This document shows positions 1-64,000 of a stretch of DNA of 64,000 bases, one piece after another. The stretch spans positions 62,001 through 126,000 of the forward strand of contig NZ_AHWA01000005.1 of NCBI RefSeq assembly GCF_000247645.1, read 5' to 3'. How positions within the stretch are numbered: position 1 is the first letter of the stretch; each line of letters begins with the position of its first letter. Source of the stretch: Salinibacterium sp. PAMC 21357 (GTDB lineage Bacteria; Actinomycetota; Actinomycetes; Actinomycetales; Microbacteriaceae). The notes under the pieces were generated by a model that had not been told where the DNA came from, ran no database searches, and saw only the letters and a program-made list of their open reading frames with translations. A program made the position numbers and the translations under genes.

Positions 1-1
1 A

Positions 2-244
2 TCGGTGCTTCTGGGTGATCAACAGATTTCTGTGGCCGATTTGCGCGATAATCCGCTGGTTTCTGGGCTCGCCGGCAATTTGCTCAGTTCACAAAAATTC
101 TGTGTAGCGTCGTCAATGCCTGCCGCGCTCACGATCGATTCGGTTGCCGTTGATGCTTCTGAGCTGGTCATCGACCTCAGCGCCGACGACATCGCGCTTG
201 GTGATGACCAGTGGCAGCAATACGGCGTCTGCCCTGAGCAGTAA
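2..244 (+). CDS. LmeA-like (DUF2993) phospholipid-binding protein, C-terminal part
   Basis: The reading frame is open from the first bases of the window to a TAA stop at 242-244, so only about the last 80 residues of a longer protein are visible and the true start lies upstream. The motifs DQQISVADL, a single Cys in FCVASSMPAAL, and a run of alternating hydrophobic residues resemble the C-terminal half of the DUF2993/LmeA family of secreted lipid-binding proteins found in actinobacterial cell envelopes. That assignment is by recollection of family style and is moderate. A gap of about 105 bases separates it from lysA; no clear promoter is seen there. Confidence 0.55.
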   Translation, partial: SVLLGDQQISVADLRDNPLVSGLAGNLLSSQKFCVASSMPAALTIDSVAVDASELVIDLSADDIALGDDQWQQYGVCPEQ

Positions 245-349
245 CGCGATTCAACGCTAGCCGAGACTGCCGTTAGAGTGGTCACCATCCCCAACGCCTG
301 GGCGGACACAATCCGCCGTTTTCCGTCTACATCTCTGTGAGGTGCGACT

Positions 350-1753
350 GTGTTCGCGAATCCGCTGGCGCCCGAGTGGCTTACCGCTCCTGCCGAAGCC
401 AACTCTTTGCCGTCGACCGTCTGGTCGCATAATGCTGCGCGCACAGAAACCGGCGAACTAGCGATTGCCGGCGTTACGGCCACTCAACTTGTTCGCGACT
501 TTGGCACTCCCGTCTATGTGATCGATGAGGCGGATGCGATTGCTCGCGCCACCGAAATCAAGGGCGCGTTTGATAGCGCGTTCGCTCGCATCGGTTCCAG
601 CGTCAAGGTGTACTACGCGGGCAAAGCGTTTCTCTGCACCGAAGTTGCCCGGTGGATGACGGCTGCTGGCCTCAATATCGATGTTGCGTCCGCTGGCGAG
701 ATGGCGGTTGCGCTCGCGGCCGGCGTTGATGCGTCGCGACTGGGATTCCACGGCAACAACAAGAGTCTTTCCGAGATCGACCGTGCCGTGCGCGCGGGCA
801 TCGGCCCCATCGTTATCGACAGTGTCGTCGAAATCGGTCGGGTTGCTGAAGCCGCGTCACGGCACGGCCGAACCCAGCCGGTGCGTTTACGCATCAATAG
901 CGGGGTTCATGCATCTACCCACGAATATTTGGCGACGGCGCGGGAGGACCAGAAGTTTGGGATTCCGCTGTCGGATGCTGAGGCGGTGGTAGCTCAAATC
1001 CGCACCCATTCGTCGTTGGATTTTGTGGGCATCCATTCGCATATTGGTTCGCAGATTTTTGATACTGCGGGTTTCGCTGAGGCGGCGCAACGTTTGCTTG
1101 AGTTGCACGCGCGGTTGTCTGCCGCAGCGCCGGTACCGGAACTCAATTTGGGTGGCGGTTTCGGTATTGCGTATACGTCGGCAGATGAGGCATTGCCGGT
1201 TGCTGAACTTGCGGAGTCGCTGGCGTCGATTGTTGAGTCGGAGTGTTCACGTCTGGGCATTGAGGTTCCGCGCATCGCGATTGAGCCTGGTCGTTCCATC
1301 ATCGGGCCGTCGACGACGACGTTGTATACGGTGGGCACGATTAAGGATGTGCTCGTCGATGGTGAAGCGGTTCGCAAGTACGTCAGTGTTGATGGCGGTA
1401 TGAGCGACAACATTCGTCCAGCGTTGTATGGTGCCGATTATTCGGCTCGTATCGCCAATCGCGTTTCTGATGCTGACCCCACGCTCGCCCGCATTGCGGG
1501 TAAACACTGCGAGGCTGGCGACATCGTGGTTCGTGCCGAGTACTTGCCCGGTGACGTTGAGCCGGGCGACATCATCGCAGTGCCGGCAACGGGTGCTTAT
1601 GGCTGGGCGATGTCGAACAACTACAACTACCTTGCACGACCGCCGGTTGTGGCCGTGCTCGAGGGTAAAGCCCGCATTATTGTGCGCGGCGAAACCGAAG
1701 AAGACTTACTCAGCCGCGACGCAGGAATTACACCATCGGGAGACTCTGAATGA
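350..1753 (+). CDS. lysA: Diaminopimelate decarboxylase
   Basis: A 467-residue PLP enzyme that decarboxylates meso-diaminopimelate to L-lysine in the cytoplasm. The PLP lysine is K92 in VYYAGKAF. Further family motifs are HSHIGSQIF near residue 230 (His and Gly of the PLP phosphate site), LNLGGGFGIAY near 268 and EPGRSII near 305. The length fits the family. The GTG start at 350 follows a GTGAGG ribosome-binding site. The stop overlaps the start of hom by four bases (ATGA), so lysA heads a translationally coupled aspartate-family operon lysA-hom-thrC-thrB. In many relatives argS sits directly upstream; here a DUF2993 gene does instead. Confidence 0.95.
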   Translation: MFANPLAPEWLTAPAEANSLPSTVWSHNAARTETGELAIAGVTATQLVRDFGTPVYVIDEADAIARATEIKGAFDSAFARIGSSVKVYYAGKAFLCTEVARWMTAAGLNIDVASAGEMAVALAAGVDASRLGFHGNNKSLSEIDRAVRAGIGPIVIDSVVEIGRVAEAASRHGRTQPVRLRINSGVHASTHEYLATAREDQKFGIPLSDAEAVVAQIRTHSSLDFVGIHSHIGSQIFDTAGFAEAAQRLLELHARLSAAAPVPELNLGGGFGIAYTSADEALPVAELAESLASIVESECSRLGIEVPRIAIEPGRSIIGPSTTTLYTVGTIKDVLVDGEAVRKYVSVDGGMSDNIRPALYGADYSARIANRVSDADPTLARIAGKHCEAGDIVVRAEYLPGDVEPGDIIAVPATGAYGWAMSNNYNYLARPPVVAVLEGKARIIVRGETEEDLLSRDAGITPSGDSE

Positions 1754-3066
1754 TCGAATACCGCAACCTTCGCGTCGCAGTTCTGGGCGGAGGAAGTGTC
1801 GGTTCACAGGTCACCGCTCTGTTGCTCGAGCACGCTGACGAACTCGCTGCCCGAGCCGGTGCCGGTCTCGAAGTCGTCGGGGTTGCCGTCCGCGATCTTG
1901 ACGCACCGCGCGACACCGACATCCCGAAAGAACTTCTGACGACCGATGCAGAGTCGCTCATCGTTGGCGCCGATATTGTCATCGAACTGATCGGTGGGCT
2001 TGAGCCTGCGCGCACCTGGATCCTCAAGGCGTTGCACTCCGGCGCTGATGTCATTACGGCCAACAAAGCGCTGCTCGCACATCACGGTGCCGAACTCTTC
2101 GAAGAGGCCGCGCAAGTTGGCGCCCAGCTCTATTACGAAGCTGCCGTTGCTGGCGCGATCCCGATCATTCGCCCGCTGCGCGACAGCCTTGCCGGTGACC
2201 GGGTGCAGCGCATCCTCGGAATCGTCAATGGCACCACCAACTACATTCTTGACCGTATGGATGCCACGGGCGACAGTTTTGACGATGCTCTCGCTGAGGC
2301 AACTCGCCTGGGGTATGCCGAAGCTGACCCTACGGCTGACATCGGAGGGTATGACGCCGCGCAAAAAGCTTCGCTTCTGTCGAGCCTGGCCTTCCACACG
2401 CGTGTGCCGCTCGACACGGTGCACCGCGAAGGCATCACGAGTGTCACCGCCGAGCAAGTGGTTGCTGCCCGCAAGGCTGGCTATGTCGTCAAGCTTCTCG
2501 CCATTTGCGAACGTGTCGTGGATGCCGCAACCGGCGTCGATGGCGTCAGTACCCGTGTGCATCCTGCGCTCGTCCCGCTGACTCACCCGCTTGCCGCCGT
2601 GCATGGTGCCAACAATGCTGTCTTCGTGGAGGCTGAGGCTGCTGGCAGCCTCATGTTCTACGGTGCCGGTGCCGGTGGGCTTGAAACGGCATCGGCCGTT
2701 CTCGGTGATGTTGTTTCGGCTGCTCGCCGTCATGTCATCGGGGGTCCTGGAGTCGCGGAGTCGACTCACGCTAACCTTCCGATCTTGCCGATTTCGAGCG
2801 TAATGACGCGCTACCAGATCACTTTGACTGTCGTGGATGAGCCGGGTGTGCTTGCCACGATCGCCGCCGTTTTTAGCGACCATAAGGTCTCGGTCGAGGC
2901 GGTCAACCAGACTGTCGGTGCCGTAACAGAGGGTGTGCCGAGCGCTACCCTTATTACTGTGACGCATGAGGCGACCGATGAGTCGCTTGCTGCAACGGTG
3001 GCAGCGCTCGCCGAGAGTTCGGTCGTGCGTGAAGTTGTGTCCGTTTTGAGAGTTGAGGGGCTTTAA
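1750..3066 (+). CDS. hom: Homoserine dehydrogenase
   Basis: A 438-residue enzyme that reduces aspartate semialdehyde to homoserine using NAD(P)H, the branch point toward threonine and methionine. The N-terminal Rossmann loop reads VLGGGSVGSQV (residues about 11-21). The catalytic core carries IVNGTTNYIL near residue 160 and the family Asp/Lys segment ADPTADIGGYDAAQK near 195. A C-terminal ACT domain (about residues 355-425, ITLTVVDEPGVLATIAAVF) is the usual site of threonine feedback inhibition. The ATG start overlaps the lysA stop, and only three bases separate its stop from thrC. Confidence 0.96.
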   Translation: MIEYRNLRVAVLGGGSVGSQVTALLLEHADELAARAGAGLEVVGVAVRDLDAPRDTDIPKELLTTDAESLIVGADIVIELIGGLEPARTWILKALHSGADVITANKALLAHHGAELFEEAAQVGAQLYYEAAVAGAIPIIRPLRDSLAGDRVQRILGIVNGTTNYILDRMDATGDSFDDALAEATRLGYAEADPTADIGGYDAAQKASLLSSLAFHTRVPLDTVHREGITSVTAEQVVAARKAGYVVKLLAICERVVDAATGVDGVSTRVHPALVPLTHPLAAVHGANNAVFVEAEAAGSLMFYGAGAGGLETASAVLGDVVSAARRHVIGGPGVAESTHANLPILPISSVMTRYQITLTVVDEPGVLATIAAVFSDHKVSVEAVNQTVGAVTEGVPSATLITVTHEATDESLAATVAALAESSVVREVVSVLRVEGL

Positions 3067-3069
3067 CCA

Positions 3070-4161
3070 GTGAATAGTGAAATCAAGAACCGGCAGTGGC
3101 GAGGCGTTCTTCATGAGTACGCCGATCGTCTGAACATCTCTGATGCGACGCCGATTATCACTTTGGGAGAGGGCGGAACTCCGCTGCTTCCTGCCCCGGC
3201 TCTTTCGGCACGCACCGGCGCCCACGTCTGGGTCAAGTTCGAGGGGATGAACCCGACGGGTTCGTTCAAGGACCGCGGCATGACGATGGCAATTTCGAAG
3301 GCTGTCGAGCACGGCGCTAAGGCTGTCATTTGTGCGTCGACCGGTAACACTTCTGCTTCTGCGGCGGCCTACGCTGCTCACGCCGGTATCACTGCCGCTG
3401 TTCTCGTTCCCGAAGGCAAGATTGCTATGGGAAAGCTCAGCCAAGCCATCGCTCACAACGGTGAACTCATTCAGGTGCAGGGCAACTTCGATGACTGCCT
3501 CGATATCGCGCGCGACCTCGCCGCAAACTACCCGGTGCACCTCGTGAACTCGGTCAACCCTGACCGTATCGAGGGCCAGAAGACGGCCGCGTTCGAGGTT
3601 GTTGAAGTTCTGGGCGATGCTCCTGACTTCCACATTGTGCCCGTCGGCAATGCCGGAAACTACACGGCATACTTCCGCGGTTACAGTGAAGAACTCGCCC
3701 GCTCGGCCACCACCAAACTGCCCCGCATGTTTGGTTTCCAAGCTGAGGGCAGCGCGCCAATCGTGCGCGGAGAAATCGTCAAGCACCCTGAGACGATTGC
3801 CAGCGCCATCCGTATCGGTAACCCCGCGTCGTGGGAGTTCGCTACCGAAGCGCACAAGGTCTCCAACGGCTACTTCGGTGCCATCAGCGACGCCAAGATT
3901 CTGGAAGCCCAGCGCATTTTGTCGGCTGAGGTCGGCATCTTCGTTGAGCCGGCATCCGCCATCAGCGTCGCCGGTTTGTTGGAACGTGCCGAAGCCGGCC
4001 AGATTCCTCGCGGCTCAACTGTGGTACTCACTGTCACTGGCCACGGTTTGAAAGACCCGCAGTGGGCCCTCAAAACCGCCAGCGGCGACGACATCACTCC
4101 TCAGGTTGTGCCGGTTGACACGGCAGAAGTTGCCAGCGTGCTGGGGTTGGCTAAGGCATGA
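3070..4161 (+). CDS. thrC: Threonine synthase
   Basis: A 363-residue PLP enzyme of the short fold-type-II threonine synthase class that converts O-phosphohomoserine to threonine. The Schiff-base lysine is K67 in [11 protein letters not shown]; the phosphate-binding loop is NAGNYTAYF near residue 197, and STGNTSAS near 90 binds the cofactor. It begins with GTG at 3070, three bases after hom, behind a TTGAGGGG ribosome-binding site, and its stop overlaps the ATG of thrB. The order hom-thrC-thrB is typical of actinobacteria. Confidence 0.96.
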
Positions 4162-5096
4162 CCTCGCTGGTCGGTCGTAGTGTCGTCGTGCGTGTGCCGG
4201 CGACCTCGGCCAACCTTGGCCCGGGCTTTGACACTCTCGGGCTTGCGCTCTCCCACTATGACGAGCTCGTCGTCACCGCGGTCGAGGGTTCCGGTGTCAC
4301 TATTGACGTCACTGGCGTCGGCGCGGGAATCGTCGCCACCGACGAATCAAATCTGGTCATTCAAGCGATTCAGCACTGCTTCACCCATTTCGGGCAGACG
4401 ATGCCGGCGCTGCACGTAGCGGCGACCAACGTCATCCCGCACGGTGGAGGTCTCGGGTCTTCGGCGGCAGCAATCGTCTCCGGTGTCATGGCGGCCAAGG
4501 GGCTGCTTGCGGGCATCGTTGAGATGGATGCCGCTACTCTCCTTGTGCTCGCAACCGAGCTTGAGGGCCACCCCGATAACGTCGCACCTGCCCTCCTGGG
4601 CGGGCTCACTATCGCGTGGACCACCGACTCGGGGCCGCAGGCCAAGAAGTTGATGGTGCACCGTGGAGTGTCACCTCTCGTTCTGGTTCCGGACTTTCGG
4701 GTCTCCACAGCGCACGCTCGCAGTTTGCAGCCGGATGCCGTGCCCTACGCCGACGCGGTCTACAACGTGTCGCGGGCCGCGCTTCTCATTGCGGCACTTA
4801 CCCAGAGCCCTGAAGTGCTCCTTGAAGCCACGGGCGATCGCCTCCATCAGGACTACCGTGCTGCAGCGATGCCGCAAACAACAGAACTGATCCGGATGCT
4901 GCGTTCGCACGGTCATGCCGCTGTTGTTTCTGGGGCGGGGCCTTCAGTTCTTGTCTTGGCCGATGACCCGGCGAGGCGTCTTGAAGCGGCGGCTCTCGTG
5001 CAAGAACACTCCGCCACGCCTTGGGAATGTCTCCTCTTAGCTGTGGACTTCAAAGGTGCTACAGTGAATGAGCACCAGGTAGAAGCTACGGCGTAG
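4158..5096 (+). CDS. thrB: Homoserine kinase
   Basis: A 312-residue GHMP-superfamily kinase that phosphorylates homoserine for threonine synthase. The ATP loop [12 protein letters not shown] lies at residues 94-105; the N-terminal [15 protein letters not shown] (about 11-25) and the C-terminal VSGAGPSVL segment are also diagnostic. The ATG at 4158 overlaps the thrC stop, so it is the last gene of the coupled lysA-hom-thrC-thrB operon. About 130 bases follow before rho. Confidence 0.96.
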
Positions 5097-5207
5097 TCGT
5101 AGCATCCCGGTTGCACTTCACCCGTCGCATCCCCGAATTAGATTCCTGCGCATCCGCGTAGACATCGGTGAGCGACTAGCTCTCCACCATCGCTCGAAAG
5201 CGTGGTT

Positions 5208-5227
5208 GGGGAAAGGAACCCCTAGTA

Positions 5228-5230
<3 letters not shown>
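5208..5230 (+). promoter_or_regulatory. Ribosome-binding site of rho placed in a small hairpin loop
   Basis: GGGG (5208-5211) and CCCC (5219-5222) could pair and expose AAAGGAA (5212-5218) as the loop. AAAGGA is the likely Shine-Dalgarno sequence for the GTG start at 5228. Seen in sequence; any regulatory role (for instance in autogenous control of rho) is inference. Confidence 0.4.
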
Positions 5231-7636
<2,406 letters not shown>

Positions 7637-7638
7637 CA

Positions 7639-8718
7639 ATGTTCGAGTCAGTACTGTCGCTGCTGACCGAGCATGGGGAGCTCGAGGGTCAGCTAGCTGA
7701 TCCCGAGCTTCACTCCGACCCGGTCCGCTCGAAAAAAGTCAACCGACGCTACGCCGAACTGTCGCGCATTGTGAAGGTTTACACAGTGTGGCGTCAGTTG
7801 ACGGATGATCTTGCGGCAGCCACTGAAATGGCTGAAGAGGATGATTCGTTCGCTGCAGAAATTCCGGGCCTCACTGAGGAGCTTGAGGCTACTCAGGAGA
7901 AGCTTCGCCGCATCCTGATTCCGCGTGACCCCAACGATTCCCGTGACGTGATCATGGAAATCAAAATGGGGGAGGGTGGTGCAGAGTCGGCACTCTTCGC
8001 TGGCGACCTGTTGCGCATGTACTTGCACTATGCAGAGTCAAAGAAGTGGAAGACCGAGATCATCGAGCAGACCTCGAGCGACCTTGGCGGAATCAAAGAC
8101 GTTCAGTTGGCTTTCAAAGGCAACTCGAGCGATCCCGCTGAGGGTGTCTGGGCGCACTTGAAGTACGAGGGGGGAGTGCACCGCGTTCAGCGTGTGCCCG
8201 CCACCGAGTCTCAAGGTCGTATCCACACGTCAGCTGCTGGTGTGCTCGTGTTCCCCGAGGTTGATGAGCCTGAAGAGGTCGAGATCAGCCAGAACGATCT
8301 CAAGATCGACGTCTATCGTTCCTCGGGCCCCGGTGGCCAGTCGGTAAACACCACTGACTCCGCTGTTCGTATTACTCACCTTCCGACCGGCATCGTCGTG
8401 GCTATGCAGAACGAGAAATCGCAACTGCAAAACCGCGAAGCGGGTATGCGAGTGCTGCGCGCGCGCATCCTCGCTCGTTATCAAGAAGAAGCGGATGCCG
8501 AGGCTAGCGAGTACCGCAAGAGCCAGATCCGCACGATGGATCGCTCCGAGCGCATCCGTACGTACAACTTCCCTGAGAACCGCATTGCTGATCATCGCAC
8601 CGGGTACAAGGCCTACAACCTTGACCAGGCCATCAACGGTGCACTCGAGCCCGTCATCCAGTCATGCATCATTGCTGACGAAGAGGCGCGCTTGGCTGCA
8701 GTAGGAAACGACTCCTGA
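7639..8718 (+). CDS. prfA: Peptide chain release factor 1
   Basis: A 359-residue class-I release factor that reads UAA/UAG and triggers hydrolysis of peptidyl-tRNA. The GGQ motif, methylated by PrmC, is in [17 protein letters not shown] near residues 228-244. The codon-recognition segment is in the preceding domain ([15 protein letters not shown], near 185). The N-terminal coiled region is typical. It starts with ATG at 7639, two bases after rho, and precedes its own modifying enzyme prmC by eight bases, a functionally sensible pairing. Confidence 0.97.
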
Positions 8719-8726
8719 GCGAGGCA

Positions 8727-9599
8727 ATGACTCCCGAGCTCACCATCAGTGTCGCTGACCTTCTGGTTAGCGGCACTGAGTTGTTGAGCGCTGGGGGAGT
8801 GCAGAGCCCAGCGGTTGACGCTGAGCTCCTTCTTGCGCACGTTCTTGAGTTGAGCCGTGGCGAGCTGCAGGTGCGTGTCGTAACGGGTGCGCTGGTTTCT
8901 GCTGCTCACGAGTCGAGCGCGCGGGCATTTTTTGCCCGCCGTGCAGCTCGCGAACCGCTGCAGCACATTACCGGCATCGCGCCGTTCCGCAATCTCGAAT
9001 TGCGGGTTGGCCCGGGAGTTTTCGTGCCGCGCCCCGAGACGGAGACGGTCGTTCAGTTCGCGATCGATGCGCTCAGCGCCAGCGCAACTCCTGAGCCGAT
9101 CGGTGTCGATCTCGGCACGGGCAGTGGCGCAATTGCTTTATCGATGGCTACTGAGGTGCCGCGCGCGCGAATCTTCGCCGTCGAACTTTCATCAGATGCT
9201 ATGCCGTACACGAGTGAAAACTTTCGTCGCTATGGTTCCGACAATGCGACCCTCATTAACGCTGACCTCGGCGATGCGTTCCCTGAGCTTGATGGCACGG
9301 TCGACGTTGTTATTTCGAACCCGCCGTACATTCCGGCCGCGGCAATACCGCGCGATATCGAGGTTCGACTTCATGACCCCGCCCTCGCGCTCTACGGCGG
9401 AGAAGACGGAATGGATGTCGTCCGTCGGGTATCGGTGACAGCACAGCGTTTGCTGCACCAGGGTGGCACTCTCGTGCTCGAGCACGGTGAAGAACAAGCT
9501 GCGGCGATTGCCGCGCTGCTCACCGCGGATGGCTGGAATGCGGTGGCTCACCATAAAGACCTGCTGGGTCGAGACCGGGCTACAACCGCTCTTCTTTAA
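8727..9599 (+). CDS. prmC: Release factor glutamine methyltransferase
   Basis: A 290-residue SAM-dependent enzyme that N5-methylates the Gln of the GGQ motif in release factors. The SAM loop GVDLGTGSGAIAL is near residue 130 and the catalytic NPPY motif (ISNPPYIP) is at about 198-201. The N-terminal helical domain with EPLQHITG and VPRPETE segments is family-typical. The ATG at 8727 has a GAGCGAGG ribosome-binding site that lies just after the prfA stop. It faces a HAD-family gene on the other strand with only three bases between their stops. Confidence 0.95.
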   Translation: MTPELTISVADLLVSGTELLSAGGVQSPAVDAELLLAHVLELSRGELQVRVVTGALVSAAHESSARAFFARRAAREPLQHITGIAPFRNLELRVGPGVFVPRPETETVVQFAIDALSASATPEPIGVDLGTGSGAIALSMATEVPRARIFAVELSSDAMPYTSENFRRYGSDNATLINADLGDAFPELDGTVDVVISNPPYIPAAAIPRDIEVRLHDPALALYGGEDGMDVVRRVSVTAQRLLHQGGTLVLEHGEEQAAAIAALLTADGWNAVAHHKDLLGRDRATTALL

Positions 9600-9602
9600 G
9601 CG

Positions 9603-10217
9603 TCACGCTCGTGCGTTGGCAAATTCGTCGATTGCCTGGTGCAAGCCGGCACCGTTCACAAACTGGTGGCTGGTGATCCCGAGTTTTTGCGCAGCGTCAA
9701 CGTTTTCTGACATGTCGTCGACGAAGAATGCGTTGTGGGCGTCAACCCCGTAAGCCTTGAGCGTTCGTTCGTACACGGCGGGGTCGGGTTTGCGCGCGCC
9801 GTAATAGCTTGAGGTGCGCAAGTGATCCCCAAAGATTCCGACAAGCTCGGGAGCGAGCGTGGGGAGGTGCTCACCGAGCAGAGCGCCGTTGTTGGTTAGC
9901 AGCGTTGTCTGCCCTAGCTCAGCGGCACGTTGTGCGGCGGCGATGGAGTCTGGCCAGACGGTCATTGCTGAGGCGCGAATCTCAACCCAACGTGCGACGT
10001 CTACTTTTTGGCCGATTGCTTTCTCGAAGGCGGCGAGATATTCGTCTCCGGTACGGTACAGGCCTGCCTCGGCCCCAAATTCGCCGTCCTTGTGCCACCA
10101 AAGTTGACGCAACTCAAGAAAACTGAGCCCGGTCAACTCGCTCATGGCAGCCATTCGCGCTCGCCAGTCGTACTCATAGAGCACGTCATCCATGTCAAAA
10201 ATGAAAAGCAGCGTCAT
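9603..10217 (-). CDS. HAD-family hydrolase
   Basis: A 204-residue haloacid-dehalogenase-superfamily protein, probably a phosphatase on a small metabolite. Motif I FDMDDVLY gives the nucleophile D8 and acid/base D10. Motif II is LLTNNGALLG near residue 105, the Lys of motif III is in GARKPDPAVYE near 145, and the acidic motif IV is FFVDDMSEN near 167. The helical cap follows motif I (class I). The closest style is the glucose-1-phosphatase/YihX subgroup, but the substrate cannot be told from sequence. It is convergent with prmC and divergent from tsaC. Confidence 0.85.
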   Translation of the reverse strand: MTLLFIFDMDDVLYEYDWRARMAAMSELTGLSFLELRQLWWHKDGEFGAEAGLYRTGDEYLAAFEKAIGQKVDVARWVEIRASAMTVWPDSIAAAQRAAELGQTTLLTNNGALLGEHLPTLAPELVGIFGDHLRTSSYYGARKPDPAVYERTLKAYGVDAHNAFFVDDMSENVDAAQKLGITSHQFVNGAGLHQAIDEFANARA

Positions 10218-10285
10218 TGTTGACCATCGCTCTCTGTTTGTCGTGATCAGTCTTTCACTGTTTCGACAGGTACCATGTTGGGGAC

Positions 10286-10942
10286 ATGGATGACCTTTAC
10301 GATTGCGCTGACGAAGCCCAACTTCTCACCGGCATGCGACTCGCGCGCGTTGCTATTGGCCGCGGTGACCTCGTCGTTATCCCGACTGACACGGTCTATG
10401 GTGTCGCGGCAGATGCGTTTCAGCCTGAGGCTGTGCAAAAACTAATCGACGCGAAGCGCCGTACACGTCAGTCGCCGCCGCCGGTGCTCATTCCGGGTAT
10501 TCCTACGCTTGACGCTCTTGCTGCTGAGGTGCCGGATGAAGTTCGCGCTTTGGTGGCCGAGTTTTGGCCAGGTGGACTCACCGTTATTCTTCCGGCTCAG
10601 CCTTCGCTGAGTTGGGATCTGGGGGAGACCCACGGCACTGTTGCTTTGCGGATGCCGTCGAGTCGAATTGCCTTAGAACTTCTGTCTGAAACGGGCCCGC
10701 TTGCGGTCTCGAGTGCGAACACCACCGGGCTGCCGGCAGCACGAACTGCCGCGGATGCTCAGGAGATGCTTGGCGATTCGGTGTCGGTGTACCTCGATGA
10801 TGGTGAGGGCGGAGAACTTGCTTCGACCATCGTTGATGCCACTGGTTTGCTTACTGAGGACGGCAAGCTGCGCATTGTGCGTGAGGGCGTAATACCCGCC
10901 TCCGCTATCCGCGAGCTCATCGGGGTTGACCGATGCGAATAA
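10286..10942 (+). CDS. tsaC: L-threonylcarbamoyladenylate synthase
   Basis: A 218-residue YrdC/Sua5-fold enzyme that makes threonylcarbamoyl-AMP from threonine, bicarbonate and ATP for the t6A37 tRNA modification. Motifs are VVIPTDTVYGVAADAF (about 31-46), KRRTRQSPPPVLI (about 55-67), WPGGLTVIL near 93 and SSANTTGLPA near 140. It lacks the extra C-terminal Sua5 domain. A TACCAT hexamer ends nine bases before the ATG, so a promoter very near the start is likely. Its stop overlaps the next gene by ten bases. Confidence 0.93.
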   Translation: MDDLYDCADEAQLLTGMRLARVAIGRGDLVVIPTDTVYGVAADAFQPEAVQKLIDAKRRTRQSPPPVLIPGIPTLDALAAEVPDEVRALVAEFWPGGLTVILPAQPSLSWDLGETHGTVALRMPSSRIALELLSETGPLAVSSANTTGLPAARTAADAQEMLGDSVSVYLDDGEGGELASTIVDATGLLTEDGKLRIVREGVIPASAIRELIGVDRCE

Positions 10943-12168
10943 TCTTTTACCTGTTCATCGCGGGTGTCGCAGCGATCGTTACTTATGCTCTTGCCCTCAT
11001 TGTTCTGAAGCTCAGCCTCAAATATCGGCTTTACCCTCAGGTTCGCCAACGTGACGTGCATACGAGACCTACTCCTCGCCTCGGTGGGGTCGCGATGTTC
11101 TTCGGTGTTGTGGTGGCGTTCGCGGTCGCATCGAGTTTCAGCAATTTCTCGCTCATCTTCGACGATCCGGGCAAAGTCCTTGGGCTTCTTGGTGCCGCGC
11201 TTATTATCGTCGTTATCGGTGTCGCTGACGATATTTGGGATCTCGACTGGCTCACCAAACTTGCCGGCCAGATTATTGCGGCCAGCGTGCTTGCTTGGCA
11301 GGGCGTTCAACTCACCACGCTGCCTGTTGGTGGCCAGGCCATCCTCTCGCCGTATGTCTCACTGATCATCACGGTATTCGCCGTTGTGTTGGTGATGAAT
11401 GCGGTCAACTTCATCGATGGGCTCGACGGGCTGGTGGCGGGTGTCGCCGTTATCGCCAGTAGCGTCTTCTTCGTTTATGCCTACCTCTTGCAGTTGCAGG
11501 CGCAAACGGAATACTTCAACTTGGCGTCGCTGACGACTGCGATTCTTATTGGTGCGTGCGTGGGATTCCTGCCCATCAACTTTCACCCGGCCAAGATGTT
11601 TATGGGCGACGCGGGGGCGCTTCTCGTTGGTCTTCTCATGGCAGCATCGGCCATCTCTGTGACGGGCCAGGTGCCAGCGGGCTATCTCGACCAGCCTGAC
11701 AAGTTCACGCTAGATTTTCTGCCCGCCTTTATCCCGATCTTGCTCCCGGTCGCGGTTCTCGTGATCCCGCTGCTCGATTTTGGACTCGCGATGATTCGTC
11801 GCATTCGTGCTGGCAAGTCTCCGTTTAGCGCCGACCGCAAACACTTGCACCACCGCCTGCTCGACATGGGGCACTCCCATCTCCATGCGGTGCTCATTCT
11901 CTACAGCTGGACTTTCGTGGCGTCAGTGGGCGTCTTGGGGTTCACCTTCGTGCCATGGCGCTGGGCCGCTCTCATGTTCATCGGCGGCCTCGCCGTGTGT
12001 GCGGGGATCACTTTGGCGCCCCTGAGTCGACGCAAGGCTCGCGAAGCGGCAGCACAGCGCAACGCTGCAGCCCTCGAATCACCAGCAGACGAAGCCCAAT
12101 ACGACGGTTTGGATGCTGCATCCACTGATACCTCGCCAACGCCACACCTGAAGGAACCAACCGCATGA
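10933..12168 (+). CDS. WecA/TagO/MraY-family undecaprenyl-phosphate sugar-1-phosphate transferase
   Basis: A 411-residue integral membrane protein with about ten or eleven hydrophobic spans. It is predicted to transfer a sugar phosphate (usually GlcNAc-1-P) from UDP-sugar to undecaprenyl phosphate, the first step of wall teichoic acid or other wall-polymer synthesis. Family motifs are VADDIWDLDW near residue 95, VMNAVNFIDGLDG near 155, HPAKMFMGDAGA near 217 and the cytoplasmic DRKHLHHRLLDMGHSH near 300. The Ala/Ser-rich tail is soluble. The start overlaps tsaC and the stop overlaps the AtpI-like gene. This location upstream of atp is shared by many actinobacteria. MraY itself is less likely because the gene is not in the division cluster. 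Confidence 0.88.
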   Translation: MRIIFYLFIAGVAAIVTYALALIVLKLSLKYRLYPQVRQRDVHTRPTPRLGGVAMFFGVVVAFAVASSFSNFSLIFDDPGKVLGLLGAALIIVVIGVADDIWDLDWLTKLAGQIIAASVLAWQGVQLTTLPVGGQAILSPYVSLIITVFAVVLVMNAVNFIDGLDGLVAGVAVIASSVFFVYAYLLQLQAQTEYFNLASLTTAILIGACVGFLPINFHPAKMFMGDAGALLVGLLMAASAISVTGQVPAGYLDQPDKFTLDFLPAFIPILLPVAVLVIPLLDFGLAMIRRIRAGKSPFSADRKHLHHRLLDMGHSHLHAVLILYSWTFVASVGVLGFTFVPWRWAALMFIGGLAVCAGITLAPLSRRKAREAAAQRNAAALESPADEAQYDGLDAASTDTSPTPHLKEPTA

Positions 12169-12614
12169 AGTCTTCCGCCATCCTCGGCCGCGCTCTCGCC
12201 TACGGCGCACTACTGACGGTCGCTATCGCTGTGATCGGATCGATTATCGGTTTCCTCGTTGCTGGCAGCTCTGGGCTGGTTAGCGCCCTTATCGGCGCCG
12301 GGCTCACGGCACTGTTTATGGGGTTTACGGCGGGCAGCATTGTGCTTGCATCGCGGGCCTCAAACGGCGACTCGTCGAGCACGCTGTTCTTCGGAATAGT
12401 GCTTGGCGTCTGGTTGCTCAAGTTCATTGTCTTCATTGCGATCTTGGTTCTCCTGCGCGGGCAGCCATTCATCGAGCCACTGGTCTTTTTCTTCGCGATC
12501 CTTACCGCGGTCATCGGAAGTCTGGTTGTTGATGTGCTCGCCTTCGTTCGTGCCCGGGAAAGCTACGTGCCTGGAGTGCAACTTCCCGGTGAAGATATCT
12601 CGACGTCAAACTAA
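12165..12614 (+). CDS. AtpI-like small membrane protein
   Basis: A 149-residue protein with four hydrophobic spans (about residues 7-31, 35-60, 74-97, 102-125) and a short soluble tail. No catalytic motif is visible. Its position directly upstream of the F1Fo genes and its four-helix layout match the poorly conserved ATP synthase protein I (AtpI) group, proposed to assist c-ring assembly. It starts with ATG at 12165 overlapping the previous stop by four bases. It is followed by about 115 bases with no clear promoter before atpB. Confidence 0.65.
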   Translation: MKSSAILGRALAYGALLTVAIAVIGSIIGFLVAGSSGLVSALIGAGLTALFMGFTAGSIVLASRASNGDSSSTLFFGIVLGVWLLKFIVFIAILVLLRGQPFIEPLVFFFAILTAVIGSLVVDVLAFVRARESYVPGVQLPGEDISTSN

Positions 12615-12730
12615 TTCAGCGGATTCGTCTCTGGATTCGTCGTGAGACTAAATCTCTTGATAGAGTTTGATCTGTTCAAACCCCCACTTCCATCGCCGCG
12701 TGTTGACACGCCCCGATTCTGGAGACAGCG

Positions 12731-13555
12731 CTGTTATATAACGCTCTCGCGCTTCTAGCGCCCTTTGCCACCGATGACGGATCCGGCGATGGGGGCTTTC
12801 ATGGCCCCACGTTGTTCGATTTTTATCCTCCTGCGATTTTCTTTGACGGCACGCCGTTTGAGATCAACCGCCTCATGGTCATCCGCTTCATTGCAGTAGC
12901 CCTCATTGTGGTGCTGTTCTGGATCGGTACTCGCCGCATGCGAATGATTCCTGGTCGCGGTCAGAGCCTTCTCGAGATGGCGGTCGGGTTCGTCCAGTCC
13001 AACATCGCCGATGGCGCACTCGGCAAGGTTGATGGCAAGCGTTTCATGCCCATCCTCGCGAGCATGTTTTTCATGGTCTTGGCGATGAACCTCACCGGTA
13101 TTGTTCCCGGGCTCAACCTTGCCGGCACATCAGTTATTGGTGTTCCTCTAGTTCTGGCTCTCGTCGCTTACGTAGCCTTTATCTACGCTGGCATCAAAAA
13201 GCAGGGTGGCAACTTCTTCAAGGCGTCGCTGTTCCCGGCTGGCGTTCCGTGGTACCTCTACATCGTCGTTACGCCGATCGAGTTCCTCTCCACGTTTATC
13301 CTTCGCCCCGTAACGCTGGCGCTTCGACTTCTCATGAACATGGTCGCAGGCCACATGCTTCTCGTGCTCTGCTTCTCGGCAACACACTTCTTCTTGTTCA
13401 CGGCCGGTGGGTTCTTCGGACTTTTCGGTATCGGAACCCTTGCTTTTGGCTTCATCTTCACAATCTTCGAGATCCTTGTTGCGGTACTTCAGGCTTATGT
13501 CTTCACATTCCTGACTGCCGTATACATCCAGCTCGCGCTGGTCGAAGAGCACTAG
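12731..13555 (+). CDS. atpB: ATP synthase subunit a
   Basis: The membrane a subunit of F1Fo ATP synthase, which forms the proton half-channels. The essential Arg is in LALRLLMNMVAGHML, and the C-terminal half carries the usual hydrophobic helices. The first standard start codon in frame is TTG at 12812, but it lacks a suitably spaced ribosome-binding site. The frame stays open upstream with a segment (GGFHGPTLFDFYPPA) that looks like the normal N-terminus of actinobacterial subunit a. The best upstream start is a CTG at 12731 behind GGAGA at 12721-12725 (spacing five), giving 274 residues. I prefer 12731 but a start at 12812 (247 residues) cannot be excluded, nor can a sequence error hiding a GTG or ATG. 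Confidence 0.9.
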   Translation: MLYNALALLAPFATDDGSGDGGFHGPTLFDFYPPAIFFDGTPFEINRLMVIRFIAVALIVVLFWIGTRRMRMIPGRGQSLLEMAVGFVQSNIADGALGKVDGKRFMPILASMFFMVLAMNLTGIVPGLNLAGTSVIGVPLVLALVAYVAFIYAGIKKQGGNFFKASLFPAGVPWYLYIVVTPIEFLSTFILRPVTLALRLLMNMVAGHMLLVLCFSATHFFLFTAGGFFGLFGIGTLAFGFIFTIFEILVAVLQAYVFTFLTAVYIQLALVEEH

Positions 13556-13604
13556 ACCGATCCCGGCATTCGCCTGGATTAGAAAACCACGGAAGGAAAC
13601 ACAA

Positions 13605-13829
13605 ATGAACGTCGCAGAGTTGACTGGAAGCATTGCACCCCTCGCATTCGGTGTTGCAACCATCGGACCCGCTATCGGTGTAGGCATCGTTGTTGGCAAG
13701 ACCGTTGAGTCGGTTGCTCGCCAGCCAGAACTTCAGGGTCGCCTCACGGGCCTTATGTTCCTCGGTATTGCATTCACCGAGGCGCTCGCATTCGTTGCGA
13801 TCGCAGTTGCATTCATCCCCTTCCCGTAA
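13605..13829 (+). CDS. atpE: ATP synthase subunit c
   Basis: A 74-residue hairpin of two membrane helices; copies form the rotating c ring. The polar loop is ESVARQPELQGRL (about residues 31-43), with the conserved ARQPE motif, and the proton-carrying Glu lies in the second helix in GIAFTEALAFVA (about residue 60). A strong GGAAGGAA ribosome-binding site precedes the ATG at 13605, as expected for the most abundant subunit. Confidence 0.97.
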   Translation: MNVAELTGSIAPLAFGVATIGPAIGVGIVVGKTVESVARQPELQGRLTGLMFLGIAFTEALAFVAIAVAFIPFP

Positions 13830-13855
13830 TCACTGACTGACTAGAGGAGGCTGGG

Positions 13856-14413
13856 ATGCTAACCGCAATACTGGCTGCTGCAACGGAGGGCGAATCGCCT
13901 AATCCGCTGATCCCGGAAATTTACGACATCGTTTGGTCGTTGGTTTGCTTTGCTGTCATCTTGTTCTTCTTCTGGAAGAAGTTCCTTCCGGCACTGACGA
14001 AGACGCTTGACGCTCGGTCGGAGGCCATCGAAGGTGGCATCAAGAAGGCTGAGATCGCTCAGGCTGAAGCCGCAGAGGCACTTGAGCAGTACAAGACGCA
14101 GCTCGCTGAGGGCCGTGCTGAGGCCGCGAAGATTCGCGAACAGGCGCGACTCGAGGGCACTGCAATTGTCAACGAGCTCAAAGAGCAGGCAACAATCGAG
14201 GCCGCTCGCATCACTGTGAATGCACAAGCCACGATCGAAGCAGAACGCCAAGCGGCACTCGTTTCGCTCCGCACTGAAGTTGGCTCGATGGCTATCGATC
14301 TCGCTTCCGGTGTTATCGGGCAGAGCTTGAGCGACGACAAGAAGTCATCGGCTCTCGTCGACCAGTTCTTGGCTGACCTCGAAGCATCAGAGAAGGCAAA
14401 GGCGAAGAAGTAA
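13856..14413 (+). CDS. atpF: ATP synthase subunit b
   Basis: A 185-residue peripheral-stalk subunit. It has one membrane span at about residues 21-44 (IYDIVWSLVCFAVILFFFW) and then a long charged, Ala/Glu-rich coiled-coil helix. The ATG at 13856 sits behind AGAGGAGG. The final A of its stop is the first base of the atpH start codon, so the two peripheral-stalk genes are coupled. Confidence 0.96.
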   Translation: MLTAILAAATEGESPNPLIPEIYDIVWSLVCFAVILFFFWKKFLPALTKTLDARSEAIEGGIKKAEIAQAEAAEALEQYKTQLAEGRAEAAKIREQARLEGTAIVNELKEQATIEAARITVNAQATIEAERQAALVSLRTEVGSMAIDLASGVIGQSLSDDKKSSALVDQFLADLEASEKAKAKK

Positions 14414-15207
14414 TGGGATCAGCTACGAGAGAAGCGCTTGTTGCAGCGAAGGACGCATTGACGTCCCTTACTGCCAAGAACTCTCTGGCCACTGGCGCAG
14501 AGCTGTTCGAAGCCGGACGTGTTGTGGGCGGTTCCGCCCAGTTGCGTTCCGCTTTGGCTGATCCTGCCGCCGCTGCGAAAGACAAAACCGCAGTAGTCGG
14601 TTCGGTTTTCTCGTCGCTGAGCGCCACAACGCGCACCGTGCTTTCCGCCATTGTGAGCGCTCGCTGGTCCGATGCCGACGATCTGCTTGCCGGGATCGAA
14701 GAAATTGGCGTCCGTGCGATCGCGAAGTCAGCGCCGGCAAAGCTCGCCATCGAAGACGAACTCTTCGCGTTTGGCAGCACGGTTTCCTCAGACGCCGAGC
14801 TTGAGCTTGCTGTTGGCAGCAAGCTCGGCTCCGCTGAGTCGAAGTCTGCGCTGGTCCGGGATCTGCTCAAGGGCAAGGCTTCGGAGCAGGCAGTGGTCAT
14901 CATCGACCAGCTCGTGCAGCAGCCTCGCGGCCGCCGAATCGGAGAGCTAATCTCGACAGCCGCAGACATTGTCGCTGACCAAGCCGGTCAGTCAGTCGCG
15001 ACAATCACGACGGCTGCGCCGCTGAAGGCAGCGCAGCTCGAACGGCTGCGTACAGGCCTCACGAAGAACTACGGACGCGAGCTCAAGCTCAACGTTCGCA
15101 TCGACCCCTCGATCATCGGTGGGGTACGCGTTCAAATTGGTGACGAAGTCATCGACGGCAGCGTTTCCACCAAGCTCAACGACCTCAGGATCCAACTCGC
15201 GGGCTAG
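14413..15207 (+). CDS. atpH: ATP synthase subunit delta
   Basis: A 264-residue stalk subunit connecting F1 to subunit b. The C-terminal signature is near the end: RIDPSIIGGVRVQIGDEVIDGSV, with the conserved GG and DGS. It is longer than the roughly 180 residues of E. coli delta, which is usual for actinobacteria outside the b-delta fusion found in mycobacteria. The ATG overlaps the atpF stop by one base. Confidence 0.95.
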   Translation: MGSATREALVAAKDALTSLTAKNSLATGAELFEAGRVVGGSAQLRSALADPAAAAKDKTAVVGSVFSSLSATTRTVLSAIVSARWSDADDLLAGIEEIGVRAIAKSAPAKLAIEDELFAFGSTVSSDAELELAVGSKLGSAESKSALVRDLLKGKASEQAVVIIDQLVQQPRGRRIGELISTAADIVADQAGQSVATITTAAPLKAAQLERLRTGLTKNYGRELKLNVRIDPSIIGGVRVQIGDEVIDGSVSTKLNDLRIQLAG

Positions 15208-15244
15208 CGAGTTAGCAGACCTTTCCACGGAATAGGAAAACACA

Positions 15245-16882
15245 ATGGCAGAACTCAGCATTAGTCCGGACGAGATCCGTGACGCGCTCAAGGACTTCGT
15301 CAAGGCTTACGAGCCTGGCAAGGCAGCGACTACCGAGACAGGCACCGTCGTAGACGCTGCAGACGGTATCGCTCACGTCGACGGGCTTCCCGGCGTCATG
15401 GCCAACGAACTCATCCGTTTCGCCGATGGCACTCTGGGCCTCGCCCAGAACCTCGATGAAGACGAGATCGGTGTTGTCATCCTCGGTGAGTTCACCGGAA
15501 TCGTTGAAGGCATGGAAGTTACTCGCACCGGTGAGGTTCTTTCCGCACCTGTGGGAGACGCCTTCCTCGGTCGTGTGGTCGACCCCCTCGGCGCCCCCAT
15601 CGACGGCCTCGGCGAGATCAAGGCTGAAGGCCGTCGCGCGTTGGAGCTTCAGGCTCCTGGCGTAATGGACCGCAAGAGCGTTCACGAGCCTATGCAGACC
15701 GGAATCAAGGCAATTGACGCCATGATCCCGATCGGCCGTGGCCAGCGCCAGCTCATCATTGGTGACCGCCAGACCGGTAAGACGGCCATTGCGATCGACA
15801 CCATCATCAACCAGAAAGACAACTGGGATTCCGGCGACGAGAAGAAGCAAGTTCGCTGCATCTACGTTGCTATCGGTCAAAAGGGCTCCACGATCGCTGC
15901 TGTCAAGGGCGCGCTCGAGGAAGCCGGCGCTATGGAGTACACCACGATCGTGGCTGCTCCTGCATCTGACCCCGCAGGATTCAAGTACCTCGCTCCCTAC
16001 ACCGGTTCGGCCATCGGCCAGCACTGGATGTACGGCGGCAAGCACGTACTGATCATCTTCGATGACCTCTCCAAGCAAGCCGAGGCCTACCGTGCAGTAT
16101 CGCTGCTCCTGCGCCGTCCGCCAGGGCGTGAGGCATACCCCGGTGACGTGTTCTACCTGCACTCTCGTCTGCTTGAGCGTTGTGCCAAGCTCTCCGACGA
16201 ACTCGGTGCCGGGTCGATGACGGGTCTTCCCATCATTGAGACCAAGGCAAACGACGTTGCTGCGTACATCCCGACCAACGTGATCTCGATCACTGACGGC
16301 CAGATCTTCCTGCAGTCCGACCTCTTCAACGCCAACCAGCGCCCCGCTGTAGACGTGGGAATCTCGGTTTCGCGTGTTGGTGGAGACGCTCAGGTCAAGT
16401 CGATCAAGAAGGTGTCCGGAACGCTGAAGCTTGAGCTTGCTCAGTACCGGTCGCTCGAAGCCTTCGCGATGTTCGCATCCGACCTTGACCCGACTAGCCG
16501 TCGCCAGCTTGCTCGCGGTGCGCGCCTCACCGAGCTTCTTCGCCAGCCGCAGTACTCGCCGTTCCCCGTCGAGAACCAGGTCGTTTCGATCTGGGCCGGC
16601 ACCAACGGCAAGCTCGACGAGGTTCCTGTTGAAGACATCCTTCGTTTCGAGAGCGAGTTGCACGACTACCTCGCCCGCAACACCAAGGTGCTCGACACTC
16701 TCCGCGAGAAGAACGCACTCGATGACCAGCTCATTGCTGACATGGATGCCGGCGTCGAAGCGTTCAAGCTCGGTTTCCAGACGGGGGAGGGCAAGTCGCT
16801 CAACTCCGTAGGTTCCGAGCAGTTCGAAGAGATCGCTGAAGAAGACATCGCTCAAGAGCAGATCGTCAAGCAGAAGCGCTGA
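15245..16882 (+). CDS. atpA: ATP synthase subunit alpha
   Basis: A 545-residue non-catalytic nucleotide-binding subunit of the F1 hexamer. The Walker A loop is GDRQTGKTA near residue 174, and the alpha/beta signature [17 protein letters not shown] is near 365-381. A GGAATAGG ribosome-binding site precedes the ATG at 15245, 37 bases after atpH. The C-terminal acidic tail ([17 protein letters not shown]) is slightly longer than in E. coli, a common actinobacterial trait. Confidence 0.98.
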
Positions 16883-16947
16883 GCTCTGCGCCAGTAATCA
16901 GCGAACCAGTGATCATCGACCAACACGACAGAGAAAGTTAGAAAGCT

Positions 16948-19453
<2,506 letters not shown>

Positions 19454-19454
<1 letters not shown>

Positions 19455-19714
19455 TGGCCGTTCTCAAGGTGAGCGTCGTCTCTGCCGATCAGGAACTCTG
19501 GTCGGGAGAGGCGAGCCAGCTCATTGCGCGCACCACCGAAGGTGAGATCGGTATTTTGCCTGGCCACGAACCGCTCCTTGCGATTCTGGCTAAAGGACAA
19601 GTACGCGTTACCGCTACCGATGGAGCCGAAATCACTGCGAACGCAGATAACGGATTCCTGTCAGTGGAGAACAACACGGTAACTGTCGTGGCGAGCTCCG
19701 CAGAACTGGTCTAG
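19454..19714 (+). CDS. atpC: ATP synthase subunit epsilon, short form
   Basis: An 86-residue epsilon subunit. It contains only the N-terminal beta sandwich (LKVSVVSADQELWSGEA, GEIGILPGHEPLLAIL, FLSVENNTVTVVA). The C-terminal two-helix domain that can inhibit ATP hydrolysis in longer epsilons (about 130 residues) is absent. The start used here is the ATG whose A is the last base of the atpD stop. An upstream in-frame start at 19421 would lie inside atpD and lacks support. It closes the atpBEFHAGDC operon. Confidence 0.94.
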
Positions 19715-19723
19715 TTTCGTCTC
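19712..19723 (+). promoter_or_regulatory. -10-like hexamer of a probable leaderless promoter (P-loop kinase gene)
   Basis: TAGTTT (19712-19717) is followed by six bases and then the ATG at 19724. No Shine-Dalgarno sequence is present, so transcription probably begins at the start codon. No good -35 is visible. Confidence 0.5.
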
Positions 19724-20245
19724 ATGCTAATTGCAATGGCCGGGCTGCCGGGCGCAGGAAAGACAACTCTCGCAGAGGTCGTCGGCGCCCGGCGCAAGAT
19801 CACCGTTATGTCGGTCGACCAGATCGAAACCGCTATTTTGAAGGCCGGGATTAGCGCCGGGCAACCGACAGGGCTCGCTGCCTATTTGGTAGCGGCGGCG
19901 CTTGCCGAGTCCGTCCTTATGCACGATCGCGACATCATCATCGACGCGGTAAACGCCGTCGATCCGGCGCGTGAGCAATGGGTCGAACTTGCCGAACGCA
20001 CCGGCTCTGGTATCCGATTCATCGAGGTAGTGTGCTCCGATCGAGACGAGCATAAAGCCCGTCTTGTTGAGCGCGCCGCTAAACGGGAGCAGTCCGCTGC
20101 CGTGGTCCGCAACGCTGTCGAGCACAATCTCGACGAGTACTCTCCGTGGACGGGTGCAAGCGGCGCTGTAGCGCGCATCACCCTCGATTCTGCGGGCCCG
20201 ATTGGCGTCAACGTCGAACGTGCGGTTGCTTTCCTCGACGCGTGA
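19724..20245 (+). CDS. AAA-family/P-loop small-molecule kinase-like protein
   Basis: A 173-residue P-loop protein with Walker A GLPGAGKTTLAE at residues 7-18, of the predicted-kinase group related to chloramphenicol phosphotransferase and gluconate kinase. An Asp pair in RDIIIDAVNAVDPA (near 68-80) fits the substrate/Mg site, and an Arg-rich lid (KARLVERAAKRE near 110-120) is present. The substrate is unknown. It ends overlapping the GTG start of yaaA, so the two are coupled. Confidence 0.75.
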   Translation: MLIAMAGLPGAGKTTLAEVVGARRKITVMSVDQIETAILKAGISAGQPTGLAAYLVAAALAESVLMHDRDIIIDAVNAVDPAREQWVELAERTGSGIRFIEVVCSDRDEHKARLVERAAKREQSAAVVRNAVEHNLDEYSPWTGASGAVARITLDSAGPIGVNVERAVAFLDA

Positions 20246-20997
20246 TTATTCTCCTTCCACCTTCAGAAACAAAACGTGATGGTGGGGCCACTGGCTCGGC
20301 GCTCGACTGGTCTCAGCTCTCGTTCCCCGCGCTCACCGCGCAGCGCCAAGCTGTAGCATCGCGACTAACAGCGCTTGCCGCAGATTCTGAAGCGTCTCGA
20401 CAGGTGTTGGGGCTCAGCGTTAAGCAGCAGTTTGAGGTTCAGCGCAACCGCACTCTTCATTCTGCGCCCGTAATGCCGGCGCTCGATCGCTACACCGGAG
20501 TTCTCTTCGATGGGCTAGACGCGGCCAGCATGACGCCAGTAGAGCGCTCATTTGCCGACAAGACTGTTGTTGTGCACTCGGCGCTCTTTGGCCCGGTGGG
20601 GGCGGGAGATCCCATTCCGGCCTACCGACTCTCGCACAATTCGCGCCTTCCGGGGCTCGCACTGAAAGCGCACTGGCGACAGCCGATTAGTGAAGCTTTG
20701 AACGGTGTCGAAGGGTTGCAGCTAGATCTTCGTTCTGAGGCCTACGCCCAGCTTGGCGCCGTGTCACCAAACAGCGTTTATCTCCGAGTCGTTAATGAGG
20801 GTCCCGACGGTAAGCGCGTTGCGCTGAGCCACTTCAATAAGAAAGCAAAGGGCGTCTTCTCTCGTGCGCTCGTCAGTGCCGGGATCGCCCACCTGACCGT
20901 TGAAACTCTGATGGCATGGTCCCGCGGTGCGGGATTTCAGCTAGAGCCTGGTGCGCCAGGCGAACTCGACCTCGTTGTGCCCCACAGCGGCGTCTAG
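20242..20997 (+). CDS. yaaA: Peroxide stress protein YaaA (DUF328/UPF0246)
   Basis: A 251-residue cytoplasmic protein. The start IILLPPSETKRDGG, the central FDGLDAASM and HSALFGPVGAGDPIPAYRLS, and the C-terminal HFNKKAKGVFSRAL are the conserved blocks of the YaaA family. In E. coli this family limits free iron and binds DNA during peroxide stress. The GTG at 20242 overlaps the upstream TGA; a longer frame from 20146 would run inside the neighbour and has no homologous sequence. It converges on tag, sharing the tetranucleotide CTAG as overlapping stops. Confidence 0.9.
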   Translation: MIILLPPSETKRDGGATGSALDWSQLSFPALTAQRQAVASRLTALAADSEASRQVLGLSVKQQFEVQRNRTLHSAPVMPALDRYTGVLFDGLDAASMTPVERSFADKTVVVHSALFGPVGAGDPIPAYRLSHNSRLPGLALKAHWRQPISEALNGVEGLQLDLRSEAYAQLGAVSPNSVYLRVVNEGPDGKRVALSHFNKKAKGVFSRALVSAGIAHLTVETLMAWSRGAGFQLEPGAPGELDLVVPHSGV

Positions 20998-21584
20998 CTC
21001 GCGCGCCAGCATCCCTCAACATGATCGTCAACCATGCCAGCCGACTGCATGAGCGCATACATTGTTGTCGGGCCGACGAAGCGAAAGCCGTGAGCTTTTA
21101 GTGCTGTACTCATCGCTGTAGATTCCGGCGTCACGGCGGGAACATCTGCCAGCGAAGCCAAGCGGCGACTACGGGGTGGGGGAGCGAACTGCCAGAGTAG
21201 GGCGTCAAGGGCCCCGGGTGTCTCGCGCGTCAGTTCTAGCGTTGCTTTAGCATTGGTGATCGCTGCGGCGACTTTAAGACGATTGCGAATGATTCGGGGA
21301 TCGGCAAGGAGACGAGCAACGTCTGCATCGGTATACGCTGCTATCACCGCCGGATCGAAGTGGTCGAAGGCGTCGCGCAGACCCTCACGTCGACGCAGGA
21401 TAGTGATCCATGAGAGCCCGGCCTGAAAGGCCTCGAGCATGATCTTCTCGAACAGCTTGTGGTCGCCACGCATCGGTTCGCCCCACTCTGTGTCGTGGTA
21501 GTTGCGATAAAGCTCATCGTCACCAACCCAACCGCAGCGGCCCTGACCGTCTGGCCCGACGATAATCGACGAACGTTCGCTCAT
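20994..21584 (-). CDS. tag: DNA-3-methyladenine glycosylase I
   Basis: A 196-residue helix-hairpin-helix glycosylase that removes 3-methyladenine from alkylated DNA. The N-terminal RCGWVGDDELYRNYHDTEWG supplies the first Cys and His, and the C-terminal DDHVEGCW supplies the last His and Cys of the structural zinc site. LFEKIMLEAFQAGLSW near residue 45-60 is the family core. Its start overlaps the ogt stop by four bases, so ogt and tag form an alkylation-repair operon. Confidence 0.94.
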   Translation of the reverse strand: MSERSSIIVGPDGQGRCGWVGDDELYRNYHDTEWGEPMRGDHKLFEKIMLEAFQAGLSWITILRRREGLRDAFDHFDPAVIAAYTDADVARLLADPRIIRNRLKVAAAITNAKATLELTRETPGALDALLWQFAPPPRSRRLASLADVPAVTPESTAMSTALKAHGFRFVGPTTMYALMQSAGMVDDHVEGCWRAS

Positions 21585-22092
21585 CGGTGAACGATTCCTT
21601 CATGGTCGAGTAGCCAGACTTTGGTGGGGATACCCTCACCGCCGCTGTAGCCGGTGATGCGCTGATTGGATGCGAGAACGCGGTGGCAGGGCACGATGAT
21701 GGGGATCGGGTTTGCTCCTACCGCGCCGCCGACTGCACGGCCAGCCGTGGGGCGGCCTGTCGCGCGACCGATATCGGCGTACGACACCGCAGACCCAAAC
21801 GGCAGTCGATTGAGCTCGTGCCAGACAGAACGCTGAAAGGCTGTACCGGCCGCGGAGAGCGGTAGGTCGAATGACCGACGATTGCCCGAAAAGTACTCCG
21901 CGAGCTGCGCTGCAGCGGCGTCGAGCACGACACACGAGTTCTCGACATCAGCTCCATGGGGCAGAAAGCCGTCATTTTCGATGGAAAGCCCGGTGATGCT
22001 CTCCCCATCGCTAGTCAGCTCGATTCGGCCGATGGTGAGGGAACCCGACGCAAGTAGCGAGTTTCATTCTGGACTGTGTTGCCTGTTTGCAT
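21581..22092 (-). pseudogene. ogt: Methylated-DNA-protein-cysteine methyltransferase, frameshifted
   Basis: Repairs O6-methylguanine by transfer to its own Cys, here in the intact motif IIVPCHRVLASNQRITGYSGG. An ORF from a GTG at 21928 gives only 115 residues. Upstream in that frame the family N-terminus continues (IGRIELTSDGESITGLSIENDG) back to a stop at 22064-22066 with no start codon. A second frame from the ATG at 22092 reads RYLRRVPSP and joins the first frame exactly if one base is restored at about 22034-22035 (CC to CCN). The repaired protein would be 170 residues. A TACTCT hexamer six bases before the ATG supports that start. It may be a real mutation or a sequence error; if real, the tag gene behind it may still be expressed. 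Confidence 0.85.
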
Positions 22093-22104
22093 ATCTCGAG
22101 AGTA
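22093..22104 (-). promoter_or_regulatory. -10-like hexamer of a probable leaderless promoter (ogt-tag)
   Basis: On the minus strand TACTCT (22099-22104) is followed by CGAGAT and the ATG ending at 22092. The spacing equals that of the other leaderless candidates in the window. Confidence 0.5.
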
Positions 22105-22202
22105 ATCCTGACCGTTGACCTGCCGCTGGCTATTTTCGGACATCGCGGCGTTCCGGCTTCATCCTCTGGCTGTTGAGGATGAGTACTGCAGCCTGACCTG
22201 CG

Positions 22203-23255
22203 CTACAGCGTCTCGTCGTTGCGCGGCTCGATATTGATGCTCCGGTTGAGATCACTGATCGTGGCGTTGAGTGCCTCTAGTTGCTTCACCATATCTTCGT
22301 ACGTCGCGGCGTTGGTTTCGATCGTGCTGTACAGCGCATTGAGCGATGTTTGACGGTCGAGCAGCTCGGCGCGCTCGTTGTTGAACTGGGCGACCGATCT
22401 AAAATCGCCGTTGTCGGCGCGCGCGTTAAAGCTATCGATGTCGCTATTGAGGGCGTCATACCCGGAGTTATAGGAGGCGTAATCGGTATCGATGTTGGCG
22501 CGCAGCGCGTCGAGCTCAGCAACCAGCTTCTTGCTAGCGTCTTGCTGAGCGGTGAACACTGCATTGGATTTTTCGTGCAGCGCAACGGTGGCAGCGCGAT
22601 CAGTGAAGTACTGCGCATAGTGTTCTTCGAGTTCTGGGCTGAGCGTTGTGAACTCTGTGCCGATGATCGAATGCAGCTCGTTGGATCGCTCTCCTGGTTC
22701 TGTTTTTGCATAGAACTCTAGAGTGGTCGCAAATTCAGGATCGTCTTTCATTCTCTCGGCCTCCGCTTCGAGCAGGGGAGCAAGTCGAGCTTGTTCGGAT
22801 GCCGAAGTACGGTCCCAGGCGGCGTGCAACATTTCGTGCGCCGCGACCACCTCTTCGATGCCGGCGAGACGCTCATCCGTCACATCGAAGAGGTAAATCG
22901 ATTTCTGGCTCGGAAAGTAGCAGCCGAGAACGCCAAAGTTCTCTTCAACGTTGGAGCATGTGGTGTTGAATATCGGGTTCTCTTGGATCGTCGGCTGACT
23001 TGCATAGAACAAGAACTTGCCCTCGTCGGACATCCCCGCAGCTGCGACGTATTGTTCTACCGTCGCTGAAGGCTCGAATTGCCACACGACAAATTGATCA
23101 GAAATGCGCTGTTGATTAGTAACAATCCACACCCCGGAGGCGATTATGGCCACGTTGAGGGTGAGCGCAAGAACAATCGCGATTGCCCGCCACACAGTCA
23201 TTGGGGATCGCTGATCACTATCGCTCAGTATCGGCGAATTATCCTCAGTACTCAC
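22203..23255 (-). CDS. Membrane-anchored HEXXH protein of unknown function
   Basis: A 350-residue protein with one membrane span (about residues 21-43, WRAIAIVLALTLNVAIIASGVWIV) and an outside domain. The segment VAAHEMLHAAWDRTS (near residue 140) holds HEMLH, a HEXXH zinc-protease signature, and a Glu-rich helix follows (LLEAEAERM). Two Cys (TTCSNVEENFGVLGCYF) may form a disulfide. The last 130 residues are a predicted coiled coil. I do not recognise the family name. The GTG at 23255 is chosen because TAGAGT ends seven bases before it; a longer frame from 23321 would overlap the upstream gene. Confidence 0.75.
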   Translation of the reverse strand: MSTEDNSPILSDSDQRSPMTVWRAIAIVLALTLNVAIIASGVWIVTNQQRISDQFVVWQFEPSATVEQYVAAAGMSDEGKFLFYASQPTIQENPIFNTTCSNVEENFGVLGCYFPSQKSIYLFDVTDERLAGIEEVVAAHEMLHAAWDRTSASEQARLAPLLEAEAERMKDDPEFATTLEFYAKTEPGERSNELHSIIGTEFTTLSPELEEHYAQYFTDRAATVALHEKSNAVFTAQQDASKKLVAELDALRANIDTDYASYNSGYDALNSDIDSFNARADNGDFRSVAQFNNERAELLDRQTSLNALYSTIETNAATYEDMVKQLEALNATISDLNRSINIEPRNDETL

Positions 23256-23268
23256 GAAAACAACTCTA
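23256..23268 (-). promoter_or_regulatory. -10-like hexamer of a probable leaderless promoter (HEXXH protein)
   Basis: On the minus strand TAGAGT (23263-23268) is followed by seven bases and the GTG ending at 23255. No Shine-Dalgarno sequence is present. Confidence 0.45.
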
Positions 23269-23305
23269 TCTGAGCCGCGGGTAAGAGGGCGAACGTTCTG
23301 ACGTT

Positions 23306-24697
23306 CTAAAGGCGGCTCCATGCTTCGGTTAGTACCGAACGCAGGATCGATTCTATCTCGTCAAATTCAGCAGGACCGATCGTCAGCGGCGGTGCCAGTT
23401 GAATCACAGGATCGCCCCGATCATCCGCTCGGCAGTACAGTCCTGCATCGTAAAGCGCCTTAGAAAGAAACCCGCGCAACAGTCGTTCGGATTCGTCATC
23501 GTTGAAGGTCTCTTTCGTCGCTTTGTTCTTGACCAACTCGATGCCGAAGAAATAACCGTCGCCACGGACATCGCCCACGATCGGCAAGTCAAGCAATCGC
23601 TCAAGCGCCGCCCGGAATTTGGGGGAGTTCTCACGAACGTGCTCGTTGATCTTCTCTTCTTCGAAGATATCGAGGTTCTCAAGGGCAACAGCGGCAGACA
23701 CTGGATGTCCACCAAACGTGTACCCGTGATAGAACGTCGTCGCGCCATGCTTGAAAGGCTCATAGACGCGGTCGGAGACGATCGTCGCGCCAATGGGGGA
23801 GTACCCGCTGGTCATGCCCTTGGCGCACGTAATCATGTCGGGAATGTAGTCATAAGCGTCGCACGCGAACATGTGGCCAAGACGACCGAACGCGCAGATC
23901 ACTTCATCGCTCACGAGCAAGACGTCGTACTCGTCGCAAATCTCTCGTACGCGCTGAAAATAGCCGGGGGGAGGCGGGAAACATCCACCCGAATTCTGAA
24001 CTGGTTCCAAGAACACGGCAGCGACCGTCTCGGGACCTTCAAAGAGAATCATCTCTTCAATGCGGTTCGCTGCCCAGAGGCCAAACTCTTCTTCTGTGCC
24101 GTGGAAGCCCATTTCTTCAGCGCGGTAATAGTTGGTATTCGGCACGCGGAAGCCACCGGGCACGAGAGGCTCAAACATCTCTTTCATGCCGGGGATGCCG
24201 GTGATCGCGAGGGCACCCTGCGGTGTGCCGTGGTAGGCAACGGCGCGCGAAATTACTTTGTGCTTAGTGTGACGCCCCTGCAGCTTCCAGTACTGCTTCG
24301 CCAATTTGAAGGCGGTCTCGACCGCTTCGCCGCCGCCGGTCGAAAAGAACACGCGGTTGAGGTCGCCCGGCGCATAGCCAGCAAGGCGGTCAGCGAGCTC
24401 GATGGCTTTCGGATGCGCGTAAGACCACAGCGGGAAGAAAGCGAGCTCTTCAGCCTGCTTCGCGGCAACCTCGGCGAGACGCTTGCGGCCGTGACCTGCG
24501 TTCACGACGAACAACCCGCTCAGGCCGTCAAAGTACTTCTTACCTTTGCTGTCATAAATGTGGTGGCCCTCGCCGCGCACAATGATGGGGACACCGTGAC
24601 CGTCTTCCATCACCGATTGGCGAGAGAAGTGCATCCACAGGTGATCTTTGGCTTTTTGCTGCAGATCGGCTTCATCGAACTCTGGCATGACAGTCAC
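23306..24697 (-). CDS. Class-III omega-aminotransferase, probably putrescine/polyamine--pyruvate type
   Basis: A 463-residue PLP enzyme. The Schiff-base lysine is K293 in ITCAKGMTSGYSP, with the cofactor Asp D264 in LLVSDEVICAFGR, and FFSTGGGEAVETAFK near residue 117-131 binds phosphate. Sequence style and the neighbouring Lrp regulator and aminobutyraldehyde dehydrogenase point to transamination of putrescine or a similar diamine. Beta-alanine or GABA as substrate remains possible. The GTG at 24697 gives the longest frame; an ATG three codons later (24688) is equally plausible. It lies 26 bases behind the lrp-like gene and probably shares its transcript. Confidence 0.88.
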   Translation of the reverse strand: MTVMPEFDEADLQQKAKDHLWMHFSRQSVMEDGHGVPIIVRGEGHHIYDSKGKKYFDGLSGLFVVNAGHGRKRLAEVAAKQAEELAFFPLWSYAHPKAIELADRLAGYAPGDLNRVFFSTGGGEAVETAFKLAKQYWKLQGRHTKHKVISRAVAYHGTPQGALAITGIPGMKEMFEPLVPGGFRVPNTNYYRAEEMGFHGTEEEFGLWAANRIEEMILFEGPETVAAVFLEPVQNSGGCFPPPPGYFQRVREICDEYDVLLVSDEVICAFGRLGHMFACDAYDYIPDMITCAKGMTSGYSPIGATIVSDRVYEPFKHGATTFYHGYTFGGHPVSAAVALENLDIFEEEKINEHVRENSPKFRAALERLLDLPIVGDVRGDGYFFGIELVKNKATKETFNDDESERLLRGFLSKALYDAGLYCRADDRGDPVIQLAPPLTIGPAEFDEIESILRSVLTEAWSRL

Positions 24698-24723
24698 TTT
24701 CTTGAGGGGAGAGGGGGCGCCGG

Positions 24724-25206
24724 TTAGCGCGTGCCCCAGTTGTAGAACTGCTTGTGGAGGCGCAAGTAGACGAACGTCTCGGTGGAGCGCACGCCTTCTA
24801 TACCCCGGATGTCGCGATTGAGGAGATCGATCAGGTCATCGTCGTTTTCGCAGACGACTTCAACGAGAAGATCAAAGCTGCCGGCAGTAAGCACGAGGTA
24901 ATCAACTGCGGCGAGCTTGCCGATCTGTTCCGCGACCGCGGTGGTGTCTCCCGACACTTGGATGCCGATCATCGCTTGCCGAAAGAAACCCAACTGCATG
25001 GGGTCAGTGACGGCCACAATCTGCATTACGCCAGAGTCGGTGAGCCTCTGCACGCGTTGGCGAACCGCTGCTTCGCTGAGCCCGACGGCCTTACCGATTT
25101 CGGCGTAGGAACGTCGACCGTCATTTTGCAGTTGTTCGATAATCGCCTTAGAAACGTCGTCAATGTTCGCTGACTTGATTGCTGAACTGCGTGACGGGGT
25201 GCTCAT
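24724..25206 (-). CDS. Lrp/AsnC-family transcriptional regulator
   Basis: A 160-residue feast/famine regulator. The N-terminal winged helix-turn-helix (IIEQLQNDGRRSYAEIGKAVGLSEAAVRQRVQRL, residues about 22-55) is followed by the RAM ligand-binding domain (VDYLVLTAGSFDLLVEVVCENDDDL near 100-125). It is divergent from the aldehyde dehydrogenase gene and leads the aminotransferase gene, so it very likely controls both. The intergenic region carries two copies of the dyad-like element TTTNNCAGTNGAAA. Confidence 0.9.
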   Translation of the reverse strand: MSTPSRSSAIKSANIDDVSKAIIEQLQNDGRRSYAEIGKAVGLSEAAVRQRVQRLTDSGVMQIVAVTDPMQLGFFRQAMIGIQVSGDTTAVAEQIGKLAAVDYLVLTAGSFDLLVEVVCENDDDLIDLLNRDIRGIEGVRSTETFVYLRLHKQFYNWGTR

Positions 25207-25241
25207 GGCTCGATTTTGTCAGTTGAAACCGTCTTCTGCAA
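25207..25241 (-). promoter_or_regulatory. Probable leaderless promoter of the lrp-aminotransferase operon
   Basis: On the minus strand CAAAAT (25213-25218) ends six bases before the ATG at 25206. TTGCAG (25236-25241) lies 17 bases upstream of it as a weak -35. The putative operator at 25215-25228 covers the -10 and part of the spacer, consistent with autoregulation. Confidence 0.45.
25215..25228. promoter_or_regulatory. Putative Lrp-type operator, copy 1
   Basis: TTTGTCAGTTGAAA is one of two 14-base elements in this intergenic region that match TTTNNCAGTNGAAA (11 of 14 positions identical). The outer TTT/AAA arms are inverted repeats. It overlaps the lrp-like promoter. Confidence 0.45.
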
Positions 25242-25264
25242 GCGATTCCGCATCAAATTACTCA

Positions 25265-25278
25265 TTTCACAGTGGAAA
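25265..25278. promoter_or_regulatory. Putative Lrp-type operator, copy 2
   Basis: TTTCACAGTGGAAA matches copy 1 and is centred 50 bases from it, close to five helical turns, so an oligomeric Lrp-type protein could hold both. It lies about 57 bases before the likely transcription start of the dehydrogenase gene. With flanking bases it forms ATTTC/GAAAT arms. Confidence 0.45.
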
Positions 25279-25316
25279 TCGTCAGTCCAGCGGTGGATTC
25301 CTGAAGGCAGGATCGG

Positions 25317-25328
25317 TATCTTGGTGGA
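25317..25328 (+). promoter_or_regulatory. -10-like hexamer of a probable leaderless promoter (aminobutyraldehyde dehydrogenase)
   Basis: TATCTT (25317-25322) is followed by GGTGGA and the ATG at 25329. GGTGGA could also serve as a weak ribosome-binding site but is too close to the start. Confidence 0.5.
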
Positions 25329-26765
25329 ATGAGTACTTCTGAGATCCGAAATTTCATCAACGGCGAATACGTTTCTGCGCGAACCGAGAACAGCTTTGAT
25401 GTCGTTGATCCGGCAACCGAGCAGAGCTACGCAACCTCACCAGTGTCGACCGCTGCGGATGTCGATGATGCGTATGGCGCTGCAGCAAAGGCGTTCGAAA
25501 CCTGGGGTGAGACCACCCCGGCCGAGCGGCAACTCGCGTTGTTCCGCATCGCCGACGCGATGGAAGCCCGAGCAGACGAATTCGCTGATCTGGAATCGAA
25601 GGACACTGGCAAGCCGCGCGCCAGCCTCGTGGCTGATGAAATTCTCTTGTCCGTCGACCAAATTCGATTCTTTGCCGGTGAAGCCCGCCACCTGTCAGGG
25701 ATGGCATCCGGCGAGTACATGAAGGACCACACTTCGTCGATAAGACGTGAGCCGATCGGAGTAATCGGTCAGGTTGCACCCTGGAACTACCCGCTTAATA
25801 TGGCGGTCTGGAAAGTAGCGCCGGCAATCGCCGCTGGCAACACAACGGTTCTCAAGCCGAGCGACACGACGCCATCATCGACGCTTCTTTTCGCAGAAGT
25901 TGCCGCCGAGTTCCTTCCTGCCGGCGTTTTCAACGTGCTTACCGGGGACCGCACTACGGGCGGACTCATGATCGACCACAAGACCCCACAGATGGTTTCC
26001 ATCACAGGATCGGTGCGAGCAGGAATGGAAGTTGCGAAAGCAGCATCCGTCGATCTCAAACGGGTTCACTTGGAACTCGGGGGCAAAGCGCCCGTGGTGG
26101 TATTCAACGATGCCGACATCAGCGCTGCCGTCGCTGGAATCGGCGCAGCCGGCTACTTCAACGCTGGTCAAGATTGCACTGCAGCAACGCGAGTGATTGT
26201 TCAGGCCGAAGTGCACGACGAATTCGTTGCAGCACTCGTGGCGTGGACTCGCGAAAATGCTAAGACAGGTGCGCCAGACCAAGACGTGTACTTCGGCGCC
26301 GTCAACAACGCAAACCAACTAGCTCAGGTTTCGCGAGTGGTCGAAGAACTGCCGTCGCACGCCCACGTTGAACTAGGGGGTCAACGTCAGGGAGACCGCG
26401 GCTACTTCTATGAAGCGACCATCCTCTCTGGACTCAACCAAGACGACTCTGCGGTGCAGAATGAAATCTTCGGGCCCGTCATTACGGTGCAGAAGTTCAG
26501 CGATGAAAAACAAGCCCTTCAGTGGGCGAATGACGTGAATTACGGTCTGGCCTCCAGCGTCTGGACTTCGGACCACGGTCGGGCCATGCGATTTGCCAAG
26601 CACCTGGACTTCGGCTGCGTATGGATTAATACGCACATCCCGATCGTTGCTGAAATGCCGCATGGCGGTTTCAAGCACTCCGGCTACGGAAAAGACCTGT
26701 CGAGCTACGGCTTCGAGGACTACACCCGGATCAAGCACGTCATGAGTTTTATCGGACAAGCGTGA
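25329..26765 (+). CDS. Aldehyde dehydrogenase, gamma-aminobutyraldehyde type
   Basis: A 478-residue NAD(P)-dependent aldehyde dehydrogenase. The general base is E249 in LELGGKAP and the nucleophile is C283 in [12 protein letters not shown]. The cofactor and core motifs [10 protein letters not shown] and EIFGPVITV are present. The GQDCTAATR context is typical of the gamma-aminobutyraldehyde (PatD/Prr) subgroup, which oxidises 4-aminobutanal from putrescine to GABA. It is divergent from the Lrp-type regulator and aminotransferase, so the three together convert putrescine to GABA. Confidence 0.88.
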
Positions 26766-26796
26766 TGCGCTCCCACGCGAAACGATGAAGCGGGCC

Positions 26797-26808
26797 TAAA
26801 CTTGCGGC
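26797..26808 (+). promoter_or_regulatory. -10-like hexamer of a probable leaderless promoter (FHA gene, head of the surface/signalling locus)
   Basis: TAAACT (26797-26802) is followed by TGCGGC and the GTG at 26809. No Shine-Dalgarno sequence is present. Confidence 0.5.
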
Positions 26809-27468
26809 GTGAAGCTAGACCTCGACGACACGATAACTGCGGGCCAACGCCCCAGCGTGCAGCCGACTGAGCCCGACCTCGATGACACGATCATTATTCG
26901 GCTACGCAAGCAGCCCGATGTTGTGCAGCCATATTCGGGGCCGGCTCCGACGTTGGGCTTGACGTCAGGGGCCTCGGAGGCCTCGCCGGCGTCAGCGGCG
27001 GCCTCAACACCGGCGACCGCCGTGCAGCAGCCTCCTCGGGTTCTTCCGCGTGCCAACGTCAAGCAAGCCACGTCGGCACGTACCCCCGCGCCGCAATCCG
27101 CTGAAGCGCTAGCGCTCTATTACCGCGTGCAATTAGACGGCGCGTCTGGCGCACACAACCTTGAGCACCCGTGTGTCTTTGGGCGCGATCCCCGACCGCC
27201 CCGAATTGTTCGCGGAGTCGGGCCCCGACTCGTCGCGGTTCAATCGCCGACCCGGGAAGTCTCTGAGACTCACGTCGAAGTGCGCCAACTCGGTTCTTCA
27301 GTTATCGTGACAGATCTTCGTTCAACAAACGGTTCGATTGTTCAAGTTCCGGGCAATGCTGCGCAAAAACTTCGACAAGGTGAGTCAGTGGTCGTCTCCG
27401 CTGGCACGCTAGTAGATATTGGAGACGGAAACATCATTCGGATTCTGCCACGGCGGCGTCTGGAGTAA
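26809..27468 (+). CDS. FHA-domain protein
   Basis: A 219-residue cytoplasmic protein. Residues 1-100 are Pro/Ala-rich and disordered; they include two DLDDTI motifs near residues 4 and 24, each offering a Thr in acidic context that a Ser/Thr kinase could phosphorylate. The C-terminal forkhead-associated domain (about 115-215) shows the phosphothreonine-binding signature: FGRDP, SETHVEV, and DLRSTNGSIV. It opens a one-strand run with PP2C phosphatase and kinase genes, so it probably reads out their phosphorylation state. Confidence 0.88.
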   Translation: MKLDLDDTITAGQRPSVQPTEPDLDDTIIIRLRKQPDVVQPYSGPAPTLGLTSGASEASPASAAASTPATAVQQPPRVLPRANVKQATSARTPAPQSAEALALYYRVQLDGASGAHNLEHPCVFGRDPRPPRIVRGVGPRLVAVQSPTREVSETHVEVRQLGSSVIVTDLRSTNGSIVQVPGNAAQKLRQGESVVVSAGTLVDIGDGNIIRILPRRRLE

Positions 27469-27487
27469 CACGCGCAGGAAGGTAGCC

Positions 27488-28282
27488 GTGACCGAAATCG
27501 GCGGCAACAACTCTGGCCACACCATCGCCTTACCGGGGCGAGCAGATCAAAAATTTGGTTTCGCTTGGGCTGCAGGCACGCACACTGGCCATCGGCGCGC
27601 CGCAAACGAAGACAGCTATGTCGCTCGTTTACCGATGTTTGCCGTCGCTGACGGAATGGGTGGGCACTCCGCCGGTGATCTGGCCAGTGCTGCTGTTGTT
27701 GAGCGACTCGATGACGCCATCACGGGAGATTTCATGCCCGCTCGAGCGGTTGAGCGTGCGCTTGAGCGTGCGACGGACTACATCGGACTCATTGCCCAAG
27801 ACAGCGAACTGGGCGTCGGCACGACAGTCACCGGTGCCGTCATTACCGAACAACACGATTCGGCATGCTTCGCGGTGTTCAACGTGGGGGACAGTCGGGT
27901 CTATTCCTTCGAAAATGACACCCTCACTCAGATCACTCGCGATCACTCAGTAGTGCAAGATCTTGTGGATGCCGGGCTCATCTCTCGCGATGAAGCAGAC
28001 GATCATCCCGATGCAAATATCATCACGCGAGCGATCGGGTTTAACGCCGCTCCTTCTCCAGATTTTTGGATGGTGCCGATACACGTCGGACAACGACTGC
28101 TGATTTGCTCGGATGGTCTCACCCGCGAAGTGTCAGAATCGGAGCTATCGCGGCAGTTAGCTGAACGCCAGGAGCCTTCGGTCGCGGTTCAGGCGCTGAT
28201 AGATTCAGCGCTTGACAGCGGTGGCCGAGACAACATCACCGCGATCATCGTCGACGTGCTAGAAGTACCTACAGTGGACTAA
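27488..28282 (+). CDS. PP2C-family protein serine/threonine phosphatase
   Basis: A 264-residue metal-dependent phosphatase. Metal-site motifs are ANEDSYVA near residue 38, AVADGMGGHSAGD near 50-62, FNVGDSRVYSF near 131 and GGRDNITAIIVD near the end. There is no membrane span, so it is cytoplasmic, and it likely reverses phosphorylation by the kinase encoded next. The GTG at 27488 has a good AGGAAGG ribosome-binding site; a longer frame from 27419 runs inside the FHA gene. Confidence 0.93.
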   Translation: MTEIGGNNSGHTIALPGRADQKFGFAWAAGTHTGHRRAANEDSYVARLPMFAVADGMGGHSAGDLASAAVVERLDDAITGDFMPARAVERALERATDYIGLIAQDSELGVGTTVTGAVITEQHDSACFAVFNVGDSRVYSFENDTLTQITRDHSVVQDLVDAGLISRDEADDHPDANIITRAIGFNAAPSPDFWMVPIHVGQRLLICSDGLTREVSESELSRQLAERQEPSVAVQALIDSALDSGGRDNITAIIVDVLEVPTVD

Positions 28283-28312
28283 GCCGTAGGTCCTCCATAC
28301 TGGGGACATACG

Positions 28313-28337
28313 TTCTGACCCCAAACAAGGGGCAGAA
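28313..28337 (+). other. Hairpin between phosphatase and kinase genes
   Basis: TTCTG-A-CCCC and GGGG-CAGAA can form a nine-pair stem with one bulge around a six-base loop (28323-28328). It may be a weak terminator, an operator or an RNA-stability element. No U-run follows. Confidence 0.35.
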
Positions 28338-28401
28338 TCCGGATATTGAGCTAATCGCTCACTTAGAATGGTCGAACTCGTCGACATGTTAGGGGTGTGC
28401 T

Positions 28402-29829
28402 GTGGCTCGAAGACTGCCTTCAGATCCCCCCGCCCTCCCGGGGTTCTCGCATGTTCACGTTTTGGGCTCCGGTGGCTTCGCCGACGTTTTCCTTTATGAG
28501 CAGAACATGCCCCGACGCCAAGTTGCCGTCAAGGTCATGCTGAGTGAGATCGTCAACGACCAAGTACGTCAGATGTTTCAAGCCGAAGCAAACCTCATGG
28601 CCCAGCTCAGCTCGCATCCGTCGATTCTTACGGTCTATCAGGCTAGCGTGTCGTCAGACGGTCGCCCCTACCTGGTGATGGAGTTGTGTTCTTCGACACT
28701 CAGCCAGCGATATCGCGCCGAGCGCCTGCCCGTTCCCGAGGTGCTGCGCATTGCGATCAAGATTGGAAGTGCGATTGAAACTGCGCACCGATCGGGCGTA
28801 TTGCATCGCGATATTAAGCCGTCGAATATTCTGACCACTGCCTATGGCCACCCAGTACTCTCTGACTTTGGAATTGCGGCAACACTCAGCGAGTCCGAAA
28901 ATCTTGAAGCTGTCGGTATGTCCATCCCATGGTCAGCTCCCGAAGTGCTGATGGACGAAACTGCCGGCACAATCGAATCAGAACTCTGGTCATATGCCGC
29001 GACCGTGTATTCGCTCCTGGCCGGACGATCGCCATTCGAGGTGCCCGGGGAGTCGAACAAATCTACCGACTTAATTTCGCGCATCAATCGAGCCAAGCCG
29101 CGACCCACCGGGCGCAGCGACGTGCCTGAGAGCCTTGAACGAGCCCTAAACCGGGCAATGTCTCGCAAACCGGAATCCCGTCAGGGCAGTGTCTTAGAGC
29201 TGATTCATGAGCTTCAGGCAGTGGAGTCCGAACTTGGGTTGTCGCAGACTCCCATTGAAGTCGCGATGGATGATTGGGCGCTCGCGACCGTCGCAGAGCT
29301 CGAGGACCGCACTCGTGTTCGACCTGGCCAAACGGCGACAATCTCATCATCACAGCGTCGTAAACGTCGTCGCCCGGCAGCTATCGATGAAAGTTTCGGG
29401 TCGTTTGACAGCGAAGCCGCTGGTGACAAGATGTCGCGTCGAAAGACCGGCACGAGCCCGATACCGCGCGGCGGGGGAAAGCAAGCCCTTGCGTGGGTTG
29501 GCGTGATCGTGGCAGCACTTGTCGTTGTTCTAGGAGCGGCGGTGACGTTCACGCAATTGCAGGCGGGCGCGAGCGGTATCCCGACCGTCAGCGATATTAG
29601 CGCGAAGGTCTCGAGCGACGTCGTGGAGTTTTCGTGGCTCGATCCGGGGCTTGAAGCCGGCGACTCCTACCAGATCACGACCACCGATGGTCAGCCACCC
29701 TTGCAGCAACGTGAACCCAACTTCGTCGTCGACGCGGAATCAGGGGAGAACGTTTGCGTCGCGGTAACGGTGACCCGAGACGGCAAGTCAGGGCCGTCGA
29801 GCGCCCAGAAATGCGCAGTGCTGCCATGA
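28402..29829 (+). CDS. Membrane serine/threonine protein kinase with outside Fn3-like domain
   Basis: A 475-residue Hanks-type kinase. The Gly-rich loop is LGSGGFADV near residue 21, the ATP lysine is in QVAVKVML near 40, the catalytic loop is HRDIKPSNIL from residue 135 and the Mg loop is LSDFGIAA near 152. A basic linker is followed by one membrane span (about 363-388). The roughly 85-residue outside part looks like a fibronectin-III fold (VEFSWLDPG, YQITTTDG, NVCVAVTVTRDG) instead of the PASTA domains of PknB. This matches the Fn3 modules of the giant surface protein encoded next. The GTG at 28402 is preceded by GGGG. Confidence 0.93.
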   Translation: MARRLPSDPPALPGFSHVHVLGSGGFADVFLYEQNMPRRQVAVKVMLSEIVNDQVRQMFQAEANLMAQLSSHPSILTVYQASVSSDGRPYLVMELCSSTLSQRYRAERLPVPEVLRIAIKIGSAIETAHRSGVLHRDIKPSNILTTAYGHPVLSDFGIAATLSESENLEAVGMSIPWSAPEVLMDETAGTIESELWSYAATVYSLLAGRSPFEVPGESNKSTDLISRINRAKPRPTGRSDVPESLERALNRAMSRKPESRQGSVLELIHELQAVESELGLSQTPIEVAMDDWALATVAELEDRTRVRPGQTATISSSQRRKRRRPAAIDESFGSFDSEAAGDKMSRRKTGTSPIPRGGGKQALAWVGVIVAALVVVLGAAVTFTQLQAGASGIPTVSDISAKVSSDVVEFSWLDPGLEAGDSYQITTTDGQPPLQQREPNFVVDAESGENVCVAVTVTRDGKSGPSSAQKCAVLP

Positions 29830-29847
29830 CACTAGGGACATCTGGTC

Positions 29848-32800
29848 GTGGCTGTGGTTAGGGGCTTTCGCAAGGCGCGTCGATCAACGGTTGTCGGCGC
29901 GGTGAGTATCTCGGCGATCGTCGCTCTAGTAGCGACGGTCGCAGTTGTATCGACGGGCTACACCGCCCAACATGTCGATCTTGCCGATGGCGCCGTGTGG
30001 GTCGCCAATAATCAACAGCAGGCCATCGGTCGCGCGAGCACTGAAGTGTACGAGATCAACTCGGTTGTCGACGCTCAAAGCGCCGACCTTGAAGTCGTGC
30101 AACATGGCGAGAATGTTTTGCTCTTCGATCGGGCCGAGAGTGCGATCGACGTCGTCGACCCAGCGCTGTCTGAAGTTTCGGAGAGCGTTGCGCTTCCGCC
30201 GAACCAGCCCGAAGTCTACTTTGCGGCCGATAACGTTGTCGTCCTGGAGCACGGTACAGGCGAAGTGTGGATTCGCTCGTACGACGATTTTCTCAATTTC
30301 GATGCGGAGTCTCCCGCATCATTGAGCCTCGGTGCTGATGCGATTGTGAGCGTCGATGAAAATGGCGTGATGTTCGCCTTTTCCCCCTCAACTAGTCAAC
30401 TGTTTCGGGTAAACGCCTCGATTTCTGACACCGCCGAATCAAGCGTCACTCTCGATCTCGATACCACGGCAGAGCTCAGCATTTCGTCCGTTGCCGGTGA
30501 GTGGGCCATTCTCGATTCGGACGCTCAACTGCTGTATCTGGATGGCAGAACTGTGGACCTGACCGGCCTTATCGATGGCGGAACTGGCCCGGTGCTGCAA
30601 GTGCCGTCGATTGACGGCGAACGATTTCTGGTCGGCTACAGCGAGGGTGTGCTGAGCGTTCCTCTCAGTGGTGCAGCTGCCGTTGGCCTCGCCACCGGCC
30701 AGTCCGGTATAGCGGCGCCGCCGTTGAGAATTGGCGACTGCGAATTCGCGGCCTGGACCAGTGGAGAAAACTGGCGACGATGCCCCACTGACGCCGGTAA
30801 TGGTGTGATGTTGCAATTGGCTGAGATGGAAGCCAATGCGCAACTCTCTTACTCCGTTAACGGCTCACGCGCGGTGCTGAACGACCGGCTCAGTGGTCGA
30901 ACGTGGGCTGTGCAGGATGATGGCGAACTCATCAACAACTGGAGCCAACTCATCACGACAGATGAAGAAGAACCAGAAGTTGAACAGAACCTTCTCAATC
31001 TGGAACCAGAAGTCGACAAAGTTCAGCAAGCTCCCGTCGCCGTCGATGACGTTTTTGGAGCACGACCCGGGCGAGCAACCGTGCTTCCCGTGCTATTAAA
31101 CGACTACGACCCCAACGGCGATGTGCTCGTCGTTGAGACGCTGCTGACGATCGATCCCGCTCTCGGTCGAATTGACCGCATCAACGAGCGTCAACAGATT
31201 CAGATCACTCTTGAACCGGGTGTCAGCGGCCAAGTGAGTTTCAGTTACACGGTAAGTGACGGCCGTGGAGGGACTGCTTCGGCCAATGTTGTCGTCGAGA
31301 TTCGTGCGGACTCTGAGAATTCGCCTCCCCAACAAATGCGCGCCACTAAATTCACGGTGCAAACCAGCGGTCGGATCTCCGACCAAGTTCTTGGCGACTG
31401 GGTCGACCCGACGGCGACCCTTTCTACCTGACAAACGCATCGGTGGCTTCACCAGACGCCGTGAGCTACCAACCGGGCGGCGACGTCGTGTTCTCAGATT
31501 CTGGGGCCGGCGGTGAGCTCAAGATTGTCACCCTCGTGGTCTCCGATGGCGATAGCGAAAGCTCGGGCAGCATTTCCGTCGCGGTCAAAGCTCCCGGCGA
31601 AGTACCGATTGAGGCAGATCCCTTCGTCGTGCTTGCGTACGCAGGCAAAGAAGTCACCGTTTCACCGCTGAGCCACGTTCGCGGAGGCAACGGCAACATC
31701 CGGCTCAATAGCGTTCCGGCAAAAACTGGTGCTCAGGTTGTACCGAGCTACGAGACGGGCACCTTCCGTTTCAAGAGCGATGAAATCCGCAGCCATAATC
31801 TCGAGTACGTCGTCACCGACGGCAATCTGACGTATACCGCGATCGTGCGCATCGACGTGGTGGCGCCCCCAGACGCGAACACGGCACCAATCACCGTGCC
31901 GAAAACGATCTTTGTACAGACTCTGCAGAATGAACGAATCGATGTCGCCGGCACTGATGTCGACCCCGCCGGCGGGGTACTGCTCGTCACAGAAATCATG
32001 AACCTGCCTGTGGGGTCTGGCGTACGTGCCGAAATCCTGGAACAGCGCCTCGTTCGTGTCAGCCTCGAAGATCCGCTGGATAACGGACCGGTGTCTTTCA
32101 ACTATCGAATAAGCAACGGACTTGCGGATGCCGTCGGCGTGATCACTGTTGTCGAAATCCCGGCGCCGTCGCGGTTTCAAGCGCCGATTGCCAATGACGA
32201 CTTAGTGACGGTTCGCGTTGGTCAAGCTGTCGACATCCGAGTGCTTCAGAATGACGAACACCCGGATGGTCTCGAACTCACCCTGGTGCCCAAGATGGCG
32301 CAAGACCTCCCCGACGATTCAGGTCTGCTTTTTGCCTCAGGTGAGGTGCTGCGTTACTTAGCCCCAGACCGCACCGGTAACTTCACGGCGGCGTATCAGG
32401 TTGCTGGCCCGGACGGCCAGTCGGCTACCGCCATTGTGCGAATTGCTGTGCGTGAACTTGACCCCGCGAGCAATAATCCTCCGGTACCGCCAACAGTGAC
32501 CGCGCGGGTTCTCGCCGGCGATACCGTGCGGGTCCAGATTCCCTTAACTGCTGCAGACCCCGATGGCGACTCGGTGCAACTGCTGGGTCAAGCGACCAAT
32601 CCGAGCAAGGGTGCGGTCTTAGAAGTTGATTCCAACACTTTCGTTTACCAGGCAGGGGAGTACTCCGCAGGCACGGACACCTTTAGCTATACCTTGATCG
32701 ATTCTTTGGGTGCGCGAGCGAATGGTGAAATCAACATCGGTATTAGTCCGCGCCTTGACGGTGCGCGAAATCCGGTCGCCATCATCGACGAAGTTACCGT

Positions 32801-35762
32801 TAAACCGGGAATAACCGTGTCCGTCCAGGTGCTCGCTAACGACTCTGACCCCGATGGAAGTCGGCTGTCTGTCGTTTCTGTCGAACCAAACGACGGCGTC
32901 ACCGTTGCGGAGATCGACGGCGACGTGGTGAATGTAACGCCGCCTGATATTCCCGGAGATTACGGAATTATCTATGTGATCGAGAACGAGACCGGTGGTT
33001 CGAGCCAGAACTTCATCCGGGTGACGGTCGATCCTGAGGCAAAACCGGCGTATCCAGTGGCCACCGACAGCGTATTGACGCTGTCTGACGTGCTTGACCG
33101 CAATCGAGTAACCGTTGATGTGCTTTCTGGGGTGTTCTTCGCCGACGGCGATCCCCGCACGCTCGCTCTGGCAATTTATGAGGGCTACGGTGACTTCGCT
33201 CGAGTTACCTCCGACAAGAAGATCGAGGTCTCGGTCGGGGACTCTAGCCAGATCATTCCCTTCCGCGTAACGAACCCTCTCGATCCCACAGCGTTCAGCT
33301 TCGCTTTCATCAAGGTTCCGGGCTACAACGACGCTCTGCCCCAGATTGACCGCCGTGCCAAGAAGCTGACGGTTAATAGCGAGAGCACGTTGGTAATTGA
33401 CCTCAACGACTACATCATCGCGGTTGGCGAGAACCCTGTTCGCCTCACCGACTCGAGCACGGTGCTCGCGACCCACAGCGATGGATCTAACCTCGTGCGA
33501 GACGAGGACACGCTGGTGTACACGTCGGCCGAGAAATATTTTGGACCGGCATCCATTTCATTCGAAGTTACCGATGGGGTCTCGGCGACGGACCCTGAAG
33601 GTCGAAGCGCGATTCTTGTCTTGCCGATAGACGTACTTCCGCGTGACAATCAGGCACCAGTATTCGGCGGGGCGGTTATCGATTTTGAACCTGGCCAAGA
33701 AAAGGAAATAGACCTCGTCAAGCTAACGAACTATCCGTATGAGGATGACCTCGAGGAGCTCGTTTACTCGATTCTGAGTCCGCTTCCTGAAGGATTCACC
33801 TATTCGCTCGCGGGCACGGTACTCAAGCTCAAGGCCAACAACAGCGCAGTGAAAGGTACGCGAACCGCAATCTCCTTGGGGGTCAAAGACGATCTCTCTG
33901 AAGGAAAGTCTGGGCGAATCGAGCTCAATGTCGTCGCGTCGACGCGACCACTTGCCAGCCCCGCGGCCGATAGCGTGATTGCGAAACGTGGACAAACCAC
34001 CGTCGTTGACGTGCTCGCAAACGACGCATCAACCAATCCCTTCCCTGGCTCGCCCTTGAGGGTCGTCGACATTCGCGGCCTTGGCGGAGGAGCAGTCCCT
34101 CCCGGCCTCACAATTGTTCCCAATAGCGACAACAGCAAGCTGACAGTGACAGTGTCCGCAGACGCTGTTCCCGGTGATGTGAATCTTCAATATCGTGTTG
34201 CGGACGGTACGAAGGATGAGTCCCGTTACGTCTGGGGCACAGTGGTCGTTTCCGTTCAGGACCGCCCCGACCCAGTCTCGAACCTTGGTCCGAGCGGATT
34301 CGGCGACAAGACCATCATGATGCGCTGGAACGCCGGGCCGTCAAATAACTCCCCGATCACGACCTACCGCGTAACCACGCGCGTGGGCACTGTTGTTGTA
34401 AATACGACTCAATGTGCTGGAACTTCCTGTGCGATTCCAACCACGGGAAACGGGCCAACCAACTCCGTCAAGGTGACCGTCGTCGCCGTCAACGCGATAG
34501 GTGAATCTGAGCCGGTGACGCTTGCCGATGCAGTGTGGTCGGACATCATCCCGGTTGCTCCGACGTCCCTGAGCGCTTCGCCTCTCGATCACGGTCTCAG
34601 GATCACGTGGAACGCGGTTCCGACGCCCGCTGGCGGTTCGCCCGTTGACCGCTATCGGGTTGTCGTCGGCGGTCTCGAGATTTCGCTTGGCCTCACCCAG
34701 TGTGATGCCGTTACATGCACCTGGGACACCCCGTCTACATGGGTGCTCGACAATGGTGTGGCGGTCGCCTACACGGTCAGCCCCCGAAATGCAGCGTACA
34801 CAGCGCTATCGGTGTGGAACACCAGTGAGCCGCGCAGCGCAATCCCCGCAGGACCACCGATTGCTTTGGCAGCGCCTGTCGCCAGCGTCGTCAACGACTC
34901 CACCGCCACACTCTCTTGGCCAGGAGCATTCAACGAGAACGGTCGGCCGGTAACGGCCTATACCGCTGCCGCGTACACCGGTACTGCGCCGACGTGTGCG
35001 GCTAACGGCTCGATTACCGGCCATGGTGCCGCGCTCTCGGCAGTCGGAAGCGGAACAACGGCGACATTCTCTGGATTGTCTCCGAACCGTACTTACACAA
35101 TGCTTGTGTTCGCTGACAACGGCCAGGGCTGCACCACCTCCCCAACGGTCATCGCGCACACTCCGCCCGGAGTAATTACCGCGCTCAATACTGCTGGTCC
35201 TGTGGCGAACGGCGTTCGGTTCGACTTCACCGTCAACGGTGGAATGATGGGAAGCGATCCGCTCACGAGCGATTACACGCTCTACTACCGCTTGAGCGGC
35301 GGTAGCGTGCCAGGAACAATCTTTGGTCCGGTGGCTCTGGGCTCCTTCTTGACTGCAGATGGCGGACAGCAGTACGGGCAAAACATTTCCGCTCAGGTGC
35401 TCGCGTGCCGCAGTTACGGATCAGCGCCCATCTGCCAGTCCAACTGGTCTGCGCCGTTCCCGCTAGGTGTTCCGGTTAATCCGTCGGTAGGCAACCTCAC
35501 CTTTACGTCCGATGGTGACCTGCTTAATCAGAGCGGAACGTTCGAATGGCTCGACTGGCCAGCCGGGGCCTATGAATCCGTGCGTTATCGCTGTGGTGGC
35601 GTTACGCTCGACCCTTGGCAGACAGCCGACACCAGCACCCCCGGTGGCAGCTGCCACGCTGATGTTGCTCTGCTGGTCGCTAACCCGACTCTCGTAGTGC
35701 GCGTGACCGCTAACGGCGGACAAATCTATGACAGAACGTACAACGGATATGACTATGACTAG
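29848..35762 (+). pseudogene. Giant membrane-anchored Ig-like/Fn3 surface protein, split by a one-base frameshift
   Basis: Two abutting frames, 29848-31431 (527 residues) and 31443-35762 (1439 residues), look like one gene of about 1971 residues. The first ends in GDWVDP then a false TATLST tail. The other frame reads DGDPFYLTNASVASPD just before its apparent start, and restoring one base after 31409 (CCC to CCCC) yields the DPDGD motif seen in the other repeats. Order: short cytoplasmic basic N-terminus, one membrane span (about 18-38), a propeller-like region (about 45-370), several Ig/cadherin-like repeats with DPDGD and VLxND motifs, then three Fn3-like domains near the C-terminus. There is no LPXTG or C-terminal anchor. 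It lies between the kinase and moxR as in PFNA-type clusters. The defect may be real or a sequence error. Confidence 0.85.
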
Positions 35763-35771
35763 AGGTTCGGC

Positions 35772-36743
35772 ATGACCATGACTCCCGATGAAGCCGCATG
35801 GTTCGCGGAAAGCTTCAACCGACTCGTCACTAACGTCGAGCAAATTTTGCTCGGCAAGACCTTTGTTGTTCGTCTCGGTTTTACTGCTCTTCTGAGCGAA
35901 GGCCACCTTCTGCTCGAGGACTACCCCGGCACCGGCAAGACTTCGTTCGCTCGTGCGATCGCGCAAAGCGTTTCGGGAACCACCAACCGCATTCAGTTCA
36001 CTCCCGACCTGCTTCCTGGCGACATCACGGGCGTGAGCATTTTTGATCAGCGTGACAACGAGTTCGAATTTCACCCGGGACCGATCTTCGCCAACATTGT
36101 TTTGGCAGATGAGATTAACCGTGCAAGCCCCAAAACTCAGGCTGCGTTGCTCGAAGTTATGGAAGAAGGACAAGTCACTGTTGACGGGATCTCCCATCCG
36201 GTGGGGGCGCCCTTCATGGTGATCGCGACACAGAATCCGATCGAGCAGGCCGGCACCTACCGACTTCCTGAAGCACAACTTGACCGGTTTCTCATGAAGG
36301 CCTCGATCGGCTATCCCGACCGCGCCTCCACGCTTCGCATTCTCGATGGTGCCGGTGTTGCCGCCCATTCCGTGAAGATCGACCCTGTTGTTAGCGCGGA
36401 GCTTGTGGTGGAGATGGCACAGCTCGCCCGTACAGTTCACGTTGACCCCACTATTAACGACTACGTGAGTCGCCTCATCGAAGCAACCCGCAGCGCTACT
36501 GAAGTTCGGCTAGGGGTCAGCGTTCGTGGAGCTCTTGCTCTTATGCGGGCGGCGAAGACCCTTGCCGCATCCAACGGTCGACACTATGTCGTTCCGGATG
36601 ACGTGAAAGCCCTCGCCGAGCCTGTACTCGCGCACCGTCTAGTTATTGATGCTGAAGCCGAGTTCGAAGGCGTTACGGCCTCGAGCGTAATCGCCCAAAT
36701 TTTGATCGAGAATCCTCCGCCCACAGAGCGGCAAGCCGTGTGA
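35772..36743 (+). CDS. MoxR-family AAA+ ATPase
   Basis: A 323-residue ATPase of the MoxR class, thought to act as a chaperone that matures or assembles partner proteins. Walker A is EDYPGTGKTSFA near residue 55-66, Walker B is IVLADEINRA near 110, sensor 1 is VIATQNPIEQAGTY near 150 and the lid is C-terminal. The ATG at 35772 has an AGAGG site. The stop overlaps a GTG at 36740 that most likely starts the DUF58 gene; MoxR-DUF58-transglutaminase is a standard trio. Confidence 0.94.
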   Translation: MTMTPDEAAWFAESFNRLVTNVEQILLGKTFVVRLGFTALLSEGHLLLEDYPGTGKTSFARAIAQSVSGTTNRIQFTPDLLPGDITGVSIFDQRDNEFEFHPGPIFANIVLADEINRASPKTQAALLEVMEEGQVTVDGISHPVGAPFMVIATQNPIEQAGTYRLPEAQLDRFLMKASIGYPDRASTLRILDGAGVAAHSVKIDPVVSAELVVEMAQLARTVHVDPTINDYVSRLIEATRSATEVRLGVSVRGALALMRAAKTLAASNGRHYVVPDDVKALAEPVLAHRLVIDAEAEFEGVTASSVIAQILIENPPPTERQAV

Positions 36744-36931
36744 GTTCGATTCTGAAGCGTCCGGCTAAGCGCGAGCCGCCTCAATTTACCGCACCGGAAC
36801 AGTCAGGTCCGAGCGGCGAGTCCGCGCGCTCAGATGCTGACTTTCCGACGAGCGTTCGCGGGCTCGATAACGCCAGAACTCGATCGTTGGATACCGCACC
36901 GGGTTTCTCGCTGACCTTATTGTCGCGATAG
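36740..36931 (+). pseudogene. Probable displaced N-terminus of the DUF58 gene
   Basis: A 63-codon frame starts with GTG overlapping the moxR stop (GTGTGA), exactly where the coupled DUF58 gene should begin. It reads a Pro/Ser-rich cytoplasmic leader ending LDTAPGF, then stops at TAG 36929-36931. In the next frame GFLADLIVAIVRFVGAARS continues into the DUF58 protein. One extra base between 36900 and 36901 (GGG to GGGG) would join them into a 477-residue protein. The alternative is a small coupled gene with reinitiation at the overlapping TAGTG. Confidence 0.6.
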
Positions 36932-38172
36932 TGCGCTTCGTTGGCGCCGCACGCAGCACCATTGCTCGCTACGCCGCCCGAATCACCCCTGTAGTTACGC
37001 CGCTCGGCTGGGTTGTCCTTGCGTTGATACCGACTACGCTCATCGCAGGATATTCGATTGCGTGGATGGAACTTATCGTCGTGGGCTACGCCAGCATCGC
37101 GGTGGCACTGATGGCCGCGATCTATCTTTTTGGGCGCAGCCAACTGACGATCAGCCTTCATGTCGAACGACGACGAGTTACTGTCGGTGAAGCCATCAGC
37201 GGCGAAGTCCGGGGAGTAAACGCTGGGAAGCGACGCAGCCTTGGAGTCGTCGCCGAAATTCCTGTGGCGGCAACGTTCGCCGAAGCCGTACTGCCCAGCA
37301 TCCGACCTGGCGGTGCGGCCTCGCACGAGTTCCCGATCCCCACTCATCGCCGTGGTGTGATCAGTGTCGGGCCGGTGCGCACAATTCGCGCGGATCCCAT
37401 AGGGCTGGTGCGGCGCGAACTGATCTGGACCGAGTCAGCCGAAGTATTCGTTCACCCGCGGACGATTAGCATTCCCAGCGTCAGCACCGGACTCATTCGG
37501 GACTTGGAAGGCAATCCCACGAAAGACCTTTCCAGCAACGACATTTCGTTTCACGCGCTACGCGAGTATCTTCCGGGGGACGAACGCCGAAACATCCACT
37601 GGAAAACAACCGCACGAACCGGCCGTTACATGGTGCGTCAGTTCGAAGAAACTCGACGCAGCCACCTCGTCATTGCTTTGAGCCTAGCCAACGCTGACTA
37701 CGCCAGCGACTACGAATTTGAGATGGCCGTGAGCGTAGCAGGATCGCTGGGTGCTCAAGCGATCAAGGATGCCCGTACGATTACGGTTGTCGCGAGCGAG
37801 CAAACCCCACAATTTGCGAAACGAAAGATTTTTGCAGTGCGAACGCTGTCGACGTTGACCAGCACACGACTGCTCGACGACCTCACTCGCGTGAATAGCG
37901 CCGATACTGCTCTGCGAATCGTGGATGTTGCCCGCGTCACGTCTGAACAACGCGACGGTGTATCTGTGGCGTTTCTCATTTGCGGTTCAGCGGTCAGTTC
38001 CCAGCAACTGCGTGCAGCGTCAACGAAATTCGCCGCGAACGTAGAAGTCGTGGCAATCGTGTGCGATCCAGAAGCTGTACCGGGATTGCGCCGGGTCTCA
38101 GGATTGAGCGTGCTGACGATTGGGTACCTTGAGGAACTCAAACGTGCGCTCGCGCGATCGGCGGCGGTATGA
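36931..38172 (+). CDS. DUF58 membrane protein
   Basis: The readable frame gives 413 residues from a GTG at 36931. Two membrane spans lie at about residues 22-65, followed by a cytoplasmic or VWA-like region. The family signature REYLPGDERRNIHWKTTARTGRYMVR (split: REYLPGDERRNIHWK, then TGRYMVRQFEE) is near residues 210-237. DUF58 proteins always accompany MoxR and are presumed clients of it; molecular function is unknown. No ribosome-binding site precedes 36931, and the true start is probably 36740 with a frameshift between. The stop overlaps the next gene by four bases. Confidence 0.85.
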   Translation: MRFVGAARSTIARYAARITPVVTPLGWVVLALIPTTLIAGYSIAWMELIVVGYASIAVALMAAIYLFGRSQLTISLHVERRRVTVGEAISGEVRGVNAGKRRSLGVVAEIPVAATFAEAVLPSIRPGGAASHEFPIPTHRRGVISVGPVRTIRADPIGLVRRELIWTESAEVFVHPRTISIPSVSTGLIRDLEGNPTKDLSSNDISFHALREYLPGDERRNIHWKTTARTGRYMVRQFEETRRSHLVIALSLANADYASDYEFEMAVSVAGSLGAQAIKDARTITVVASEQTPQFAKRKIFAVRTLSTLTSTRLLDDLTRVNSADTALRIVDVARVTSEQRDGVSVAFLICGSAVSSQQLRAASTKFAANVEVVAIVCDPEAVPGLRRVSGLSVLTIGYLEELKRALARSAAV

Positions 38173-40460
38173 CGCGCCAAACCACCCCGACGTTCGCCGG
38201 TGTCAGCGGAGGATTGCTGTGGATATCACTCGCGCTCGCGTCAGCTGCGCTCTGGCCGATTTATCGAAGCCCAGCATTGATCGTGCTTGTCATCGTGAGC
38301 GTCGTAGCCGGAACGCTAGTTGCCGTCGTCGCTCTCTGGCGACGGTGGTCAGTGGGGTCTACGGCCTTGGCCACTGTTGTCATGTTCCTTATCATCGGTG
38401 TCCCGCTCGCCGTCCCGTCAGAGACGCAGTACACGGTGCTTCCGACGTTTGCAGGCCTTGTCGATCTGGTTCTTGGCGTCGCTCTGGGATGGAAGCAATT
38501 ACTCACAATTTCGCTCCCCGTTGGCAGCTATCAGGCTCTGTTGGTTCCCGCGCTAGTTCTCGTGCTGGGGGCGACTGTGGTTTCGCTCAGTATCGCGTTT
38601 CGCACCAAGGTTCAAGAACTCTCGGTCATTCCACCCATCGTGGTCTTTCTCACCGCAGTAGCGTTCGGTCCAACCTACCCAGATCGTTCGGTGACTTTAT
38701 CCGTCACCCTGCTCATTGTCGTAGCACTCGCCATGGTGTGGTTTCGTTGGCGACGTCGACGCGACACAGTGAATGCTCTTGAGGCTGCGGTAGACAATGC
38801 CGGGGTTGCTCGTCGCCGGCGAGAGTTTGGTTTTGCGGGCGCTCGTACCGTGATCAGCGCGGTTGTTATTCTCACGATCGCCGCTGGAGCCGCTGTCAGT
38901 ATCGCAAACGCCCTACCCCCGCAAAGTGATCGCTCAGTTCTACGCACGGCCATTGTCGAGCCTTTCGATCCTCAGAACTATGTAAGTCCGCTCTCGGGAT
39001 TTAGGCGATATTGGCAGCCGAGCACCGCGAATTCTGTGCTGTTCGAGGTTGCGGGCGTGCCTTTAGGGACGCGAGTGCGTTTGGCAACACTCGATAGCTA
39101 TGACGGCGTTGTTTATTCGGTCGGAAGCGGTCGCGTGACGAGTGCGTCTGGTGCCTTTGCGCGAGTACCCGCGCGTTTCGACCAATCGGAGGTCGACGGA
39201 AACCCAGTCGCGATGACCATCACAATCGTCAACTACACCGGAGTGTGGCTGCCGACGGTCGGACTATTCGAAGAAATCAGCTTCGACGGTGCGCGGGCTG
39301 CAGACTTGCGCGACACTTTTTACTACAACGACGTCTCGGGCACCGCTGCCGTCACGGAGCTTCTCGAAGGCGGTGACAGCTACACGTACGAAGGCAAACT
39401 TCCAATTCAGCCGAGTGCCGAGGAGATATCTTCGCTCACTCCCGGCACGGCAGAAGTGCCTCCGATCCGAGTATCACCGGACGAACTCACTGAGAAGCTC
39501 GATGAGTATGTTCGCGGGATTTCGCAACCGGGAGAACGCCTAGCGGCGATGCTCAGCGGCCTAGCCGCCGACGGCTACATCAGTCACGGTGTTGGTGTTG
39601 ATGAGCCAGCGAGCAGGTCAGGGCACGCATCGGACCGTGTAGCCGAGCTATTCACCGAACCTCGAATGATTGGCGACGGCGAACAGTACGCGGTCGCGGC
39701 ATCAATCATGGCAAATGAGTTGGGATTTCCCGCCAGAGTCGTGTTGGGATTCGTTACCTCTGATCAGCAGATTCGTGGTGATGATGTCACGGCGTGGATC
39801 GAAGTGAACACGTCGGAGTACGGCTGGGTGACTCTTGACCCGAACCCACCCCTGCGGGAAATTCCGGAAGAAGATCCGGATGACACCGCGCAAGTCGCTC
39901 GCCCGCCCACGATTGTGCAACCGCCCGAAATCGAATCAGATACTGTCAACAGGCAGTCAACTCCCGATAGTGAACAAGCGCTTCAACCAGGCGTCGATCC
40001 CATTCTGCAAATAGTATTGGCGGTTCTTCGCACCGTTGGCTGGTCGTTGTTGGGGCTTCTCGTGATCGCCGCACCATTCTTATTGATCATTGCGGCGAAA
40101 GTGCGTCGCCGCCTTCTGCGCCGTCGTGCTAAATCCACGCTGGATCAAATCAGCGGCGGCTGGCAGGAGTTTGAAGACTCCATACTTGACCACGGCTTCT
40201 CGCCACCGCTGTCAGGAACCCGGACGGAGGTCGCCGCGGTTGTGCAAGCCCCTGCGGCCCATGAACTTGCGGTGAAAGCCGACCGCGCAATTTTTTCCGG
40301 AGCTGATCCACAATCAGGCGAGGTCGATGCGTTCTGGACGAACGTTACCGAACTCGAGAATCAGCTTCACAATGGACTGTCGCGATGGGCGCGGTTCAAG
40401 ACCAAAATATCGCTGCGATCGCTCGGTGGATATAGTGTCACAAGTCTGTTTAAGCGATAG
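38169..40460 (+). CDS. Transglutaminase-like membrane protein lacking catalytic Cys and His
   Basis: A 763-residue protein with about six membrane spans in the first 215 residues, another near residue 235 and one near 615-640 after the outside domain. The transglutaminase-like core lies at about residues 450-565. The usual catalytic Cys of the GxCEQxA context is Gly504 ([12 protein letters not shown]), and the usual His of HAWxEV is Thr541 (DVTAWIEV). Only the DPNPP Asp region and fold motifs ([18 protein letters not shown]) remain. It is therefore likely a non-enzymatic scaffold or binding domain. It follows DUF58 with an overlapping start and precedes the zinc-ribbon FHA gene. Confidence 0.88.
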
Positions 40461-40470
40461 AGGACTACCC

Positions 40471-43341
40471 GTGATTTGTTCTTTCTGCGCGACGCAATTG
40501 CCCGCCGATGCGGTTTACTGTGCCGAATGTGGGCGACCTGCTATGTCTCGTCGCGCCCGCCGCACCGCCGATGCTGCACCCAAAAAACCTCAATCTGCAC
40601 GAGCGAAACGTGCCGCTAGGAAGAGTCAGGCCGCTGACACCGTCGGGCCACGACGTCGACGCAAGAACGAGGAGAGTAAGCAGACCATCCCGGTTCTTGC
40701 CTCACCCTCAGAGCCGATCATCGACACAGTGACGGCGGTTCAGCTGCACGAGATCGTTACCGGGGCTGACGAAACTGAGGCAGCGTTTGCCGACACGGAT
40801 GTTAGCGCTCACGCGGAAAAGTCATCGATTTCAGAAGGCGAAGCTCGCCATCGCGCTCAACATGAGCACACAGCGTCAGCGCGCGAATTGCGGTTGGGCG
40901 AGCCGCTGATGCTCTCATCGACGGATCCGCAGCCTGCCGAAGCTGAGGAGTACGCGCAAGCTGTTGACGGGTCAACGAGCGCTGGCACCAGCGACGTGGC
41001 GCGTCTATCGGGGCCAGAACTCCCGAGTGCGGGTGCGAGCGCGCAAGTTTTTCAGCAAGACGAAGACGCATCTTATGACGAGGTTCTTCCATTCGATGAG
41101 GACGGCCCGTACGACGAAGTAGCGAACCCTGCTGCAGTGAACTTCGATGTTCAGCTGGCCGGAGTCGCTGCGCTGGGGAAAGTGGACCTTACTCCACAGG
41201 CCAGCTGGCGCATTCTGCCGGCGCCCGATCCGCAGCAAATTGAGCGGACAGCTGAGGCAGGTGAACCGCTAGTGGCTCGTGAGCCCGCGACCGCAGTTGA
41301 GCAGACGGCAGAAGATTTGGCGGTTCCGGAGGAGTCGCCGATGGCAGACTACTTCGAGGTTGGCGAGCACCGCTTGCCGGCAGAGAGTGTGACAGCCGCC
41401 GACGACTCAGCGATTGCTGAGCCCCCTGTGTCGATAGCTGACTTGGTAGCCCCGGAACCGCGCGAACCAGTGATTGCCCCTGACGATACCCCCGCAGCTT
41501 TCGCTGCTGGAGGGACCAAGGAAAACGAGGAAGTCGAAGCAGTCGAGCCCGTCGTTGACGATTTCGATCACGTCGAGCTCGCCCATCTCGCGGCACCTCA
41601 GAACGCCGACCTTACGGATGTTGCAGATGTTGCAGAGATCGCGGGCGTAGCGGAGACAGAAGATTTGGTCGACGGCGTCGATTCTGCCGACGACGAATCG
41701 GCGCACTTTGAGTCTCCGGAAACCGACGCTGTCGGAAGTCTGGACGCCTCTGCTGCGTTGACTGGAGTCGATGCTGATTCTGACCCTGACAGCGATTTTG
41801 GCGGCGCAGGTCCTGCTGTCGTGCCGGAACCAGAACCAGAACGAGAACCGGAACCGGAACCGGAACCGGAACCAGAACCGGAGCCGGAGCCGGAGCCGGA
41901 GCCAGAACCAGAGCCGGAGCCAGAACCAGAGCTCGAAACCGAACTAACTAAGGCCCCTGAGCCGGAGCCTCTTGTCGAGCCTTCGCCTCTACCGCGATCA
42001 CCGTTTGAACCAGATCTGAGCAAAGTCGGGCGGCCTGACGCGGCCGCTGGAATCTCCGGACCCACTGGGTCGAAGACCGTGCGCCCGCTGGGAGACGAGG
42101 AGCTCTTCTCGACTGCGGACCGGCTGCGAGCATCCGCGTTCGCGCCTGTTGCATCTGAGCGTGTCGACGATCAGCCTGCGCCGATAACTGCGGAACGCGG
42201 CGAGGACTCCGATATAGCGTCGATCAGCGGAACGGCACCTCGAGTGTCGAAAGTATTTGGAGAGCAGCCGGGAGCTGTGGCCCCCGAAAGTAATCCCGTT
42301 TCGGGAGCGACCGAATCAGCTCAGCCGCAGCGTTCGAGTTTTAGCGATTCGTCGGCAGCACCGGTCGCGACCGACGCGATGTGCGCTCAGTGCGGTGCTT
42401 CGTTGTCAGAATCAGATATCTTTTGTGGCACTTGCGGGTTTGTGAAGCACGGAGTTGGGCCGAGCTCTCGAGCAGCCAAGGCGCCCATGTCCGACGCATT
42501 TCCGAAGGAAATTGCGATGGCACATTCCCCTGATATCGCGCCTGCTGCGCCTGAGACGCTCACTGACGCTGTAGAGAATGTGGTTTCTGTCGAACCAGCG
42601 GAACCTTCCACCCTCGCGCAACCGCTGACGACGGAAACCTCGGCAGCTTCGGAAGAAGTGGACCAACCGCCAGTTGCGACGCCGACAGCAGCCATGGACT
42701 CGGCGTCGGAGATAAATTCGAGTGAACTTGTCGAGCAGGCCGCTGATGCGCACCCGGTTCACGAAGCTGCATTCGAACAGCTCAGTGCTGTGCCGCGTCT
42801 AACAGATGCTCAAGAGCCCTCGATGAAGGATGCAGTTTTGCCTGAGGCTACTGTCGGCGATTTAGGATCTTCCACTGGCGGGTCTGTTCTTGCCCCGCCG
42901 CCTATGTCTCACCATCGCGTTGAGCTGCCGATCGCTCCACCGACGCCTCTCTCCTCGCTCGCTTCGGGGGAGGAGGACATCGAAGACACCAGAATTGTCG
43001 AACGTGGCATCTCAGGAACACGCTATGTCCTTCAGTTCAGTACTGGCGACAGCGTGATCGTGACTGGCACCGGCCTCGTCGGACGAAACCCGATACCGGA
43101 GCCGTCCGAGAAGTTCGACATTGTGGTTCCGATAACGGATCCCAGTAAATCTGTATCCAAGACTCATCTTGAGTTCGGACAGCTAGCGGGAGCCTTTTGG
43201 ATTAGCGACCGATACTCCGGTAACGGAACCGTCGTGCGTGAGCCAGGCGGAGAACCGAAACGTTGTGAGGCCGGAAAGCGTTATCGGGTAATGCGCGGCA
43301 CGCGGGTTGAGATTGGTGAGCAGTTCTTCATCGTCAGCTAA
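40471..43341 (+). CDS. Zinc-ribbon protein with Glu-Pro repeat and C-terminal FHA domain
   Basis: A 956-residue, mostly disordered acidic protein. It begins with a zinc ribbon (CSFC...CAEC, residues 3-22), then a basic patch with RRARR and RRRRK. A long acidic Glu/Ala/Pro-rich region includes a Glu-Pro dipeptide tract. A second zinc ribbon (CAQC...CGTC, near 638-655) follows, and the final 110 residues form an FHA domain (LVGRNP, SKTHLEF, SGNGTVV). There is no membrane span. The GTG at 40471 is chosen because AGAGGAC precedes it and the zinc ribbon starts at once. The FHA suggests it docks on phosphothreonines made by the cluster kinase. It sits directly before the FtsK-like gene. Confidence 0.85.
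41827..41934 (+). repeat. Glu-Pro dipeptide tandem repeat
   Basis: About 108 bases of GAR-CCN hexamers, alternating GAACCG/GAGCCG/GAACCA/GAGCCA, encode about 18 Glu-Pro units in the zinc-ribbon FHA protein. The tract forms a stiff, extended acidic rod, similar in composition to the TonB and PspC linkers. It is in frame and may vary in length between strains. Confidence 0.9.
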
Positions 43342-43442
43342 TGGTGCCGGGGACTCTCCCTCACACCGGTGAGCTGAGGCCCTTTCTCCACGAGCGGTAG
43401 TGAAAACCTCTGTCGGCTAAGGCCGGCTGATGAAGTAGGTAT

Positions 43443-46400
43443 GTGACTGATACCAGAACCACTGACCCGCGAATCACGCTGCCAGCGGCGCTTCAGCCTG
43501 CCGCGCCTTTTCGGTTTCCTGTCGTCGCGGCGACAGTGCCTGTCGTCGCCTCTGTCGCGATCTGGCTGATCACCGGATCAATGTTTGCGCTAATATTCGC
43601 GGCTTTGGGACCGCTCGCTGCTATTGGCACGTATATCGATTCGCGGGTCTCTGCACGCAAGGTCTTGCGTGCAGAGACAACGCGATTCGCACGTGATCTC
43701 TCGTCGACGCAGTCAGCGATTGAGGCATATCACCGTCGCGAAAGTGGGGATCTAGCTGAGCTTGCTCCACCGGCAATTGTGTTGGTGGATGAGGTTAAGA
43801 CTGATTCGTCGCGGTGGATGCGGGAGCCGCGTGAAGTTCTGCCAGTGCATCTCGGGTACGGCACAGTTCGCAGCAACCTCGTGATCGACGGGGGAGGAGC
43901 ACGCGATCATGTGGATTCAACGACAGCGCAGCACTATCAACGTCTTACCGATCTGGCCGCTAATCTGCAGGATGCTCCGATCGCGGTGAATGCGAGACTG
44001 GGAATCGCAATCTTCGGCAACGAGCTGCTCTCTCTCGCTTTGGCGCGTGCTCTGGCGATTCAACTCGCACGAAGTCTGTCCCCGAAAACAAGCTGGCTGA
44101 GACCTCGCGGCGTATTCAGCGCTGAGCTCTGGAGCTCGCGCTTGCCTCACCGTGTGTTGCGAACGGATGGCGGCGTTCAGGAACCCACAATTGGTCACGA
44201 GCTTGCCAGCGTGCACTGGGGTCAGTTGGGAGATGATGCACCGAGCGTTTCGATCAGCGTTGTCTCGCTTGAGCAACAAGTGCCGAGTGGGCACCGGATC
44301 ATAATTCACGCTGGCGGTGATTCTATTGCGGTTGTTGGTCACCCAGACAAGCATCAACGTCGAGAGTTTGCGCCATCATTCCTCGGCAGGGAACAAGCCT
44401 TAGTCTGGGCGCTCGCTGCTCACGAAATCGCCTCGCGGGATGGACTGGCCTCGAGTGATGAGTCAGTGCCAGACTCCCTCGCATTCGAGGAATTGCTGTC
44501 ACAACTCGAGTTCAGCCCCGAGGGTACAGTCCGCCGCGCACATTCACTTGAAAGTCGACCAGCAGTGGGGTCGAATGGGCGGCTAGTCGTCGACCTTGTC
44601 GCACACGGGCCCCACGCCATCGTTGGCGGCACGACAGGAAGTGGTAAGAGCGAACTGCTCATCTCGTGGGTGCTTGCGATGGCCGCAGAGGCCTCTCCAG
44701 ACGACGTGACGTTTCTCCTCATCGATTTCAAAGGCGGTTCCGCGTTCGCGCACTTGGCCCAACTACCGCACACTGTGGGAATTATCACCGACCTAGACGA
44801 GGCCGCAGCGAGCCGGGCGTTTTCTAGTCTCCGAGCGGAGCTCCAACACCGGGAGCGATCGCTTGCTCGTGCAAATGCGCGAGATATTTCTGAGGTTGAC
44901 GCGCTCCCACGGCTCGTGATTGTTGTCGACGAGTTTGCGGCAATGATGGGTGACTACCCTGAACTTCACGCGCTGTTCAGCGACATTGCCGCGCGTGGCC
45001 GCTCGTTAGGCGTACACCTCATCCTCTGCACTCAACGACCGTCGGGAGTCGTTCGCGATTCCCTACTGGCAAACGCGGATTTACGGATATCGCTGCGGGT
45101 TAATAACGGGGCAGATAGTTCCGCTGTGATCGGCAGTGATCGGGCCGCCGAGTTACCCGCACGCATCAAAGGTCGCGCGTGGGTCGCGCACGGGTCGTCC
45201 TCAGCCGAACTCGTGCAGTTCGCGCTGGCCACTACGCACGATGTGCTTTCGGTGGCCGAACGATGGCCAGCCGATTACAGTCCTCGGCGCCCCTGGTGCG
45301 AACCTCTCGCTGAATATATACCGCTCGCTACCATCGCAGAACTTGGCGCGGCGAGGGGGAACACCGCTGCTGCATCTCCGCCTCGCGCTCGACAATCGGC
45401 ACTGCCACAGAGTGCACGAGACGCCCGCGATGCTGTCGGCACGATTTCCGTCTACTTTGGCCTAACAGACTTGCCGGATGAGCAGCGGCAGGGTGTCGCC
45501 GAGTGGGCTCCAGAGGAGGATGGCAACCTTCTCATCCTGGGTTCCCCGGGAAGCGGAAAGAGCACGACGATTGCGACGATCGTCGCTGCAGCCACCGCTG
45601 ATCCACCCGCAGGCGCTAACGCGCCCGCGAATGGATCGGAGCCCACAGCCGATCCTGCGGGCGTAGGGAGTAACATCACAGTGCTTGCGGGTGGGCTTGA
45701 ACCGGCGGGATTCTGGGACACGGTGAGTGCGTTGCACGCTCAACTCGATCGCGCAATCTCGCAGCGAGACCATCCTCGTGGGATAGTGCTGGCGATCGAT
45801 GATCTTGACGCAGTGATTTCGCGCTTTGACGATGAGTACCGCAGTACTGTGCTCGATCGGCTTGCTCGACTGCTGCGAGAAGGACCATCGCAGCGCATCT
45901 GGGTGGTGGCAAGTGCACAACGGGTGACGCCCGCACTGCAATCATTGGCCCAGCTGATTCCCCACGTGTTGCGACTTCGATTCGCCAACAGGCAGGAGTT
46001 TGTGCTCTCCGGGGGCGTACCAGCGGAATACACCGCATCACTTCCGCCCGGAGGAGGCAAATGGAAAGGGGCCCGCGTGCAGGTCGCGGTGAGCGCCCAC
46101 TACCCTCCAGCGCCGCAATCGGCTGCGGTGGCGACGATTCAGCGTACCGAGAAGCTCGTCGTCGCGAGCAGCAGACCCGCTGCGACCACCGCCGCGCTCA
46201 CGGCAGCTGGCTGGCACGTTCGCATGCTCGACGGCGCGCCAGGGAGCGAACGAGAGTTGCTCATCGCGGATAACAGTCGGCCGATTGCTCTCATCGGTTC
46301 AATCGACGAGTGGCAATCCCGTTGGGGCGCGCTGGGCCTTCTGAGAACGCACTCCACCGTTCTCCTCGATGGGTGCAGTCTGAGCGACTACCGGCAACTC

Positions 46401-46499
46401 GCCCGAACGCGGGAACTGCCGCCCCCACTCACCGCCGGCGCCGGACATTACTGGAAGATTAGCGAAAGTGGGGCTGAGAGGGTGCGGCTGCCCCTCTAG
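43443..46499 (+). CDS. EssC/EccC-like double FtsK/SpoIIIE ATPase
   Basis: A 1018-residue protein with two adjacent membrane spans near residues 25-68 and two FtsK/SpoIIIE-type ATPase domains. Domain 1 has Walker A GGTTGSGKSEL near residue 396 and Walker B LVIVVDEFAAM near 495. Domain 2 has Walker A LGSPGSGKSTT near 699 and Walker B IVLAIDDLDAV near 782. This layout is that of the EssC/EccC motors of type VII secretion, not of the DNA translocase FtsK (no gamma domain, no long N-terminal membrane region). No FHA domain is fused, but FHA proteins are encoded at both ends of the locus. No WXG100 substrate gene is visible nearby. Confidence 0.9.
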   Translation: MTDTRTTDPRITLPAALQPAAPFRFPVVAATVPVVASVAIWLITGSMFALIFAALGPLAAIGTYIDSRVSARKVLRAETTRFARDLSSTQSAIEAYHRRESGDLAELAPPAIVLVDEVKTDSSRWMREPREVLPVHLGYGTVRSNLVIDGGGARDHVDSTTAQHYQRLTDLAANLQDAPIAVNARLGIAIFGNELLSLALARALAIQLARSLSPKTSWLRPRGVFSAELWSSRLPHRVLRTDGGVQEPTIGHELASVHWGQLGDDAPSVSISVVSLEQQVPSGHRIIIHAGGDSIAVVGHPDKHQRREFAPSFLGREQALVWALAAHEIASRDGLASSDESVPDSLAFEELLSQLEFSPEGTVRRAHSLESRPAVGSNGRLVVDLVAHGPHAIVGGTTGSGKSELLISWVLAMAAEASPDDVTFLLIDFKGGSAFAHLAQLPHTVGIITDLDEAAASRAFSSLRAELQHRERSLARANARDISEVDALPRLVIVVDEFAAMMGDYPELHALFSDIAARGRSLGVHLILCTQRPSGVVRDSLLANADLRISLRVNNGADSSAVIGSDRAAELPARIKGRAWVAHGSSSAELVQFALATTHDVLSVAERWPADYSPRRPWCEPLAEYIPLATIAELGAARGNTAAASPPRARQSALPQSARDARDAVGTISVYFGLTDLPDEQRQGVAEWAPEEDGNLLILGSPGSGKSTTIATIVAAATADPPAGANAPANGSEPTADPAGVGSNITVLAGGLEPAGFWDTVSALHAQLDRAISQRDHPRGIVLAIDDLDAVISRFDDEYRSTVLDRLARLLREGPSQRIWVVASAQRVTPALQSLAQLIPHVLRLRFANRQEFVLSGGVPAEYTASLPPGGGKWKGARVQVAVSAHYPPAPQSAAVATIQRTEKLVVASSRPAATTAALTAAGWHVRMLDGAPGSERELLIADNSRPIALIGSIDEWQSRWGALGLLRTHSTVLLDGCSLSDYRQLARTRELPPPLTAGAGHYWKISESGAERVRLPL

Positions 46500-46543
46500 G
46501 GGTGGCCAGCGACAATCCTTGTGATCCAGAGCGCAGCGGCACG

Positions 46544-46566
46544 GTACCCGAATTGGGCACATTTTT
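46544..46566 (+). terminator. Possible intrinsic terminator after the FtsK-like gene
   Basis: GTACCC and GGGCAC can pair (one mismatch) around GAATT and are followed by ATTTTT. The stem is short; it may end the long locus transcript. The rest of the 46500-46693 gap shows no other clear element. Confidence 0.4.
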
Positions 46567-46693
46567 GGGGCGAATTTGAGCGCGAAACATGGAATTATTA
46601 CCACGCGCCCATAATGCCCCTCCTAACTGGGGCTACAACTACCCAAACTGCGCTCACTACCATCGGGGTAATTGGTGGGGCGAAGGAGAAACC

Positions 46694-47899
46694 GTGACGA
46701 GACCACTTCCGCAGGGTCAAGCGATCCAGCAGTCAGTGCTGCAGGCGAAGCAATCTCAACTCAGCCGCAGGCGGCTGTTGCAAGGAGCAGGACTAGGCGC
46801 ATCAGCGCTAGCTCTCGCAGCCTGTGCTGCCCCTGGCGATTCGGGTGCGATTGATATTTCTGAAACTGACAGCTCGCTCGTATGGGCTAGCTGGCCGTCG
46901 TACATCGACGAAGACCTCAGCGGTCATTCGGCGACGCTAAAAACTTTTAAGAAAGAATCCGGTATCAGCGTTGAATACCGCGATGTCGTCAACGACAACG
47001 TCGGGTTCTATCTGACGATGAAAGACCAGCTTGCGTTGGATAAGCCCACCGGAGCAGACCTCATCGTCGTCAGCGAGTGGATGGCTGCGCGTCTCATCAG
47101 ATTCGGCTACGCCCAGAAATTTGATCAGGGCAACATCCCGAACAAGGAGAATCTCAACAAGAAACTCGCGAGCCCGGATTTTGACCCGAAACGTGAATAC
47201 TCGCTGCCCTGGCAAAGTGGATTCATTGGCCTCGCGTGGAACGCAGACGAGTACCCCAACGGACTAGTTTCAGTCGAGCAACTGTGGCGCGACGACCTCA
47301 AAGGTAAAGTTGTGGTGCTTGCCGAGATGCGTCACACCATGGGGATGCTTCTGCTGGCTCAAGGCGTCGATATCTCGAAGGATATTTGGGGAATCGATGA
47401 GTTCAAGGTCGCGAGCGCAGTGCTCGAGCAGCACCTCACGTCTAAGCACATCATCGGCGTAATGGGCAGTGACTACATCGAAATGTTCAAGTCGGGTGAA
47501 GCCCTCGCAGGGTTTGCCCGTGCGGGCGACGTCGCTGTTCTGAACGCTCAGGCCGGATATGAGAAGTTCAAGTTCTTGCTACCGGGATCGCGAGGAACGT
47601 TCTTTACGGACGCACTGGTAATCCCCGCCGGTGCGCAGCACAAGACCAACGCTGAGAAGCTCATTAACTTCTACTACGACCCTGCGGTCGCAACAGAGGT
47701 TGTTGATTGGATTCGCTGTGTGAGTCCCGTTGACGGCACGCTCGAGTACGCGATCGAGAACTACCCGAATCTGGCAACCAACCAGTTCACTTTCCCGAAT
47801 GCCACCGCAATGTCGCGTGCTAGTACGTTTCGCACACTCTCGACCTCTGACGACCAGTCATTCAACGCGGAGTTCCGTCGCATCACTGGCAAGGGCTAA
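46694..47899 (+). CDS. PotD-like extracellular solute-binding lipoprotein (Tat-exported)
   Basis: A 401-residue binding protein of the spermidine/putrescine (PotD/PotF) type. The N-terminus has a twin-arginine motif SRRRLLQGAG followed by a hydrophobic stretch and the lipobox LAAC, so it is probably exported folded and lipid-anchored outside the membrane. LVWASWPSYIDEDL and LPWQSGFIGLAWN are family-typical. The GTG at 46694 has AAGGAG upstream; a longer frame from 46589 would add a non-signal leader. No permease or ATPase gene is adjacent, unusual for an ABC binding protein, so its partners must be elsewhere. It fits with the polyamine catabolism genes at 23306-26765. Confidence 0.85.
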   Translation: MTRPLPQGQAIQQSVLQAKQSQLSRRRLLQGAGLGASALALAACAAPGDSGAIDISETDSSLVWASWPSYIDEDLSGHSATLKTFKKESGISVEYRDVVNDNVGFYLTMKDQLALDKPTGADLIVVSEWMAARLIRFGYAQKFDQGNIPNKENLNKKLASPDFDPKREYSLPWQSGFIGLAWNADEYPNGLVSVEQLWRDDLKGKVVVLAEMRHTMGMLLLAQGVDISKDIWGIDEFKVASAVLEQHLTSKHIIGVMGSDYIEMFKSGEALAGFARAGDVAVLNAQAGYEKFKFLLPGSRGTFFTDALVIPAGAQHKTNAEKLINFYYDPAVATEVVDWIRCVSPVDGTLEYAIENYPNLATNQFTFPNATAMSRASTFRTLSTSDDQSFNAEFRRITGKG

Positions 47900-47962
47900 C
47901 ACCGCGTCAACCATCCAGCGCGGCGCACACCGTAAGCGTTGCGGCGCGCTGGCAGGTTCGCG

Positions 47963-48946
47963 TTAGCCGAGGTCGAAGCGAAGCTCGCCAACCGGTAGTC
48001 CCCGGCCGAGAACTTTCTCGGTGGTCGAGGAAAGCACAGCGGCAACAGCACCACTGTCGAGAGCGCCAGCCTCAGCGAGCAGAGAAAGCCCGACCGGCAA
48101 GAGCGGACGAATTGATCCGTCAAGAATTTTCAGAGTGACGGTGGTGCCGTCTGGTGCCGCCGCGATCAAAACGCCCTCGGCGCCGCGCTTAGCGATGATG
48201 CCTAAGGTGTTCATGGCCTCGGCGACCTGGGGCATGTCTAGTCCCCACGCATTCGCACGAATCGCGCTTATGAGGGCGTGGGCGTGTGGATCGCTTTCGA
48301 CCGTGGCGGTTGCGACGCGTTGGATCGCCGTCGCCAGCGAAACAAGACTCATCGCAAAAACTGGTGCCCCGCATCCGTCAGTTCCCTCATGAGCCAATTC
48401 GGCCCCGGTAAACTCAACCACTGTGGTGCGGATTCGGGCCTGCAATGGATGTTCGTGCTCGAGGTAGCTCTCTAACGGCCAGCCATTGACCACGCACGCA
48501 GCCAAGAAACTGGCGTGTTTACCTGAACAGTTCATTGCTAGCCGAGTTGGAGCATCGGCCGCACGCCGCGCCTCCGAGTCAGCAGGCCAGTCGTGAGGGC
48601 ACCGCAGGTCGTCAACGCTGAGTCCGTATGCCGTCAGCGTCGACTCTGCAACGTCCTGATGGCGCTGGCTGCCAGTGTGGCTTGCGCTGGCTAGAACGAG
48701 CTGTTCGTCAGGAAGCGTCACGCCCGAACGCAATACGGTGATGGCCTGCATTGGTTTAAGAGTCGAGCGCGGGTAGATAAGAGCATTGGGGTTTCCGAGG
48801 CGTCGCACCTCGCTCCCGTCGGGCGCGAGCACTATCGCGGCACCGAGGTGGCGAGATTCGATCATCCCCGACCGCTCCAGAACAGCGAGCTGCACGGTGT
48901 CGTCAGCGGTGAGGGCTTGGGCTGGGGGAGAAGAAACTGCGTTCAC
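47963..48946 (-). CDS. L-asparaginase II family protein
   Basis: A 327-residue protein of the asparaginase II (thermolabile/rhizobial type) family, distinct from the E. coli AnsA/AnsB fold. Segments YPRSTLKPMQAI, SASHTGSQRHQDVAE, NCSGKHASFLAACV and GTDGCGAPVFA are the conserved blocks, the last two containing the Cys and Lys residues of the metal/catalytic site in this family. It hydrolyses asparagine to aspartate and ammonia in the cytoplasm. The GTG at 48946 has TAGCGT six bases upstream and no ribosome-binding site. It converges toward the PotD-like gene. Confidence 0.9.
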   Translation of the reverse strand: MNAVSSPPAQALTADDTVQLAVLERSGMIESRHLGAAIVLAPDGSEVRRLGNPNALIYPRSTLKPMQAITVLRSGVTLPDEQLVLASASHTGSQRHQDVAESTLTAYGLSVDDLRCPHDWPADSEARRAADAPTRLAMNCSGKHASFLAACVVNGWPLESYLEHEHPLQARIRTTVVEFTGAELAHEGTDGCGAPVFAMSLVSLATAIQRVATATVESDPHAHALISAIRANAWGLDMPQVAEAMNTLGIIAKRGAEGVLIAAAPDGTTVTLKILDGSIRPLLPVGLSLLAEAGALDSGAVAAVLSSTTEKVLGRGLPVGELRFDLG

Positions 48947-48958
48947 GGTTCCACGCTA
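48947..48958 (-). promoter_or_regulatory. -10-like hexamer of a probable leaderless promoter (asparaginase)
   Basis: On the minus strand TAGCGT (48953-48958) is followed by GGAACC and the GTG ending at 48946. Confidence 0.5.
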
Positions 48959-49045
48959 GCGGCATCCACTCGTATTCCCGCGATAGCGTGTTGAAATACG
49001 GCCGACTCGAATGCGTCGCGCTAGGTTCGGGCGAGGGAGATTCTG

Positions 49046-49516
49046 ATGAACATTGATCACAACTTTGAGGTGCGACTGGAGTGGTCGGGCAACCTGGGTG
49101 AGGGAACTACCAGCTATCGCGGGTACTCCCGGCACAACACGATCACGGCGGTGGGAAAACACAGCATCGATGGCTCTAGTGCCCGCGTCTTTCACGGGGC
49201 AGCCGATCGTTGGAATCCCGAAGAGTTGCTCATCGCCGCCCTTAGTCAATGCCACATGCTGAGCTATCTGCATGTGGCAGTCAGCCGCGGAATCGTTGTC
49301 ACTGACTACCATGACGAAGTTTCGGGCACGATGAAGCAGACCGATAACGGTGGCGGGCACTTTACTTCGGTAACGCTGCGACCCGTGGTGACAATTTCGG
49401 CGGGCAGCGTAGAAGATGCGATGGAGGCGCACGCCGAAGCCAGCCAGAAATGTTTCATTGCCTCGTCGGTGAATTTTCCGGTGCTTCATCAGCCGCGCAT
49501 CGTCGTCGCCGAATAG
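49046..49516 (+). CDS. OsmC-family peroxiredoxin-like protein
   Basis: A 156-residue OsmC/Ohr-superfamily protein. The first redox Cys lies in LIAALSQCHMLSYLH (near residue 71) and the second in EASQKCFIASSVNFPV (near 134). The spacing fits the OsmC organic-hydroperoxide reductase group. The ATG at 49046 is preceded by GGGAGA, so it has a normal leader. A hairpin follows the stop. Confidence 0.88.
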   Translation: MNIDHNFEVRLEWSGNLGEGTTSYRGYSRHNTITAVGKHSIDGSSARVFHGAADRWNPEELLIAALSQCHMLSYLHVAVSRGIVVTDYHDEVSGTMKQTDNGGGHFTSVTLRPVVTISAGSVEDAMEAHAEASQKCFIASSVNFPVLHQPRIVVAE

Positions 49517-49531
49517 TTTCCGGTCACGCAT

Positions 49532-49561
49532 CGCTCGTTGGCACCGATCCCGAAGCGAGCG
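49532..49561 (+). terminator. Hairpin after the OsmC gene
   Basis: CGCTCG (49532-49537) pairs with CGAGCG (49556-49561), with adjacent TT/AA extending the stem across a one-base bulge. No U-run follows, as is common for actinobacterial terminators. A second small inverted repeat CACGCT/AGCGTG follows just before the FKBP gene. Confidence 0.45.
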
Positions 49562-49635
49562 GCGATTCCACACGCTACGTTCAGCAAGCGTGGGAGAGTA
49601 TTGGGATCTCCGTGTTCTTGCTGTGAAGGGTTCCT

Positions 49636-50619
49636 GTGCGTAAAGCTATTCCGTTTTTGTTGACCATCGGCGTTGTGGCGTCACTTGCCGCGTGCTCGCC
49701 CGCCGATTCGACGACGGCAGAGGACTCGGGTGATTGTTCCGTCACGGCATCAGGCACTGCGTCAGAAGCCGTCGACGTCAGCGGAGACTTCGGCACCAAG
49801 CCAGAAGTGACCATCGATTTTCCCACCGATGTTTCGGAAACCGAGCGTTCGGTTGCAATCGAGGGTGATGGCGACCAAGTTGCGGTTGAAGGCGCTACCG
49901 CTAACGTGCATTTCACGCTTTACAGCGGCGCTACCGGTGAAGAACTCTCTGTGACGAGCTACGACGAAACCGGCATCGCCCCAATTCCTATTGATGCCGA
50001 GCAGTTTCTTGTTGGCATCGTCAAGACCATTCAGTGCTCAACCGCAGGCGCACGCGTCGTCGGAGTAATTCCTCCCGAGGAGTCCTTCGCTGATGATGCT
50101 GCCCGCGAGCAGCTTGGCGTTGCAGCCGACGACGACATCGTCTTCGTGGTCGACGTTGTCTCGGTTGACGCACCGGCCGGCCCTGCGCTTCCTCGCGCCG
50201 ATGGTGAAGACCAGCCCGCTGAAGATGGATTCCCGACGGTCGAGCTAGATGATGACGGTCGCCCCACGATCACTATCCCGTCCACGGACCCTCCCGCTGA
50301 GCTGGGAATTGCCGTGCTCAAGCAGGGCGACGGTGAGACCGTCGAAGAGAACTCCGATGTCACGGTCCACTATGTGGGCATGAACTGGACCACTGGAGAG
50401 ATCTTCGATGAAAGCTGGGCTCGCGGAACACCATCGACCTTCAACACTGGTCAAGTCGTTCCTGGTTTCAAGGCCGCGCTTGAAGGCCAGAAGGTTGGCT
50501 CGCAGATTCTCGCGGTTCTCCCTCCGAGCGAGGGTTATGGCGAAGCTGGCAACGAAGGGGCCGCGATCGGCGGCACCGACACGATTGTTTTCGTTGTTGA
50601 CATTCTGGGTGTCGGCTAG
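49636..50619 (+). CDS. FKBP-type peptidyl-prolyl isomerase lipoprotein
   Basis: A 327-residue secreted lipoprotein with signal peptide and lipobox LAAC (lipid on Cys20). It has two tandem FKBP-like modules. The second (about residues 225-327) is canonical: VTVHYVGMNWTTGEIFDES, TFNTGQVVPGFKAALEGQKVG, ILAVLPPSEGYG. The first (about 75-175) has the fold markers (VHFTLYSGATGEEL, VGVIPPEESFA) but poorly kept active-site residues, so it may only bind. It should assist folding of exported proteins at the outer face of the membrane. The GTG at 49636 has a GAAGGG site. Confidence 0.9.
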   Translation: MRKAIPFLLTIGVVASLAACSPADSTTAEDSGDCSVTASGTASEAVDVSGDFGTKPEVTIDFPTDVSETERSVAIEGDGDQVAVEGATANVHFTLYSGATGEELSVTSYDETGIAPIPIDAEQFLVGIVKTIQCSTAGARVVGVIPPEESFADDAAREQLGVAADDDIVFVVDVVSVDAPAGPALPRADGEDQPAEDGFPTVELDDDGRPTITIPSTDPPAELGIAVLKQGDGETVEENSDVTVHYVGMNWTTGEIFDESWARGTPSTFNTGQVVPGFKAALEGQKVGSQILAVLPPSEGYGEAGNEGAAIGGTDTIVFVVDILGVG

Positions 50620-50657
50620 CTCGCGCTCGTCGTTTCCATCAGTGCTGTTTGGCTCGC

Positions 50658-50669
50658 TAAGGTAGCGGA
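50658..50669 (+). promoter_or_regulatory. -10-like hexamer of a probable leaderless promoter (dxr)
   Basis: TAAGGT (50658-50663) is followed by AGCGGA and the ATG at 50670. The -35 region is weak. Confidence 0.5.
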
Positions 50670-51752
50670 ATGCGCAAGATAATTCTGCTGGGGTCCACCG
50701 GTTCGGTCGGCACTCAGGCGTTAGACGTCATCGAAGCAAACCGCGATCAGTTCGAGGTTGTCGGACTGGCGGCGGGATCGAATCGTGCGCTTGTTGCTGA
50801 GCAGGCGGCGCGTTTCGGAGTCGAGCACACCGCGTTTGGCGCTGAGCAAGCTGCCCAGATGGTGCGGGATGTTCCCGCTGATGTTGTCGTCAATGGCATT
50901 ACCGGTTCAGTGGGGCTTGGGCCGACCCTTGCGGCCCTCGATTCTGGTGCGGTGCTGGCTCTTGCTAACAAGGAGAGTTTGATCGTCGGAGGCGACTTAG
51001 TGATGTCGCGGGCGAAACCTGGCCAAATTGTTCCCGTGGATTCCGAGCATTCGGCGATCGCACAAGCGCTACGTTCCGGTGAATCCTCGGAGGTGCGTCG
51101 TTTGGTTCTGACAGCATCTGGTGGCCCATTTCGTGGGCGCACCCGTAATTCGCTTCGTGACGTTACTCCGCAAGAAGCGCTCGCGCATCCAACGTGGGAT
51201 ATGGGCCTCGTCATCACGACGAACTCCTCGACGTTAGTCAATAAGGGTCTCGAGGTCGTCGAGGCGCATTTGCTTTTCGGGGTACCGTACGACCGCATCG
51301 CGGTGACGGTTCATCCGCAATCGATCGTTCATTCAATGGTCGAGTTTGTCGACGGTTCCACGATTGCGCAGGCGAGTCCGCCTAATATGCGCCTGCCAAT
51401 TTCGCTCGCCTTGGATTGGCCGCACCGTGTTGCTGGCGTCGGTGTTCCGCTGGACTGGACAACTGCCAGCACGTGGAGTTTTGAGCCACTTGATAGCGAA
51501 GTTTTCCCGGCCGTTGAGATGGCGAAAGCGGTGGGTACTGCGGGGCTCACCTATCCCGCTGTGTTCAACGCCGCTAACGAGCAGGCAGTGCTTGCATTCC
51601 ATGCGGGGGCGATCAGCTACCTGGATATTTTGGATGTCGTCGATCAGGTTGTGCAGACCCATGAGCCAACTGAGCTGAGTCTCGATGCCCTGCACGACGC
51701 TGAAGCGTGGGCTCGTCGTGAAGCTGATTCAGTAGTCGCCACGCGCAACTGA
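50670..51752 (+). CDS. dxr: 1-deoxy-D-xylulose-5-phosphate reductoisomerase
   Basis: A 360-residue NADPH enzyme, second step of the MEP isoprenoid pathway. The nucleotide loop is [14 protein letters not shown] (residues 4-17), the metal-binding Asp/Glu segment is [14 protein letters not shown] near residue 130 (D, E), and the mobile loop and Ser/Asn sites are ASGGPFRG near 150 and the [18 protein letters not shown] region near 180-197. ALANKESLI near 105 holds the conserved Lys-Glu. Next downstream is a site-2 protease gene, the order expected in actinobacteria. Confidence 0.97.
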
Positions 51753-51796
51753 TAGCGAAAGTCACCCCCAGTGCGGGGTAGATCTGCGGCTTCCAC

Positions 51797-51824
51797 AGCA
51801 CCGGCACAGGTCGGCGTCGGTGCT
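51797..51824 (+). terminator. Hairpin between dxr and the site-2 protease gene
   Basis: AGCACCG (51797-51803) and CGGTGCT (51818-51824) form a perfect seven-pair stem with a 14-base loop. A smaller ACCCC/GGGGT stem lies just upstream (51764-51779). They may end the dxr transcript just before the next promoter. Confidence 0.4.
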
Positions 51825-51830
51825 CATGGC

Positions 51831-51842
51831 TATTCTTAGCGA
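51831..51842 (+). promoter_or_regulatory. -10-like hexamer of a probable leaderless promoter (site-2 protease)
   Basis: TATTCT (51831-51836) is followed by TAGCGA and the GTG at 51843. No ribosome-binding site is present. Confidence 0.5.
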
Positions 51843-53171
51843 GTGGAAAACGTGCTCTTGTATATTCTCGGCATCTTGGTTGTTGTCGTCGGCCTTGCCG
51901 TGTCTATCGGCCTGCATGAGGTTGGCCACTTGCTCCCCGCCAAACTATTCGGTGTGCGCGTAAGTCAGTACATGATCGGTTTCGGCCCGACGATTTTTTC
52001 CCGCAAGCGCGGCGAAACTGAGTATGGTTTCAAGGCTATTCCGCTCGGTGGGTATATCGCGATGGCCGGAATGTATCCTCCCGGAAAGGCCAACGACAAA
52101 GGGCGCACGGCCACAACGGGCATTTTCCAGACTCTGGTTCAGGACGCTCGCACCGCGAGTGCTGACACTCTCGTCGACGTCGACGAATCGCGGGCTTTCT
52201 ATAACTTGCCCGTCTATAAGCGTGTAATCATCATGCTGGGCGGCCCGCTGATGAACCTACTCATCGGAATTGTGATGTTTGCGATCCTGCTCATGGGTTT
52301 CGGTATTCCACAGACGACGACCACGATTAGCAGCGTTTCGGAGTGCGTGATCCCAGCGACGGCAGACCGTCAGGCCTGCGAGAGTACTGATCCTGAAGCT
52401 CCGGGGTATGCGGCGGGAATGCTTCCTGGAGACCGCCTCGTGTCAATGAATGGCGAGTCGGTAAATTCTTGGGCTGAAGCCACTGAATACATCCGTGCTG
52501 CGGCGGGCGACGAGCTGACGGTCGTCGTAGAACGTGATGGCCAGAACCTCACGCTCGTGACGGAGCCGCTGCTTACCGAACGCTATGTGCTTGACGATCG
52601 CGGTCAGATTGTCGAAAACGCCAATGGTGAGCCGCAGACCGAGGAGTACGGATTCTTGGGCATCGGTTCCGCTGTAGATACGGTTCAGCAGCCGGTGGCC
52701 GCCGTGTTGCCTGCTGTTGGTGACAATGTCGCGGCTGTTGGCAATGTCATTCTGCACCTTCCCCAACGAATGATCGATGTTGCTGGGGCGGCGTTTGGGC
52801 CGGGCGACCGTGATCCCAACGGTCCGATTGGTGTCGTTGGCGTTGGTCGTATTGCCGGCGAAATCGCGAGCCTCGATTCTGCGCCGGTTGCGGATCGAAT
52901 TGCGTCGTTGATTGGTCTAATCGGTTCCCTCAACGTGGCGCTGTTCGTCTTCAATCTTGTGCCGTTGATGCCACTCGATGGCGGGCATATTCTTGGCGCG
53001 CTGTTTGAGGGCGTTCGCCGCTTCTTCGCGAAGTTGTTTGGCAAGCCCGACCCGGGCCCCGTCGACACCGCGAAGATCATCCCGTTGACGCTTGTCGTCG
53101 TAGTTCTTCTTGGTGCTATGACGCTGCTGTTGGTTTACGCAGACATCGTTAAACCGATTTCGTTCTTCTAG
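51843..53171 (+). CDS. Site-2 (M50) intramembrane metalloprotease, RseP/Rip1 type
   Basis: A 442-residue zinc protease of the membrane that cleaves anti-sigma factors and other membrane proteins. HEVGH at residues 25-29 lies in the first span and supplies two zinc ligands with the catalytic Glu. The second zinc site is in PLMPLDGGHILGA near residue 376, before the last spans. A PDZ domain lies in the middle (AAGMLPGDRLVSMNGESVNSW near 180-200). MIGFGPTIFS and the RseP-like GGY region near residue 70 are kept. Four membrane spans are visible. It converges with the thiolase gene across a strong hairpin. Confidence 0.94.
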   Translation: MENVLLYILGILVVVVGLAVSIGLHEVGHLLPAKLFGVRVSQYMIGFGPTIFSRKRGETEYGFKAIPLGGYIAMAGMYPPGKANDKGRTATTGIFQTLVQDARTASADTLVDVDESRAFYNLPVYKRVIIMLGGPLMNLLIGIVMFAILLMGFGIPQTTTTISSVSECVIPATADRQACESTDPEAPGYAAGMLPGDRLVSMNGESVNSWAEATEYIRAAAGDELTVVVERDGQNLTLVTEPLLTERYVLDDRGQIVENANGEPQTEEYGFLGIGSAVDTVQQPVAAVLPAVGDNVAAVGNVILHLPQRMIDVAGAAFGPGDRDPNGPIGVVGVGRIAGEIASLDSAPVADRIASLIGLIGSLNVALFVFNLVPLMPLDGGHILGALFEGVRRFFAKLFGKPDPGPVDTAKIIPLTLVVVVLLGAMTLLLVYADIVKPISFF

Positions 53172-53235
53172 CCCCAAGGCCGTTGTTCTTTTAGGCCAAG
53201 GGCCCGTGCCGACAATTCTGTGGCGAAACTTTGTG

Positions 53236-53275
53236 ATGCGTTGCGGTCTGGTCGTGCTGCCAGACCGCAACGCAT
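53236..53275. terminator. Strong bidirectional terminator hairpin
   Basis: ATGCGTTGCGGTCTGG (53236-53251) and its exact reverse complement (53260-53275) form a perfect 16-pair stem around an eight-base loop. It lies between the convergent site-2 protease and thiolase genes, so it likely ends both transcripts. No U-run is attached. Confidence 0.85.
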
Positions 53276-53279
53276 GGTC

Positions 53280-54476
53280 TTAGCGGGTAAGCAGTAGCGC
53301 GTCGCCTTGTCCGCCGCCACCGCACAGCGCTACCGCAGCCCGGCCTGAGCCGCGGCGTGCGAGCTCGTGGGCGGCGTGCACGACGAGTCGCGCTCCGGAT
53401 GCCCCGACCGGGTGCCCGATCGCGATTGCACCACCGTGAATGTTCACGATGTCGTGGCTGAGCCCAAGTTCCGCCGTTGAGCGGAGGCTGACGGCCGCAA
53501 AGGCTTCGTTGATCTCGGCGAAGTCGAGGTCGCTTGCACTCCACCCGGCATTCTCCAGTGCTGCGGCAATAGCGCGGGCAGGCTGCGAGTGCAACGAGTT
53601 GTCAGGGCCAGCGACGTGGCCGGAACGGTCAAGAACGGCGAGCCACGTGAGACCGTGTTCTTCTGCCCAAGCGCGGCTCGCCAGGATAACGGCCGAGGCG
53701 CCGTCGCTCAGCGGCGACGAGTTTCCGGCAGTGATGGTTCCGGCAGGATCGAACGCGGGACGAAGGCCAGCGAGGGTCTCGACGGTAGTGTTGGCGCGCA
53801 CGCCCTCATCCGTGTCGAGCACCAGGTCATCACCTTTGCGTTGGGGGATGGTGACGGGAGCGATTTCGTCCACGAAAACGCCGGCCTCAATGGCGGCGGC
53901 TGCGCGCTGGTGCGACGCTGCGGCGATTTCGTCTTGTTCGGTGCGACCGATGTTCAGGCGACCATTGTGACGCTCGGTGCTTGCGCCCATTGATTCGGCG
54001 TCGAACGCATCAGTCAGCGCATCGTGCGCGGCAGAGTCAAGCGCAGAGACAGTGCCGTAAGCCCAGCCCATGCGTGACCCGGGGAGCACGTGCGGTGCGT
54101 TGGTCATGGATTCTTGACCGCCGGCAGCCACGACATTGGCTTCGCCGAGGCGGATGAGGCGCGCAGCATCCACAATCGCGGCAAGTCCAGACAGGCAGAC
54201 TTTGTTTACGGTGACGGTGGGAGTCTTCCACGCGAGGCCGGCAGCGATCGAGGTTTGCCTGGCAGGGTTCTGACCGGCGCCGGCCTGAATTACTTGACCG
54301 AAGATGACTTGATCGATGTCGTCGACATTCACGCCTGAACGCTCGACGGCGGCGCGAAGTGCTACTGCGCCGAGCTCAACGGCCGTGAGGGAACCGAGTT
54401 GTCCGCGCAGTTTTCCTTGTGGGGTGCGTGTTGCGGAAAGGATTACTACATCGTTGGGTGCAGGGGTGTTGGCCAC
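53280..54476 (-). CDS. Acetyl-CoA C-acyltransferase (thiolase)
   Basis: A 398-residue thiolase. The acyl-accepting Cys is C94 in NKVCLSGLAAI; the other catalytic residues are H355 in IAIGHPVGASG and C385 in VALCGGGGQG. Family length and motifs fit degradative or biosynthetic acetoacetyl-CoA thiolases. In this setting, divergent from a Liv operon that ends in 3-hydroxybutyrate dehydrogenase and 3-oxoacid CoA-transferase, it most likely splits acetoacetyl-CoA to two acetyl-CoA. The GTG at 54476 has an AAAGGAG site. Confidence 0.93.
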   Translation of the reverse strand: MANTPAPNDVVILSATRTPQGKLRGQLGSLTAVELGAVALRAAVERSGVNVDDIDQVIFGQVIQAGAGQNPARQTSIAAGLAWKTPTVTVNKVCLSGLAAIVDAARLIRLGEANVVAAGGQESMTNAPHVLPGSRMGWAYGTVSALDSAAHDALTDAFDAESMGASTERHNGRLNIGRTEQDEIAAASHQRAAAAIEAGVFVDEIAPVTIPQRKGDDLVLDTDEGVRANTTVETLAGLRPAFDPAGTITAGNSSPLSDGASAVILASRAWAEEHGLTWLAVLDRSGHVAGPDNSLHSQPARAIAAALENAGWSASDLDFAEINEAFAAVSLRSTAELGLSHDIVNIHGGAIAIGHPVGASGARLVVHAAHELARRGSGRAAVALCGGGGQGDALLLTR

Positions 54477-54505
54477 TGTGCAAACTCCTTTGTTGGTGTG
54501 CCGTA

Positions 54506-54534
54506 TTGACAGCGCGGTTGAGCAACCATAGGCT
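54506..54534 (+). promoter_or_regulatory. Probable promoter of the Liv/hydroxybutyrate operon
   Basis: TTGACA (54506-54511), a 17-base spacer and TAGGCT (54529-54534) form a good sigma-70-type promoter. Transcription would begin near 54541, at the edge of the inverted repeat that follows. Confidence 0.5.
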
Positions 54535-54543
54535 ACATGAAAC

Positions 54544-54565
54544 CTGAACCGGGTCTCAGGTTCAG
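54544..54565. promoter_or_regulatory. Putative repressor operator
   Basis: CTGAACC (54544-54550) and GGTTCAG (54559-54565) form a seven-base inverted repeat with eight bases between the arms, placed just past the predicted transcription start. The TetR-family protein encoded at 60789 is the natural candidate to bind it. It is also about 70 bases upstream of the divergent thiolase start, so both transcripts could be controlled. Confidence 0.45.
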
Positions 54566-54602
54566 ATCACAATCCTCCTAAGGCAGCAGGAAAGGTCCCA
54601 TC

Positions 54603-55793
54603 ATGCGGGTCAATAAAAAGTACCTCGCTCCGGCGTTAATTGCGACGGTTGCACTCACACTGGCAGGCTGTGCCCCCAGCGTCGATAGCGGAACCGGCGG
54701 CGACGAACTTGCCCCCGTTGATATTTCGATCATTACTTCCCAGACCGGCCCGCTCGCGGCCTACGGCGAGGCCTACCTCGCGGGCTTCGACGCCGGTCTC
54801 GATTACGCCACTGACGGCACAGGCACCGTTGATGGCCGCGAGCTCAACATTGAGATCACGGATGATGCGGGAGACGCCGACAAGGCGGTTACCGCAGCGA
54901 AAGACGTGATCGGTCAAGGTCAGAAGATCATCATCGGTACCGTCTCCTCCGGAATCGCCCTCGCGATTGCAGAACAGGCCGAACAAAACAAGATTCTCTA
55001 CATCTCCGGCCCCGCAGCCGCAGACGGCATCACCGGCGTGAACGACTACACGTTCCGTTCTGGTCGCCAGAGCTACCAAGACGTCGCGACTGCCGGTACT
55101 TTCATCGGTGATCCTGCCGGTAAGTCCGTTCTTGTCTTCGGTCAAGACACCGCATTCGGCCAGGGCAACGTTGCCGCAGCAACCGCCGTTCTTGGCGGCC
55201 AGGGCGCAGAAGTAACGAGCTTGCTCGTACCCGAAGATGCAACAGAGTTCACTCCGTTCGCCCAGCAGATCGTTGACACACAGCCCGACCTCGTGTTCGT
55301 CGCGTGGGCCGGAGCGACGTCCGGAGCAATGTGGCAGGCACTCAGCCAGCAGGGCGTCTTCGACAGCGTTCCCGTAGCCACCGGTCTTGGCGACGTCTCG
55401 ACCTACGGTGCTTATGGCCCCGCGAGCGACAAGATCAGCTTCCTCAACCACTACTTCGGTGGTGCAACAGATAACGACGCCAACAAGGCGATGGTGAGCT
55501 ATCTCGAAGCAGAGGGTAAGCAAGCTGACCTGTTCTCTCCTGACGGTTTCGTTGCCGCTCAGATGGTTGTTCAAGCAGTGCGTGAAGGTGGCGACGATGT
55601 CGATGCCATGATTGCGGCGCTCGAAGGCTGGACGTTCGATTCGGTCAAGGGGTCGATCACGGTTCGTGCCGAAGATCATGCCATGATCCAGCCGATGTTC
55701 CAGGTCTCGCTCGTTGCTGATGGCGACTCGTGGATGCCTGAGTTGATCGAGGCCGTCGATGCTGACGCTGTCACCCCGCCCATCGCCGAGTAA
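54603..55793 (+). CDS. Branched-chain-type ABC substrate-binding lipoprotein
   Basis: A 396-residue periplasmic-binding-type protein of the LivK/Leu-Ile-Val (HAAT) class. The signal peptide ends in the lipobox LAGC (Cys23). Periplasmic-fold markers are DISIITSQTGPLAAYGEAYLAGFD and NKILYISGPAAAD. The usual ligands are amino acids, but members also carry short carboxylates and amides, and the neighbouring genes suggest a hydroxy- or keto-acid. It is the first gene of an eight- or nine-gene operon. The ATG at 54603 has AGGAAAGG upstream. Confidence 0.9.
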   Translation: MRVNKKYLAPALIATVALTLAGCAPSVDSGTGGDELAPVDISIITSQTGPLAAYGEAYLAGFDAGLDYATDGTGTVDGRELNIEITDDAGDADKAVTAAKDVIGQGQKIIIGTVSSGIALAIAEQAEQNKILYISGPAAADGITGVNDYTFRSGRQSYQDVATAGTFIGDPAGKSVLVFGQDTAFGQGNVAAATAVLGGQGAEVTSLLVPEDATEFTPFAQQIVDTQPDLVFVAWAGATSGAMWQALSQQGVFDSVPVATGLGDVSTYGAYGPASDKISFLNHYFGGATDNDANKAMVSYLEAEGKQADLFSPDGFVAAQMVVQAVREGGDDVDAMIAALEGWTFDSVKGSITVRAEDHAMIQPMFQVSLVADGDSWMPELIEAVDADAVTPPIAE

Positions 55794-55807
55794 GTAGCTA
55801 ACTAACA

Positions 55808-56563
55808 ATGTCGAACCAGCCCGTGCTCACGGTCGAGCACCTTGCCCTCACGATCGGGGGTGCCGTCATCATTGATGACGTGTCGCTCTCGATCTCCCAG
55901 GGTGAGATGCTCGGCGTGATCGGCCCGAATGGGGCCGGAAAAACCACGCTCTTCAATCTCATTTCTGGAGTGATGACTCCCACCAGCGGAGCCGTCGCTT
56001 TGGAGGGGCGTGATGTCACGAATCAGACTATTGATGCGCGGGCCCGGGCTGGGCTCGGCAGAACTTTTCAAACATCCAGTCTCTTCCCGGCGCTGAGCGC
56101 GCTGGAGAATGTTCGACTGGCCGCCCAAGTAAAACTGGGTGGTGCAACATCAGTACTGCGGTTTCCGCGGTCGAACGACAAAGCAACAACAATCGCCCGA
56201 GCTCGACTCGACGAGGTAGGGCTCAATCACCACAGCGCCACGGTGGCCGGGGTTCTTTCCCACGGCGACAAACGCAAGCTCGAAATCGCGATGCTCCTGG
56301 CCACTGACCCCAGCGTCATCCTTCTCGACGAGCCGATGGCGGGGGTCGCCTCTGGCGATGTTGCCGGGCTCACCGAAGTGATTCGCCAGGTCCATCAGTC
56401 GGGACGCACGGTTCTGATGGTCGAACATCATATGGATGTCGTCCTCGGCCTGGTAGACCGCGTTGCGGTTATGCACCATGGCCAGTTACTCGCCTGCGAC
56501 ACCCCGGACGCTGTTATGGCAGACGAAGCGGTGCAGAAGGCTTATTTGGGAGCTCCACTATGA
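55808..56563 (+). CDS. Branched-chain-type ABC transporter ATPase LivG
   Basis: A 251-residue nucleotide-binding subunit. Walker A is GPNGAGKTTLFN near residue 38-49, the signature motif region is LSHGDKRKLEIAMLLA near 155 (GDKRKLE, LivG-like), Walker B is VILLDEPMAGV near 172-182 and the switch His is in VEHHMDVV near 207. It starts 14 bases after the binding-protein gene and overlaps livF by four bases. Confidence 0.92.
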   Translation: MSNQPVLTVEHLALTIGGAVIIDDVSLSISQGEMLGVIGPNGAGKTTLFNLISGVMTPTSGAVALEGRDVTNQTIDARARAGLGRTFQTSSLFPALSALENVRLAAQVKLGGATSVLRFPRSNDKATTIARARLDEVGLNHHSATVAGVLSHGDKRKLEIAMLLATDPSVILLDEPMAGVASGDVAGLTEVIRQVHQSGRTVLMVEHHMDVVLGLVDRVAVMHHGQLLACDTPDAVMADEAVQKAYLGAPL

Positions 56564-57285
56564 CTGAATCGACCGGCGCTACGCCGACGGTGACAGATTC
56601 GATCCTGACGGTTTCTGATCTCAGCGCCAGCATTGACGGCCAGCAGGTTGTTGAATCGGTGAGCTTCGAGATGCTTCCGGTGGGGGTCACGGCTCTCTTG
56701 GGTCGCAATGGTGTGGGTAAGACGAGCACGTTGCGGGCGATCTTGGGGCTCATCGAGCGCTCGGGCGAGGTGACGATTGCGGGGGAGCGCGTCGACCGCG
56801 AACCTACGCACCGCATTGTGCAGCGCGGTGTTGGTTATGTCCCTGAGGACCGTGAGGTGTTCGCGTCCCTGACGGTTGCAGAAAATCTGCGCCTGGCAGA
56901 GCGAAATTCTTCGCCGAACCGTCGACTAATTGAAGAACTTTTTCCTGATCTCACTGAGCGTGCCAGTCAATTGGCGGGAACTCTTTCGGGTGGCCAGCAG
57001 CAGATGGTGTCGCTGGCTCGCGCTCTCGTCAACGAGAACCGGGTGTTGCTCGTCGATGAGCCGACCAAGGGCCTCGCGCCCCTCATCGTGATGGATGTTG
57101 CGCGCGCGCTTGAGCGCGCCGCCGAAACTGTGCCGGTGCTGTTGGTTGAACAAAATTTGCAGGTTGTGCGGATGCTCGCCCAGAAGGTGATCGTGCTTGA
57201 GGGTGGCCGCGTTGTCTATGACGGTGGTGCCGAAGAGCTATTGGGCAACGAAGCTCTGACAAAAGAATTGCTGGGGGTCGCATGA
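56560..57285 (+). CDS. Branched-chain-type ABC transporter ATPase LivF
   Basis: A 241-residue nucleotide-binding subunit and partner of LivG. Walker A is GRNGVGKTSTLRA near residue 48-60, the signature is LSGGQQQMVSLARAL near 145-159, Walker B is VLLVDEPTKGL near 165-175 and the switch region is LLVEQNLQVV near 198. ATG overlaps the livG stop, and its own stop overlaps livH. Confidence 0.92.
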   Translation: MTESTGATPTVTDSILTVSDLSASIDGQQVVESVSFEMLPVGVTALLGRNGVGKTSTLRAILGLIERSGEVTIAGERVDREPTHRIVQRGVGYVPEDREVFASLTVAENLRLAERNSSPNRRLIEELFPDLTERASQLAGTLSGGQQQMVSLARALVNENRVLLVDEPTKGLAPLIVMDVARALERAAETVPVLLVEQNLQVVRMLAQKVIVLEGGRVVYDGGAEELLGNEALTKELLGVA

Positions 57286-58157
57286 GCACCATAGTTTTGT
57301 TGCTGATCACAGGGTTGGGGCTTGGTGCTCTTTACTTCTTGGTCGCATCCGGTCTGTCGCTGATTTATGGCCTCATGGGCGTGCTGAACTTTGCCCATGG
57401 TTCTTTTCTGACGCTCGGTGCTTTTGCGGGTTGGGAGTTGGCGAGGCGGATGGGCGGCGAAAGCTGGGGCACGCTGATTGCGTCTTTGCTTCTCGGCATG
57501 GTCGTCGGTGCTCTTGCTGCTGCCGCTACCGAGTTTTTCCTCATCCGGCGCCTCTATAACCGGCATATTGAGCAGGTGCTTGTCACTGTCGGTTTGGCGC
57601 TCGCGACAGTGGCTCTGTTCGATGGCATCTGGGGTACCGACGCCATCTACGTCACGGCACCGTCATGGTTGTCTCAGACCACCGAAATCTTGGGAGCCCG
57701 CGTTCCTAATGACCGCTTCTTGCTGATCGGTGCCGCAGTACTTGTGCTCATCGGCATCGTTGCCTTCTTGCGGTATACGCGTTTCGGGCTCGTCATTCGG
57801 GCGGGGGTGGAGAACCGTTCGATGGTTACCGCCCTCGGCATCGATGTGCGCAAAGCCTTTACCGTCGTGTTCGCGATTGGTGGTGCTGCAGCCGGACTGG
57901 GTGGCGTGCTCGCCTCGCACTACTTCGGTTACGTCTCGCCCCAGCTCGGGGGCTCGCTGCTGATCTTCGCCTTCATCGTTACGGTGATCGGTGGCCTGGG
58001 CTCTCTTTCCGGTGCGGCGATCGCGTCGGTCGCCGTTGCGATCCTTCAGCAGTTCGCGAACTACTTCTGGGGTGGAACAGGCGACCTCATGGTCGTGCTG
58101 TTGCTCGCCGTGGTGCTCTTGGTTCGTCCGACCGGAATTATGGGGAAGAAAGCATGA
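57282..58157 (+). CDS. Branched-chain-type ABC permease LivH
   Basis: A 291-residue membrane permease with about eight hydrophobic spans. The LivH signatures GLMGVLNFAHGSFLTLGAF near residue 30 and AIGGAAAGLGGVLAS near 195 (EAA-like loop) are present. It is coupled at both ends by four-base overlaps. Confidence 0.92.
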   Translation: MSTIVLLLITGLGLGALYFLVASGLSLIYGLMGVLNFAHGSFLTLGAFAGWELARRMGGESWGTLIASLLLGMVVGALAAAATEFFLIRRLYNRHIEQVLVTVGLALATVALFDGIWGTDAIYVTAPSWLSQTTEILGARVPNDRFLLIGAAVLVLIGIVAFLRYTRFGLVIRAGVENRSMVTALGIDVRKAFTVVFAIGGAAAGLGGVLASHYFGYVSPQLGGSLLIFAFIVTVIGGLGSLSGAAIASVAVAILQQFANYFWGGTGDLMVVLLLAVVLLVRPTGIMGKKA

Positions 58158-59233
58158 AGTCGCTCACGAACCTCAGCCAGCGCACGTGGTGGATTGTTGG
58201 CGGCGTCTTGGTGGCGTTTGCTGCCGTTCTCCCGCTGCTGAATATCTCGATCCCCGGTGTATTGCCCGGCGCTACGTACACACCAGGCACTTTGCAGTTG
58301 CTGGCCCTCGCCTTGCTCTTTGCCTCGCTGGCGTTGAGCTACCACCTGCTGTTTGGTACCGCCGGGATGCTGTCTTTCGGCCACGCGTTGTACTTCGCGC
58401 TTGGCGCTTACGGACTGGGCATTGTGTTGCAGCAGACCGAGCTCACACTGATCCCGGCATTGGGGCTCACGCTCGCGGTGGTTATCGCCGCCGCCTATTT
58501 GCTCGGTTCTTTGAGCCTGAGGGTCACGGGGATCTCGTTCGCGATGGTGACGCTGGCTTTCGCTCAGGCTGGCAACGTGCTCGTGCGTCGTAATCCGACT
58601 CTGACCGGTGGTGAGGAGGGGCTGCGTCTCGATACTGAGCACGTTCCCGACTTCTTCATTGGCGTGGTCAATACGCGCAATCTTTATTGGCTCGCGCTCG
58701 CCCTGTTGGTCGTCGTGTTTGTGGTCGTTGCCTGGTTCGAGAACTCCCGTGCGGGTCATGCGGTCACTGCTACTCGCGAGAATGAGTTGCGCGTGCGCGT
58801 GTTGGGTCTGCGTCCCTTTGGCGTGAAGCTGATGGCGTTCGTGATTGCCTCAGTGCTGGCATCGCTGGTCGGAATGGTGCATTTGCTGTTGCAGAGCGGA
58901 ACAACGCCGCGGGCGACATCCGCAGACTTCACACTCACGATATTGGTGATTGTCGTGCTCGGTGGTGTCGGATCTCGCTGGGGCGCGATCATCGGCGGGA
59001 TCATCTACACGTTGCTGGATCAGCGGCTCACGGCGCTCGCGGGCTCCGATGCAATTGCCGATCTTCCCGCAATATTGCGGATTCCTCTCTCAGAACCGCT
59101 CTTTATCTTGGGCACGCTGTTTATCCTTGTGGTGTTGTTCCTTCCCGGAGGAATCGCTGGTGCAGCGCGGCGCCTAGGAACAGGCACCAACGCCACACCA
59201 CTCGCGCGCAAGCAGCTTGAGGAGGCGGAATGA
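58154..59233 (+). CDS. Branched-chain-type ABC permease LivM
   Basis: A 359-residue second permease with about nine hydrophobic spans. LFGTAGMLSFGHALYFALGAY near residue 75 and SLVGMVHLLLQSGTTP near 235 are the LivM counterparts of the LivH motifs. VLGGVGSRWGAIIGG near 275-289 is the conserved late loop. A short soluble tail follows. It overlaps the ligase gene by four bases. Confidence 0.91.
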   Translation: MKSLTNLSQRTWWIVGGVLVAFAAVLPLLNISIPGVLPGATYTPGTLQLLALALLFASLALSYHLLFGTAGMLSFGHALYFALGAYGLGIVLQQTELTLIPALGLTLAVVIAAAYLLGSLSLRVTGISFAMVTLAFAQAGNVLVRRNPTLTGGEEGLRLDTEHVPDFFIGVVNTRNLYWLALALLVVVFVVVAWFENSRAGHAVTATRENELRVRVLGLRPFGVKLMAFVIASVLASLVGMVHLLLQSGTTPRATSADFTLTILVIVVLGGVGSRWGAIIGGIIYTLLDQRLTALAGSDAIADLPAILRIPLSEPLFILGTLFILVVLFLPGGIAGAARRLGTGTNATPLARKQLEEAE

Positions 59234-60792
59234 TCCAGTCTGATGGGCTGCACACGTTAGGGCGGTGGACGGCTGACCGCGCGATTGCCACTCCAGATCG
59301 AGTGGCCGTCGATGACCGTGGTGTCGTGCTGACCTACCGTCAACTGGATGATCGAGCTACTGCCCTTGCCCGCGCTTTTCTGGCTGGCGGCTACGGCGTC
59401 GGCGATCGCATCGCCACGATCACGGGAAACAGCTCCGATCATGTTGTGGTGTTCTTTGCCTGCGCCAAAGCGGGACTCGTGCTTGTTCCCCTGTCGTGGC
59501 GGTTGTCTCCCCGGGAGATCGCTCAGCAACTCGAACAAGCTGATCCCGCACTACTGATCGTGGAGGACGAGTTTTCGACCCTCGCAACGCTGTCCACTGA
59601 CCGGCTCGTCGCTCCCATTGCTCGGGGAATCTTGGGCACCCACGGTATCGAACGCGACATGGTGGCTCCGCTACGGAGCACCGCGGAGCTCCCGCTGCAC
59701 CATGAAGTGCGTGATGACGACCCTCTGCTCATCATTTTCACCTCGGGCACCCTCGACCAGGCCAAGGGTGCCATCCTGAGCCACGCCAATTGTTTCTGGA
59801 CCAACCTGTCCCTCTCCCGCACCGCCGAGATCACGAGCGCCGATACGGTGCTCGCCGTCATGCCGCAGTACCACGTCGGTGGCTGGAACATTCAGCCGCT
59901 ACTGGCGTGGTGGATGGGGGCCACGGTGGTGCTCGAGCGCACCTTCGACCCCGCCCGAGTGCTGCAGCTCATCGCCGATCGTCGCATCACCACGATGATG
60001 GGCGTGCCCGCCAACTACTTGATTCTGTCGCAGCATCCGCGATTCGCGTCCAGCGATCTCTCGAGTCTCGCCCACGCCATTGTGGGAGGAGCACCCATGC
60101 CCGAACCGCTGTTGCGGGTCTGGCACAGCCGCGGAGTTGCCCTCACCCAGGGCTACGGCCTTACCGAGGCGGCACCCAACGTGCTCTGTCTTCCGGATGA
60201 GGAAGCGCGCGTGCGAATTGGCTCGGCCGGTAAGCCCTACCCGCATGTGGACGTCGACATTGCCGACCCCGTGACCGGCGAACGCATCGAAGGAGCAGGG
60301 CAAGGCGAGTTGCTCGTGCACGGCCCTGGAGTCTTTAGCGGCTACTTTCGTGCCCCAGAAGCCACGGCGCTGGCGCTGCGCAACGGCTGGCTCGCGACCG
60401 GCGACCTCGTGAGCCGAGACGCCGAAGGCTACTACCGCGTGCTCGACCGCATCAAAGACATCTTCATCACTGGGGGAGAGTCCGTCGCTCCCGCAGAAAT
60501 CGAGGGCGTGTTGTTTGGGCATCCGGCCATCGCCGATGTTGCTGTTGTCGGCGTCCCAGATGCCACGTGGGGCGAAGTTGCTATCGCGTGGGTGGTGGTG
60601 CGCTCGGGCGCTGCCACCGACGAAATCGATGTACTGAACTTTGCGCGCACCGGCCTCGCCAAGTTCAAGGTGCCAAAGCGTGTGATTTTTGTCGAACACA
60701 TCCCACGATCATCCAGCGACAAAGTCCGTCGCCGGGTGCTGTTGGAGCAGTGGACAGAACAGTCAGCACAACCAGGACGGATCAGTTCATGA
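59230..60792 (+). CDS. AMP-binding acyl-CoA ligase
   Basis: A 520-residue ANL-superfamily adenylate-forming enzyme. The P-loop A3 motif reads IIFTSGTLDQAKGAILSH near residue 175, where the usual Pro-Lys-Gly is Ala-Lys-Gly. The A5 motif is QGYGLTEAAP near 310, A7 is TGDLVSRD near 393, and A8 is DRIKDIFITGGESVAPAEIE near 405-430. The late Lys is in SSSDKVRRRVLLEQ. The operon suggests activation of a short or hydroxylated carboxylate, possibly the imported ligand. Its stop overlaps the TetR start. Confidence 0.9.
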   Translation: MIQSDGLHTLGRWTADRAIATPDRVAVDDRGVVLTYRQLDDRATALARAFLAGGYGVGDRIATITGNSSDHVVVFFACAKAGLVLVPLSWRLSPREIAQQLEQADPALLIVEDEFSTLATLSTDRLVAPIARGILGTHGIERDMVAPLRSTAELPLHHEVRDDDPLLIIFTSGTLDQAKGAILSHANCFWTNLSLSRTAEITSADTVLAVMPQYHVGGWNIQPLLAWWMGATVVLERTFDPARVLQLIADRRITTMMGVPANYLILSQHPRFASSDLSSLAHAIVGGAPMPEPLLRVWHSRGVALTQGYGLTEAAPNVLCLPDEEARVRIGSAGKPYPHVDVDIADPVTGERIEGAGQGELLVHGPGVFSGYFRAPEATALALRNGWLATGDLVSRDAEGYYRVLDRIKDIFITGGESVAPAEIEGVLFGHPAIADVAVVGVPDATWGEVAIAWVVVRSGAATDEIDVLNFARTGLAKFKVPKRVIFVEHIPRSSSDKVRRRVLLEQWTEQSAQPGRISS

Positions 60793-61445
60793 GCACACCA
60801 CTTACCGCTCGCGGTACCCGCACCAAGACAAAACTGATCGAGGCTGCTGAGACGGTCTTTGCCCGCTACGGCTACACCGATGCCTCCGTTGTGCGCATCA
60901 CGGAGGAAGCCGGAGTCGGCCAGGGGACGTTCTATCTCTACTTCTCCAGCAAGCTCGAGATCTTCGAAGAACTCGTGGAGGATCTGAACCGCCGCGTGCG
61001 TCGTGCCATGAGCGAAGCCTCTGGCGCAGCATCCACTCGCATCGAATCAGAGCGCGCCGGCTTTCGCGCCTTCTTTGAATTCACTGCCGAGCACCCGGCT
61101 CTCTACCGCGTGGTGCGAGAGGCCGAATTTGTCTCGCCCAAATCATTGCGGCTGCACTATTCGCGCATCGTCGATGGCTACATCGAGGGGCTAAAAGAAG
61201 CCCAATTGCTCGGAGAAATCGGTGACATTGACCCGACAGTGGCAGCGTGGGCGCTCATGGGCATTGGTGAAATGATCGGGATGCGCTGGGTTCTGTGGGG
61301 CGATTCGGCCGACGCCGGAAACGACGCCGATCCGACCGCGAGTGGCACCTCCCGGGTTCCCGACGAAGTTCTCGATCAGATGATTACGTTTATCCGCCGT
61401 GCTCTGGCTGTGCCAGAGCCGCGCAACGAAGGAGTCGAGAAATGA
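60789..61445 (+). CDS. TetR-family transcriptional regulator
   Basis: A 218-residue one-component regulator. The N-terminal helix-turn-helix is ARYGYTDASVVRITEEAGVGQGTFYLYFSSKLEIFEELV (residues about 24-62), with GTFYLYF as the recognition region, followed by a ligand-binding helical domain. The ATG at 60789 overlaps the ligase stop; a longer frame from 60567 runs inside that gene. It probably represses the operon in which it lies, through the inverted repeat at 54544-54565. Acyl-CoA or the imported acid is the likely inducer. Confidence 0.9.
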   Translation: MSTPLTARGTRTKTKLIEAAETVFARYGYTDASVVRITEEAGVGQGTFYLYFSSKLEIFEELVEDLNRRVRRAMSEASGAASTRIESERAGFRAFFEFTAEHPALYRVVREAEFVSPKSLRLHYSRIVDGYIEGLKEAQLLGEIGDIDPTVAAWALMGIGEMIGMRWVLWGDSADAGNDADPTASGTSRVPDEVLDQMITFIRRALAVPEPRNEGVEK

Positions 61446-62188
61446 CCGATCTCACGGGCCGCAGAGCCCTTGTCACCGGGGGAGCGAGTGGAATTGGTGC
61501 CGCGTGCACCGAGGCTCTGGCCTCCGCCGGCGCCCACGTCATTGTGGCTGACCTCAACGGTGATGCGGCTAAAGCTCAAGCCGACCTCATCGGCGGTGAA
61601 GCGTGGCAGATTGATCTCACAGACACAGCGGCGCTCGCCGATCTCTCGCTTGATATCGACATTCTCGTGAACAACGCGGGCATCCAACATGTGAGCCCCA
61701 TCGAGAGCTTCGATCCGGTGATGTTCGGCCGCATCCTCGACCTCATGGTTGAGGCGCCGTTCTTGCTCGTGCGGGCTGCTCTTCCGAAGATGTACGAGCG
61801 CGAGTTTGGGCGCATCATCAATATCAGCTCGGTGCACGGCCTCCGCGCCTCGCCCTATAAGTCGGCGTATGTCACGGCGAAGCACGGGCTCGAGGGCTTC
61901 TCCAAGGTCACGGCGTTGGAAGGTGGCGCGCACGGTGTCACGAGCAATTGCGTGAACCCTGGCTACGTGCGCACGCCGCTAGTTGAAAAGCAGATCGTGG
62001 ATCAGGCAAAGGTGCACGGGATTCCCGAATCCGAAGTGGTCGAAAAGGTCATGCTCACGGAGAGCGCCATCAAACGTCTTCTTGAGCCGAGTGAGGTGGC
62101 CGATCTCGTGCTGTGGCTCGCCGGCGACACCGCTGGCATGGTCACCGGTGCCTCGTACACGATGGATGGCGGCTGGAGCGCACGATGA
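61442..62188 (+). CDS. 3-hydroxybutyrate dehydrogenase (SDR family)
   Basis: A 248-residue short-chain dehydrogenase. The NAD loop is VTGGASGIGAACTEAL near residues 10-25; NNAGIQHVSPIESF near 77-90 is the 3-hydroxybutyrate dehydrogenase signature. Catalytic Ser is in NISSVHG near 131, and Tyr/Lys are in SAYVTAKHGLEGF near 142-154. The C-terminus ends SYTMDGGWSAR. It oxidises 3-hydroxybutyrate to acetoacetate. The ATG at 61442 overlaps the TetR stop; its own stop overlaps the next gene. Confidence 0.9.
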   Translation: MTDLTGRRALVTGGASGIGAACTEALASAGAHVIVADLNGDAAKAQADLIGGEAWQIDLTDTAALADLSLDIDILVNNAGIQHVSPIESFDPVMFGRILDLMVEAPFLLVRAALPKMYEREFGRIINISSVHGLRASPYKSAYVTAKHGLEGFSKVTALEGGAHGVTSNCVNPGYVRTPLVEKQIVDQAKVHGIPESEVVEKVMLTESAIKRLLEPSEVADLVLWLAGDTAGMVTGASYTMDGGWSAR

Positions 62189-63092
62189 CCACGCAACAGA
62201 GCACCATCACGTGCCCGGTCGACGGCGGCGAGCTCACGGCTGCCGTCTGGCAACCGGAGACAGAACCACGCGGCACAATCCTGCTGATCCACGGCATTTC
62301 GGCGTCGCACAGGTCGTGGCCACTCGTCGCGAAAGCCTTTCCTGAGTACCGCGTCATCGCTCCCGATCTGCGGGGCCGCGGCGCCAGTCGTGACCTTCCG
62401 GCTCCGTTCGGGATGCCGCAGCACGCCAAGGACATGAACGCGCTGTTGGCCGCAACCGGCACTGACTCGGCGCTCGTCGTCGGGCACTCGATGGGTGCTT
62501 TCGTCGCGACAACCTTGGCGGCGCAGTTCCCGGAGCGTGTCTCTGGCCTGCTCTTGATTGATGGCGGTTTGCCGATTCCGGCGCCCGCCGGAGTCTCAAT
62601 GGAGGATTTGCCGCAGGTGATCTTGGGGCCGGCTGTTGATCGGCTCTCGATGACGTTTGAAAACCGCGAGAGCTACCAAGATTTCTGGCGAGTGCACCCA
62701 GCGTTCGCCGATGATTTCACGGAAGCCATTCGCGATTACGTCGACTACGACCTCGTGGCACCGCCCCCGAGCTGCACCCCGCGAGCAACTTGGCGGCGGT
62801 CAGTTTCGATGCCCTGCAATTGAGCGGCGACACCGACTATCTGGCGGGGCTTCAGGGGCTCACGATGCCGGTGCATTTCATCCGGGCACCGCGGGGTCTT
62901 CTCAATCAGGTCCCGGCGTTGTATTCTCCCCAAGAGTGCGACCAATGGCGGTCTGAACTTCCCCACGTGACGTTCTCTGAGGCTGCCGACGTGAATCACT
63001 ACACAATTACTTTGACGCAGCGTGGCGCAGATGGTGTTGCGGGCGTCATGACTGAACTATTGGCGAATCAACCGCGGGAGGTCCGAGCGTGA
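62185..63092 (+). pseudogene. Alpha/beta hydrolase, frameshifted
   Basis: From the ATG at 62185 the frame reads the first two thirds of an alpha/beta hydrolase: LLIHGISASHRSWP (oxyanion region), APDLRGRGAS, and the nucleophile elbow VVGHSMGAF with Ser near residue 101. It then runs into a false tail and stop at 62823. The true C-terminal part, including the late His in DVNHYTITL, continues in another frame to 63092. Restoring one G after 62757 (GTGGC to GTGGGC) gives a 302-residue protein. The substrate may be a hydroxyacid ester or oligomer, given the operon. The break may be real or a sequence error. Confidence 0.85.
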
Positions 63093-63865
63093 CTATCGAT
63101 AAGACAGTGGGGTCGGCGGCAGAATCAATCGCTGATATTCCCCGTGGGGCATCTCTGGCCGTTGGCGGATTTGGCCTGTGCGGTAATCCGATGGTGCTCA
63201 TCCAGGCACTGCTTGAGCTGGGGTCAGACGACCTCAGTATCGTCAGCAATAACTGTGGAGTGGATGACTGGGGGCTCGGCGTTCTGCTCGCTGCCCGCCG
63301 TATCCGCAAGATGACGTCGTCGTATGTTGGCGAAAACAAAGAGTTTGAGCGCCAGTTCCTCACGGGCGAGCTCGAAGTCGAGTTGACCCCGCAGGGCACC
63401 CTCGCCGAAAAGCTGCGTGCTGGCGGTTCGGGAATTGGCGCATTCTTCACCCAGACTGGTGTCGGAACCCAGGTTGCCGAGGGTGGTTTGCCTCGCCGCT
63501 ACGACGGTTCGGGTGGCGTGGCTATTGCCTCACCACAAAAAGAGGTGCGTTCGTTCGATGTGAACGGCACCGCGAAAGATTTCGTGCTTGAAGAATCAAT
63601 CACGACTGACTTCTCGCTCGTTCACGCCCTCAAGGGAGACCGTCACGGCAACCTCGTCTTTGCGAAGTCGGCCCGAAACTTCTCGCCGCTCGCCGCGATG
63701 GCGGGCCGCATTTGCATCGCTCAGGTCGAAGAGCTGGTGGAGCCGGGCGAGATTGAGCCGGATGCCGTTCACCTGCCCGGCGTGTATGTCACGCGAATCC
63801 TTGAAGTTGGCTCCGATGTCGAGAAACGGATCGAACGTCGCACAGTGCAGAAGGTGGTTGCGTAA
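63089..63865 (+). CDS. 3-oxoacid CoA-transferase subunit A
   Basis: A 258-residue alpha subunit of a class-I CoA-transferase (succinyl-CoA:acetoacetate type). The CoA-binding signature is [18 protein letters not shown] near residues 21-38; [12 protein letters not shown] near 52-63, [17 protein letters not shown] near 106 and [14 protein letters not shown] near 180 are the other conserved blocks. It activates acetoacetate by transfer of CoA. ATG overlap with the hydrolase stop and with the beta-subunit start (TAATG) indicates tight coupling. Confidence 0.95.
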
Positions 63866-64000
63866 TGGCTTTGACTCGTGAAGAAATGGCGGCGCGTGCC
63901 GCTCTCGAACTGGCAGATGGTTCTTATGTGAACCTCGGTATCGGGCTTCCGACGCTCGTGCCGAACTATGTTCCCGAGGGGCGCACGGTTGTATTGCAGT
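63865..64000 (+). CDS. 3-oxoacid CoA-transferase subunit B, N-terminal part
   Basis: The frame starts with an ATG whose A is the last base of the subunit A stop and stays open to the end of the window, giving 45 residues. [15 protein letters not shown] and [17 protein letters not shown] are the normal N-terminus of the beta subunit. The catalytic Glu (in ENG-type motif) would lie just beyond the window. Confidence 0.93.

Follow-up and report, generated by a model that had tools for sequence, protein, structure and literature searches.

The question raised by this locus is whether nine neighbouring genes encode one machine or whether separable units have come to share one stretch of chromosome. 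In the window (the whole 64,000-nucleotide stretch of Salinibacterium sp. PAMC 21357 DNA that was analysed), positions 26809-46499, about 20 kb, hold nine same-strand genes for FHA1, PP2C, a kinase, an Ig/Fn3 protein, MoxR, DUF58, a transglutaminase-like protein (TGM), a zinc-ribbon FHA protein (ZnFHA) and an EccC/EssC-type motor (Table 1). The original prediction, made from the letters alone, had named these nine families on one strand in this order, and Pfam matches for the families recovered them at nearly the same positions. It had also described the genes as having little or no space between them, which holds for most junctions but not for the 119 bases between PP2C and kinase or the 101 bases before the motor. 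Two starts deserve care: that of PP2C is uncertain (TTG 27419 or later), and that of ZnFHA is most likely GTG 40471 rather than 40327, a start that would overlap the TGM gene by 134 bases. Neither promoter-like patterns (3 found, 5.6 expected from shuffles) nor terminator-like patterns (15 found, 17.0 expected) are in excess between 26700 and 46690.

Table 1. Features of the nine-gene locus, numbered from the first letter of the window.
Feature	Position	Strand	Remarks
FHA1	26809..27468	+	cytosolic FHA protein, 219 aa; Pfam FHA 26 bits, cut-off 20.7
FHA1, two N-terminal DLDDT-I motifs	26818-26838, 26875-26898	+	
FHA1, FHA core	from about 27178	+	
PP2C Ser/Thr phosphatase	27419..28282	+	Pfam PP2C_2 39.2 bits; NCBIfam Stp1 209 bits, cut-off 230
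Hanks-type kinase	28402..29829	+	Pfam Pkinase 138.5 bits; one TM, residues 363-381 (hydropathy)
Kinase, juxtamembrane ELEDRTRVR	29296-29322	+	
Ig/Fn3 protein, N-terminal part	29848..31431	+	membrane anchor, beta-propeller, first Ig repeat; Big_9
Ig/Fn3 protein, C-terminal part, different frame	31443..35762	+	Big_9 (6 stretches) then fn3 (2 stretches), Pfam
MoxR AAA+ ATPase	35772..36743	+	Pfam AAA_3 208 bits, AAA_lid_2 89.3 bits
DUF58 protein	36741..38172	+	frame-broken near 36.88 kb, ORF 36931-38172 left; Pfam DUF58 44.5 bits
TGM, transglutaminase-like	38169..40460	+	Pfam Transglut_core 49.3 bits
ZnFHA	40471..43341	+	Pfam Zn_Ribbon_1 (31.5 bits) and FHA (26 bits)
ZnFHA, two zinc ribbons	40477-40530, 42382-42435	+	
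ZnFHA, 12-residue motif	42970-43005	+	
ZnFHA, C-terminal FHA	from 43081	+	
Short T7SS-type motor	43443..46499	+	1018 aa; Pfam FtsK_SpoIIIE 127.3 bits

Of 26 same-genus genomes, 22 show the nine genes in this order and four are interrupted by contig ends, a conservation that excludes a chance arrangement. Because a phylum-wide search with the Ig N-terminus found matches in 17 of 296 genomes, the survey was set at the level of order and family. Among 31 named class A loci (41 picked, minus four of class C, L212, L214, L217 and L220, and another six truncated at contig ends, L197, L199, L205, L206, L210 and L211), 24 have all nine genes and one (L188) has no ZnFHA match; the remaining six, from Leifsonia and Curtobacterium, keep the other eight genes with only the motor absent, an absence scored at the slot only, with the DNA behind ZnFHA inspected in four (L191, L192, L201, L207).

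The closest relative is the PFNA operon of Bifidobacterium, for which the published description, in the sections that deal with the cluster, lists pkb2, fn3, aaa-atp, duf58 and tgm, joined in some species by prpC, a hypothetical gene and fha, and reports for B. longum co-transcription and phosphorylation of MoxR by the kinase (PMC8430577). The locus repeats the five core genes in identical order on one strand together with PP2C and FHA genes, so that its predicted identity as an expanded PFNA-type cluster, here with ZnFHA and a motor, proved sound. It differs in that FHA1 and PP2C precede the kinase while ZnFHA and the motor follow TGM, whereas prpC and fha come after tgm in some Bifidobacterium, and in that those same sections name no FtsK gene for the published cluster. 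A locus from family f4 (L258; f4 is Bifidobacteriaceae by guess) reads kinase-Ig-MoxR-DUF58-TGM-PP2C-FHA with no motor. Searches of a PMC library turned up no account of the form with a motor.

Across the family, 70 of 120 genomes have the short motor: 47 with an Ig gene upstream (45 at 10.8-24.9 kb on the same strand, two more with a diverged Ig and the whole core), 22 without any core gene alongside and one cut by a contig end. DNA was inspected for 27 of the 47 linked motors, with the core lying between PP2C and ZnFHA, and for all 22 unlinked ones, where 8.5-17 kb of upstream DNA holds none of kinase-Ig-MoxR-DUF58-TGM. What surrounds the unlinked motors is FHA1-PP2C-ZnFHA (3 loci), PP2C-ZnFHA (5), PP2C (9), FHA1-PP2C (1) or nothing of the cluster (4), and in genome G441 the run ALDH-PP2C-ZnFHA-motor-alanine dehydrogenase-SBP (flanks named by eye) matches the window's slot minus core and FHA1. 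Scoring 29 family-linked loci gene by gene revealed all nine genes in 20; four (L101, L104, L127, L167) miss only slots past the end of the examined DNA, L147 and L148 miss FHA1 (past that end) and ZnFHA, L128 and L174 miss ZnFHA, and L176 misses three genes.

Linkage of motor and core is thus common, not obligatory, given 22 of 70 motors without a core alongside and 6 of 31 named loci without a motor. On the motor tree it takes 7 changes to explain the core label, at least 4 of them on starred branches, against a mean of 22.3 for shuffles that overstate significance because the tree rows are related. Nor does unlinked mean lost, since G028 carries core (class A with FHA1, L259) and motor at separate sites, and the two halves may cooperate even so. 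Of the 22 unlinked genomes, 16 have an Ig match (E<=1e-60) at another site, G028 being the one inspected; the other six have no Ig match anywhere at that threshold, one of them (G441) having a weaker match at 2.4e-24. In another 23 family genomes Ig is matched at E<=1e-60 (unassigned class) and no short motor at E<=1e-150. The proposal of one machine is borne out in part, by the joining of nine genes in the genus and the linkage of most family motors to Ig, but not as a fixed rule. A lack of conservation of motor and ZnFHA with the kinase, Fn3 and MoxR genes, which the original prediction had said would count against it, is absent from the genus and present in part across the family.

Because the halves can be parted, we see in the locus a pair of cooperating modules, not a single fixed machine, with a PFNA-type core (kinase, Ig/Fn3 protein, MoxR, DUF58, TGM) nested in an outer module (FHA1 and PP2C on one side, ZnFHA and the short motor on the other), the two sharing a signal and not an obligatory output, a tentative reading that we find slightly easier to doubt than to believe. 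The signalling and coupling steps that we infer would begin at the membrane kinase, which would sense envelope conditions through its outer domain and phosphorylate the threonine of an acidic-T-[R/I/V]-[V/I] motif, found both in the kinase and in the FHA1 and ZnFHA tails. These phosphothreonine marks would be bound by the FHA domains and reset by PP2C, much as in the GarA/OdhI switch, in which, according to the portion of PMC5448819 concerned with it, an FHA protein is phosphorylated on a threonine in its unstructured N-terminal extension. GarA acts on central metabolism, whereas here two putatively phosphorylated FHA proteins are encoded in a surface-protein/motor operon. ZnFHA, whose gene directly precedes that of the motor, would replace the FHA domains that EssC has at its own N-terminus and would couple the signal to the motor, which would move a putative substrate, while the core would separately place and mature the anchored propeller-Ig-Fn3 surface protein with MoxR-DUF58-TGM.

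Residue conservation is consistent with this wiring. The kinase keeps VAxK and DFG in 81 of 81 rows and HRDxKP in 74 of 74 distinct ones, and the FHA signature GR..SxxH..NG is kept in 69 of 70 distinct relatives of FHA1 (the single miss is a 55-aa piece at a region edge) and in 84 of 84 of ZnFHA; as judged from sequence, these are the signature residues of an active Hanks kinase/pThr-FHA pair. The acidic motif recurs in the kinase juxtamembrane segment (71/74, shuffle mean 14.8) and in the tails of FHA1 (63/69, 14.6) and ZnFHA (53/84, 7.4), a pattern chosen after the sequences were seen and counted in kinases of such clusters. Over whole proteins it is enriched 4.4x in FHA1 and 2.9x in ZnFHA, compared with 0.5-1.6x in the remaining seven, among them the kinase at 1.6x over its full length. 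In core-less loci the FHA1 motif occurs in 0 of 4 against 76 of 86 elsewhere, but core-less FHA1 has a different N-terminus, and the ZnFHA motif in 3 of 8 against 55 of 77, a weak difference (Fisher p = 0.10). The shared motif fits what phosphothreonine wiring would need, such that the predicted signalling through two FHA proteins gains credence, and it offers a cheap and specific way to test biochemically whether a T7SS-type motor is under phospho-control. ZnFHA also has a long, acidic, low-complexity middle; the outer tail of the kinase looks Fn3-like by eye.

The same motif, common to the kinase and the outer-module FHA proteins, argues against motor and PP2C being an unrelated unit that shares a slot or promoter with the PFNA operon without functional coupling, as do the placing of the core between PP2C and ZnFHA and the class B clusters, which join similar gene sets to a second kind of motor. 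We consider such a unit unlikely, although it would account for the nine unlinked loci with motor and PP2C and no other cluster gene, the four with the motor alone, and G028, where PP2C lies beside the motor and FHA1 beside the core.

The central claim of the original prediction, that the T7SS-like motor drives the Ig/Fn3 protein's export or assembly, fared worse, and we regard it as quite unlikely. Tight linkage in the genus, the 47 family motors linked to Ig, the retention of both halves in G028 and the class B clusters of other Micrococcales, where core genes accompany a long EssC-like motor, speak for it. They have to be weighed against the 22 motors without a core, six of which lie in genomes lacking an Ig match at E<=1e-60 (G441 weaker, as above), against the six named loci with Ig and seven other genes and no motor at the slot, and against the 23 genomes with Ig and no short motor. 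Moreover, the Ig protein is predicted to carry its own N-terminal membrane helix: the AlphaFold2 model of its first 388 residues (mean pLDDT 87.6) has a helix at 16-34, in line with hydropathy, followed by all-beta structure whose top Foldseek match is the archaeal S-layer YVTN propeller 1l0q. TGM has 8 N-terminal hydrophobic segments and one near its C-terminus by hydropathy.

As to the motor itself, its prediction as a type VII-like ATPase gained support: tandem FtsK/SpoIIIE ATPase domains of EccC/EssC type follow an N-terminal hydrophobic hairpin from 43515, with Walker A and B of ATPase 1 at 44625-44651 and 44913-44933, Walker A of ATPase 2 at 45540-45566, and a third domain degenerate by eye. 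The EssC profile scores 267.6 bits (curated cut-off 778.4) and EccCa 213.7 bits, likewise below cut-off; PDB sequence matches add to this evidence, and the best PDB fold match of the model (pLDDT 84.1, pTM 0.63) is EccC 4nh0 over 915 columns. The 1018-aa protein has no Pfam FHA match, its sequence opening with the hairpin, and none to the C-terminal FtsK gamma (DNA-binding) domain among 18 Pfam families, a further ATPase domain standing there instead; in this it differs from the FtsK DNA translocase, present as a separate 913-aa protein in G005, G012 and G017. A PHROGs search gave FtsK/SpoIIIE-like, terminase and unknown families only.

Those three genomes, each with the short motor, one weak FtsK match (that 913-aa protein, read as DNA translocase) and exactly one WXG100 gene, would suit a reduced type VII system secreting an unlinked WXG100 protein beside groEL, as would the WXG100 match (E<=1e-12) in 67 of 70 short-motor genomes against 37 of 50 without (Fisher p = 0.0008, relatedness and genome size ignored). 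We judge it distinctly improbable: in G475, G546 and G522 a WXG100 gene persists, and the sole FtsK match of each, a weak one of 835-931 aa, is read as DNA translocase, G525, G576 and G578 have the short motor with no WXG100 at E<=1e-12, and the window's contig (C2) has no WXG100, the genome's five matches being on C1 and C3. An ESX-like locus on C1 (L068) has two WXG100 genes and a 1322-aa motor by HMM; a subtilase and an EccD-like protein were noted there by eye.

A role of the motor as DNA translocase or within a defence system is extremely improbable, since superfamily matches to FtsK, MADS8, SspH and HerA models, and a kinase (mad6) in MADS too, are set against best profile and fold matches to T7SS EssC/EccC, the hairpin with tandem ATPase domains, and PADLOC kinase matches that are many and generic (33 families). 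As a defence system the locus was rejected, PADLOC having matched only the kinase, PP2C (once, weakly) and the HerA/FtsK superfamily.

The EccC/EssC-type motor invites comparison with known type VII systems. The motor, with tandem ATPases, is of the EccC type of actinobacterial T7SSa (ESX), but no locus protein matches EccB/EccD/EccE/MycP (Pfam/NCBIfam, E<=0.01) and the locus has no WXG100. In T7SSb of Firmicutes, as set out in the relevant part of PMC9600267, EssC/YukB has two N-terminal FHA domains, EssB/YukC is a pseudokinase, and YukC is a binding partner of the FHA region of YukB; the likeness lies in the same kind of motor partnered by a kinase-fold TM protein and FHA domains. The same part of that source describes T7SSb kinase motifs as partly missing and the FHA pThr signature as not conserved, whereas both are kept here; FHA is on a separate protein, and EssA, EssB, EsaA, EsaB (same threshold) and WXG100 have no match in the locus. 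The locus would offer an active-kinase counterpart of the EssB pseudokinase. A broader claim, which we hold doubtful, is that Actinomycetota may have a third T7SS-derived secretion machine in which an active kinase-FHA-phosphatase switch replaces the Firmicutes pseudokinase; its full form would be class B of several Micrococcales families (WXG100, kinase, MoxR, DUF58, TGM, propeller-Ig protein and a long motor whose N-terminus is ubiquitin-like and FHA) and the window would hold its trimmed, WXG100-free form, with FHA carried by a separate protein. Natural variants (core beside motor, core apart, core without motor, motor without core) supply strains for studying each half.

Two genes of the locus are broken in this assembly. 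Ig/Fn3 is split here into a pair of ORFs in different frames, whereas each of the 22 same-genus loci with all nine genes has it as a single ORF of 1954-1985 aa, and the remaining DUF58 ORF, interrupted near its N-terminus, encodes 413 aa where relatives mostly have 449-483 aa; comparison with relatives' frames located the missing N-terminal segment just upstream in another frame. Because the kinase and Ig ORFs are likewise split in a further PFNA-like cluster of the same genome (contig C5, L100), assembly indels are, on the sequence, probably at least as likely an explanation as decay.

All nine genes listed by the original prediction are present on one strand of the window at 26809-46499, as read from Pfam searches and ORFs, in the order FHA1, PP2C, kinase, Ig/Fn3 (Ig), MoxR, DUF58, transglutaminase-like (TGM), zinc-ribbon FHA (ZnFHA) and a short EccC/EssC-type motor, with the ZnFHA start most likely at 40471. 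The locus is preceded by an aldehyde dehydrogenase gene and followed by genes for a solute-binding protein and an asparaginase. Frame changes in the window's assembly break the Ig ORF at about 31.42 kb and the DUF58 ORF at about 36.88 kb; the 22 same-genus relatives with a complete locus encode Ig in one uninterrupted ORF (1954-1985 aa), and in most of them DUF58 is likewise one ORF (449-483 aa). Two frame breaks inside one operon, together with the broken cluster L100 of the same genome (Table), hint at assembly indel errors. A Glu-Pro repeat run lies at window positions 41845-41886, in the middle of ZnFHA, the ORF length of which is very variable among relatives (137 to >1000 aa).

Within the genus, linkage was complete wherever it could be read. 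The short motor was found in all 26 same-genus relatives (as just a contig-end piece in G002 and G015), and the complete ordered nine-gene set in 22 of the 26, a contig end falling within the locus in the other four (G002, G004, G015 and G018). Scanning named records, of which we took the best 80 of at least 587 loci, revealed the nine-gene set in Salinibacterium, Rhodoglobus, Herbiconiux, Schumannella, Cryobacterium, Agromyces, Naasia, Microcella and Aurantimicrobium. Among these best 80, 31 named loci of the window's type (class A) covered every slot, with nine genes in 24, no ZnFHA match in one (L188, Planctomonas) and the motor absent from its slot in six. These six, from Leifsonia (L191, L192) and Curtobacterium (L201, L203, L207, L252), retain the other eight genes; no FtsK ORF followed ZnFHA in the four whose downstream DNA was read, and in Leifsonia an alanine dehydrogenase gene, named by eye, comes after ZnFHA in the motor's place.

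We then surveyed 120 Microbacteriaceae genomes, each at least 95% complete, finding the short motor in 70 (E ≤ 1e-150) and the Ig N-terminus in 87 (E ≤ 1e-60). By coordinates, Ig lay 10.8-24.9 kb upstream of the motor on the same strand in 45 of the 70, and two more genomes (G507, G565) carry a diverged Ig plus the whole core (kinase-Ig-MoxR-DUF58-TGM) near the motor, bringing linked motors to 47 of 70; in one further genome (G512) the contig runs out at the motor locus. Gene content was read in 27 of the 47 linked loci and, over 8.5-17 kb upstream of the motor, in all 22 unlinked ones, where no kinase, Ig, MoxR, DUF58 or TGM gene was seen in that stretch. What is left at the unlinked loci is FHA1-PP2C-ZnFHA-motor (3), PP2C-ZnFHA-motor (5), PP2C-motor (9), FHA1-PP2C-motor (1) or the motor alone (4). 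In G441, for example, PP2C-ZnFHA-motor sits between an aldehyde dehydrogenase gene and genes for alanine dehydrogenase/solute-binding protein (flanks named by eye). At 3 kb downstream of one of these lone motors (L152) lies a MoxR-DUF58 pair of a different kind.

An Ig match (E ≤ 1e-60) occurs elsewhere in the genome for 16 of the 22 unlinked motors, with none genome-wide at that threshold for six (G441, which has a weaker one, G520, G548, G550, G562 and G573); conversely, in 23 genomes of the family Ig was matched and the short motor was not, under the cut-offs applied. Among the 16, G028 is the one whose Ig surroundings were read: its motor site (L045, PP2C with motor) lies more than 200 kb from its core site L259 on the same contig, so that the cluster was split there with both halves retained. 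A core parted from its motor is thus not always a core lost. Mapped on a 68-row motor tree, presence of the core next to the motor takes 7 changes versus a shuffled mean of 22.3, at least four of them on well supported branches. Since the core lies between PP2C and ZnFHA in the linked loci read, repeated removal of the block seems likelier, from gene order, than repeated insertion at one point. The original prediction had read the locus as a single machine in which a type VII-like motor exports or assembles the Ig protein under phosphothreonine control; full linkage in the genus and 47 of 70 motors in the family speak for this unity, and 22 of 70 motors without an adjacent core and 6 of 31 named loci without a motor speak against it. 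The locus looks more like two modules than one fixed machine.

Coordinates of loci and genes discussed in the text
Feature	Location	Content	Remarks
Lone WXG100 gene	L079:10473-10760	adjoins groEL	named by eye
Core site L259 of G028	G028:C3:12000-31500	FHA1-kinase-Ig-MoxR-DUF58-TGM together	window's class
PFNA-like cluster L099	G000:C3:131700-144900	no motor in stretch fetched	window's own genome, class C
PFNA-like cluster L100	G000:C5:88000-103300	no motor in stretch fetched; kinase and Ig ORFs split	window's own genome, class C
ESX-like locus L068	G000:C1:205000-218200	two WXG100 genes and a 1322-aa EccC-like motor	window's genome, HMM
Class B examples L067, L070, L087, L088, L092, L097, L129, L131, L135 and similar		long EssC-like motor by Ig, MoxR, DUF58, TGM	

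Profiles and predicted fold place the motor with those of secretion systems. Its top profiles are EssC and EccC, at scores under their curated cut-offs, and its predicted structure (mean pLDDT 84.1, pTM 0.63) aligned across 915 columns with 4nh0, an EccC ATPase, giving TM-scores of 0.47 and 0.55. Walker A and B are conserved in alignments of ATPase 1, and Walker A of ATPase 2 is intact in some but not every row. The Ig protein's predicted make-up is that of an anchored surface protein, with an N-terminal membrane helix followed by a beta-propeller (pLDDT ≥90 in 307 of 388 residues). For this part, the fold search ranked a propeller from an archaeal surface layer first, with a modest TM-score (0.45). 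On established knowledge of signal anchors, a surface protein anchored in this way can cross the membrane unaided by a dedicated motor.

WXG100 proteins were considered as candidate substrates of the motor. No WXG100 gene was matched on the window's contig, and family-wide 104 of 120 genomes had a match at E ≤ 1e-12, comprising 67 of the 70 that carry the short motor and 37 of the 50 that lack it. The lone groEL-adjacent gene is likely the one matched in many genomes. Three same-genus genomes (G005, G012, G017) have one WXG100 gene and the short motor as their sole T7-type motor; in G475, G546 and G522 a WXG100 gene is kept and the sole FtsK match is a weak one of 835-931 aa, and G525, G576 and G578 have the short motor and no WXG100 match at E ≤ 1e-12.

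The phosphothreonine part of the reading found support in conserved residues. Among class A kinases, all 81 rows retain VAxK and DFG and all 74 distinct proteins retain HRDxKP, and the GR..SxxH..NG signature is kept in 69 of 70 FHA1 (the exception is a 55-aa piece) and all 84 ZnFHA proteins. T7SSb counterparts instead have (PMC9600267) a pseudokinase and FHA domains without phospho-binding residues. Counting an acidic-T-[R/I/V/K/M]-[I/V/F/L/R/M] motif, a pattern defined post hoc from data already seen, we found it in 71 of 74 kinases, within the juxtamembrane segment (mean of 14.8 in shuffles), in 63 of 69 FHA1 proteins, within the tail (14.6), and in 53 of 84 ZnFHA proteins, within the 65 residues ahead of the FHA domain (7.4). 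Over whole proteins or ends, enrichment was 4.4-fold for FHA1 and 2.9-fold for ZnFHA versus a range of 0.5- to 1.6-fold across the remaining seven (whole kinase, 1.6-fold). GarA undergoes phosphorylation within an unstructured tail of similar kind (PMC5448819), as may the motif-bearing tails here. The FHA1 motif was present in 0 of 4 proteins without a core beside the motor versus 76 of 86 with one, the core-less FHA1 having a different N-terminus; for ZnFHA the difference was weak (3 of 8 versus 55 of 77). Kinases of classes B and C (36 in total) showed TR[V/I/L]R in 22 of 30 inspected. The DUF58 N-terminal segment bears a T-[R/K]-[I/V]-[V/I] string in 40 of 58, mostly NARTRIVG and with the acidic lead absent; this string resembles the kinase and ZnFHA motifs and precedes a membrane segment in many class A proteins (e.g., L036:10521 onward).

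Elsewhere in the order, class B clusters join core genes to a motor of another kind, longer at about 1450-1750 aa per ORF, with an N-terminus resembling, by eye, a ubiquitin-like stretch plus FHA domain. Part of them have kinase, PP2C and FHA genes, and part have WXG100 after, with a match within about 4 kb downstream in 8 of 14 and weaker ones in L070, L090 and L091; class B may represent a T7SSb-like system of actinobacteria in which the kinase is active. Class C clusters have no motor in the stretch fetched, and two lie in the window's genome (Table). Across 149 genomes sampled from the order, 142 had a motor of one of these types, with EccC counted among them (E ≤ 1e-35), and 78 had the Ig N-terminus (E ≤ 1e-10), which phylum-wide was matched in 17 of 296 genomes. 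One motor-less locus, L258, reads kinase-Ig-MoxR-DUF58-TGM-PP2C-FHA, the order published for Bifidobacterium longum (PMC8430577); the family of L258, f4, is at a guess Bifidobacteriaceae. Searches of a PMC library holding few subscription-journal papers listed no account of a PFNA-type cluster that carries an FtsK/EccC motor. The ESX-like locus of the window's genome also encodes, by eye, a subtilase, an EccD-like membrane protein and a zinc-ribbon RDD FHA protein.
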